This document shows positions 1 through 34,787 of a DNA stretch of 34,787 bases, in pieces. Under the pieces are notes generated by a model, which saw nothing but the letters and a program-made list of their open reading frames with translations, searched no databases and had not been told where the DNA came from. Origin of the DNA: an uncultured delta proteobacterium (GTDB lineage: Bacteria > RBG-13-61-14 > DRUE01); assembly GCA_903930515.1 (NCBI GenBank), contig CAIYYW010000022.1, positions 1 to 34,787 on the forward strand. The letters are read 5' to 3'. The number at the start of each line of letters is the position of its first letter. Position 1 is the first letter of the stretch. The position numbers were made by a program, and so were the translations under genes.

Positions 1-1
1 G

Positions 2-961
2 ATCTTCGCGGAACAGCGCGAAGGAAAATTTCGGAAAGTGTCCTTTGAACTGCTCAATATCGGAAAGCAGATCGCGGATAAAATCGGCGGACCGCTTTCC
101 GCGGTGGTGGTCGGGAAAGGGATCGTAGATATGGCCGCCTCGCTCGGGAAATTCGGAGCCGCCAAGGTGTTCGCGATTGACGGAGACCTGTTCAGCCTCT
201 ATTCCAGCGAGGGATACGCCTCCGCGGTAGCCGCGGCCGCCAAGCAGGCCGATGCCGCGGTGCTTTTGACCGGGAATACCTCTATGGGCAAAGACCTCAC
301 CCCCAGGGTCGCGGCCAAGCTCGGAGTGGGAATGGCCACCGATTGCACCGCGATTGAAGTGGCGGGCGGAAAAGTGCAGGTCACCCGGCCGGTTTATTCC
401 GGAAAATGTTACCTGAAAGTGGAGATGACCGGAACCCCCCAGGTGCTGTCCATCCGGCCCAATACCTATCCGGCGGCGGCCGAGTCCGGGGCAGCCGCGG
501 AAGTGGTGAAAGTGGATCCGGGGGTGGTTGCCCTCAAGGCCAAGGTCACCCAGGTGATCAAGTCCGGCGAGGGAAAGATTGAATTGACCGAGGCTGAGCG
601 GATCGTCTCCGGCGGACGCGGGATCAAGGACAAGGCCAATTTCAAGATCCTGGAAGATTTGGCATCTGTGATCAAGGCCGCGGTTGGAGCCTCCCGCGCC
701 GCGGTGGATTCCGGATACGCGACCCTGGATATGCAGGTCGGCCAGACCGGCAAGATCGTGAACCCCTCACTCTATATGGCCTTCGGCATCTCCGGAGCCA
801 TCCAGCACCTGGCCGGGATGAGGACCTCCAAGATCATCGTCGCCGTCAACAAAGATCCCGAAGCCCCCATCTTCCAGAAAGCCGACTACGGGATTGTGGA
901 CGATTTGTTCAAGGTGGTCCCGGTAATGACCGAGGAACTCAAGAAGATGTTGAAAGAGTAA
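2..961 (+). CDS. etfA: Electron transfer flavoprotein alpha subunit, 5' end outside window
   Basis: This is the alpha subunit of the heterodimeric flavoprotein that takes electrons from acyl-CoA and related dehydrogenases and passes them to ETF:quinone oxidoreductase or a bifurcating partner. The C-terminal third carries the FAD-binding domain, visible as [47 protein letters not shown] and [15 protein letters not shown] at 38 could be taken as the start, but the frame stays open to base 2 and reads [18 protein letters not shown], which matches the usual EtfA N-terminus (VFAEQR-GKLKKVS-ELL). The true start is therefore just left of the window and only a few residues are missing. etfB normally lies directly upstream, which cannot be seen here. 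A strong terminator follows. Confidence 0.96.
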
Positions 962-978
962 AACCCGTATCTGAACTC

Positions 979-1014
979 AAAGGGCGGATCCCGCTCCGGG
1001 ATTCGCCCTTTTCT
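979..1014 (+). terminator. Intrinsic terminator of etfA
   Basis: A GC-rich inverted repeat (AAAGGGCGGATCCCG, loop CTC, CGGGATTCGCCCTTTT) with one mismatch is followed by a T-rich tail ending near 1013. It begins 18 bases after the etfA stop codon. Confidence 0.88.
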
Positions 1015-1027
1015 ATGCGAGCGAATT

Positions 1028-1061
1028 CCTCATTCGTCCTGCAGGGCAGGACTGCGAAGGA
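1028..1061. repeat. REP-like imperfect palindrome
   Basis: The core GTCCTGC-AGG-GCAGGAC at 1036-1052 is a perfect 7-bp stem. Outer arms (TCCT/AGGA) can pair across an internal loop. There is no T-run, so it does not look like a terminator for the leftward gene ending at 1110. It may be a REP-type element, but I saw no identical copy in this window. Confidence 0.4.
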
Positions 1062-1109
1062 CAAGGTAGTCGCGATTATTTTCAGCCTTTTTCACTTTTG
1101 CCGGCCTGC

Positions 1110-2774
1110 TCAACGCTGCTCCAAAATCTCGTACACCTCAATCCTTCCGATCCGCATCTGCAGCCGATAGTTGTTTCCCAAAAATTTCGCCAGCTCCGGG
1201 AACTGCTCCGCCATCGCCTGCTTGAAGCTGTCGCTGGAAAAATTGAACAGCTCCGGATTGGTGGCCGGGGTTTCAATGGCAAAGAACCTGGGCCGCGCGG
1301 AAATCACCGCCCGGGTGTATTCTGCGATCCATTGCTTCTGCTGATCCGTGATGGATCCTCCATAGGGCTGGAGCAATAAATGGATCACGGAGAGGAACCG
1401 GGTGGGCAGTTTTCGCTCCAAAAGCAACGGAACCAGCGGGTCCTTGGCGAAATATTCAACCCCGTCCCCCGGCCGGAGCAAAGGCCGGAGCCGCTTCGCA
1501 ACCATCCGCTCCTGGGATGAGGGATTCAGCTCGCTCTCATAAGCCCGCTCAAAACTCCGGAAACCGTAGCGGGCCGCGAAAATCACCCGGTCCTGGCTCA
1601 GAATAGAAATCAGCAGGACCGCGACCGCGGAATAAAAAACCCCGGAAACCAGCCGGGACCGTCCGGATGAAAGCTGCGACCCCATCCAGCCCAGGCCGGA
1701 TCCGCTGAAGATCATCAGCAATCCCCAGATCGGAATCTGATGATAGTCAAAATACTTGCCCTGGAATTGATAGGAGATCAGCCCGGTCCCGAGTAATCCG
1801 ACCAAGGCCCAAATCAGGCCCCGGTCCTGGTCCTTTGGCCGGTCCCGCAATTTCAGCAAAATCCCGAACATCCCCGTGAGCAGGGCGACCGGAAGGGCCT
1901 GCCCGAAAATGAACAGGTCCGCGGCCAACACCAGCGCCCAATTCCTGATCCCGGAAACCGGGACCCGGGTGGCCTTGCTGTAAACATTAAAATTGAACCA
2001 GACCGTTGCCAAATATACTTCTTTCAGAGACCCCAGTCTCCAATAATATAAAATCACCAGCAAACTCGGTAATAAACAGCAAAACCCGAACAGCATCAAC
2101 CCGGCCCAAACCCGCCGGTCCTTTTTTCGCAAACCCTGAGCCAAAAACCAAATCCCGAACACCACCCAGCTCAATCCGAAGGTGGGCTTGATCAGAAAAA
2201 CCAACCCCAGCAAAAGACCGGTCACGCTCGCCCGCGCCCAAGGCCGATTTTCCAGGACCAGGCTCGCGCACAGGCCGGCCAGAAACAGCCATAAGACAAA
2301 ACCCTCCCGCTCGCCCGTGCCCCAGCTCCCTAAACCGTAATAATAAATACTGAAAAAAACACCGGCGATAAAACCGGAATGGCGGGCGGACGCTTGCGCC
2401 GCGGATACTGGGAGCGCGGACAGCGGGAGCGCAGACACCCTTGTCTGCGACAAGGCTGTTTTTTCAGTCAAATAAAAAATCATCCCGACCGAGCTTAGTT
2501 GGACCAGCAAGTCAAAAATCCTGAACCCCAAAATGCCCGGCCCGAATAACTCCAACGCCACCCGGTGCAAAATAAAAATGCCCGGAAAACTTAAATCCCA
2601 GGTCCCAGCGTATGGCGCCAAATGAAATTCCTTCCACGCCCACGCCTCATAGATGCAGATCGCCTGGTCCATCCCATAGTCGTACCAGAGGGTCAAGCTT
2701 AAAAAAAATCCCCCAACCAAAAGCGTCAGCCAGAACCAGCGATCCCCTTTGATTCCCTCCATCTCAATAACCAT
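1110..2774 (-). CDS. Polytopic membrane protein, GT-C glycosyltransferase-like
   Basis: A protein of about 554 residues with roughly 10-12 hydrophobic segments in the first 420 residues and a soluble C-terminal domain of about 130 residues. The first outside loop after the first membrane helix holds YDYGMDQAICIYEAW, the place where GT-C transferases of the ArnT/PMT type carry acidic catalytic residues. A role moving a sugar from a polyprenyl-phosphate donor is inferred from fold only; donor and acceptor are unknown. I chose the ATG at 2774, which has GGAGG upstream although at a long spacing; an upstream TTG at 2846 has no ribosome site. The hydrophilic loop near residues 110-125 (SALPLSALPVSAAQASA) comes from a palindromic DNA repeat inserted in the gene. 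It diverges from the phage cluster. Confidence 0.65.
   Translation of the reverse strand: MVIEMEGIKGDRWFWLTLLVGGFFLSLTLWYDYGMDQAICIYEAWAWKEFHLAPYAGTWDLSFPGIFILHRVALELFGPGILGFRIFDLLVQLSSVGMIFYLTEKTALSQTRVSALPLSALPVSAAQASARHSGFIAGVFFSIYYYGLGSWGTGEREGFVLWLFLAGLCASLVLENRPWARASVTGLLLGLVFLIKPTFGLSWVVFGIWFLAQGLRKKDRRVWAGLMLFGFCCLLPSLLVILYYWRLGSLKEVYLATVWFNFNVYSKATRVPVSGIRNWALVLAADLFIFGQALPVALLTGMFGILLKLRDRPKDQDRGLIWALVGLLGTGLISYQFQGKYFDYHQIPIWGLLMIFSGSGLGWMGSQLSSGRSRLVSGVFYSAVAVLLISILSQDRVIFAARYGFRSFERAYESELNPSSQERMVAKRLRPLLRPGDGVEYFAKDPLVPLLLERKLPTRFLSVIHLLLQPYGGSITDQQKQWIAEYTRAVISARPRFFAIETPATNPELFNFSSDSFKQAMAEQFPELAKFLGNNYRLQMRIGRIEVYEILEQR
2411..2455. repeat. Palindromic repeat embedded in coding sequence
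   Basis: Two near-identical 15-base units (GGGAGCGCGGACAGC and GGGAGCGCAGACACC, 13/15 match) lie side by side. The second runs into a hairpin CGCAGACA-CCCT-TGTCTGCG (2430-2449). An overlapping alternative hairpin CCTTGTC-TGC-GACAAGG (2439-2455) could form instead. The array adds an SALP-type repeat to the membrane protein without breaking its frame. Confidence 0.6.
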
Positions 2775-2904
2775 TATATTCAGTTTCCTCCCCCGCTTCC
2801 ACCCAATAGGGGTCCGAGGAACCGATGGCCCTCTGAATTGTTTCAAGTTCCGGGTTCAAGTTGCTCTTTTTCCCTTCTACTTTTACCCAGCTCCGGAAGA
2901 TTTC

Positions 2905-2988
2905 GTTCAGTCTAACTTAACAATTTGCCCAAATTGATAAGTGGTTGAAATTATGCGGGAATAAATTTTTTGTTAAGTCTGGCTTAAC
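2905..2988 (+). promoter_or_regulatory. Cluster of operator-like palindromes before the phage cluster
   Basis: The gap 2775-3196 holds no convincing gene and is visibly AT-rich around 2900-3010. Within it, GTTCAGTCTAACTTAAC (2905-2921) and GTTAAGTCTGGCTTAAC (2972-2988) match at 14 of 17 positions. The second is an inverted repeat (GTTAAG/CTTAAC) with centres 67 bases apart. Between them CAATTTG-CC-CAAATTG (2921-2936) is a perfect palindrome. A possible -10 box TATAAC lies at 2999-3004. The placement suggests regulation of the rightward structural genes, the leftward membrane protein gene, or both. No repressor gene is nearby. Confidence 0.5.
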
Positions 2989-3196
2989 ATTAAGGTTCTA
3001 TAACATTAGATCGGAAATTTGAGATTTGGGATATTATTCAAGGGCTTGGCGGAAATATATTCAAAAAACTCTATGTTACGATTTTCCTATTTATAGGGGG
3101 CATGGAGGTCGGGTGGCGGTGTTTAGTTACACTGAACGATATTTTTCAATAGGTCACGCGGAAGAATTCGCGCGGCCTGAGAAAGGAGAAAACTTG

Positions 3197-4540
3197 ATGC
3201 TGGGAATTGGGAGATGGAAGAGAAGGACGCGGGAGTTGGAGTTGGCTCTGGTCAAGGCCCAGGAATACATCACGGACATCCTGACCTTCCAGGCCGGGGA
3301 AAAGGCTCAGGGCATCAATGCCTCCCCGAATCCCTATGAGAGCCGGGAGAGCCTGGTGGCGGAGCTGGTGCGGAAATACAAGGGCTATGCCCGCTGGGGC
3401 AACCAGTTGATCCAGCGGATCGTTGACACCCGGGCCGCGTTCACCATGGCGGGCGGCCTCAAGGCAACGGTCAAGGCCCCGGGACAAGGACAGCCGGAAC
3501 TTTCCTTCATCCGCGAGTTCCTCGATCTGAACGAATTGGATGGTCAGTTCGGACAGCAGTTGGCGGTGGAGAAGGAACTGGAGGGACAGGTCCTGCTGGC
3601 GCTGGACTGGGACGAGGAGATTGAAAACGCGCGGGTGAAATTTATTTCCTGGAACGACACCCATTACCAGGCGCGGTATCGGGACGATTTATATCACCGG
3701 GTTTCAGGCATTTCCTATTTGGACCCGGACACCAAGGATGAGGTTGAGATCCCGGCGGAGCGGGCAATATTCCTCAAGTTCAACGCCCGGATCAACAGCC
3801 GGGAAGGGGTCCCCACCTTGAGCGGACTGCTGGTGGAGGCTGAGGATATAGACCGGGCGCTCCGGGACTGGCGCAAGCTGAACCAGTATTTCGCCTCTCC
3901 CACTCCCTTTTTCAAAACCAAGGACTTGCAAGAGGCCCGGGAGCTTTACCAGCATCTGTTAAGCCCGGGCATCAACTGGCGGATCGGGAAGGTGTTCGCG
4001 GGACCCGCGGATTTCTCGCTGGTGGAGATGGGGGGAGCCGGGGCGATAAGCATCCGACAGGAGATCGAGACCAAGATCAAAATCCTCGCCGGGGGATCGG
4101 GCGTGCCGGTGCAGTTTTTGGGCTTCCCCGAATTTATGAGCAACCGCGCCACCGCGGAGAACACCATGGAGCCGGTCGCGCTGATTTCAATCAGCGAGCA
4201 GAGGAGCTGGCATCGGGGTTTCCAGGAACTGTTTGACAAGGCGATTGAGTTGAGAAACCAAATGGTCTCTCCGCTGGAACCGGCTTGCCAAACAGGGTTG
4301 GCGGAGCCGATGATGAAGTTCATCACTCAGGCCCAGGTGGACCGCTTGATCCAGCTTTATTACCCGCTCTGGCAAGCCGGCGGGATCAATTTGAAAACCT
4401 TGCTCAGCCTGCTCCCGGACATTGACCCGGAAGTGGAGGCCGGGTTAGGCGGGCCGGACTCGCCTGAAGAATCCGCGGAAAAAGGAGCCAAAGAAATTCC
4501 CGATCCGGAACAGGAGGGAGGCGGCGATGAGAGCGAATAA
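3197..4540 (+). CDS. Phage portal protein
   Basis: A 447-residue protein fitting the portal, the dodecameric ring at the head-tail vertex through which DNA passes. Support comes from its length, from position as the first structural gene before the head protease, and from portal-like stretches: an early helical region, RALRDWRKLNQYFASPTPFF, then a long helical and wing region including GGSGVPVQFLGFP and NRATAENTMEPV, and a loose acidic tail ending GGGDESE. I chose the ATG at 3197 because GGAG lies 8-12 bases upstream; 57 upstream codons back to a TTG at 3026 look non-coding. The stop overlaps the start of a duplicated protease-gene fragment at 4527. No terminase gene precedes it, although terminase and portal are normally adjacent. 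Family assignment is by pattern, not by search. Confidence 0.8.
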   Translation: MLGIGRWKRRTRELELALVKAQEYITDILTFQAGEKAQGINASPNPYESRESLVAELVRKYKGYARWGNQLIQRIVDTRAAFTMAGGLKATVKAPGQGQPELSFIREFLDLNELDGQFGQQLAVEKELEGQVLLALDWDEEIENARVKFISWNDTHYQARYRDDLYHRVSGISYLDPDTKDEVEIPAERAIFLKFNARINSREGVPTLSGLLVEAEDIDRALRDWRKLNQYFASPTPFFKTKDLQEARELYQHLLSPGINWRIGKVFAGPADFSLVEMGGAGAISIRQEIETKIKILAGGSGVPVQFLGFPEFMSNRATAENTMEPVALISISEQRSWHRGFQELFDKAIELRNQMVSPLEPACQTGLAEPMMKFITQAQVDRLIQLYYPLWQAGGINLKTLLSLLPDIDPEVEAGLGGPDSPEESAEKGAKEIPDPEQEGGGDESE

Positions 4541-4546
4541 GCTGGT
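4516..4546 (+). repeat. Direct repeat, left copy, at LamG cassette junction
   Basis: A 31-base stretch spanning the portal stop and a protease-like start. It matches 6230-6260 with a single mismatch (G at 4524, A at 6238). Weaker similarity continues about 15 bases upstream (24 of 29 bases match between 4503-4531 and 6217-6245). It marks the left edge of the inserted cassette. Confidence 0.9.
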
Positions 4547-4586
4547 TCTGAACGCGGTCCGGTCTCGGATCAAGGAGAAATTATAA
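4527..4586 (+). pseudogene. 19-codon leader made from a duplicated protease start
   Basis: This tiny frame begins MRANKLVL, identical to the first eight residues of the head protease at 6241, then departs and stops at 4584-4586. Its start overlaps the portal stop. Its stop overlaps the LamG gene start (TAATG), with AAGGAGAAATTATAATG providing the ribosome site. It looks like a truncated copy of the protease 5' end left by recombination and now joining portal and LamG translation. A functional peptide is unlikely. Confidence 0.7.
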
Positions 4587-6067
4587 TGCGTATTTCAAAT
4601 TATCAGATTTCACCCGATCTCACCCGGCGGAGTTTCGCTATTTCGGGAATGAATACCGGCGAGGCGATTTGGTTGCTGTGGTTCGATGATCAGGGCCAAA
4701 CCTATGATAATTGGATCTATGCCGACTGCATTGTGGACGAAGAAGTAAATCCGGCTTCAAAGGTGATCTTTTTCGCCGCGCTCTACGACGAGGAAATGGT
4801 TCTCCTTGATGCTCAGGCGTTCGGAGAAAGAATTAATTTGAGCCTGATCCAGCCCGCGAGTTCCTGGGCTTTTGACGGTGTGGATTTAGAGCTTGACGGC
4901 GATGTTGGCAACCATACCGGCTGTTGTCGTCTCCGTCCCCGCTCTCTTGAGGCCAATGCCGCCGGCGATTGGCTTTCCGCCTATGTGCCTTTTGATGAGA
5001 CATCAGATCAATCCTACGAGGGAATGTTGCGTTGGCTGGACAAGGCTTATGGTGTGGAGATTGTGGGGGCGCGTAAATGTTTGTCCATTTCACCTTCAAT
5101 TAAATTCGGGAACCACAGCGCAAAAATCAGTGAAGGCCACGGAATGATCCGGTTCCCGCATGATGCCGAGAAATTCACCAACCTTTCGAAATTCACCATT
5201 GATCTCTGGTGGTGCCCCTCGAATTTGACCGGAGTCTATGGAGATATCATGCACTGCGAATGCGACATCAACGGAACAGGTTTTAAGCAATGGAGATTAA
5301 GTCGGGTAAATGCTCAGTTGGCTTTTTGCACCACCAATTCCGGAAATGTGGAAAACCAATTAGGAACCCAGGGTGTCACCCTGGAGGCTGGTCGGGCCTA
5401 CCATATCCGCCTGACTTACGATGGCACATTGACGGACGGTCATTGTTTGGCGACCATCTCGGTGGACGGAGTGAGATATGCCAACGGAACGAGTTGCAAA
5501 AAAATACCGTTGCCGACTTTTTACAATGCTCCGAGTCTGACTTTGGGATCGCGCTATATGAATTACCTCAGCGGAATTGCCGGTTTGGATATGTATCCTG
5601 CGGGTCAGGTATGCGCTGTCAATGACCTGGTGATTTTTCCCGGCGTGAATCTCCCCGCCACCTATGATCCGCCGACCGCTCCGTTTAAGCCCTTTGCCCT
5701 TTTGTCCGAACCCGCGACCATCACCTTTGACGCGGGGATCGCCGGCACTTTTGACAGCTCAACTTTTGCCGTGTCCGATCCGGCTCAATGTAATTCGGTA
5801 GTAGGCGGGCCGGGTTGGGAATTCAGGAGAAGCGTTGATTCTGGAGAGAGCTGGTCGGAGTGGATGACTTATGCAGACATTCAATCCCTGCCGGATGCCT
5901 CTGCCATTACCAGGATCATTTATCAGGCCCGTTGTAATTCCGACGGAGTGAGCTTTTGGTATCCGCTCTCTGAGGCCCGGATAGGTTTTAATCAAACCAT
6001 CCCGCCGATCCCCCTCCACCCCTATGCCGTGGTTCGGCGGGAGCCTGAAATCATTCCGAGATTTTAG
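4586..6067 (+). CDS. LamG/concanavalin-A-like phage surface protein (inserted)
   Basis: A 493-residue protein with no signal peptide. Residues 1-110 form a small beta-rich domain. About 150-370 resemble a LamG/ConA-like jelly roll (FTIDLWWCPS, GRAYHIRLTYDGT, ATISVDGVRY, PSLTLGSRY), a fold that usually binds glycans or adhesive ligands. Residues 380-470 look like another beta domain (GWEFRRSVDSGESWSEW). It is cysteine-rich for a phage protein. Base composition is lower in GC than its neighbours (about 31 of 60 bases at 5101-5160 against 40 of 60 at 6481-6540 by hand count), and it sits between portal and protease, where no such gene is expected. It is flanked by a 31-bp direct repeat, so I infer recent cassette acquisition. 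A role as a head-surface adhesin or displaced tail-fibre protein is a guess. Confidence 0.7.
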   Translation: MRISNYQISPDLTRRSFAISGMNTGEAIWLLWFDDQGQTYDNWIYADCIVDEEVNPASKVIFFAALYDEEMVLLDAQAFGERINLSLIQPASSWAFDGVDLELDGDVGNHTGCCRLRPRSLEANAAGDWLSAYVPFDETSDQSYEGMLRWLDKAYGVEIVGARKCLSISPSIKFGNHSAKISEGHGMIRFPHDAEKFTNLSKFTIDLWWCPSNLTGVYGDIMHCECDINGTGFKQWRLSRVNAQLAFCTTNSGNVENQLGTQGVTLEAGRAYHIRLTYDGTLTDGHCLATISVDGVRYANGTSCKKIPLPTFYNAPSLTLGSRYMNYLSGIAGLDMYPAGQVCAVNDLVIFPGVNLPATYDPPTAPFKPFALLSEPATITFDAGIAGTFDSSTFAVSDPAQCNSVVGGPGWEFRRSVDSGESWSEWMTYADIQSLPDASAITRIIYQARCNSDGVSFWYPLSEARIGFNQTIPPIPLHPYAVVRREPEIIPRF

Positions 6068-6240
6068 TGGACAAGGCCATTCTCAAGGATCAATTTTTTC
6101 CCCGCCGGCTCCGAGGCTGGAAGCTTCGGAAGCCCTGCGGCGCTTTGAATTGAGCGACCGGCCGGTCCGGTAATTCACAGCCCGGAAGTAACTGAAATTT
6201 TGGATGCGCTTTTGCAATCCGAGACACAAGGGAGGCGACG
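6068..6240 (+). pseudogene. Remnant sequence with a diverged portal gene tail
   Basis: No intact gene is present. In the frame of a portal C-terminus, 6216-6254 reads NPRHKGGDDESE then stop, matching the real portal end (DPEQEGGGDESE) in closing residues and in position over the protease start. Upstream, two other frames hold short open stretches (ending ELSDRPVR at about 6171 and SPEVTEILDALL running to about 6243), as expected of decayed coding DNA. I read this as scar tissue from a second portal-protease junction brought in with the LamG cassette. Confidence 0.5.
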
Positions 6241-6260
6241 ATGAGAGCGAATAAGCTGGT
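6230..6260 (+). repeat. Direct repeat, right copy, at LamG cassette junction
   Basis: Right copy of the 31-base repeat at 4516-4546, one mismatch. It covers the ribosome site and first seven codons of the intact protease gene. Confidence 0.9.
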
Positions 6261-7233
6261 ATTGAAAAACGGGGGGATCCAGGAGATGAGCGCGGAGCAG
6301 GTTGAGGAGCTGGTCGGGAAAGACCGCTACGGCTCACTCAAGAAAATCGACCCGCACCCGTTTTTCGCGGAGCTGTTGGTGGCGCACGAGGGGGTGAGCC
6401 GGGGGAAAATTCTCGGCGCGGGTTTGAACCGGCCGGCGGAAAAATTCTGGAGCAAAGACCGGATCCGGGAATTGGTGTCCCGGATCAAGACCGGGCCGGT
6501 CCCGGTTTACCTGTTCCACAACGCGGACAACCGGAGCCGCTCTAAAGTGGGCGAGGTGATCGCGTCGTATTGGCGGAAAGTGAAAGGGGCGTTTTCCGCG
6601 CTCGCGCTCATCTACATCTCGGACCGGAAGGTCCGGGAGATGATCAAGCAGGGCGAACTGGACATTTGCAGCTTGGAGGCGGAACTGGTGTTTGAGAAGA
6701 GGGAAAGCCCGAAGGGGGTCGCGGAATGGGTGGTGAACGCGATTGACCGGGTAAGCGGGCTGGCGCTGGGGTCAAGGGATTCCGCGAGGCCCGGGTTCGC
6801 GGGCGCCGCGGTGCTGGCGCAGGTGGAAGAGTTTGAGGATGACTTGAACGGACCGATCCCGGAGTTGGAGAAGAAGTTGAGCGAAAAGGAACAGGAACTG
6901 AGTCGGCTCAGGACCGAGTTGGAGCGGTATCAATCGGAGCGGGAAAAGCAGGAGCGGAAGCGGAGGGTGGAGGAGTTGGTGGACCGGGTTTTGAAGGATC
7001 GGAGTTTGAAGCAGGAGGAGCAGAAGCATCTGCTCCGGGAGGTGAGCGAGCGGATGGAGCTGAAGAACCCGGCCTCACCGCATCTGGAGCAGGAGGTGAA
7101 AAAGGAAACGGAGCTCTTGCTGGCCAGGCTGGCCGAGCTCAAGCGGGTTTACCAGAAACCGACGGAGATCCGGGCGCCGCTGGAACCGGAAAAAGCGGAG
7201 AGCGGCAATCCCCTGATCCCGCGAGAAGAGTAA
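6241..7233 (+). CDS. Head maturation protease fused to scaffold domain
   Basis: A 330-residue protein. Residues 35-180 have the layout of a herpes/HK97-type prohead serine protease: VPVYLFHN with likely catalytic His93, KVGEVIASYW, GAFSALALIYI, and GELDICSLEAEL with likely nucleophile Ser144. Residues 205-300 are a strongly charged coiled coil (ELEKKLSEKEQELSRLRTEL), the expected scaffold that shapes the procapsid and is then digested. Protease-scaffold fusions of this type are known in Mu-like (gpI) and HK97-like phages, and the next genes (DUF2190-type, then capsid) fit the Mu-like order. The start at 6241 is preceded by GGGAGG. Its 5' end was duplicated at 4527 by the LamG insertion; this copy is intact. 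Confidence 0.78.
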   Translation: MRANKLVLKNGGIQEMSAEQVEELVGKDRYGSLKKIDPHPFFAELLVAHEGVSRGKILGAGLNRPAEKFWSKDRIRELVSRIKTGPVPVYLFHNADNRSRSKVGEVIASYWRKVKGAFSALALIYISDRKVREMIKQGELDICSLEAELVFEKRESPKGVAEWVVNAIDRVSGLALGSRDSARPGFAGAAVLAQVEEFEDDLNGPIPELEKKLSEKEQELSRLRTELERYQSEREKQERKRRVEELVDRVLKDRSLKQEEQKHLLREVSERMELKNPASPHLEQEVKKETELLLARLAELKRVYQKPTEIRAPLEPEKAESGNPLIPREE

Positions 7234-7256
7234 TCAATTTAATAAGGAGGCAAGCA

Positions 7257-7625
7257 ATGGTTCAGGAACAAGGATTGAAACTGCGCACCAAGCTGGAAAG
7301 CGCCAAGACCTTGAAGGCGGCGACCGGCGAGGAAGAGAGTTACAGCGCGGGCGAGATGATCAAGGTTAATGACACGATCGGGATGGTGGTGGAGGATGTG
7401 GAAGCCAATTCCGAATTCGTCCTGCTCTACGAGGCCGAGAAGGTGGTGGCGCCCAAAGCCACCGGAACGGGCATCAGCTTCGCGGTTGGGGACAATGTTT
7501 ATTACGACGCCACGGCCAAGAAGGTCACCAGCGTATCAACCGCGAACACTTTATGCGGCAAGGCGTTGGAATCCGCGGGAGACAGTGATCCCGAGGTCCT
7601 GATTGACCTGATCGTGCTGGCCTGA
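7257..7625 (+). CDS. DUF2190-type capsid decoration/cement protein
   Basis: A 122-residue beta-rich protein with no signal peptide. VNDTIGMVVEDVEANSEFVL, ATGTGISFAVGDNVYYDATAKKVT and CGKALESAGDSDPEVLIDL follow the DUF2190 pattern of small phage head proteins, whose members include capsid decoration proteins. In Mu-like phages a gene of this family lies between protease and major capsid genes, exactly as here. AAGGAGG sits 9 bases before the ATG. Its likely role is stabilising the expanded head; no enzymatic role is indicated. Confidence 0.72.
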   Translation: MVQEQGLKLRTKLESAKTLKAATGEEESYSAGEMIKVNDTIGMVVEDVEANSEFVLLYEAEKVVAPKATGTGISFAVGDNVYYDATAKKVTSVSTANTLCGKALESAGDSDPEVLIDLIVLA

Positions 7626-7650
7626 GCGAAAATACAGGAGGAGGAGAAGA

Positions 7651-8643
7651 ATGATGAGAGATAAAATGATTTCGGAATGGAACAAGGTTGAACTCAAGAC
7701 CGACCCGGGACAGCGCCAGTTCCTGGAAGCGGTGGAGTATTACTTGCGCAAGCCGGCCCTGATCGCGAAGAAGCTCCGGGGCAAAGCCCAGGAGTTCACG
7801 GTTCCGTCGGACTTTCCCCAGAGCGCGGTGGACGCGATTGCCAAGTTCCATCAGGTGGACGCGCCGGACCTGGGCTGGGAGCAGGTGTTTGAGGTGATTG
7901 ATTTCACCCAGACCAAAAAGAACGGGTTTGAAATCCTTGATGTCGGCACCGGCCTTTCTTTCCGCGCGATCAAGCCGGGAGAGAAGGCGGAGGTTTACAA
8001 GATCTCCGGAGAAGTTACCCCGGTCAACTTCGACCTGTTCGGAGGCGCGCTCGGCTGGAGCAAGCTCTGGTTTGACGACCAGGAATACTGGAAGCTGGAG
8101 GACGCGGCGAAGGAATTCCGCGCCAAATGGTACGCGCAGAAGGCCCAGGCGCATTACGACCTGATCAGCGCCTCCCGGCCGGACAGCGATGTGTCCTGGC
8201 AAGGCGGAGTCAACGATTCCAAGGCGGTCCGCGACGCCGAGACCATCAACTGCGCCTGCGCGGAAATCCTCAACGATCTTTCCGGGCTGGGATACGAGGT
8301 CAGCCCGGGCGCGAGCTTGGTGATCGTGGCTCCGGTTCAGCTCTGGGCCAGGCTCCGGAACGCCCTGAACATCACCCTGAGCGATACCGCTTCCAGCCAG
8401 ATCAACTTCAATGTCAGCCTGGCCGTGACCACCCGGCTCAAGAACCAGGCGCTCTCCGGCGCGGACAATTCTCATTACTTCGTCTGTCTGCCCGGCCGCA
8501 AGATCAAGAGCGGACTCCGGATGGACCTTACCATCCTGAGCGAGCCGGACATCCTGGCCTATGCCGAGACCGTGGCCGGTTGGGGAAGATACGGAGCCGC
8601 GATCGGAGAAGCCGAACAGCTCAGAAGGTGCGCCACCGTCTAA
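7651..8643 (+). CDS. Major capsid protein (Mu gpT-like, HK97 fold expected)
   Basis: A 330-residue protein after the decoration protein and before a strong terminator. Residues 45-60 hold an N-terminal arm; 70-130 (GWEQVFEVIDFTQTKKNGFEILDV, FRAIKPGEKAEVYKISGE) resemble the extended-loop region, and 150-320 a helical and beta core with a Trp-rich segment (ALGWSKLWFDDQEYW). Length and position agree with Mu gpT-type capsid proteins; I recognise the family by context and overall pattern rather than a signature motif. The strong GGAGGAGGAG ribosome site directly upstream suits a highly made protein. No N-terminal delta-domain is obvious, consistent with scaffold being supplied by the protease fusion. 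Confidence 0.75.
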   Translation: MMRDKMISEWNKVELKTDPGQRQFLEAVEYYLRKPALIAKKLRGKAQEFTVPSDFPQSAVDAIAKFHQVDAPDLGWEQVFEVIDFTQTKKNGFEILDVGTGLSFRAIKPGEKAEVYKISGEVTPVNFDLFGGALGWSKLWFDDQEYWKLEDAAKEFRAKWYAQKAQAHYDLISASRPDSDVSWQGGVNDSKAVRDAETINCACAEILNDLSGLGYEVSPGASLVIVAPVQLWARLRNALNITLSDTASSQINFNVSLAVTTRLKNQALSGADNSHYFVCLPGRKIKSGLRMDLTILSEPDILAYAETVAGWGRYGAAIGEAEQLRRCATV

Positions 8644-8656
8644 GCCACTGATGATG

Positions 8657-8713
8657 GGATCGGGGCGGGCGACTTTGCCCTCCCTTCCGGCCCGCCCTGA
8701 TCCGATCTTTTTT
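8657..8713 (+). terminator. Intrinsic terminator after the capsid gene
   Basis: Arms 8657-8670 (GGATCGGGGCGGGC) and 8690-8703 (GCCCGCCCTGATCC) pair over 14 bases with one G-U, around a 19-base loop. Six T follow at 8708-8713. It begins 14 bases after the capsid stop codon, inside the structural operon, and would give extra capsid mRNA relative to tail genes. Confidence 0.85.
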
Positions 8714-8725
8714 GCGGAGAGAACA

Positions 8726-8842
8726 ATGGAAAAAAATTTTGTGTTTGTGGACCGGGCTGACGGGGGCAAGTCGCGGGTGACTGTTGAGAGGCCCGCGCGC
8801 GATTTTGAAAATAACTATCCGCGTTTTTCAAAGGAGGAATAA
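8726..8842 (+). CDS. Small phage protein, 38 residues, unknown
   Basis: The frame MEKNFVFVDRADGGKSRV... ends RFSKEE and has GGAGAG upstream of its ATG; its stop overlaps the next start as TAATG. It lies between capsid and DUF1320-type genes, where Mu-like phages often encode one small protein. The sequence is basic and acidic mixed, without membrane segment. It is short enough to be missed by automated gene calling. The function is unknown; a head-tail joining or translation-coupling role is possible. Confidence 0.6.
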   Translation: MEKNFVFVDRADGGKSRVTVERPARDFENNYPRFSKEE

Positions 8843-9594
8843 TGAGCGCGCTTCCGAAATATCGGCAGATGGATTATGCCCGGTTTGACTTTCGGATTTC
8901 CAACGGACTCGGCTCCTACTTGGAGCCGGACTGGGACGATCCGGGCCTGGGGGTGGAGTTTTATGACAGTCAGGGCATCCTGAGATTCACCGCGAACCAA
9001 ACCAGCAGCCCCCCGCTCGTTTCCGGCTCAGACCGACAGGGGATTTTTCTGGCCCTGGAAGGGATCAATCTGGAAAATTTCGCGCTCGGCGTTTGCGACG
9101 CGCGTCTTTCCTGCAGGGTCAACGCCGAGCAGGTCCTGCCCTGCCCCACGGTGATGGAGGCCTTCCAGGTAATCCCGGACAGCGGGACCGAGCCGGTTTA
9201 CACCACGGCCTCCAAGGTCAAAAGCGAATTGCCCGCGGAAATTCCGGCGCAATTAACCGACCCGGTGATTGAGCAATATATCTTTGACGCCAGCCGGAAG
9301 ATTGACGCCGGTCTCTCCGGTCTTTACCCGACGCCGTTTCCGGGCATTGAGCAGAACCCGGCCACGCCCGGCTTGATTGAACGGCTCTGCCGCAAGCTCG
9401 CGCTGTCGGAGAGTTTGATCTTCCTGGGGACCTTGAACCAGATGGAACTGAACCCTTTGCTGGAAGAGCGGGCAATGGCCGAGTTGGACCGGATCCGCAA
9501 AGGCGAACTCCGGATCGCCGGCTTTGAGCCCAACCTCTCGGTTTATCAGGGAATGATCCTGCCGGAAGAAAATACCGGCGATTACCTGGATTGA
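8842..9594 (+). CDS. Head-tail connector, DUF1320 (gp36-like) with extra N-terminal domain
   Basis: A 250-residue protein. The C-terminal half (about 135-245: DPVIEQYIFDASRKIDAGLSG, GLIERLCRKLALSESLIFL, AMAELDRIRKGELRI) matches the DUF1320 pattern of Mu gp36-like proteins, helical adaptors that sit below the portal. Ordinary members are about 140 residues. Here an added 125-residue beta-rich N-terminal domain precedes it (LEPDWDDPGLGVEFYDSQG, GIFLALEGINLENFALGV), which I do not recognise and which may be exposed at the neck. Translation is probably coupled to the 38-aa gene by TAATG. Confidence 0.68.
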   Translation: MSALPKYRQMDYARFDFRISNGLGSYLEPDWDDPGLGVEFYDSQGILRFTANQTSSPPLVSGSDRQGIFLALEGINLENFALGVCDARLSCRVNAEQVLPCPTVMEAFQVIPDSGTEPVYTTASKVKSELPAEIPAQLTDPVIEQYIFDASRKIDAGLSGLYPTPFPGIEQNPATPGLIERLCRKLALSESLIFLGTLNQMELNPLLEERAMAELDRIRKGELRIAGFEPNLSVYQGMILPEENTGDYLD

Positions 9595-9608
9595 AAAAGG
9601 AGTAACCA

Positions 9609-10136
9609 ATGGTGCTATCGGATGGAGACTATTTAAAGGTCGCGGAGAAAATCGTGGATACGCTCCTTACGGACACCGGCTCCGGGGGATTGCGGGAAGG
9701 GCCGAACCCGCCGGTGAAAACGATTGAGCCGAGGATCCGGCGGGAAGCCAAGCTTTATTCCAAATACGAGCTTCCCCTGATCGGAGTGGAGGTGGCGAAA
9801 AAAAGAGAAGAGCCTTCCCCTTCCAGCCGGATCATTGACAAAGTCTTTGAGCTGGAATTCCTGATCCTCTGCCGGGGAGGAGACCGCGAGCTGGAATCGG
9901 ACCGGGCCAGGAAAATTTCCAGCCGGCTGGAAAAGCTGCTCAAGGAACAGAATCTTCCGGACCGGCAATTCTCCGGCCTGCCCGCGTTGATTGAAGGCTC
10001 CCAGGGAGTGCTGGTCGCCCGGCTGACCGAAACCAATTTTGAAAGCAGGTTTTTTGAAGACGCGGCCGGGAAAAATCCCGAGGTGGTTTCCCTGGTCTCC
10101 GCGGAGGTGATCATCCCGGCGCAATTGTTATTGTGA
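9609..10136 (+). CDS. Tail completion/terminator protein candidate
   Basis: A 175-residue protein between the connector and the tail tube genes, the site of gp37-like (DUF1834) or tail-terminator proteins that cap the tube and dock it to the head. It has an alpha/beta appearance: an N-terminal helix (DGDYLKVAEKIVDTLL), strand-like LPLIGVEVAKK, FELEFLILCRGG, a long helix (ESDRARKISSRLEKLLKEQ) and closing strands (VVSLVSAEVIIPAQLLL), consistent with that fold. AAAAAGGAGTAACCA precedes the ATG. The assignment is mainly from order. The stop codon lies within a perfect palindrome at 10128-10151. Confidence 0.55.
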   Translation: MVLSDGDYLKVAEKIVDTLLTDTGSGGLREGPNPPVKTIEPRIRREAKLYSKYELPLIGVEVAKKREEPSPSSRIIDKVFELEFLILCRGGDRELESDRARKISSRLEKLLKEQNLPDRQFSGLPALIEGSQGVLVARLTETNFESRFFEDAAGKNPEVVSLVSAEVIIPAQLLL

Positions 10137-10151
10137 GATACATCACAATAA
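10128..10151. promoter_or_regulatory. Perfect palindrome matching a CRP/FNR-type site
   Basis: TTATTGTGA, a six-base spacer GATACA, then TCACAATAA is a perfect 9-bp inverted repeat. Its core TGTGA-N6-TCACA equals the Escherichia coli CRP half-site consensus. It covers the preceding stop codon and lies 44 bases before the tail tube gene, so it could be an operator for an internal promoter or an mRNA hairpin. No T-run follows. Confidence 0.5.
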
Positions 10152-10194
10152 GAATCCGGTCTGAGCAAAACGAGCAAAAGGAGGCTTCCCTTCA

Positions 10195-11481
10195 ATGTCC
10201 AAAAACTTTCTGGAAAATATGGGAAAGGTCGCGCTATTCCGGACCCGGGAACAAAACCTGGGAGAGCCGGCGACCGATAATGGGGTGAGTATGGCCTTTG
10301 ATCTCGGCTCCGGGGTCAATCTGGCGAGGACGGTGGAAGACGACCGGGATCAGCTCCGGGGGGTTGACCTGGCCACCCGGTTATATCTCGCCGGGCAGAC
10401 CGCGGGCGGGAAACTGAGCCAGAAGCGGGCCAAGCCGGACTTTCTTACTTTCGCGCTCGGCTGCTTTTTCGGCCAGGTCAACACGGAGCAGGTCGCGGCC
10501 GGGATCTACCAGCACACCATCACTCCTTCCAGCGCCCTGTCTTTGCCCGCGTTCACCCTGCTCCAGCGCCGGGGAGACGCCATTCTCAAGGAAAGGTTTT
10601 CCGGGAACCTGGTGGAGGGGTTCAGTCTGGAGTTGGGAGAAAGCTGGGTGGGCCTGAGCTCGGATCTTCTCGGGATCGGGAAGCGCGAAGTGAATTACCA
10701 AAATGAGATCGTGTCGGCTCCGGCCAATTCCACCCAGATCACCTTGAGCGGGAACGGGGTGGAAGGCGCCACGGCCTCGGAGCGGTTGGAAAATGTGTTC
10801 CGGATCCGGGCCAAGGATGCCGGGTCCAATTTTTGGGAAGTATGCCCGGCGGCGAGCGTGAGCGGAGGCGCCCCGGCCGTGATCACGCTCCAGGAGCCGG
10901 TGGGACAAAGCTCCGACCTGATTGAATTCCACCTTGACTATCTCCCGACCGAGCCGGAGTGGTGCGATTTTCCGGCCGAGCTGGACGAGTCGCCGCTGAA
11001 ACTGGTGGACGCGAATTTGATCGTGGACGGATACTTCACCGGCAGCCAGGTCCAGGGCGGGGAAGTCATCTCCAACGACCTGCTCGGCTTTTCCATCCAG
11101 GGAAAGAACAACCTGGAAATCCGCAAGCTGGCGGACGGGTCGAATAATCCCTGGGCGAGCGAAGCCGCGCGCAGCCAGCGGGAGCTGACCGTCAAGCTCT
11201 CCGAGCGGCTCCGCAACACCATCCGGCAATGGCAGGCCGATCATCCGGAGACCGAGCGGATCAGCCTTTATCTTAAAATCCGCGGCGCGGAAATCGTCCC
11301 CCAAAGCGGATATTATTTCGGCGCGGATTTGATCTTCCCCCAATGCGGAATCCTGAACGATCCGATCTCGGTCAACGGCAAGTTTCTGGCCCAGGAGGGA
11401 GACCTGCTGGTGATGGACGATATAAATTACAACGGCGTTTTCATCCGGACCTGGAACCGGGTGAGCGAATACCTGGGATAA
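10195..11481 (+). CDS. Major tail tube protein
   Basis: A 428-residue protein that fits the tail tube subunit, which stacks as rings around the tape measure. DRDQLRGVDLATRLYLAGQTAGGKLSQKRAKPDFLTFALGCFFG and TLLQRRGDAILKERFSGNLVEGFSLEL resemble the tail-tube family found in siphophages of the B3/D3112 type. A central beta-rich insert (about 175-260, ITLSGNGVEGATASERL, VITLEP-like) may be a surface domain, making it longer than minimal tube proteins of 150-250 residues. Position just before the chaperone pair is canonical. A good ribosome site AGGAGG lies upstream at a somewhat long spacing. Confidence 0.72.
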   Translation: MSKNFLENMGKVALFRTREQNLGEPATDNGVSMAFDLGSGVNLARTVEDDRDQLRGVDLATRLYLAGQTAGGKLSQKRAKPDFLTFALGCFFGQVNTEQVAAGIYQHTITPSSALSLPAFTLLQRRGDAILKERFSGNLVEGFSLELGESWVGLSSDLLGIGKREVNYQNEIVSAPANSTQITLSGNGVEGATASERLENVFRIRAKDAGSNFWEVCPAASVSGGAPAVITLQEPVGQSSDLIEFHLDYLPTEPEWCDFPAELDESPLKLVDANLIVDGYFTGSQVQGGEVISNDLLGFSIQGKNNLEIRKLADGSNNPWASEAARSQRELTVKLSERLRNTIRQWQADHPETERISLYLKIRGAEIVPQSGYYFGADLIFPQCGILNDPISVNGKFLAQEGDLLVMDDINYNGVFIRTWNRVSEYLG

Positions 11482-11491
11482 AGGAGAGCAA

Positions 11492-11878
11492 ATGCCGATT
11501 GAACTCAAAGACCAAGAGAGCCTGGCGCTGAACCTGGAAGGACAGGAAATTGAAGTTTATTTCCGCAGCCCGAACGCCCCGGAGATGGTCCGCTATCTCG
11601 CCTCCACCCTTTCCGGCAGCGGCCCGGAGGCAATGGAGCAGATGCTCTCGGCCGGGATCTCGCTCGCCCAATCCTGTCTGCTGGGGATCAAGGAAGGAGA
11701 CATCGTGATTGTGGATCAAGGCCGGGCCAGGGGTTTGGTCACCGACCCGGCTCGGCCCGGATACGATCACAACTGGAAGCAACTGCTGAAAGAGAAAATC
11801 CCGGGCTTGCTCCTGATGCTCGCGAACCGCCTGGTGAAAAACGCGGCATCGGAGTTGGAGGTTCGGGAAAAAAACTGA
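11492..11878 (+). CDS. Tail assembly chaperone, short (gpG-like) form
   Basis: A 128-residue protein between tail tube and tape measure, the position of lambda gpG. It is helical with a strand-rich start (LALNLEGQEIEVYFRSP), MVRYLASTLSGSGPEAMEQML, and a basic C-terminal helix. Such chaperones coat the tape measure during tail assembly and are not in the finished particle. It ends at TGA 11876-11878, directly after an A AAA AAC slippery heptamer, so a fraction of ribosomes should continue into the frame ending at 12174, giving a product of about 227 residues. AAAGGAG lies close before the start. Confidence 0.75.
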   Translation: MPIELKDQESLALNLEGQEIEVYFRSPNAPEMVRYLASTLSGSGPEAMEQMLSAGISLAQSCLLGIKEGDIVIVDQGRARGLVTDPARPGYDHNWKQLLKEKIPGLLLMLANRLVKNAASELEVREKN

Positions 11879-11900
11879 CCCGGGAGCTGGACCGGCTCCT
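11857..11900 (+). promoter_or_regulatory. Programmed -1 ribosomal frameshift signal
   Basis: Three expected parts are present. The heptamer A AAA AAC is at 11869-11875, in phase with zero-frame codons AAA AAC, immediately before the TGA stop. An internal Shine-Dalgarno-like GGAGG lies at 11857-11861, seven bases upstream. A hairpin GGAGC/GCTCC (11883-11887 with 11895-11899, plus an outer G-U) begins about seven bases downstream. This matches the arrangement known from bacterial dnaX and phage tail genes. Confidence 0.88.
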
Positions 11901-12174
11901 TCATCTTGAGCCCGCAGATTGCAGGAGCTGTCCGGAACCAAAGAGCAAATATCAGGAATGGACCTGTGCCCATTGCCCGGAATTCCGGCTGGACCATATC
12001 AGCCCGGGAACCTGGCGCTTGCTGGAAATCCGGAGGCTGAAGCTGGCCGGGTATCCCTTCCGGGCCGACGATCTGAAATATCGCGATTGGCTCTTGCTGG
12101 GAGCGCTGGAAGAAAAGCTGGGGTCGGAGCAAAAGAAGAATGAGCTGGAACTAACCCTGCTGAAAACCATTTAA
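11875..12174 (+). CDS. Tail assembly chaperone extension (gpT-like) by -1 frameshift, zinc-ribbon type
   Basis: After slippage the ribosome reads CTG at 11875 and 99 codons without a stop, to TAA at 12172-12174. The frame has no start codon of its own in a useful place. The peptide begins LTRELDRLLHLEPADC and contains a CX2C-X11-CX2C arrangement (CRSC and CAHC), followed by FRLDHISPGTWRLLEIRRLKLAG and a helical end. The four cysteines suggest a small zinc-binding knuckle; similar short cysteine-bearing extension proteins occur in siphophages. The gpGT-type fusion is expected to bring the tape measure to the tail tube. The open frame of exactly the right length in the exactly right phase makes a sequencing error unlikely. 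Confidence 0.82.
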   Translation: MTRELDRLLHLEPADCRSCPEPKSKYQEWTCAHCPEFRLDHISPGTWRLLEIRRLKLAGYPFRADDLKYRDWLLLGALEEKLGSEQKKNELELTLLKTI

Positions 12175-12203
12175 TTTTCAGCGCGGTTTGAAGGAGAAAA
12201 GGG

Positions 12204-12788
12204 ATGCCTGAATTTGGGAATGAAGCGGGGAACAAAAGCGAGCTGGACCAACTGCGAGCGAATAAACAGGCGGAGTTGGAAATCATCAAACAGGCGGAAG
12301 AGCAGCGGCATCAGTTGGAGCAGCATTTTTCCGAGCTGACCCGCAAGGTCAAGGAGCGGAACCTGGCCTCCGAAATCAATGCCTATCAATCCGCGGCCGG
12401 GTCCGTGGCCAAGTTTTTAGGCGCCGGGATCAAGCAACAGGCGATGATCATGATCCCGTTTGAGATCGCGGAGGCGACCAAGGAGATGGCCGACTTTTTC
12501 GCCACCAAAGACCCCACTCATCTGGCCTCCAGCCTGAAACACTTGCTCGCGGTCAAGCAATACGCGGATGCCGCCAAAACCTCCGCCGGCTCGGGCGCCT
12601 CCGGCTCCGGGGGTTCTTCCACTGCCCCTCCCGCCGAGTCGCCGGAAGACCAGACCAGACACAAAGCCCGGGTGGTCGTTAATGTGGGAGATGGGGTAGT
12701 GATCAATCCCAAAGAATTTGTCCGGCAGTTGGTGGATGGCTTGAACGAGGCCTACCGCGATAATGTCCGGATTGAATTCGCACAATAG
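12204..12788 (+). CDS. Very short tape-measure-like tail protein
   Basis: A 194-residue protein in the tape-measure slot between the chaperone pair and distal-tail gene. Residues 10-65 are a charged coiled coil (ELEIIKQAEEQRHQLEQHF). About 65-120 is a hydrophobic helical stretch (SVAKFLGAGIKQQAMIMIPF), then a Gly/Ser/Pro linker, then a terminal domain (VVVNVGDGVVINPKEFVRQL) typical of tape-measure C-termini as I know them. Tape measures of non-contractile phages usually run 600-1200 residues, at roughly 0.15 nm tail length per residue, so this one would allow a tail tube of only about 30 nm. It may be a minimised tape measure, an internal deletion, or a different tail-core protein. Confidence 0.6.
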   Translation: MPEFGNEAGNKSELDQLRANKQAELEIIKQAEEQRHQLEQHFSELTRKVKERNLASEINAYQSAAGSVAKFLGAGIKQQAMIMIPFEIAEATKEMADFFATKDPTHLASSLKHLLAVKQYADAAKTSAGSGASGSGGSSTAPPAESPEDQTRHKARVVVNVGDGVVINPKEFVRQLVDGLNEAYRDNVRIEFAQ

Positions 12789-12797
12789 GAGTGAAAA

Positions 12798-13550
12798 ATG
12801 ACTCTGAACGCCAAACCGATTTTTATGTGGGACAATTTATTGGCCCGGCCGGACGCGCAACTGAGCGCGACCAGTTCTGACCCGGATCATCCGGTCCAAT
12901 ACCTGGCGGACTGGAGAGAGTATCTGACCTGGCGGGCCGGGTCCGGCGCTCCCCAAAACCTTGAAATATCTTTTCCAGAGCCGAAGCCCGCGTCCGCATT
13001 GTGCATTTACCATCACAACCTCTCCAGCGTGGAGACCGTAACCCTTTCCGGCTCTGCCAACGGTTCGGTTTGGGAGGAAATCCTCAGTCTCAATCCCAAC
13101 TCCGACCAGACCATCCTGAAATTGTTCAACCAGGTTTCTTGCCGATATTACCGGCTGGCAATGGGCTTTTCACCGGCTTGCGAAATCGGTTTGCTCTTCC
13201 TCGGCGATTACCTGGAATTCCCAAGCTGGACCGCGTCCGGCTTTGATCCCAACCAGGAAGAGTTGCTGGTGGAGAAAGGGAAAAGCGAAGAAGGGTTTTT
13301 GCTCGGAGCCGCGCTCCGGTGCCGGAAAAGAAGAATGGCCCTGGACTTCCGATATTTATCCGATTCCTGGGTGCGAAATACTTTGATCCCGTTCTGGAAA
13401 AATCATCCGCCCAAGCCGTTCCTGTTCGCCTGGGACTATCAAAATCATCCGGAGGAAACCTATTTGGTGGAATTGGCGAAGCCGGAGCTGGGCCTACCAT
13501 ATCAGCCGGTTTTTCGGTCATTGAGTTTGGAATTGGAGGGAAGGGTATGA
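12798..13550 (+). CDS. Distal tail protein with discoidin-like domain
   Basis: A 250-residue protein after the tape-measure gene. Residues 25-125 look like a galactose-binding (F5/8 type C, discoidin) jelly roll: QNLEISFPEPKPASALCIY, VETVTLSGSANGSVWEEIL, CRYYRLAMG. Residues 135-250 resemble the distal-tail adaptor (Dit or DUF2460-like) that closes the tube: LEFPSWTASGFDP, RMALDFRYLSDSWVRNTLIPFW, PVFRSLSLELEGRV. Together they suggest a baseplate ring with a sugar- or surface-binding domain. GGAG lies 9 bases before the ATG. Its stop overlaps a 25-codon mini-frame at 13547 as ATGA. The domain reading is by pattern only. Confidence 0.62.
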   Translation: MTLNAKPIFMWDNLLARPDAQLSATSSDPDHPVQYLADWREYLTWRAGSGAPQNLEISFPEPKPASALCIYHHNLSSVETVTLSGSANGSVWEEILSLNPNSDQTILKLFNQVSCRYYRLAMGFSPACEIGLLFLGDYLEFPSWTASGFDPNQEELLVEKGKSEEGFLLGAALRCRKRRMALDFRYLSDSWVRNTLIPFWKNHPPKPFLFAWDYQNHPEETYLVELAKPELGLPYQPVFRSLSLELEGRV

Positions 13551-13624
13551 AGTTGAAGATTGGGAATTGGGGAATTCTCCGATTCCTAACCCCTACTCCC
13601 CAACTCCCGGAGGTGAAGCGATGA
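13547..13624 (+). CDS. Possible 25-residue coupled mini-gene
   Basis: The frame MKLKIGNWGILRFLTPTPQL... starts in an ATGA overlap with the distal-tail stop and ends in an ATGA overlap with the tail-hub start. It contains an imperfect hairpin, GGGAATTGGGG (13562-13572) with CCCCAACTCCC (13598-13608), and GGAGG at 13609-13613 for the hub gene. It may be a translated linker keeping ribosomes coupled, or filler sequence that happens to be open. Confidence 0.35.
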   Translation: MKLKIGNWGILRFLTPTPQLPEVKR

Positions 13625-15882
13625 GTTTTGAGAATTATAGAGACGCTCTGAGCCGCAAGCCGGTCTGGCTGGTCAAGCTGCATCTGGACCAATGCGCGAA
13701 TATTTTCCAGCTCGCTCCTTGCGCGGCGACCGGCGCTTCTGTTTGTTATTACACTTACAGCACCTGCCGGGATCGCGAGCATTACTGCAAGGCGGATTCC
13801 ATTTTGAAATTGAGCAGTTGCGATTTTCAGCCCAGGTGGCTCGGGCCGAGCCCGCTCCCGCTTCTGGAAAAAGTCGGGTATGTGCCGATTGAGATTGACG
13901 CGAAATGCAACCTGGCCCGGCGGGGAGAGATGGTCCTGGAGCTTTCGGACGATCCTCCTCATTATTACGCGAACCCGTCCAAGGTTTACGGCGGACTGAC
14001 GATCAGCAACCTGGAAACCGCGGGCAGTTTCTGGAAAAATTTATTGGCGAGGAATCCCAATTACTATCACCGCCTGGCGGAAGTGTATCTCGGGTTTGAG
14101 GGATTGGAGGAGTCGGAGTTCCGGCTCTTTTTCCGGGGACTGATTGAAAAAATAGAATACCGGGAGTTCGGGGTCGCGGTCACGGTCAAGGATTTGCTCA
14201 AGAACCTGGACCGGCTGAGCCATCCCAAAGCGGGCGACAATTGCAAGCTGTCCCAGGATTATTCGGGGGGAGCTACGGTCAAGGTATATCAGGGAGATCA
14301 GCTTTCCGATTGGGGGATCATCAAATCCGAGGGCGGCAACCATATCAAGTTTTCCGGCAAGACCGGCCCGGACCCCCAGGGAATCTGGACCCTCCAGGAT
14401 GCCGCCTTTTGCTTCGGCGGTTCCGGCACCGTCCCCACCGGAAAAATGGTCAAGCAGGGGTTGGTTTACGCCCGGGACAATAACAGTATTGATGAGGGGT
14501 TTTCCGCGGACTGGATCCTGCTGGACTTGATTTGCGAGCGAGCCCGGATCAGCGCGGACTACCTGGAACTGGTGGATGTTGGCGCAACTTTAGGTTCAGG
14601 AATTGCCGCCGACGCAACCTCCATCCCGGTGAGCGACGCGAAATTATTCCCGGACCAGGGCGTGATCAAAATTGATAATGAACTGATCATCTACAAAGGC
14701 AAAAACGGAAACAACCTGGTGATTCAAGGGACCGGCGCGGGGGATTCCGTGCCGCTCTTTTACCAACACTTCCGCGGGGCGTTCCGAACCACCGCGGCTT
14801 CGCACGATTCCGGCGCCCCAATTTATCTCCCCCGGATCACCTATGAGGCGATGACCTGGCTGGGGGGCACTCGCTACCGGGCCGAGTTGGAGGAGCCGAC
14901 CAAGGTCCAGGAACTGTTGAACCGGATTTGCGAGCAGGCCCTGATTCAATGCTGGCAAAACGAGGAGTCCAACATAGAATTCCGCGCCATCTGCCCGCCT
15001 CAGCCGGGCGAGGCGATCAAGGAACTGAACGACCAGGAGCATCTGCTTGAGCAATCGGTATCGGTCCTGGACGACCGCGAACTGCAATCCAGCCGGGTGA
15101 TCGTTTATTACAAGCCCCTGGAGGCCGACCCGGGAGCGAAGCCCAAGGGTTATCAATGCGCGCTGGTGGAAGTGGAAGAAGATATTGAAAATGAAAACTG
15201 GTTGGGCGAGGAGAAGCCGAAAATATTTTTCGCCGACTGGATTTACCGGTCCACCGAAGCAGTGTCTCTCGCGAGCAGGTATTTGTTGAAATATAAGGAA
15301 GGCGCGCGCCAGCTCAAGTTCAGCCTGGAGTTGAAAGACCTGGACCTGGAAGTGGGAAAACTCTTCTGGGTCAAGACCGGCAAGATTCTGAATGAGCGGG
15401 GAGAGAAAAGCCGGCTCCTGTTCCAGGCGCTTAAAAAGCAGTTCCGCTCGGCGGGAAGAATTGAGATTCTGGCCCTGGAGACCAAGCTGGACCTGATCTA
15501 CGCATATATCGGACCGGAAAACCCGGTTTTGAGCGAGACCATCAGCTCCGGAGAAACCACGATCCAGCTTGCGCTTACCGCCAATACCTACCAGGACGAT
15601 GATTTCGCAAGCAGCGGCCAGATCCGGATTGAGGACGAGAAAATCAGTTATGCGAGCAAGGGCTACGACAGCCAGACCCAGGTGCTGACTTTATCCGGAT
15701 GCGACCGCGGCATCCTGGGAACTTCGCCGGTTGAACATAATGCCGGGGTGGACGCTTTGCTTCTTGATTATGGCGCGAGCCGGCCGGCCCAAGATAAATC
15801 GGCCTGGAACAGCGATGAAAATAATCTGCTGGATTCAGATGGAGACGGAGTTGGAGATCGGGAAGGATATTATATTTATTGA
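13621..15882 (+). CDS. Tail hub/baseplate protein (DUF2163/BR0599-like)
   Basis: A 753-residue protein at the hub position of gene-transfer-agent-like and B3-like tails. The N-terminal 70 residues hold six cysteines (25, 34, 42, 49, 56, 67; FQLAPCAATG, YYTYSTCRDREHYC), reminiscent of cysteine-bearing hub proteins such as that of the Rhodobacter capsulatus gene transfer agent, for which an iron-sulfur cluster has been reported as I recall. The middle has repeated beta modules: two stretches (about 320-370 and 640-700: FPDQGVIKIDNELIIYKG and SSGQIRIEDEKISYASKG) are alike. The C-terminus ends with DSDGDGVGD, a calcium-binding loop as in thrombospondin type 3 or EF-hand-like repeats. I chose the ATG at 13621 for its adjacent GGAGGTG; an in-frame start 18 codons upstream lies in a linker. 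Confidence 0.66.
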   Translation: MSFENYRDALSRKPVWLVKLHLDQCANIFQLAPCAATGASVCYYTYSTCRDREHYCKADSILKLSSCDFQPRWLGPSPLPLLEKVGYVPIEIDAKCNLARRGEMVLELSDDPPHYYANPSKVYGGLTISNLETAGSFWKNLLARNPNYYHRLAEVYLGFEGLEESEFRLFFRGLIEKIEYREFGVAVTVKDLLKNLDRLSHPKAGDNCKLSQDYSGGATVKVYQGDQLSDWGIIKSEGGNHIKFSGKTGPDPQGIWTLQDAAFCFGGSGTVPTGKMVKQGLVYARDNNSIDEGFSADWILLDLICERARISADYLELVDVGATLGSGIAADATSIPVSDAKLFPDQGVIKIDNELIIYKGKNGNNLVIQGTGAGDSVPLFYQHFRGAFRTTAASHDSGAPIYLPRITYEAMTWLGGTRYRAELEEPTKVQELLNRICEQALIQCWQNEESNIEFRAICPPQPGEAIKELNDQEHLLEQSVSVLDDRELQSSRVIVYYKPLEADPGAKPKGYQCALVEVEEDIENENWLGEEKPKIFFADWIYRSTEAVSLASRYLLKYKEGARQLKFSLELKDLDLEVGKLFWVKTGKILNERGEKSRLLFQALKKQFRSAGRIEILALETKLDLIYAYIGPENPVLSETISSGETTIQLALTANTYQDDDFASSGQIRIEDEKISYASKGYDSQTQVLTLSGCDRGILGTSPVEHNAGVDALLLDYGASRPAQDKSAWNSDENNLLDSDGDGVGDREGYYIY

Positions 15883-15892
15883 GCGCAGACCG

Positions 15893-15925
15893 TCCTGTCC
15901 ATCCGCCCTGGGCGGATCGACAGGA
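15893..15925. repeat. Strong palindrome between tail genes
   Basis: TCCTGTC and GACAGGA (outer, 7 bp) flank ATCCGCCC-T-GGGCGGAT (8-bp inner stem, 15901-15917), separated by one mismatch. It fills the gap between the hub stop and the next gene. It has no T-run and could be a REP-type insertion or an mRNA-processing hairpin. Confidence 0.55.
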
Positions 15926-15944
15926 TGCGGCACAGGAGGGATAG

Positions 15945-16430
15945 ATGAGCTGGCAAGAAATCGGAATCGGAGAAGTGGACGCGAACAGTCCGGTGAGCAC
16001 GACTTTGATGGGCAAGCTAAGGAATAATCTCTATTGGATTTTTCAACAGTTTTCAAAAGCCACCCTGTTTGACAACACCGACCGGAGCGCGCCCTCCGGC
16101 GGAGAGATTCTCCAGGAATCCGACACCTGGCAAACCATTGAAACCATCAAGGTTTACGCCCCGGACTTTGTCCAATCCATCAAGGCGCGGGTTCGGGCGA
16201 AAATCACCGCGGGATCGGACCGGCAGATGCGCGTGCGCGAGCCTTCCAGCGGGAACAACAGCGATGTTCACACCTTCGCCGGAACTGATTACGAGGAATT
16301 GACCGTGACCCTGAGCAATCCGGACGCGGGGTTGATTGACCTGAATCTCCAGGCCAAGGCGACCTTCAACTCGGGCAATCCGATTTGCCTTGTCCATTGG
16401 GCATTGATCCGCGCCGACGAGGCCAAGTGA
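15945..16430 (+). CDS. Small tail tip or fibre-associated protein, unknown
   Basis: A 161-residue soluble protein with no signal peptide. The start MSWQEIGIGEVDANSPVSTTLMGKLRNNLYWIF resembles N-termini of phage tail proteins that attach to the baseplate (a DA-NSPV-TTLM-LRNN pattern I associate with tail fibre genes). The remainder is beta-rich (IKVYAPDFVQSIKARVRAKI, YEELTVTLSN, IDLNLQAKATFNSG), perhaps a short receptor-binding or knob domain. AGGAGG precedes the ATG. If this is the only fibre gene at the normal place, the LamG protein gene at 4586 may supply the missing long binding domain. Confidence 0.5.
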   Translation: MSWQEIGIGEVDANSPVSTTLMGKLRNNLYWIFQQFSKATLFDNTDRSAPSGGEILQESDTWQTIETIKVYAPDFVQSIKARVRAKITAGSDRQMRVREPSSGNNSDVHTFAGTDYEELTVTLSNPDAGLIDLNLQAKATFNSGNPICLVHWALIRADEAK

Positions 16431-16437
16431 GGGAAAA

Positions 16438-16698
16438 ATGGAAACGGTCTGGATAAATATCTTAAATATCTTTTTCACCGGAGCCCTTGCCGTGCTCGGC
16501 CTGCTCTGGCGGGAAATGAACAAAAAGGTCAGCCACATGGTCAGCCGCGAGCTGTGCCAGGAGCGCAGCGATTGGATCACGCAGCAATTGGAACACCAGG
16601 AGCAGATCCTGCTCCGCACCGAGCAGCGGCTGATCCGGATTGAGAAAAAAATGGCGTATCAAAACGGGGAGGCGGGAAATGAGTTTGATCATTATTGA
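16438..16698 (+). CDS. Small membrane protein with coiled coil, lysis-module type
   Basis: An 86-residue protein with one membrane segment at about 4-24 (WINILNIFFTGALAVLGLLW) and a charged coiled-coil tail (ERSDWITQQLEHQEQILLRTEQRLIRIEKK). Small phage proteins of this shape are found next to endolysin genes, for example XhlA-like hemolysins or holin partners, though XhlA has the membrane helix at the other end. Its 3' end overlaps the amidase start by 20 bases, so the two are probably translated together. Confidence 0.5.
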   Translation: METVWINILNIFFTGALAVLGLLWREMNKKVSHMVSRELCQERSDWITQQLEHQEQILLRTEQRLIRIEKKMAYQNGEAGNEFDHY

Positions 16699-17215
16699 TC
16701 CCGGACACGGCGGAGCCGACCCGGGCGCGGTTGCCAACGGGCTTCTGGAAAAGGACCTGAACCTTGGGATCAGTCTCAAGCTGAAAGAGCTGTTAACCGG
16801 AAGCGGCATCCCCGTACGGCTCACCCGGGAATCGGATCAGGATTTGAGCCTGGAGGCCAGATGTGACACAGCTAACAATTGGCCGGCCGACCTGTTCCTC
16901 AGCGTCCATTGCAACGGCTCTCCCGACCCGCTGGCCCAGGGCCTGGAGATTTTTTGCCATCCCGGAAGCGCGCCCGGGACCCGGCTCGCCCGGGCGATCC
17001 ACCAGGAGCTGCTCCAACTCGGCCGGCGGGATCGGGGGATCAAGACCGCTGAATTCTATGTGCTCAAACATACCCGGAGGCCCGCGGTGTTGGCGGAATG
17101 CGGCTTTATCACCAATCCCGGCGAAGCCGATTGGCTTAAATCCCATCTTGCCGAAATGGCCGGGGCTTTGATGCGCGGGATCAAGAAAGGTCTCTCCGCG
17201 GAACCCTTAAATTAA
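16679..17215 (+). CDS. N-acetylmuramoyl-L-alanine amidase (endolysin)
   Basis: A 178-residue Amidase_3 domain that cuts the bond between MurNAc and the peptide stem of peptidoglycan. Zinc ligands are visible in order: His10 (IIDPGHGG), Glu24 (GLLEKDLN), His77 (FLSVHCN); the catalytic Glu140 is in VLAECGFITNPGE. The protein is the bare catalytic domain without signal peptide or wall-binding module, as expected for an endolysin that relies on a holin, unlike host AmiC, which is exported. The ATG at 16679 gives the standard first strand MSLIIIDPGHGG; upstream codons back to 16640 overlap the previous gene. The holin-like gene follows by 19 bases. Confidence 0.92.
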   Translation: MSLIIIDPGHGGADPGAVANGLLEKDLNLGISLKLKELLTGSGIPVRLTRESDQDLSLEARCDTANNWPADLFLSVHCNGSPDPLAQGLEIFCHPGSAPGTRLARAIHQELLQLGRRDRGIKTAEFYVLKHTRRPAVLAECGFITNPGEADWLKSHLAEMAGALMRGIKKGLSAEPLN

Positions 17216-17234
17216 CCGCAATTCGGAGGCGCTT

Positions 17235-17468
17235 ATGGATCACTGGCTTTTTACCAAGGAGGGGGTTCCTTCCAAAACCGCGTTCTGGTTCTCCTGCACC
17301 ATGCTGGTCACTTTGCTTCTTGTAATCTGTATTACAATCAGGTTTTTGATCGCGCCCGGGCCGGAGCTGGCTGGCGGGCTCCCGGGCATCGCCATGGTGC
17401 TGGGGATCCCGAACGCGATCCTGGCCGGGGCTTATACTTGGGGGAAAAAAATTGATCAGCAAAATTAA
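17235..17468 (+). CDS. Holin-like small membrane protein
   Basis: A 77-residue protein with two hydrophobic segments (about 16-40, FWFSCTMLVTLLLVICITI, and 48-68, GIAMVLGIPNAILAGAYTW) and a charged end KKIDQQN. Size, topology and placement right after the amidase fit a class II holin that would make membrane holes and release the endolysin. GGAGG lies 7 bases before the ATG. The last 17 bases overlap the next gene. Holins have little sequence signature, so this rests on context. Confidence 0.6.
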   Translation: MDHWLFTKEGVPSKTAFWFSCTMLVTLLLVICITIRFLIAPGPELAGGLPGIAMVLGIPNAILAGAYTWGKKIDQQN

Positions 17469-18084
17469 AATCGGAACCGGGATCGCCCTGATCCTGGCTT
17501 TGGCGGCTTTGATCGGAATCTGCTCCTGGCAGCGGAGGCAAAACTCCGCGCTGGTCCGGGAGCAAAACCAAATCCTGGGCCAGTTGCGCCTAAGCCGGCT
17601 GAAGGACAAAATCGCCCAAGCGCCGGCGCAGGAACATAAAAATCTTTCCGCAAAACCGGGGGCGGCCAGGCGAAATCCATTTGAGCCTTGTCCCGACCCT
17701 TGCCAGGTTTGTTTCCAGGACTATCAATATCAACTGGAGGTCAAAGATGAAGCGGGAAGATGGATTTTCAAGGATGAGAATGTTTTTGATGATCAGCCGG
17801 GGAACCTTGCCTTGACCGATAAATTCTGGGAAGAGCTTGAGGGCGCGCAGGCATCAAAGCCAAGCTCTAAAGCAGACCGGTCGGACAAGCTTGCGAGGAC
17901 CAAAAACCGGATCCTGGTCGGCTTTGAGCTGGATCAGGCCAAAGTTGAATACGGCTATTCGCCCCTGGGAATCAAGACCAGTCGGATGGAACTGAACCTC
18001 GCACTCTATTCCTCGCTTTCAATGAGCTATGCTTATCAGCCGCTGGAAGCCCGGGCCGGGGCAGGGATGGAAATAAGATTTTGA
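17452..18084 (+). CDS. Membrane-anchored lysis-module protein, spanin-like candidate
   Basis: A 210-residue protein starting at TTG (GGGGGAAAAAAATTG), overlapping the holin-like gene by 17 bases. One membrane helix at 8-25 (GTGIALILALAALIGICSW) is followed by a helical stretch (SALVREQNQILGQLRLSRLK), a cysteine cluster (CPDPCQVC) and a beta-rich end (VEYGYSPLGIK, RMELNLALYSSLSMSYAYQP) finishing with MEIRF. The N-terminal anchor plus periplasmic helix next to a holin is compatible with an inner-membrane spanin; the C-terminal strands ending in Phe are not usual for one. I do not recognise the family. It is the last gene of the phage cluster, and its stop lies 14 bases from a convergent host gene. 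Confidence 0.45.
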   Translation: MISKIKIGTGIALILALAALIGICSWQRRQNSALVREQNQILGQLRLSRLKDKIAQAPAQEHKNLSAKPGAARRNPFEPCPDPCQVCFQDYQYQLEVKDEAGRWIFKDENVFDDQPGNLALTDKFWEELEGAQASKPSSKADRSDKLARTKNRILVGFELDQAKVEYGYSPLGIKTSRMELNLALYSSLSMSYAYQPLEARAGAGMEIRF

Positions 18085-18098
18085 ATAGATCATTTTCC

Positions 18099-19298
18099 TC
18101 AAGTCGGATTAAAGAAGGGGAAGAAGATGGTGCCGAGTTGTTTCCGCTTGCGCGATCTTCCCTGGGTAATGCATTCCTGGTAAAGATCCTGGTATCTCTT
18201 CCCCAGCGACTCCTGCGAATACAGCTCCCGTTCAAACGGCCTTTGGTATCGGTCCAAATGATTGAGCACTTCCCTGATTTTTTCCGCGAAATCTGCGGGA
18301 TCATCCTTGGCAAACCTTCCGTTCTCGCCGTCCCGGATCAAGGCCCTTGCCGCCATACTGTCCACCGCCACCACCGGAAGCCCCGCGGCGCGCGCCTCGT
18401 AGATCACGATCCCCTGGGTATCCGCGGAGGAGGGGAAGATGAACAGGTCGGAGACCAGATACAGTTCGGGCAATTCTTCCTGCGAAACGAACCCGGTCCA
18501 GATCACCCGGTCTTGCAGGCCCAGCTCTTCCACCTCCCGCTGACCGGGCCGCTTGGCCGGTCCTTTCCCCGCGATCATCAAAGCCAGGTTCATCCCTTGG
18601 TCGGTCAGGATTTTGAGGGCCTGGAAGGCGAGGGGCAAATTTTTCTCGCGTGAGAGCCTGCCGGAATAAAATAAAATCTGATCAAACCTTTCCAACTGCA
18701 ATTTCTCCCGCTGCCGCATCAGCCGCTGCTCCGGCATCCGGTCAAAGCGGCTGAAGTCAATCCCGGTCGGGACGCTGGTGGTTTTAGTGTCCACCCCCAG
18801 CCCCACCAGGTATTGCCGGATCGGCTCGATCGGCGCGATCACCAGGTCGCAGCAATTGCTGAAATTGACCACATAATCCCGAACCTGCTTGCGGACCTGC
18901 TCGGTGTCCATCAGAAAATAATGGGTGAAAAATTCATACAGGGTATGAAAGGTGTAAACCAACGGGGCGTCCAGTTGGTCCGCCAAATCCAGCGCGGCCT
19001 TGCCCAGCAAAAACGGGTGATGGGTATGGATCACATCCGGATTGAAATTGGCGATCTTTTCCTCGATCTCCGCCCGGTCAATAAATTCCAGCGGGATCGC
19101 GAACCGGAAATTGGGGAAGCTGAACGAGGTCACCCGATGCACCTCCGGGGTCTTGCCCTGCTCCTCCAGGCCGTAGTCCGGCGCGATCACCATGGTCTGG
19201 TGCCCCAGCTTTTTCAGGGCGCTGTCCACAAACTCCACCGCCACCGCCACCCCGCTCACCCGGGGAGAATAATTATTGGTGAAGATTGCGATCCGCAT
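18099..19298 (-). CDS. GT4-family glycosyltransferase (diacylglycerol glycosyltransferase-like)
   Basis: A 399-residue GT-B enzyme. The N-terminal domain has IFTNNYSPRVSGVAVAV and VIHTHHPFLLGKAAL; the donor-binding domain has LFYSGRLSREKNLPLAFQAL, WTGFVSQEELPELY and a D-x7-E form of the nucleotide-sugar motif (DTQGIVIYEARAAG), where most relatives have E-x7-E. The pattern is closest to monoglucosyl- or monogalactosyl-diacylglycerol synthases and to mannosyltransferases of lipid or LPS assembly; the acceptor is inferred. It probably acts at the inner face of the cytoplasmic membrane. It is divergent to plsB, which also works on glycerolipids. The basic C-terminal tail (GRSRKRKQLG) is short and unusual. 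Confidence 0.85.
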   Translation of the reverse strand: MRIAIFTNNYSPRVSGVAVAVEFVDSALKKLGHQTMVIAPDYGLEEQGKTPEVHRVTSFSFPNFRFAIPLEFIDRAEIEEKIANFNPDVIHTHHPFLLGKAALDLADQLDAPLVYTFHTLYEFFTHYFLMDTEQVRKQVRDYVVNFSNCCDLVIAPIEPIRQYLVGLGVDTKTTSVPTGIDFSRFDRMPEQRLMRQREKLQLERFDQILFYSGRLSREKNLPLAFQALKILTDQGMNLALMIAGKGPAKRPGQREVEELGLQDRVIWTGFVSQEELPELYLVSDLFIFPSSADTQGIVIYEARAAGLPVVAVDSMAARALIRDGENGRFAKDDPADFAEKIREVLNHLDRYQRPFERELYSQESLGKRYQDLYQECITQGRSRKRKQLGTIFFPFFNPT

Positions 19299-19307
19299 TG
19301 GGAAATA

Positions 19308-19335
19308 ATTATAGCAAAATCTTCGGGTCCGGCAA
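19308..19335 (-). promoter_or_regulatory. Candidate sigma-70 promoter giving a leaderless mRNA
   Basis: On the minus strand, TTGCCG (19335-19330) and TATAAT (19313-19308) are separated by 16 bases. Transcription would begin about 7 bases after the -10 box, within a few bases of the GT4 ATG at 19298, and there is no ribosome site. The transcript is therefore probably leaderless. Confidence 0.5.
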
Positions 19336-19371
19336 AATTGGTATTTATGGTTTTTCTGTTAAACTTTTAAT

Positions 19372-21948
19372 ATGGAATCCCAAGCACCAGAGCCGAGGCG
19401 ACTGCGCTTCATCTATCGCTGGATTTTAAAGGGCAAGCTCAATTATTTCCCCTATTTCCTTGACCCCAACCGCAGCTCGCTTTTCCTCCGGTTCCTGGTG
19501 AGAAGGTTTCACTGGGCGCAGATTTCGGAGCCGGACCTGGTCAAGCTCCGGGGGCTTAAGGGCAAGGGCAAAATCGTTTGGGCGATCAAGCACCGGAGCC
19601 GGCTCGATTTCATTTTCCTCCATCACCTGCTCTCGCAATATCAACTGAACCCCCCGACCATTTCGCTGGAAGTCCCGGTCCGGGCCTTCTTTTCCATCCC
19701 GGCCCTGGTCAAAACCTTTTGCGCAAGGCTGGTGGCGAAATATAATTTTCGGGAAAAATATCGGGAACAGTTCTGGGAAGAAGCCCGGTGCCGGTTCCAA
19801 CAAGGCGAGGGCATGCTCGCCTACCTGATCAATCCGCCCACCCTGACCGTCCGGTATTTGCATCCGGAACAAGGCACTTTTTACAACCTGCTCAAATGGC
19901 AGGAGGAGAGCGAGGATGACATCCTGATCGTGCCCCTGGTGATCGTGTTCCGGAGGGCGCCCGAACGGACCGAGCGCGGCCTGATTGACATCATTTTCGG
20001 TCCCCAGGACCAGCCGGGAGGGCTGAGAAAACTTTATAACTACCTGACCCTGACCGTGACCGAGGAGGCGATCCTGGAAACCGCGGACCCGGTTAATCTG
20101 CGTGAGTTCATCGCCCGCAAGGACCAGCAGGGATTGACCCGCCAGGTTTTGGCGCACCGGCTGCGGGAACACCTGACCGGACATCTGGAGCGGGAGAAGA
20201 AAGTGATCCTGGGGCCGAGGTTCAAGCCCCGGAGTATGTTGATGGAAGACGCGCTCCAGGACCAGTTGCTGAACCGCAAGCTGGAAGAGCTCGCCGGATC
20301 GGGCGGGAAGAAATTGATGGAGGTGAAGCGGGAGGCCGCGGGGTATCTGGACGAGATGGCCGCCAATTACAACCAGCGCTCGGTGGATTTTATGATTTCA
20401 ATCCTCAACCTCGCGTTCCGGAATTTGTTCAAGGGGATTGAAGTGGACGAGACCAGCTTTGAAAAAATACACGAAATCGTCAAGCGCTTCCAGATCGTTT
20501 ATGTGCCCAGCCACAAAAGCCACATTGATTATTTGATCCTGAGCTATGTGCTCTATCAAAAACGCTTTTTCCCCCCTCACATCGTGGCCGGGATCAACCT
20601 GGATTTCTTCCCGATCGGCCCGCTCTTCCGCGGGGGCGGCGCCTTTTTTATGCGGCGGAGATTCAAGGACAACCCGGTCTATGCCTCGGTCTTCAACGCC
20701 TACCTGAAAATTCTTTTGCGGGAGGGATACCCGATTGAGTTCTTCATTGAAGGGGGCCGGAGCCGGACCGGAAGATTGCTCCTGCCCCAATTGGGCGTGG
20801 TCAAATACCTGGTCAACGCCTTCCAGCAACTCGGCCTGCCCGATCTTTATTTCGTCCCGGTCTATATCGGATACGACCAGGTGATTGAGCAGGGCGAGTA
20901 TCTCCAGGAGATCAAGGGCGAGAAGGAAAAGGGATCCGCCCTGTTCGCCCTGCTCCGGAGCTGGAGATTGATCCGGGAAAATTACGGCAAGATTTATTTG
21001 AACTTCGGAGAGCCGATGAGTTTGAGGAAATACCTCCAGGAAGACTCCGCCGAGCATCCGGACGAGGAGGAGCCGGGATACCGGGAGCTGGGATTTGACC
21101 TGGTCAGCGAGATCAACCGGCTCACCCTGGTCACCCCCGGAGGACTGGTGGCCTGCGCCCTCCTGTCCAGTTCCCGGCCGGCGCGGCGGGACCAGGAGCT
21201 TTCCCGCGCCTGGCGCTGTTTTTACCGCTGGGCCTTAAGAAAGCAGGCCCGTCTCTCCCAGAGCTTTGAGGAGATCCGGGACTGGCAGGAAGAAGCGCTG
21301 ATTTTATATCAGACCCGGAAGCTGATTGAGATCGGTTACAACGAAACCGTGGACCAGAGGATCATCAATGTCCCGGAAGAAAAGCGCCTGAGCCTGGAAT
21401 TCTATAAAAATAACCTGATCCATTTTTTCCTCACCGCGGGAATGGTCGCCCTGGTCCGGCTCAAAATCCAGGAGCGCGATCAGTTGGACCGGGAGTATCA
21501 GCGCCTGAAACGGATGCTCCGGTTTGATTTTGTAATCCCGGAGGGCAAGGACGAGCAAGAGATTGATTCGTGCCTGAATTATTTTGAGACCGAATGCCGT
21601 TGGGAGGAGGACACCATCAAGCATTTTGCCGGCCTGATCGCGAATTTCCTGGAATCATATCTGATCGCGCTCCGGACCATCCTTAACCTCCGGCCGGCCC
21701 GGATCACCGAGCCGGTTTTTTTGGACCGGGCAAAGAAAATGGGGGAACAGCTATATCAACTGCGGGAGATTGACCGGCTGGAATCCATCAGCCAGTTGAA
21801 TTTCCAGAACGCCTTGCAATGGATGCGGGCGGAAGGATGGATCAGTTTGGAACCGGATTATTACCGCGTCAATTTGGATCGGCTCGGTTCCGCCCAACAG
21901 GAATTGGAATGGATCCTGTCCCTGCTCTCCGCCATCAGGTATTTCTAG
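19372..21948 (+). CDS. plsB: Glycerol-3-phosphate acyltransferase
   Basis: An 858-residue membrane-associated enzyme that adds the first acyl chain to glycerol 3-phosphate. The catalytic HX4D motif is HKSHID (His381, Asp386), followed by IVAGINLDFFPIGPLFRGGGAFFMRR and the glycerol-phosphate motif EGGRSRTGR (460-468), then VPVYIGYDQVIEQGEY, all as in Escherichia coli PlsB (807 residues). The N-terminal region (about 65-180) is a second, acyltransferase-like segment: KHRSRLDFIFLHHLL keeps an HX4D, where E. coli PlsB has a degenerate NSKAD, and IVPLVIVFRRAPERTERG matches the E. coli equivalent. The long C-terminal helical part also follows the family. There is no ribosome site before the ATG (TTTTAATATG). 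PlsB rather than PlsX/PlsY as acyl entry is typical of proteobacteria-like Gram-negatives. Confidence 0.93.
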   Translation: MESQAPEPRRLRFIYRWILKGKLNYFPYFLDPNRSSLFLRFLVRRFHWAQISEPDLVKLRGLKGKGKIVWAIKHRSRLDFIFLHHLLSQYQLNPPTISLEVPVRAFFSIPALVKTFCARLVAKYNFREKYREQFWEEARCRFQQGEGMLAYLINPPTLTVRYLHPEQGTFYNLLKWQEESEDDILIVPLVIVFRRAPERTERGLIDIIFGPQDQPGGLRKLYNYLTLTVTEEAILETADPVNLREFIARKDQQGLTRQVLAHRLREHLTGHLEREKKVILGPRFKPRSMLMEDALQDQLLNRKLEELAGSGGKKLMEVKREAAGYLDEMAANYNQRSVDFMISILNLAFRNLFKGIEVDETSFEKIHEIVKRFQIVYVPSHKSHIDYLILSYVLYQKRFFPPHIVAGINLDFFPIGPLFRGGGAFFMRRRFKDNPVYASVFNAYLKILLREGYPIEFFIEGGRSRTGRLLLPQLGVVKYLVNAFQQLGLPDLYFVPVYIGYDQVIEQGEYLQEIKGEKEKGSALFALLRSWRLIRENYGKIYLNFGEPMSLRKYLQEDSAEHPDEEEPGYRELGFDLVSEINRLTLVTPGGLVACALLSSSRPARRDQELSRAWRCFYRWALRKQARLSQSFEEIRDWQEEALILYQTRKLIEIGYNETVDQRIINVPEEKRLSLEFYKNNLIHFFLTAGMVALVRLKIQERDQLDREYQRLKRMLRFDFVIPEGKDEQEIDSCLNYFETECRWEEDTIKHFAGLIANFLESYLIALRTILNLRPARITEPVFLDRAKKMGEQLYQLREIDRLESISQLNFQNALQWMRAEGWISLEPDYYRVNLDRLGSAQQELEWILSLLSAIRYF

Positions 21949-22010
21949 CCCGGAGATGGTCGGGCTGATAAAGATCCGATCGGGATAAAGAAGAAAATCG
22001 GGAGGGAATA

Positions 22011-23432
22011 ATGAAGAACTATCGGTTGGGAATTTTGGCTTCGGGGCTGGCGCTGATCTTTTTCGTTTCATCCTGCGTGAACTTCGGCAAGCAAAAGACC
22101 GTGACCCGAGAGCCGGCCGCGCCGGGAGAGAGCCGGATCCAATACCAGGTTCCGGCGCCGGCCAAACTCAACCTGGTCACCCTGGGCGAGGCCTTGCTGG
22201 CCTGGAGGGGCCTGTACGGGAAGATGGATAAAATCACCGACGGGGTTTACTTGGCGCGCGGGTTCGCCCTGGCCAATGTGGCGATGATCGTGACCAAGGA
22301 TGGCCTGGTGATCATAGACGCCACCGAGAGCGTGGACGCGGCCAAGGAAATCCTGGACCAATTCAAAAAGATTTCCAACCAGCCGGTTAAATACCTGATC
22401 TATACCCACGGCCACGGAGACCATACCCAGGGATCGCCCGCGTTCAACTCGCCCGGCCTGCAGGTGATCGCTCCGAAAGCGTTCCTGGATTTTGTGAAAT
22501 TTGAAACCGTTCTGACCGGTCCCTACACCCGGCTCGCCCGCAAGACCCAGTCCGGACAAGCCGCGCCGGAATATCTCCGGATGCAGGTCCCGATCAAGAA
22601 CCCGCTCCGGGCCGAGGTGGGCACTTCGGAGATGCTGATGCCGACCATCACCTTTGAGGGTCATTATCAATTTGAGCTGGGCGGAGAAAAGTTTGAGCTG
22701 TTCCAGGCCCCGGGCGAGACCCCGGATGCCATTTTCATCTGGATGCCGGAGAAGCGCGTGCTCTTTTGCGGAGATAATTATTATAAGTCCTTCCCCAACC
22801 TCAGTTCGCCGATGCTCGGGCCAAGGCCCGTGGCCGGATGGATCGGATCGCTGGAAAAAATGATCGCGTTGAAGCCCGCGTTCCTGGTCCCGGGACACAG
22901 TGCGGAGATCATCGGCGAGCAGGAGATTCTGGAAACCCTGACCAACTATCACGACGCGGTGAAATCGGTCTACGACCAGACCCTTGCCTGCATCAACCAG
23001 GGCAAGAATGTGGAGCAGGCGGTCGCGGAAGTGAAACTGCCGGAAAAATTCGCGCAATATGATTATCTCCACCAGTATTACGGAAGGGTGGACTGGTGCG
23101 TGCGGGGAATCTATCAGGGGACCATCGGATGGTATGACCGGACCGGAACCCACCTGATCCCCAATTCCTTTTCATACTCCGCCCGCGAATTGGTCCGGCT
23201 GGCCGGAGGCGCCGACAAAATTTTGAGCCGGGCGATTGAGTTGCAAAAGGCCGGAGAAGATCAACTATCGGTGGAACTCTGCGAGGTCGTGATCCAGGCC
23301 AACCCCGATGATAAAACCGCGCACCTGATCAAGGCCGTATCGCTCGAGCGCTTGGCCGCCAACGCCACCAGCATCAACCAATTCGGCTTCTATTCCTCCG
23401 CCGCCCAACTGGAATTCCAGGCCGCCGAATAA
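22011..23432 (+). CDS. Metallo-beta-lactamase-fold lipoprotein with alkylsulfatase dimerisation domain
   Basis: A 473-residue protein with a lipoprotein signal: MKNYRLGILASGLALIFFVSSC places the lipid-bearing Cys at residue 22. The hydrolase core has VIIDATES, THGHGDHTQGS (His133, His135, Asp137, His138 as zinc ligands), LFCGDN and LVPGHSAE. The C-terminal part (YYGRVDWCVRGIYQGTIGWYDRT, LAGGADKILSRAIELQKAGE, NPDDKTAH) follows the dimerisation domain of class III alkylsulfatases such as SdsA1/BDS1. The SCP2-like domain that normally closes those 650-residue enzymes is absent. It is likely a periplasmic-side or outer-membrane hydrolase of sulfate esters or related substrates; the substrate is unproven. 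AGGGAATA precedes the ATG. It is followed after 3 bases by a transposable element. Confidence 0.82.
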   Translation: MKNYRLGILASGLALIFFVSSCVNFGKQKTVTREPAAPGESRIQYQVPAPAKLNLVTLGEALLAWRGLYGKMDKITDGVYLARGFALANVAMIVTKDGLVIIDATESVDAAKEILDQFKKISNQPVKYLIYTHGHGDHTQGSPAFNSPGLQVIAPKAFLDFVKFETVLTGPYTRLARKTQSGQAAPEYLRMQVPIKNPLRAEVGTSEMLMPTITFEGHYQFELGGEKFELFQAPGETPDAIFIWMPEKRVLFCGDNYYKSFPNLSSPMLGPRPVAGWIGSLEKMIALKPAFLVPGHSAEIIGEQEILETLTNYHDAVKSVYDQTLACINQGKNVEQAVAEVKLPEKFAQYDYLHQYYGRVDWCVRGIYQGTIGWYDRTGTHLIPNSFSYSARELVRLAGGADKILSRAIELQKAGEDQLSVELCEVVIQANPDDKTAHLIKAVSLERLAANATSINQFGFYSSAAQLEFQAAE

Positions 23433-23435
23433 CTT

Positions 23436-23460
23436 GGGGTCAGGTCTCAACTTATGACTT
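23436..23460 (+). repeat. Left 25-bp inverted end
   Basis: Exact reverse complement of 24451-24475. Just inside, TGACTTG is repeated in tandem (23455-23468), and GGTC/GACC at 23439-23470 could close a subterminal hairpin as in IS200/IS605 relatives. Confidence 0.92.
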
Positions 23461-23503
23461 GTGACTTGACCGATTTGCGGAATCGTGATATGCTTTGACC
23501 AAG

Positions 23504-24481
23504 ATGGCAAGACCCTGGCGGATTCAATATCCGGGCGCGATTTATCATATCACGGTTCGCGGCAATAACCGGCAGGAGATTTTTCTGGAGGATTCGGACC
23601 GGACCTATTTCTTGAGGTTGCTGGGCAAGGTCTGCGAGCAATATCATTTTGAGATTTTCGCCTTCTGTCTGATGAGCAATCATTTCCATTTATTCTTGCG
23701 TAGCGCGGAGGCGAATTTAAGCGCGGGGATGCATTGGCTCAACACCAGCTTCACGGTTTATTTCAACTGGAGGCACGGCCGGAGCGGGCATCTGTTCCAG
23801 GGCCGCTACCATTCGGTGCTGGTTGCGGACCAGGAATATTTTCTACACCTGAGTATGTATCTCCATCTGAACCCGGTGCGGGCCGGGATCGCGGAAAATC
23901 CGGGCGATTACGGATGGTCCAGCTTCCGCGACTACCTCGCCGCCAAACCGAGATTCCCCTGGCTGAACCGCGACCAGGTTCTTGCCCATTACTCGCGAAG
24001 CCGGGATCAACTTTCGCGGGCGCGGAATTATCACAAGGAATGTTTGGCGCTGATCGGGAAGGAGCCGACTTTTCTGGAACAATTGAAACAGGGCGCGGTC
24101 CTCGGCCCGGCCAAAGTGGTTGAGGAGCTGCTAAAAAAATATCGCCCCTCCGGCCAGTTTAAGACCGTGCCCAGCTTTTCCAAAACCGCCAGGGAAATGA
24201 TTGACCTGAAGCGGGAACTGGAGAAAGTGGCGGATATTTTTGGAGTGAAGGTTGAAGAATTGCGGCGCAAGCGAAAGAATTTTCCCGCCCGACTCGCAGC
24301 CTATTATCATCTGACGGAAAACTGCGCGATGACCACCGGCGAAGCCGGCAAGGCTCTGGGCGTTTGTAATTCTGCGGTATCCCGAGGGGCCCGTAATTTT
24401 GAAGAAATCCTGAAACAAAATAATAAATTGAACAAAAAACTTAAGGCGATAAGTCATAAGTTGAGACCTGACCCCGATTAA
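23504..24481 (+). CDS. REP-associated tyrosine transposase (Y1_Tnp)
   Basis: A 325-residue HUH single-strand transposase. The HUH motif is His60-Phe-His62 (FCLMSNHFHLFLRS), and the probable nucleophile is Tyr119 in SMYLHLNPVRAGI. The start MARPWRIQYPGAIYHITVRGNN and GHLFQGRYHSVLV are typical of the RAYT group. A C-terminal helix-turn-helix of DnaA type (MTTGEAGKALGVCNSAVSRGARNF) is present. The ATG at 23504 is preferred to a TTG nine bases upstream. The last codons (SHKLRPDP) lie in the right inverted end and the stop codon is supplied by flanking DNA. The gene looks intact. Confidence 0.93.
   Translation: MARPWRIQYPGAIYHITVRGNNRQEIFLEDSDRTYFLRLLGKVCEQYHFEIFAFCLMSNHFHLFLRSAEANLSAGMHWLNTSFTVYFNWRHGRSGHLFQGRYHSVLVADQEYFLHLSMYLHLNPVRAGIAENPGDYGWSSFRDYLAAKPRFPWLNRDQVLAHYSRSRDQLSRARNYHKECLALIGKEPTFLEQLKQGAVLGPAKVVEELLKKYRPSGQFKTVPSFSKTAREMIDLKRELEKVADIFGVKVEELRRKRKNFPARLAAYYHLTENCAMTTGEAGKALGVCNSAVSRGARNFEEILKQNNKLNKKLKAISHKLRPDPD
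24451..24475 (-). repeat. Right 25-bp inverted end
   Basis: Exact reverse complement of 23436-23460. It overlaps the transposase 3' coding end. Confidence 0.92.
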
Positions 24482-25566
24482 CTTACCAGCCGCTTAAGAA
24501 GGGGCGCTTTGATCAGCGGGAAGATGATCAGGGAGCTGAAGAGCAGGGTGAAGAGGGCGAGGGCCGGGGTTTCCAGGGCCTGGGGTAGGACCCCTTGGAA
24601 GAAGCGATAATAAAATACCGCGCCGTATTCCAGGATCAGGGGATGGATCAGGTAGATTCCGAAAGTGGCTTGGGCCACGGTCCGGAAGATTGGGTTGGGT
24701 CCGGCGATTTCTTTTCCGATCAATTTTTTGGTGATCGGCCCGTTATTGATGATCAGGAAAGCGGAGAGGGACATCAGGATTACCACCGGGTTGCAATACA
24801 CGAACATTTGATCAAACCTTTGCGGGAACCTGATCCCGGGAATTTTTGAAAGCAGCCGCGGTTCCAGGGCGGTGATCAGCGCGGCGCCGGCAAAGACCAG
24901 CCAGGCCAGGGCCAGCGCTCCGGGCCGGAGCTTAAGGTCCTTGAGCCAAAACCCGGCCAGGTAATAGCCGATGAACGGGATGAACAAAGTGAAGGCGTTC
25001 GCGCTTTTGATCGCGAAATATTTATTCAGCATCACCGCGGCGGAGGCAAGGATCAGGATGATGAGGGTATCATCGGCGCGCGATTCAGCGGTTGCGTCCG
25101 AGAAAAGTTTTTTCAGCGCCGGGGTGACCAGGTACAATCCGATCATCACGAACAGGAAGTATAAATGATAATAGGGGACTCCCTTGAGCAAGAGCCGGAG
25201 GTCATACGCGAAGCTGAAGGGGATCTGCTTGGCTGAATGGATATAAATAAAATAGATCGTTGACCAGAACAGCAGCGGGATCCCCACCCGGCTCAGTCGC
25301 TTGCTCAGAAAATCCCGGGTCGGCTCCGGCCTCGCCCGGTCCAAAAAGATCGCCCCGCTCAGCATAATAAAAACCGGCACCGACCATCTACAGGCCGCAC
25401 TCAAGAAATTATTCAGCGACCAGGTCTCCGCGGAGGATCGGCCCTGGAAAAACAACACCCAGGCCGCGGTATGGAGGGTGACCACGCCGGCGCAGGCGTA
25501 GATCCGCATCAGGTCGCCGGAAGCGATCCAGGGCGGATTTTTCAAAGCTGACGGCTCCGAGGACAA
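24478..25566 (-). CDS. Acyltransferase-3 family membrane protein
   Basis: A 362-residue protein with about ten membrane helices, of the family that O-acetylates polysaccharides, LPS sugars or peptidoglycan. The first helix region DLMRIYACAGVVTLHTAAW carries the conserved catalytic-type His32. FIMLSGAIFLDR, SKRLSRVGIPLLFWSTIYF and a late FGIYLIHPLILEYG are also family-like. The start appears to be TTG at 25566, with GGGAGGG six bases upstream. No C-terminal SGNH domain is present, so it is a membrane-only form of WecH/OafB type; the acceptor is unknown. It is the last gene of the aroB operon, 36 bases after the previous stop. Its own stop lies 2 bases from the transposon end. Confidence 0.85.
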   Translation of the reverse strand: MSSEPSALKNPPWIASGDLMRIYACAGVVTLHTAAWVLFFQGRSSAETWSLNNFLSAACRWSVPVFIMLSGAIFLDRARPEPTRDFLSKRLSRVGIPLLFWSTIYFIYIHSAKQIPFSFAYDLRLLLKGVPYYHLYFLFVMIGLYLVTPALKKLFSDATAESRADDTLIILILASAAVMLNKYFAIKSANAFTLFIPFIGYYLAGFWLKDLKLRPGALALAWLVFAGAALITALEPRLLSKIPGIRFPQRFDQMFVYCNPVVILMSLSAFLIINNGPITKKLIGKEIAGPNPIFRTVAQATFGIYLIHPLILEYGAVFYYRFFQGVLPQALETPALALFTLLFSSLIIFPLIKAPLLKRLVS

Positions 25567-25602
25567 AGTTTTCCCTCCCGCTTTCAGGCGGTATCCGCGA
25601 CC

Positions 25603-26280
25603 TTATTGCGCCCTTTCCCAGCTCAGATGCGCCCGGTCCTGCGAAAGCAGGCTCTGGCGCTTCTTGGTCATCTTGTAATAGTCCCAGAGCTGGTCGGTGA
25701 AAAATTCCGGCTGGAGATAATAGACCTGCTTCCCCTGCGCCGCGGCGTAGCTGGTCAGCTCGAACATATGGTTCCAGGTGGTGACCTCCAGACAGGGACG
25801 GTCAATCTTTTCCACTTCCACCCCGGATCTCTCCTCGCCCTGGTGCCCGGCTGATTCGTAGCGGATGCGGAGGATTTTTCCAGTTTGCTTGGATACCGCA
25901 ATTTCCACAACTTCATTATCCTCGGGCCCGAAAATTATTTGCTGGAGCTTGAGACCGCCGGTATAAAACATTTTGTTCCAGGCCGCCTCCATTCCCTTTG
26001 ACCGCTCGTCCTTTTCATAAGGCCAAGTGATATGATATGCGATCAGGATTCGGGTGTCGTCCTCGGCCATCCGGTAATAAATATGGGAAGGCTCGGGATT
26101 GATCCCAGGCCCCTGCGCCACCGCGGGCGCGTACCTGGCCGCGAGCGCGTCGTCCCGTTTGGGGGTCGGCTTCACGGTCTCGTCCGGCCACATATGATAG
26201 CTGAGCAGGCCCGCGGCAACCACCAGCAAAACCAAAACCGCGAACGGACGAAAGCGATTCAAATTTTGTTTTCCCGCCAT
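25603..26280 (-). CDS. Membrane-anchored protein of unknown function
   Basis: A 225-residue protein with an N-terminal signal anchor at about 12-30 (PFAVLVLLVVAAGLLSYHMW), then a Pro-rich linker and an extracytoplasmic alpha/beta domain: HIYYRMAEDDTRILIAYHITWPYE, KLQQIIFGPEDNEVVEIAVSK, KIDRPCLEVTTWNHMFEL, QVYYLQPEFFTDQLWDYYKM. I do not recognise a family, and no catalytic motif is evident. AGGAGGG eight bases before the ATG lies inside the PHP gene, with which it overlaps by 22 bases, so translation is coupled. It may work with the neighbouring acyltransferase on an envelope polymer. Confidence 0.7.
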   Translation of the reverse strand: MAGKQNLNRFRPFAVLVLLVVAAGLLSYHMWPDETVKPTPKRDDALAARYAPAVAQGPGINPEPSHIYYRMAEDDTRILIAYHITWPYEKDERSKGMEAAWNKMFYTGGLKLQQIIFGPEDNEVVEIAVSKQTGKILRIRYESAGHQGEERSGVEVEKIDRPCLEVTTWNHMFELTSYAAAQGKQVYYLQPEFFTDQLWDYYKMTKKRQSLLSQDRAHLSWERAQ

Positions 26281-27074
26281 TTAGGTTCCCTCCTCTCAAA
26301 ACTTACGACTTGGGAAAAACCCAGGTGGCGGAGCAGGCTCAGGGTTTGGCCGATGCCGCACCCCAGGTTTTCCAGCCTATGCGCGTCCGAGCCGACCGTG
26401 ACCATTTTCCCCTCCAACTCGCGGTAGAATTCAATCAGGTCCTGGTCCGGGAAGGGCCGGTTCAGGGGCTGGCGCAAGCCCGAGGTGTTCACCTCCAAGG
26501 CCATTCCCCGCTTGATCATCCCTTCATAAATCCGCCGGATCAACCCATAAAAGTTTTGCCAGTCCCACGCGCCCGGGTAATAATCCAGGCCGTACCGGTT
26601 GATCAGGTCCAGGTGCGCGACCGCGTCAAATAGGCCGCTCCGGACCAGCTCCAGGGTCAGCTCAAAATATTCCCGGTAACAAGAGGGCGCGTCCCGGTTT
26701 TGAAAAAAATCCCGGCATCCCTTTTCCTCGCTCACCGTGGTTCCGCCGCCCTCCACCAGATGCACCGCGCCCAGCACATAATCATATTCCCTGCCCGCTA
26801 AATAATCCTGCAACTCCTTTCGGATTGATGGCAAATAAGTGGCCTCCACCCCCATCCGGATCAGCAGTTGCGGAAACTCTTTTCTCGCTTCCGCGATTTC
26901 CTCCCGGTACTGCGCGTAGTTGTGCAACCCGAAATGCGGGTCCTTCGGATAGAGGTCCAGGTGCTCGGTGAAGCCGAGTTCGGAGAGGCCGAGTTCTTGA
27001 GCCTTCCGGCAGATCTCCCGGATCGCGGCCTTGCCGTCGTGGCTGATCGCGCTGTGGAGATGTAGGTCCATCAT
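26259..27074 (-). CDS. PHP-domain phosphatase (HisJ/histidinol-phosphatase-like)
   Basis: A 271-residue metal-dependent phosphoesterase of the PHP superfamily. Metal-binding stretches are DLHLHSAISHDGK near the N-terminus, LGFTEHLD, VGVEATYL, LGAVHLVEG, VAHLDLINRYG and the terminal VGSDAHRLENLG. This is the set seen in HisJ-type histidinol-phosphate phosphatases of 260-280 residues. The neighbour is the shikimate gene aroB rather than histidine genes, so a histidine role is likely by family but not shown by context; other sugar or nucleotide phosphates are possible. The ATG at 27074 overlaps the rhomboid stop as ATGA, arguing for that start rather than the next ATG. Confidence 0.85.
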   Translation of the reverse strand: MMDLHLHSAISHDGKAAIREICRKAQELGLSELGFTEHLDLYPKDPHFGLHNYAQYREEIAEARKEFPQLLIRMGVEATYLPSIRKELQDYLAGREYDYVLGAVHLVEGGGTTVSEEKGCRDFFQNRDAPSCYREYFELTLELVRSGLFDAVAHLDLINRYGLDYYPGAWDWQNFYGLIRRIYEGMIKRGMALEVNTSGLRQPLNRPFPDQDLIEFYRELEGKMVTVGSDAHRLENLGCGIGQTLSLLRHLGFSQVVSFERREPKWRENKI

Positions 27075-27856
27075 CGGCTGAAACCCCGGTAGGACCTTGC
27101 CCGGAAGGCCGCCCCTCTTCTGTGCGGCTTCTTCTTGAAGAACAGCATTAAGACCACCCCGGAAAGAAAGCCGCCGATATGCGCCGCATACGCCACGCCT
27201 CCTGCTTCGGCCGCCCCCGCGGGGATGGTGGATACGATCTGAAAGACGAACCAGAAAATCAGCATCGCCCAGGCCGGGAGGGTGGTGGTGAAGAAGAAAA
27301 AGAACAGCGGCACCAGCACATAAATCCGCGCGAACGGGAACAGCACCAGGTACGCCCCCAGCACTCCGCTGATCGCCCCGCTCGCGCCCACCGTGGGTAT
27401 GGTGGAAGCGGGATTGGTGATGAGATGCGCCCCGGCCGCGGCCAATCCCCAGAAAAGATAGACCAACAGGTACTTGATATGGCCGAGATAGTCCTCAACA
27501 TTGTTCCCGAAGATCCAGAGGAAGAGCATATTCCCGGCCAGGTGCATCACCCCTCCGTGCATAAACATTGAAGTCAGCAGCGTCAGGTAGGGAGAGATCG
27601 GATGGAAGGAAGGGGAATTCGCGCCCGGGCCGATCTGCGCGCCCATCTGCCGGAGGTGATCCAGGTATGCGGAAAAGGGCAGGTTCACCTGGTGCCAAAA
27701 CTCGTAGGGGATCATCCCGAATTCAAAAATCGCCCGCTCATAGTTCATCCCCGGCTGAATCCGGAAATAGATAAAGGCCGCGGTATTGATTACGATCAAC
27801 AGGATCGTGACAATCGCCGGACGCTCGGTCGGGTTGTCATCCTTATAAGGAATCAT
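27071..27856 (-). CDS. Rhomboid family intramembrane serine protease
   Basis: A 261-residue polytopic protease with about six or seven membrane segments. The nucleophile motif TVGASGAISG places Ser159, and the general base is His226 in YAAHIGGFLSG. The first-loop signature FMHGGVMHLAGNMLFLWIFG carries the conserved His and Asn residues. The basic C-terminal tail is cytoplasmic (KKKPHRRGAAFRARSYRG). Rhomboids cut single-pass membrane proteins; the substrate here is unknown. It overlaps aroB upstream and the PHP gene downstream by ATGA, so it is translationally coupled in the same operon. Confidence 0.94.
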   Translation of the reverse strand: MIPYKDDNPTERPAIVTILLIVINTAAFIYFRIQPGMNYERAIFEFGMIPYEFWHQVNLPFSAYLDHLRQMGAQIGPGANSPSFHPISPYLTLLTSMFMHGGVMHLAGNMLFLWIFGNNVEDYLGHIKYLLVYLFWGLAAAGAHLITNPASTIPTVGASGAISGVLGAYLVLFPFARIYVLVPLFFFFFTTTLPAWAMLIFWFVFQIVSTIPAGAAEAGGVAYAAHIGGFLSGVVLMLFFKKKPHRRGAAFRARSYRGFSR

Positions 27857-28995
27857 CTCAAGAGTTCCCGGAGACCCGCGGCAAGCAATTCCTCCGTAAC
27901 CGGAACCGTCCAGCCGCCATTCACCCGCTTCACCCTCCCGATCCCCTCCAGCAAAACCATCTCCACCCGGCCCGATTTCACCTTCTTGTCCCGGGAGAGA
28001 TATCCGAAAAATTCTTCCAGGCCGGATTTCCGGTTCAGAATTTTCCGGAGAAATCCCGGCGCCCGGGCCGGAAAACCGAGCCTTGCCAGGATCTGATCCT
28101 GCCGCGCCGCGTCCGCTTCCGAAAGGTATCCCAGTTCCGTGGATATTTTTCCCGCGGCCCTCATCCCGAGCGCGATGGCACCCCCGTGCAGGAGCCGATA
28201 CCCGCTCAGGGCCTCCAGCCCGTGCCCGAAGGTGTGCCCGTAATTCAATATCTTCCGCAAACCCGAAGTCTCCCGCTCATCAAGCTCCACCGCGCCGGCC
28301 TTGACCTTGAGCGAACGCCTGATCACTTGGCGCAGGGTTTTCAAATCCCGCCCCAGGCATTCCTCTCCCTTGAGCTCAATCAGCCGGAACAAAACAGCGT
28401 CCGCGATCAGGCCGGACTTCACCGCCTCGGCCATGCCGTTGCTCAGATGCTTTTGCGGCAAGGTCCGCAAACAATTCAGGTCAACATATACCGACTTCGG
28501 CTGCCAGAACGCCCCGAGCAAATTCTTCCCGGCCGGAAGATCAACCGCAACCTTGCCCCCGATGCTCGCGTCCACCATCGCCAGCAGCGAAGTCGGGACC
28601 TGAACCAGCGGAACCCCGCGCAAATAAGTCGCCGCGACCAACCCCGCCAAATCCCCGGCCACGCCCCCTCCCAGCGCGATCACCGCGCAGTCCCGGCCCA
28701 GGCCGAGTTTGAGCATCCGCCGGGCAAGGCTCAGCCAGACCCGTTGGTTTTTGTTCCGCTCCCCCGCGGGAAACTCCAGCAAATCCACCCTCAGGCCCCG
28801 CGACCGGAGCGCGGAGGAAAGCTCCTTGCCGTAAAGGCCGGCCACTGCGGAGTCCGTGATCAGCGCGTAGCGGTCCGCGAGTTTGCTTTCCTGGAGCATC
28901 CGCGCCAGGTCGGGAAAAATCTTTTCCCCGATGATGATCGGGTAACTGGAATCCACCATTCGCCGAAGTTTGACTCTGATCTCCTCGCTCTTCAT
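27853..28995 (-). CDS. aroB: 3-dehydroquinate synthase
   Basis: A 380-residue cytoplasmic enzyme converting DAHP to 3-dehydroquinate, the second step of the shikimate pathway. The NAD-binding ALGGGVAGDLAGLVAAT segment (107-123), VPTSLLAMVDASIGGKV, and zinc ligands Glu190 (GMAEAVKSGLI), His254 (NYGHTFGHGLEAL) and His270 (LLHGGAIALGM) are all present. Length is normal. AAGGAG lies before the ATG at 28995. It is the first gene of a leftward operon of five; the promoter should be in 28996-29176. No other aro genes are nearby. Confidence 0.97.
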   Translation of the reverse strand: MKSEEIRVKLRRMVDSSYPIIIGEKIFPDLARMLQESKLADRYALITDSAVAGLYGKELSSALRSRGLRVDLLEFPAGERNKNQRVWLSLARRMLKLGLGRDCAVIALGGGVAGDLAGLVAATYLRGVPLVQVPTSLLAMVDASIGGKVAVDLPAGKNLLGAFWQPKSVYVDLNCLRTLPQKHLSNGMAEAVKSGLIADAVLFRLIELKGEECLGRDLKTLRQVIRRSLKVKAGAVELDERETSGLRKILNYGHTFGHGLEALSGYRLLHGGAIALGMRAAGKISTELGYLSEADAARQDQILARLGFPARAPGFLRKILNRKSGLEEFFGYLSRDKKVKSGRVEMVLLEGIGRVKRVNGGWTVPVTEELLAAGLRELLR

Positions 28996-29176
28996 TTCAA
29001 ACTCCTTTTGATTTTATCACAGGACTTGGATTTTAAAAAAATTGGCCGGACTTCCCGTTGACGGCTTGATCAAAATGCGGGAAAATGGAGATCAGCGGAA
29101 GGGGAGCCGGTAAAAGGCGGGGAAGTTAAAACGGAGCGGGTAATAATCAGGCCGGACTTGAACCCGGAGCTTGGGG

Positions 29177-29917
29177 ATGACAGAGAAGAAAAAATTAGGA
29201 GAGATTCTACTCCAGGCCGGCGCGATCACGGCCCAGCAGCTTAAGGATGCGCTGGAGGATCAGCAGAAATACGGCGGCCGGCTGGGGAATATCCTGCTCG
29301 ACCGGCGCTACATCAGCGAGAAGACCTACCTCAGCGCTTTATCCCAGCAGTTAAAAATTCCGGCCGTTGATTTCAGCAAGAGCACCATCCCGGAAGTAGT
29401 GATCCGGCTGGTGCCTATGGAGCTTCAGGAAAAATACCTGGCCTTCCCGGTGGCCACCCGGCGCACCGCGCGCGGAAACATCCTGGTCCTGGCGATGCAG
29501 GACCCGACCAATGTGGAAATTATGGACGAGATCGGCTTCCGGATCGGGTATCGGATTGAGCCGGTGATCGCCCTGGAATCGGTGCTCCGCGAAATCATCC
29601 AAGATTACTGGTATCAGCAGGAAGGCAAAGGGTCTTATCATTACAAGCCTGACCTGGAGATAGGCGGTTTTGAAGGACAAACCACCGGAGCCCCCCGGGT
29701 CGAACGCTTCATCCCCAATGAGCGGATGATTGATTTTAATGGATCGTCCCAAGCCCGGTCTGAAGACAGGAGCGGCGAAGAAACCAAACCCCAACTGACG
29801 CCCAACCTGGAAAAAGGCAAACCCAGCCGGGAACTGCTCGCCCTGCTCCGGCTGCTGGTCAAGAAGAAAATCATCACCGAGCAGGAATTCCTGGAAGAGC
29901 TGAAGAAGACCAAATAA
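29177..29917 (+). CDS. Stand-alone MshEN (GspE N-terminal) domain protein
   Basis: A 246-residue protein. Residues 3-150 match the N-terminal domain of type II secretion/type IV pilus ATPases: LGEILLQAGAITAQQLKDALEDQQKYGGRLG, YISEKTYLSALSQQL, VPMELQEKYLAFPVA, LVLAMQDPTNVEIMDEIGF. Such MshEN domains can bind c-di-GMP or nucleotide. No ATPase follows; instead there is a polar linker and a short helical end (PSRELLALLRLLVKKKIITEQEFLEELKK) resembling a repeat of the first helices. It may be a regulator or adaptor of a pilus or secretion system. GGAG lies seven bases before the ATG at 29177. It diverges from aroB across a 181-base gap. Confidence 0.82.
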   Translation: MTEKKKLGEILLQAGAITAQQLKDALEDQQKYGGRLGNILLDRRYISEKTYLSALSQQLKIPAVDFSKSTIPEVVIRLVPMELQEKYLAFPVATRRTARGNILVLAMQDPTNVEIMDEIGFRIGYRIEPVIALESVLREIIQDYWYQQEGKGSYHYKPDLEIGGFEGQTTGAPRVERFIPNERMIDFNGSSQARSEDRSGEETKPQLTPNLEKGKPSRELLALLRLLVKKKIITEQEFLEELKKTK

Positions 29918-29988
29918 AAATATTCACCACAAAGGACGCATCTATGAAAGTATTTTTCTGCCTTGCGCCTTTGCGGCGATACTTCTTT

Positions 29989-30963
29989 TTATTCTTTACT
30001 CCATTTTGCGAAATCAGATGAATGATAGGAGAGAATGAGGTCGGCTCCGGCCCGCTTGATCGCGGTGAGGATTTCCAGGACCACCTTTTTTTCGTCCAGC
30101 CATCCGTTTTTGGCCGCGGCCTTGACCATTGAATATTCCCCGCTCACATTATAGGCCGCGACCGGCAGATCGTATCTGTCCCTCACCCGCTTGATGATAT
30201 CCAAATAGGCCAAAGCCGGCTTGACCATCACCATATCCGCGCCTTCCATAATATCCAGCTCCACTTCCCGCAAAGCCATTCTCGCATTGGCCGGGTCCAT
30301 CTGGTAGGATTTGCGGTCTCCGAATTCGGGGGCGCTTTCCACGGCCTCTCGGAACGGGCCGTAAAAGGCCGAGGCGTATTTGGCGGAGTAGGCCAGGATC
30401 GGTATGTGATGGAACCCGTTCCGGTCCAGGGTTTCGCGGATTTTTCCCACCCTTCCGTCCATCATATCAGACGGCGCCACCAGATCCGCTCCGGCCTTGA
30501 CCTGCGAAAGCGCGGTTTTGGCCAGCACTTCCAGGGTCGGGTCGTTGAGGATTTTCTTGCCGGAGACGATCCCGCAATGTCCGTGCGAGGTGTATTCGCA
30601 AAGGCAGAGGTCGGTGATCACAAACATTTCCGGAACCCGGTCCTTGACCGCCCGCACCGCCTGCTGGACGATCCCCTGGTCCGACCAGGCGCCGGCGCCT
30701 CGCGGGTCTTTATGCTTCGGAATCCCGAACAGGATCACCGCCTTGATCCCCAGCCCCCTCAGCTTTTTACATTCTTCCACCAAGCCCTTGACCGGAAACC
30801 GGAACTGGCCCGGCATTGATTTGATCTCCTGCTTTTTGGAAATCCCTTCGGCCGCGAACAAGGGCATAACCAGGTCGTCCAGCGTGACTTTGGTCTCACG
30901 CACCAGTTCCCGGAGCGTCGGGTTCTCTCTCAGCCTTCTCATTCTCACGATCGGGAATTCCAT
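29989..30963 (-). CDS. hemB: Porphobilinogen synthase (delta-aminolevulinate dehydratase)
   Basis: A 324-residue enzyme condensing two 5-aminolevulinate molecules to porphobilinogen. Schiff-base lysines are Lys195 ([17 protein letters not shown]) and Lys248 ([12 protein letters not shown]). Three cysteines, 120, 122 and 130 ([14 protein letters not shown]), give the zinc-type active site rather than the magnesium-only form. N-terminus and length are normal. AGGAGG precedes the ATG. It is last in the leftward heme operon, 153 bases after hemL, a gap holding a hairpin. Confidence 0.97.
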
Positions 30964-31085
30964 TATTTGCCTCCTGTTAGTCTCAACTCTCCTGCCAAAA
31001 GCTATCTATGATCTTAACCATTTCTTAACCATCTTCCATTATCCTTATCTCATTCCGGGGTCATTCCCTGACCCTCTCCCGCTTC

Positions 31086-31103
31086 GTCCCGCTCCAGCGG
31101 GAC
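31086..31103. repeat. Perfect hairpin between hemL and hemB
   Basis: GTCCCGCT-CC-AGCGGGAC is an 8-bp perfect inverted repeat, with outer CTCCC/GGGAG able to extend it. It lies 14 bases past the hemL stop and has no T-run on either strand. It may be an mRNA stabiliser, a weak attenuator ahead of hemB, or a REP-type unit. Confidence 0.45.
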
Positions 31104-31116
31104 GGGGGAGGAAAGA

Positions 31117-32400
31117 TCAGGGTTTCATTTTTTTCAATTCCTTGATGATCGCCCCGGCCAGCCGCTCAATTTCTGATTCTTGATGCGCCGCGCTCAGGAA
31201 CAGGACTTCATAGGAAGAAGGGGGGAGATACCAGCCTTGTTCCAAAAGCTTCCAGTAAATCTTTTTGAACCGCTCCATTGCCACCAGCGAGATTCGGTCG
31301 GCGCGCCTCGGGAATTCCGTCGCGTCGAGATAGAGCCAGAGGATGGATCCGGCTTGGACCGCGCGGGCGAAGTGGATTCCGCTCCGGGCAAGGATGTCGG
31401 TGAAGAGCTTCCCCATCCGGTCCAGTTTTTGATAAGGCGATTCCGCCTTGAGGATTTTCAGGGTCTTGATCCCCGCGGCCACCGAGACCGGGTTCCCGCT
31501 CAGGGTGCCGGCCTGGTAAACGCTTCCAGCCGGAGCGAGCAGGTCCATCTCCCTGGCTTTTCCCACGATTGCGCCGACGGGCATTCCGCCTCCGATGATT
31601 TTTCCCAGCGTGATTAGGTCCGGCGTGATCCCGAGGCTTTGCCCGTATCCTCCGAATTTAAGCCGGAACCCGGAGATGACTTCGTCGAAGATCAGGAGCG
31701 ATCCGTATTTGATGGTAAGCTCGCGGAGGAGTTTAAGGAATTGCAGATGCTGGACCAGCAGGCCGTTGTTGGCCGGAAGCGGCTCGATGATCACGGCCGC
31801 GATTTTGGCGCGGAATTCATCAAACAGGATGGAGACCGCCTGGGCGTCGTCCAGGGGCGCGAGCAGGGTGGTGGATGCGATTGCTTCGGGAACGCCCTTG
31901 CTCTCGGCAATGGATTGAGTGGCCAGTCCGGACCCGGCCTTGACCAGCATCCCGTCATAATGGCCGTGGTATCCCCCCTCAAATTTGAGGATCAGATCCC
32001 GGCCGGTGGAGCCTCTCGCGATCCGGAGCGCGGTCATCACCGCCTCGGTGCCGGAGCTGACTAATCTCACCCGCTCAAATCCCGGGAACGCGGACAAAAT
32101 CAATTCCGCGAATTCCAATTCCGACTCGTGACAGGCGCCGTAGGAAAGACCTTTGGCCGCGGCATCCTGAACCGCCTTGACCACTTCCTTGCGCGAATGG
32201 CCCAGGATCAGCGGTCCCCAGGACATACAAAAATCCACAAAGGTATTTCCGTCCGCGTCCTGGAACTTGCTCCCGCCCGCGCTTTTGAAATAGATCGGGG
32301 TTCCGCCCACCTGCTTGAACGCCCGCACCGGGGAATTGACCCCGCCCGGAATCAGCTTGACCGCCTTCTGAAAAAGCCGTTTGGATTTCGTCGTTTTCAT
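31117..32400 (-). CDS. hemL: Glutamate-1-semialdehyde 2,1-aminomutase
   Basis: A 427-residue PLP enzyme making 5-aminolevulinate, the last step of the tRNA-dependent C5 route. The PLP lysine is Lys267 (LITLGKIIGGGMPVGA), with IFDEVISGFR and EGGYHGHYDG also present. The ATG at 32400 overlaps the hemD stop as ATGA and gives the standard N-terminus KSKRLFQKAVKLIPGGVNSPVRAF; a longer reading into hemD is not needed. Its presence means heme precursor comes from glutamyl-tRNA, so hemA (glutamyl-tRNA reductase) must be elsewhere. Confidence 0.97.
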   Translation of the reverse strand: MKTTKSKRLFQKAVKLIPGGVNSPVRAFKQVGGTPIYFKSAGGSKFQDADGNTFVDFCMSWGPLILGHSRKEVVKAVQDAAAKGLSYGACHESELEFAELILSAFPGFERVRLVSSGTEAVMTALRIARGSTGRDLILKFEGGYHGHYDGMLVKAGSGLATQSIAESKGVPEAIASTTLLAPLDDAQAVSILFDEFRAKIAAVIIEPLPANNGLLVQHLQFLKLLRELTIKYGSLLIFDEVISGFRLKFGGYGQSLGITPDLITLGKIIGGGMPVGAIVGKAREMDLLAPAGSVYQAGTLSGNPVSVAAGIKTLKILKAESPYQKLDRMGKLFTDILARSGIHFARAVQAGSILWLYLDATEFPRRADRISLVAMERFKKIYWKLLEQGWYLPPSSYEVLFLSAAHQESEIERLAGAIIKELKKMKP

Positions 32401-33134
32401 GCCCGCTCCCCCTCCGCAATGGTTTTCAGAATACATTCCATTAAATAATCGGGATCAGGCCTGGTTGCAACAACCATCCTTTTGACGCCGATGCCGCCTA
32501 AAAATTTCCCGGTGGTCGGCCCGATCGCAACGCAGGTGACCGTATCCTTCAGGCCGGGGTTCACTTTGAAAAAAAGTTTCGCCGCGCTCGGACTCGCGAA
32601 AACCGCAATGAGTTGATTTTTCAATCGCAGCGGTTTCAGCTCGGGCGGATAGTTTTCATAAACCACCAAATCGCAGACCAAGAAGCCGTTCTGCTCCATA
32701 ATTTTCTTGAACTCGCCGGTAGTTTTGTTGCCCTGCACATAAAGCGCCGGCGCCGGCTCTTTCAACTTCTTGATGATGGCTTGGGCCAGGCCTTCCCCGG
32801 TCTGAGGCTCGGCGATGATTTCCGCTTTCCGGCCGATCTCCCGTTCAATCGCTTTGGCCGTGGCTTCTCCCACCGCGGCCAGGAGTTGATTCGATTTTTT
32901 CAGCCGCTGATAAACCGGCTTCATCCCGGCCACGCCCCGTTTGCTGGTAAAGGCCACCACGCGGAAATTCTCAAGTTTTTTTCCGGGACAAATTTCTCCC
33001 CCTGCATAAGGCAAAATCCGGGAGGCGATGCAGGGATATTGATAAGCCTCAACCCCGCGCTCTCTCAGGCTGTCCGCGAGCGAGAGATTGTCCTCAAACT
33101 CGCGGGTGAGGATTACGATTTGATCCTGCGGCAT
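32397..33134 (-). CDS. hemD: Uroporphyrinogen-III synthase
   Basis: A 245-residue enzyme that closes hydroxymethylbilane with inversion of ring D. The family is weakly conserved, but ILTREFEDNLSLADSLRERG, VVAFTSKRGVAG, LAAVGEATAKAIE, LYVQGNKTTGEF, VYENYP, AVFASPSAAKLFF and CVAIGPTTGKFL follow it in order across the two Rossmann-like halves. It overlaps hemC by 22 bases and hemL by four, in the normal biosynthetic order. It is a stand-alone enzyme here, not fused to a methyltransferase. Confidence 0.93.
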   Translation of the reverse strand: MPQDQIVILTREFEDNLSLADSLRERGVEAYQYPCIASRILPYAGGEICPGKKLENFRVVAFTSKRGVAGMKPVYQRLKKSNQLLAAVGEATAKAIEREIGRKAEIIAEPQTGEGLAQAIIKKLKEPAPALYVQGNKTTGEFKKIMEQNGFLVCDLVVYENYPPELKPLRLKNQLIAVFASPSAAKLFFKVNPGLKDTVTCVAIGPTTGKFLGGIGVKRMVVATRPDPDYLMECILKTIAEGERA

Positions 33135-34054
33135 AGCTCCTCTTGCTTGGTTACCGGATACGGCGCCATCCGGCTCAGGGTTTTCGGGCCTTGCTTCAAA
33201 CCTTCTTCAAGCGGGCAGGTCACCGTTGTTTCCACCCAGGTCAATTTTGAGTTTTCAATCCCGACCGAGATTTTCCATAGCTCCTTCTCCGGCCTTGCAT
33301 ACGCCCCGAACGCGGTATGACATCCGCCCCCGAAGTTGGCCAGGATATTTCTTTCCAGGATCACCGCGTTTTGGCTGGCCGGGTCGTTCAGTTTTGCCAG
33401 CATCCCCAGGACCTGCCGATCATCCGCCCGGGATTCCACCGCCACCACCGCCTGTCCCGGGGCCGGGAGCCAGATTTCCGGGTTCAGTTCATACGCGATC
33501 AAATCTTTCAGATCCAATCCCAGCCGTTCCACCCCGGCCCGGGCGATGATGATCGCGCCGAACAGACCCTCCTGGACCTTGCGCACCCGGGTCGGGACAT
33601 TCCCGCGCAGGAGCGTCGGCTTTGCCTGCGGTCCGTAGAGCTTGAGCATTGATTGACGGCGGAGCGCGGTGGCGCCCACGATGCAGCCCTTTTTGAGCGG
33701 AAGAATTTCTTGCGGGTCATAACCGTCCGGCCGGACCAGCAGAAGGTCGGTGACCGGGCCGCGCTTGAGATAAGCGGCAATGGTCAGACGCGGGTTAATC
33801 TCGGTCGGGAGGTCCTTGAGGGAATGCACGGCCAGGTCAATGTTTTTGGCGAGCAGATGCTCTTCAATCTCCTTGGTAAAAAATCCTTTTTCCATCCGCC
33901 CCTGCAGGGGCTGGTCTAAAAAACGGTCGCCGGAGGTCTTGATCATCTTCAACTCGGTCGGAAAATTCAGCAGCCCGGCCAACTGGTTCGCCTGCCAGAG
34001 CGCGAGTCTGCTCCCGCGCGTGCCGATGATCAGTTTCTGTTTTGTTGCCGCCAT
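33113..34054 (-). CDS. hemC: Hydroxymethylbilane synthase (porphobilinogen deaminase)
   Basis: A 313-residue enzyme joining four porphobilinogens into a linear tetrapyrrole. GTRGSRLALWQANQLAG, AVHSLKDLPTE with catalytic Asp81, GATALRRQSMLKL, RGNVPTRVRKV, LPAPGQAVVAVESR and Cys245 (FGGGCHTAFGAYA), which carries the dipyrromethane cofactor, are all present. The ATG at 34054 gives the usual N-terminus. It lies 19 bases after the protoporphyrinogen oxidase gene and overlaps hemD. Confidence 0.97.
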   Translation of the reverse strand: MAATKQKLIIGTRGSRLALWQANQLAGLLNFPTELKMIKTSGDRFLDQPLQGRMEKGFFTKEIEEHLLAKNIDLAVHSLKDLPTEINPRLTIAAYLKRGPVTDLLLVRPDGYDPQEILPLKKGCIVGATALRRQSMLKLYGPQAKPTLLRGNVPTRVRKVQEGLFGAIIIARAGVERLGLDLKDLIAYELNPEIWLPAPGQAVVAVESRADDRQVLGMLAKLNDPASQNAVILERNILANFGGGCHTAFGAYARPEKELWKISVGIENSKLTWVETTVTCPLEEGLKQGPKTLSRMAPYPVTKQEELCRRIKS

Positions 34055-34073
34055 TCCGTTCGCTCACTTCCAG

Positions 34074-34787
34074 TTAAGCCGGTTCGGCAAGAAATTTCAA
34101 ACAGGCTTTCGCGCAATGGTATCCGCTGGTCACCGCGTGTTCCAATCCTACCCCGGTCAGATAATTGCCGGCCAAAAACAGGCCGGGGATATTTTTCGCC
34201 TGGCACAGCAAGGCCGCGATTTTTTCCGGATGGTCCGGGAGCAGTTGCGGGATCGCGCCCGGGTAGCGAAGGATTTTAAGCATCGGAGGCGGTTCCATTT
34301 TTCTTTGAAAAATTTCCCGGTGCTCCCTGAGCAGAATCCCGGCCAGCTCGGCATCGCTCATCTCCAGAGCCTTGGGGTCGGTCATTCCGCCGTAAAAGGA
34401 CGCGAGCAAAGTGAACCCTTCGGGGACGCGGTTCGGGAACAGCTCTGACGGGAACAGGGTGCCGAGCACCCGGAGCGGGTAGAGACGGGGCATCAGGAAC
34501 CCGAACCCGGGAGGGAAATCGGTTGCTTTCTGAGACCAATGAACCAGGGCCACCGGCGACATCCGGATGGAATCGAAAATATTGACGGCCCCGGGGAGAA
34601 GGCCGGAAAGCAAGGTCGTTGCGGCCGGAGGGGGCGCGGCGCAGATGACGGATTGGGCGGTCCATTCCCGACCTTTGGCGCGGACAATAAATTTTGCGGC
34701 ATCCCTGATAATTGTTTCAGCCGGCGAGGAGCAGAGCAATTTATTTCCCAGTTGTTCCGAAAGGGTCCGGGTCAGCGTCCCCAGTCC
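34074..34787 (-). CDS. hemY: Protoporphyrinogen oxidase (HemY/HemG type), C-terminal part
   Basis: The gene runs off the window's right end; 237 C-terminal residues are visible, from GLGTLTRTLSEQLGNK to the stop at 34074. This opening matches the FAD-enzyme signature (GL-TLP-AL-E-LG) near mid-protein. MSPVALVHW, FLMPRLYPLRVLGTLFPSELFPNR, LLASFYGGM, YPGAIPQLLPDHPEKIAAL and the closing FAD-binding GLFLAGNYLTGVGLEHAVTSGYHCA are all typical. It oxidises protoporphyrinogen IX (or coproporphyrinogen III in the alternative route) just before iron insertion. It heads the visible part of the leftward heme operon. Which of the two substrates is used cannot be told from this part. Confidence 0.92.
   Translation of the reverse strand, partial: GLGTLTRTLSEQLGNKLLCSSPAETIIRDAAKFIVRAKGREWTAQSVICAAPPPAATTLLSGLLPGAVNIFDSIRMSPVALVHWSQKATDFPPGFGFLMPRLYPLRVLGTLFPSELFPNRVPEGFTLLASFYGGMTDPKALEMSDAELAGILLREHREIFQRKMEPPPMLKILRYPGAIPQLLPDHPEKIAALLCQAKNIPGLFLAGNYLTGVGLEHAVTSGYHCAKACLKFLAEPA

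Follow-up and report, generated by a model that had tools for sequence, protein, structure and literature searches.

A probable split-locus, gene-transfer-agent-like particle in the uncultured bacterial phylum RBG-13-61-14

The head-tail-lysis cluster

The window, by which we mean the whole 34,787-nucleotide stretch analysed here, is an entire contig (G000:C22) of a 3.65-Mb metagenome-assembled genome (MAG; 93% complete, 401 contigs) from the phylum RBG-13-61-14. Between positions 3197 and 18084, it carries a 14.9-kb head-tail-lysis cluster with host genes on either side: etfA and a membrane protein to the left, and GT4, plsB and, farther on, aroB and hemB to the right. About 19 rightward, near-overlapping genes, mostly with good ribosome-binding sites, lead from the ATG of the portal gene at 3197 to a stop at 18084. 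Scanned against Pfam and PHROGs, the open reading frames (ORFs) of the cluster matched structural or lysis proteins, or else nothing convincing. The assignments of the portal, tube and tape measure lean on gene position. The two related genomes named in the following list are a congener (G001) and a member of another family of the same order (G002).

2897..3104, + strand: control region upstream of the portal gene, with two palindrome-like boxes (2906-2920 and 2973-2987) and a promoter-like motif, GTTACGATTTTCCTATTTATAGGGGG, at 3075-3100
3197..4540, + strand: portal protein, 447 aa (Portal_Mu, E 8.5e-4, below cut-off; position; 78%/68% identical in G001/G002)
4586..6067, + strand: LamG/concanavalin-like structural or decoration protein (Pfam Laminin_G_3; position in relatives)
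6241..7233, + strand: scaffold/maturation-type head protein (position, coiled coil, PHROG 24820; kept in relatives)
7257..7625, + strand: head cement/decoration protein (PF09956, E 2e-12; phrog_122)
7651..8643, + strand: major capsid protein, MCP (position; 81%/71% identity in G001/G002; 31% to a Microcystis phage protein whose gene adjoins a cement gene)
8726..8842, + strand: small ORF, 38 aa (open frame between the MCP and adaptor genes)
8842..9594, + strand: Gp36-like head-tail adaptor (PF07030, E 9e-5, below cut-off; phrog_195)
9609..10136, + strand: probable tail completion/terminator protein (position; conserved)
10195..11481, + strand: probable tail tube/major tail protein, 428 aa (phrog_290, minor tail protein, E 1.6e-5; 71%/57% in G001/G002)
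11492..12174, + strand: tail assembly chaperones G and G-T, joined by a -1 frameshift (slippery site A_AAA_AAC at 11869-11875)
12204..12788, + strand: candidate tape-measure protein, 194 aa, very short (position between the chaperone and tail-tip genes; conserved)
12798..13550, + strand: probable distal tail protein (phrog_11633, function unknown, E 5e-21; position)
13621..15882, + strand: tail hub/fibre-type protein, about 750 aa (phrog_11439, tail fiber, E 4e-44; weak phage matches)
15945..16430, + strand: tail or appendage protein, 161 aa (by position only)
16438..16698, + strand: small membrane-anchored protein, 86 aa (sequence; homologues in G001 and G002)
16679..17215, + strand: N-acetylmuramoyl-L-alanine amidase, the endolysin (Amidase_3, E 1e-51; phrog_435)
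17235..17468, + strand: holin-like small membrane protein (hydrophobic stretches; 82% in G001)
17452..18084, + strand: last gene, for a spanin/Rz-like or outer-membrane-type protein (N-terminal membrane anchor; conserved in G001 and G002)

The Pfam and PHROG scans recognised no terminase, integrase, transposase, repressor or replication protein in positions 3197-18084, and no immunity or toxin gene among the cluster ORFs. This confirms the first part of an earlier sequence-only reading of this DNA, which had described a head-tail-lysis cluster between host genes, devoid of terminase, integrase, replication and repressor genes. The locus thus does not have the make-up of an intact prophage, in which terminase, integrase, replication and control genes would accompany the structural genes. 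In its base composition, the cluster resembles the flanking host genes (GC 56.7 versus 56.5%, GC3 71 versus 73%), and codon usage correlates between the two at r = 0.94.

The T part of the tail assembly chaperones carries a CxxC...CxxC motif. The slippery site reads A_AAA_AAC in the window genome and the congener, and G002 has a run of A there. All three genomes preserve the A run, the stop and the downstream frame. The candidate tape measure, assigned by position, has only 194 residues, which would imply a short tail. An AlphaFold prediction for the MCP from three sequences reached a pLDDT of 38; it did not confirm the fold, and the result was left unused.

Conservation and inheritance in relatives

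The comparison set for the phylum comprises three genomes, all of them MAGs: the window genome (G000); its congener G001, a fragmented MAG from Alinen sediment (CAIUDS01); and G002, RBG_13_61_14 (MGQK01). All three have a single copy of the portal gene. They also have the MCP gene, which was absent from every more distant genome that was searched. In both relatives, the cluster is intact and nearly collinear with that of the window. The one change in order concerns the LamG gene, which follows the MCP gene in the relatives and precedes the scaffold gene in the window. A glycosyltransferase-like gene between the MCP and LamG genes occurs in the G002 cluster only (L007:10573-11289, - strand).

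The last cluster genes of the congener (C214:2-1622) are followed by about 2.8 kb with a few small genes and then by the right-hand host block of the window (25603-30963), which encodes an unnamed protein, a PHP-domain protein, a rhomboid protein, 3-dehydroquinate synthase (aroB) and ALAD (hemB). With its end next to the same host block in G001, the cluster is thus found in one and the same chromosomal neighbourhood in the two congeners. The small genes 3' of the congener's cluster (L030:1640-3763), which include one for an aspartyl-protease-like protein, are absent there in the window. Only in the window genome is GT4-plsB (window 18099-21948) interposed between the cluster and aroB-hemB, and the congener's plsB is on another contig. 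The equivalent cluster of G002 has the same gene set and is likewise bounded by host genes, with flanks that differ from those of the window (a hydrolase and DAHP synthase).

Between the two congeners, dN/dS calculated by NG86 ranges from 0.12 to 0.29 for the cluster genes and from 0.11 to 0.29 for five host neighbours, with comparable dS that is near or above 1 in most genes and saturated or nearly so in many. Protein identity is 52-82% within the cluster and 61-80% for the same five neighbours. For G002, the sole housekeeping baseline measured is plsB, with 38-40% identity. The pattern of the cluster is one of long vertical inheritance under purifying selection and not of decay. Vertical inheritance is shown within the genus; three taxa are too few for a test of tree congruence.

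Synteny in related genomes and dN/dS had been proposed in the sequence-only reading for telling a deleted prophage from a domesticated particle, and both speak against the former. A prophage that had undergone deletion, caught before frameshifts arose, would leave a locus of this kind, stripped of integrase, terminase, repressor and replication genes. However, the single-copy gene set is intact and open-framed in the congener and in another family, purifying selection between the congeners equals that on host genes, and both the programmed frameshift and the orthologues of the terminase described below are conserved. A decayed prophage was rejected on this comparison with relatives, and we give it a very slim chance.

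A terminase at a second locus

The sequence-only reading had proposed a search of the rest of the genome for a lone TerL. One was found on another contig of the window genome (G000:C400:3991-5400, 469 aa), which rules out that a terminase is absent altogether. The protein matches PHROG 38 (E 2e-99) and also Terminase_6C, the initial Pfam match having been weak, and contains, in order, the motifs GHGKST, LIILDD, IGIDLA, VCVES and HDDLFDA (Walker A/B-like and RNaseH-like). It is the only TerL that two Pfam models recovered in this genome; a weak Pfam TerL match on contig C15 lies in an ORF beside an acyl-CoA-dehydrogenase-like gene. Ahead of terL lie genes for a ParB-like protein and, in divergent orientation, an SPL-type radical-SAM protein with an HTH, as well as a methyltransferase-like ORF. 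Its contig, 5.7 kb in length, was assigned to the genome by binning, a placement supported by the conservation of the module with the same neighbours in the relatives.

Orthologues are present on C729 of G001, where the contig ends within the gene, and on C80 of G002, where runs of N can explain an apparent break. They share 45-64% identity where aligned and keep the ParB and radical-SAM neighbours. In all three genomes, the TerL module forms a second locus, which is either unlinked to the head-tail cluster or separated from it by host genes. The latter is the case in G002, where both lie on one scaffold on opposite strands, about 10.7 kb apart from the portal to the ParB of the TerL module, with genes for AIR synthase (purM), a DHOD electron-transfer-type (pyrK-like) protein and hydrolases in between.

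The interval between ParB and TerL in G001 holds a second ParB gene, a PAPS-reductase-like gene and further genes. Orthologues of these two lie on a different contig of G002, C81 (64% and 75-79%), and a PAPS homologue was not found in G000. SPL-type radical-SAM proteins, one type of which has an N-terminal HTH, are encoded beside the TerL modules (L021:1411-2628, - strand; L022:5241-6527, + strand; L008:3887-5155, - strand). Two other TerL genes of G002, on C1 (L012, 883-2223, - strand) and C61 (L015, 1279-2718, + strand), ranked higher in the Pfam search, yet they are not orthologues of the TerL of the window genome. Their presence means that G002 probably harbours ordinary prophages as well.

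A motif shared by the two loci

In the window genome and the congener, the portal gene is preceded by a motif around GTWACRATTTTCCTATATATAGGGGG, and a relative of this motif is found on the TerL contig of the window genome. The 20-bp version of G002, AAAACTGCAACATTTTTCCA, has exactly two perfect sites in that genome, identical to each other: one begins 39 bases before the portal start, and the other lies ahead of the TerL module. Sites with one mismatch include the locus of the second ParB and PAPS-reductase-like genes. As a control, the motif pattern read backwards gave zero matches. Because further intergenic copies of the motif are numerous (8 in G000, 18 in G001 and about 37 in G002), co-regulation of the cluster and TerL is something we infer.

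Phage relatives

Sequences related to the cluster are scarce among known phages. Among the 50,697 phage records of INPHARED, the portal and tube proteins have no relative and the MCP has one, a remote one with 31% identity. Pattern scans of IMG/VR with the MCP, tube and TerL revealed no relative; these used exact short peptide patterns, which can miss distant relatives. PDB sequence searches with the MCP and tube gave nothing useful. The one relative, Microcystis phage MACPNOA1, resembles the cluster in its adjacent cement and MCP genes (about 31% identity), but nothing else in it matches convincingly, and the tape measure annotated in this phage has about 1437 aa against 194 aa for the candidate here.

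The sequence-only reading had also proposed a Mu-like head order and B3/D3112- or GTA-like tail genes. For the head, weak profile matches of the portal (Portal_Mu) and the head-tail adaptor (Gp36) lend this some support, and the Mu-like SuMu phage is among the TerL matches, at about 30% identity. However, the two profile matches fall below the Pfam cut-offs, the cluster lacks a transposase and Mu early genes, and the dearth of phage relatives of the portal, tube and MCP leaves the proposed kinship weakly supported.

These searches also bear on whether the loci are part of a phage or satellite that is still mobile and whose genome is split in an unusual way, or stem from independent infections of three hosts by one phage family. 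Three genomes are few, the cluster sits elsewhere in G002, and other contigs of that genome carry the two additional TerL genes, all of which would fit with mobility. Yet both congeners hold the cluster in the same neighbourhood, its divergence and composition are host-like, TerL is split from the structural genes in each of the three genomes, and the phage collections yielded only the single remote MCP relative, with none for the MCP, tube or TerL patterns in IMG/VR. We therefore regard continued mobility or repeated infection as highly improbable.

A probable domesticated particle

Gene transfer agents (GTAs) have been defined by six features: particle proteins derived from caudoviricetes, a content of mostly random host DNA, full endogenisation, often at multiple loci, an own genome that is not fully packageable, vertical inheritance with co-diversification with the host, and delivery of DNA to other cells (PMC9662315). 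The present system, known from its genes alone, displays three of them, namely caudoviricete-derived proteins (seen in the profile matches of the cement, head-tail adaptor, tail protein, endolysin and TerL), endogenisation over multiple loci and vertical inheritance.

The two loci probably encode a domesticated tailed-phage particle of phylum RBG-13-61-14 that is vertically inherited, GTA-like and split between loci. This was the other branch of the sequence-only reading, and it is strengthened by the conservation of the cluster and by the TerL elsewhere in the genome; gene transfer itself is proposed by analogy. The main locus (3197-18084) would make the head, the short tail and the lysis proteins, and the second locus, probably switched on with it via the common control sequence, would provide a packaging motor composed of TerL and its ParB-like partner. 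Given the lack of replication, integration and repressor genes and the unlinked motor gene, the particle should not propagate its own genes. Fragments of host DNA would most likely be packaged by a headful mechanism, and the particles would be released by lysis, as in GTAs. By analogy with known GTAs, the best-supported use of the particles is the transfer of this DNA to kin.

The main rival, which we consider unlikely, is a domesticated particle of the PBSX kind that packages host DNA and serves killing or lysis, with no gene transfer. Such a particle would have the same genomic signature, being intact, vertically kept and without replication genes; the cluster provides head, tail and lysis genes alike, and the two uses are indistinguishable from sequence. 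However, known PBSX loci are single loci with their own regulators, whereas the motor is unlinked in the present system, and the cluster has no recognised immunity or toxin gene.

Judged by its published description, the closest working analogue of the proposed GTA-like particle is BhGTA/VSH-1 of Brachyspira (Brachygtaviriformidae). BhGTA has a structural cluster of about 16 kb with an endolysin, a single identifiable terL that lies outside the cluster and is conserved with the host, and structural genes with almost no phage relatives (PMC9662315). The present system shares the similar-sized cluster with an endolysin, the outside terL and the near-absence of phage relatives for the structural genes. 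It differs in the host phylum and in its conserved gene order, which is not conserved among Brachyspira species, and BhGTA is experimentally proven. The cluster of RcGTA, the GTA of Rhodobacter capsulatus (Rhodogtaviriformidae), is also similar in size, but it includes TerL (g2), which lies outside the main cluster here. Further likenesses to RcGTA are the make-up of the head-tail cluster, the vertical inheritance, the extra loci and a small short-tailed particle, the last predicted here from the genes (PMC9662315).

A literature search found no report of a GTA for phylum RBG-13-61-14, and few GTAs are known outside Alphaproteobacteria (PMC12946183). According to a 2024 review, new GTAs cannot yet be definitively located from sequence alone (PMC11841831). 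The present case would be an independent GTA lineage in an uncultured phylum, its terminase set apart in the manner of Brachyspira. Judging from this case, unlinking the motor from the structural genes may be a recurring step in the taming of phages, since an unlinked motor gene helps keep the particle from favouring its own genes. By analogy, these bacteria may use what looks like a tamed virus for exchanging their own DNA. Further cases could be sought by the combination of an intact head-tail cluster lacking a terminase, a conserved lone TerL and a common upstream motif.

Dispersed copies of the control sequence

In the window genome, homology between the copies of the motif spans about 200 bp. 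At most of the other sites examined, the motif is followed by multi-copy sequence that contains no recognisable gene, is apparently non-coding and breaks assemblies. The motif may mark a regulon that includes the particle genes or a dispersed repeat that supplied their promoters. A bolder and improbable proposal is that of a new, independently domesticated GTA lineage, both loci of which belong to a set of elements scattered over the genome and carrying the same control sequence. The remaining members of this set would act for the particle as multi-copy non-coding RNAs or DNA sites, perhaps in its regulation or in starting packaging around the chromosome.

The copies of G000 and G001 that were tested have no match in Rfam. 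A strict pattern of the palindrome-like boxes of the window is absent at other loci, and degenerate boxes align at the same place in other copies of the window genome. The control-like sequence of about 200 bp occurs at 2897-3104 of the window, on contigs C199, C262, C269, C302 and C359 of G000, and on many contigs of G001 and G002 (L033-L052, L071-L090). A segment UUCUUUUnCnnCAAUGUUC, together with a hairpin, recurs in the copies of both G000 and G001.

Follow-up and report, generated by a model that had tools for sequence, protein, structure and literature searches.

Binding-protein exchange is well known for tail fibres, and phage genomes also carry morons, extra genes that are exchanged at gene borders. 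In the gene transfer agent of Rhodobacter capsulatus (RcGTA), head fibres attach the particles to the polysaccharide capsule of the cell (PMC7296036), and Hoc of phage T4 is a capsid decoration with variable binding domains and a conserved C-terminal part (PMC10385173). Gene transfer agents are made of tailed-phage-derived proteins, are fully endogenized and often encoded at several loci, are inherited mostly vertically and co-diversify with their hosts, and package and deliver random host DNA in a head too small for their own genome (PMC9662315). Here, we describe a head-tail gene cluster of an uncultured delta proteobacterium in which one gene of the head module, of lectin type, varies most among an otherwise conserved set. 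The window that we analysed, 34,787 nucleotides long, is one contig of a genome assembled in 401 contigs. Our set includes three genomes of its phylum-level group: the window's own, a same-genus relative (uncultured delta proteobacterium AlinenSedimentsD2_bin-1424) and a same-order relative (Deltaproteobacteria bacterium RBG_13_61_14). The capsid profile was searched in 386 genomes, these three and 383 others.

A conserved head-tail cluster with its terminase elsewhere

The cluster spans ~15 kb, from 3197 to about 18084, with cellular genes on both sides, namely an electron transfer flavoprotein on the upstream side and glycosyltransferase-like and acyltransferase genes on the other (Table 1). 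The names portal and protease are putative, being based on gene order and weak matches. We saw neither an integrase nor a replication gene within the cluster. Its left border is provisional, the contig left of ~3000 crossing a repeat found otherwise at contig ends. This ~210-bp intergenic repeat, which precedes the portal gene, recurs near the ends of contigs C199, C217, C269, C302 and C359 of the window's genome. It contains dyads (AACTTAACAA / TTGTTAAG), and its conserved end, GTTACGATTTTCCTATNTATAGG, occurs six times in that genome; a shared promoter region and a mobile repeat are both conceivable readings.

Table 1 Features of the head-tail cluster and of the insert at its portal/protease-type junction
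Feature	Position	Strand	Basis or remark
~210-bp intergenic repeat upstream of portal gene	2897-3104	+	right end also precedes same-genus portal
Portal-type gene, 447 aa	3197-4540	+	gene order; Portal_Mu E=0.0012, below cut-off
Direct repeat copy 1: portal end, Shine-Dalgarno, protease-type start	4503-4552	+	repeat comparison
19-codon truncated protease start, overlapping portal stop and LamG start	4527-4586	+	frame
Inserted LamG (concanavalin A-like) gene, 493 aa	4586-6067	+	PF13385
Laminin_G_3 domain, residues 188-324	5147-5557	+	Pfam
Non-coding stretch, without match	6068-6216	+	sequence comparison
Direct repeat copy 2, restoring protease-type start region	6217-6266	+	repeat comparison
Protease-type gene, 330 aa	6241-7233	+	gene order; PHROG of unknown function only
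Phage cement (head decoration) protein	7257-7625	+	PF09956, phrog_122
Major capsid protein	7651-8643	+	profile matches
Intrinsic-terminator-like hairpin	8657-8713	+	14-bp stem, T6
38-codon ORF in relatives' LamG slot	8726-8842	+	frame
Head-tail connector, Mu Gp36-like	8842-9594	+	phrog_195
Rest of cluster: tail genes, distal tail-type, hub (771 aa), amidase, membrane protein	9609-18084	+	
Short tape-measure-like protein, 194 aa	within 9609-18084	+	named by position

The capsid profile detected the cluster once in each genome of the group and in none of the 383 others, and its gene order is the same in the three. No terminase was seen within the window, and in all three genomes the terminase large-subunit gene sits outside the cluster. 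In the window's genome it lies on a 5.7-kb contig (C400) behind ParB-like and methyltransferase-like frames (2523-5400 for the set of frames), a separate location that may partly reflect assembly; in the same-genus genome it is cut by a contig end (C729); in the same-order genome it shares a contig with the portal, at a distance of ~10 kb, on the opposite strand and with cellular-type genes between. A spore-photoproduct-lyase-type gene stands before the same-genus terminase. On contig C80 of the same-order genome (45.4-47.9 kb), methyltransferase-like, ParB-like and terminase frames resemble those of the window's genome, and contig C1 has another phage terminase region, which belongs to a different family, is unrelated to the cluster and adjoins a portal-like gene. 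Other phrog_2 matches were set aside on inspection of their frames (PhoH-like and helicase-like genes, and a terminase region from another family).

Family matches of the cement, capsid, connector and terminase point to a tailed-phage ancestry, and the location of the terminase at loci apart from the cluster is as expected for an endogenized system dispersed over several loci. Gene distances in the cluster follow kinship, as far as three taxa tell, and dN is well below dS in the portal (0.15 against 1.08), the capsid (0.13 against 0.63) and other genes. The single copy per genome of the group, the separate terminase and purifying selection together suggest a gene-transfer-agent-like domesticated element, not an ordinary prophage. 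The label "phage" given in a preliminary description of this DNA is doubtful for the cluster, which looks vertically kept and has its terminase elsewhere.

A duplicated junction around an inserted LamG gene

The preliminary description had recognised a LamG cassette between two copies of the portal/protease junction, and most of its observations hold. The direct repeat comprises 50 nt with 43/50 identical positions (86%), and its best run with at most one mismatch is 32 nt long, against a maximum of 18 in 100 dinucleotide shuffles of the 5-kb region. In the 20 to 60 nt outside both copies identity is at about chance level, similarity ending at the repeat borders. As had been claimed, each copy contains a portal-type end and a protease-type start: in copy 1 the portal stop (4538-4540) is overlapped by a frame starting at 4527, and copy 2 runs into the protease-type gene at 6241. 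The portal-type and protease-type genes flanking the insert are both open, in agreement with the claim that they were kept intact. Between the copies, the 19-codon frame (MRANKLVLNAVRSRIKEKL) read earlier as a truncated protease start indeed diverges from the protease-type protein past MRANKLVLN and, as also noted, joins the LamG start via TAATG. By contrast, the decayed stretch said to end in a portal tail is confirmed for its end only: the resemblance covers no more than the ~24 nt that precede the second start (18/23), whereas 6068-6216 has no match in the sequences compared, including the portal and the relative's region downstream of LamG. A role of this stretch as hairpin regulator was rejected, its fold energy (z -1.1) being barely better than that of shuffles.

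The proposed insertion is supported by the comparison that the preliminary description had suggested. The site is empty in both relatives, same-genus and same-order, in which the portal and protease-type genes overlap directly, showing that the insertion of LamG left its neighbours unharmed. In the variable upstream part of the repeat, the two copies of the window agree at 18/23 positions, but each agrees with the same-genus relative at only 10/23 and 9/23. Given this greater likeness between the two copies, the junction duplication most likely arose in the window's lineage.

The product of the inserted gene matches Pfam PF13385 (E=8.5e-8, above the cut-off). The gene carries its own AAGGAG at 4572, and no promoter or terminator above chance level was found around the insert; LamG should therefore be read with the head genes. 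From its domain and gene position, the product would most likely be a sugar-binding protein of the head surface. Its predicted structure (mean pLDDT 31) is unusable for fold or capsid attachment, and PDB matches of the LamG profile to beta-propellers, covering ~35 profile positions in repetitive chains, were discounted.

LamG homologues in the relatives and their divergence

Both relatives have a homologous LamG-type gene between the major capsid and connector genes, encoding 378 aa and preceded by a 75-aa gene in the same-genus relative, and encoding 373 aa and preceded by a glycosyltransferase-like gene in the same-order one. Against PF13385, one of the two proteins gives E 9.4e-6, just under the cut-off, and the other no match. 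The window's LamG aligns with the same-genus protein over 338 aa up to its end (E 1.5e-9; 25% identity) and more weakly with the same-order protein; a PEII.RF-type C-terminal ending is common to the homologues. In the window, the place between capsid and connector holds no LamG, only the 38-codon ORF, whose start resembles the 75-aa gene preceding the same-genus LamG, and a search with the window's LamG found no second LamG gene in its genome. The location of the relatives' homologues in the other slot implies that an existing component changed its slot or was replaced, such that the adhesin was not new to the lineage. The notion of a usual slot is based on two genomes, and that of the cluster on three.

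In the same-order relative, the gene between capsid and LamG (locus positions 13774-14490) is glycosyltransferase-2-like, which suggests that the capsid/connector slot takes varied cargo. The terminator-like hairpin 3' of the capsid gene is present in the same-genus relative too, and the post-capsid hairpin of the same-order relative is devoid of a T-run. LamG lies upstream of this hairpin in the window and downstream of it in the same-genus relative; if the hairpin terminates transcription, the slot change would raise the dose of LamG.

LamG also differs from the rest of the cluster in its divergence. In 11 other cluster genes, window and same-genus relative are always the closest pair, with 62-82% identity (the portal-type protein is 78% and 68% identical to those of the two relatives), whereas their LamG proteins share only 27%. 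The closest LamG pair is that of the two relatives (34%; 99.85% of column bootstraps). This concerns above all the C-terminal part, 49% identical between the relatives and 26-28% to the window, as the domain part is about equally distant in all three pairs.

Origin of the insertion

Among the possible histories, we give about an even chance to a replacement with slot change: a diverged LamG entered the portal/protease-type junction by recombination, and the LamG of the usual slot was lost. We infer that the window's lineage would have received this diverged gene at that junction of the conserved cluster, with recombination probably leaving the ~50-bp duplication, which would supply a separate end for the portal gene and a separate start and ribosome site for the protease-type gene. 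LamG of the capsid/connector slot would have been lost and the incoming gene, its start overlapping at TAATG, transcribed with the head operon, its product most likely coating or spiking the head and binding a cell sugar polymer. Searches of viral contigs, phages and sampled genomes yielded no donor of LamG; scans of viral contigs with portal, protease, LamG and capsid queries returned no relatives, the short degenerate patterns used limiting their reach.

Alternatively, although in our opinion rather unlikely, LamG might have moved within the cluster, by a tandem duplication reaching from the portal end across the old LamG, deletion of the spare genes and fast divergence of the moved copy. 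Such a move would account for the piece of this lineage's own portal tail retained in repeat copy 2, for a usual slot now without LamG and for a homology that reaches the final residues, and fast evolution after it would equally lower LamG identity. However, 6068-6216 resembles neither the portal nor the relative's region downstream of LamG, and the C-terminal part has remained much more similar between the relatives than to the window. This pattern fits best with replacement by a diverged homologue, which it favours over a simple move.

The preliminary description had taken LamG as an addition foreign to such a cluster, and a moron-type adhesin that a temperate phage had newly acquired, unrelated to any LamG of the cluster, would agree with the long direct repeat, the empty sites and the low GC and poor codon fit of the gene. 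Its GC of 51.6% (GC3 56.5%) is the lowest among the 28 cluster and host genes measured, so that the lower GC reported is correct; nevertheless, all three genomes have their lowest GC in LamG, as far as genes were measured, and a trait of the gene itself cannot date the insertion or mark a recent arrival. Since the head module of both relatives contains homologous LamG genes of the same odd composition, and every one of the group's three genomes carries the cluster with its terminase elsewhere, we consider a foreign addition improbable. Least credible of all is a decaying prophage remnant with the insert as neutral debris, for although a 149-bp non-coding stretch and a truncated start adjoin LamG, the cluster genes are open, dN is far under dS in head genes and gene order is the same in three genomes.

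Comparison with known systems

Our phage tblastn search matched only head genes of Microcystis phage MACPNOA1 (KY697807), whose cement and capsid are homologous to those of the cluster and in the same order (31% identity each); its portal and protease regions remain unmatched at E 0.05, and LamG has no match in it. As for morons, LamG sits as an insert between two conserved structural genes, both of which it leaves unbroken, but it differs from them in having no promoter or terminator of its own above chance and in having a homologue elsewhere in the same module. The resemblance in sequence pattern to Hoc resides in the variable binding part and conserved C-terminal part of the two relatives' LamG proteins, although LamG stands in place of Ig-like domains and the C-terminal part has diverged in the window.

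Tentatively, and at somewhat less than even confidence, the cluster may represent an undescribed gene-transfer-agent lineage kept by descent in the bacterial group of Deltaproteobacteria bacterium RBG_13_61_14 with its terminase elsewhere, whose head-borne lectin would be exchanged between lineages, changing slot and altering which cells receive DNA. If so, the recipient-choosing part would evolve fastest, and the three genomes allow a direct test. Homology to RcGTA was not detected, the portal and capsid profiles matching no RcGTA chain among PDB sequences. The counterpart here of its head spikes and fibres (Rcc01079/Rcc01080), borne by a phage-derived particle, would be the LamG protein encoded inside the head operon, a candidate that, as a head-borne polysaccharide binder, would share their role.
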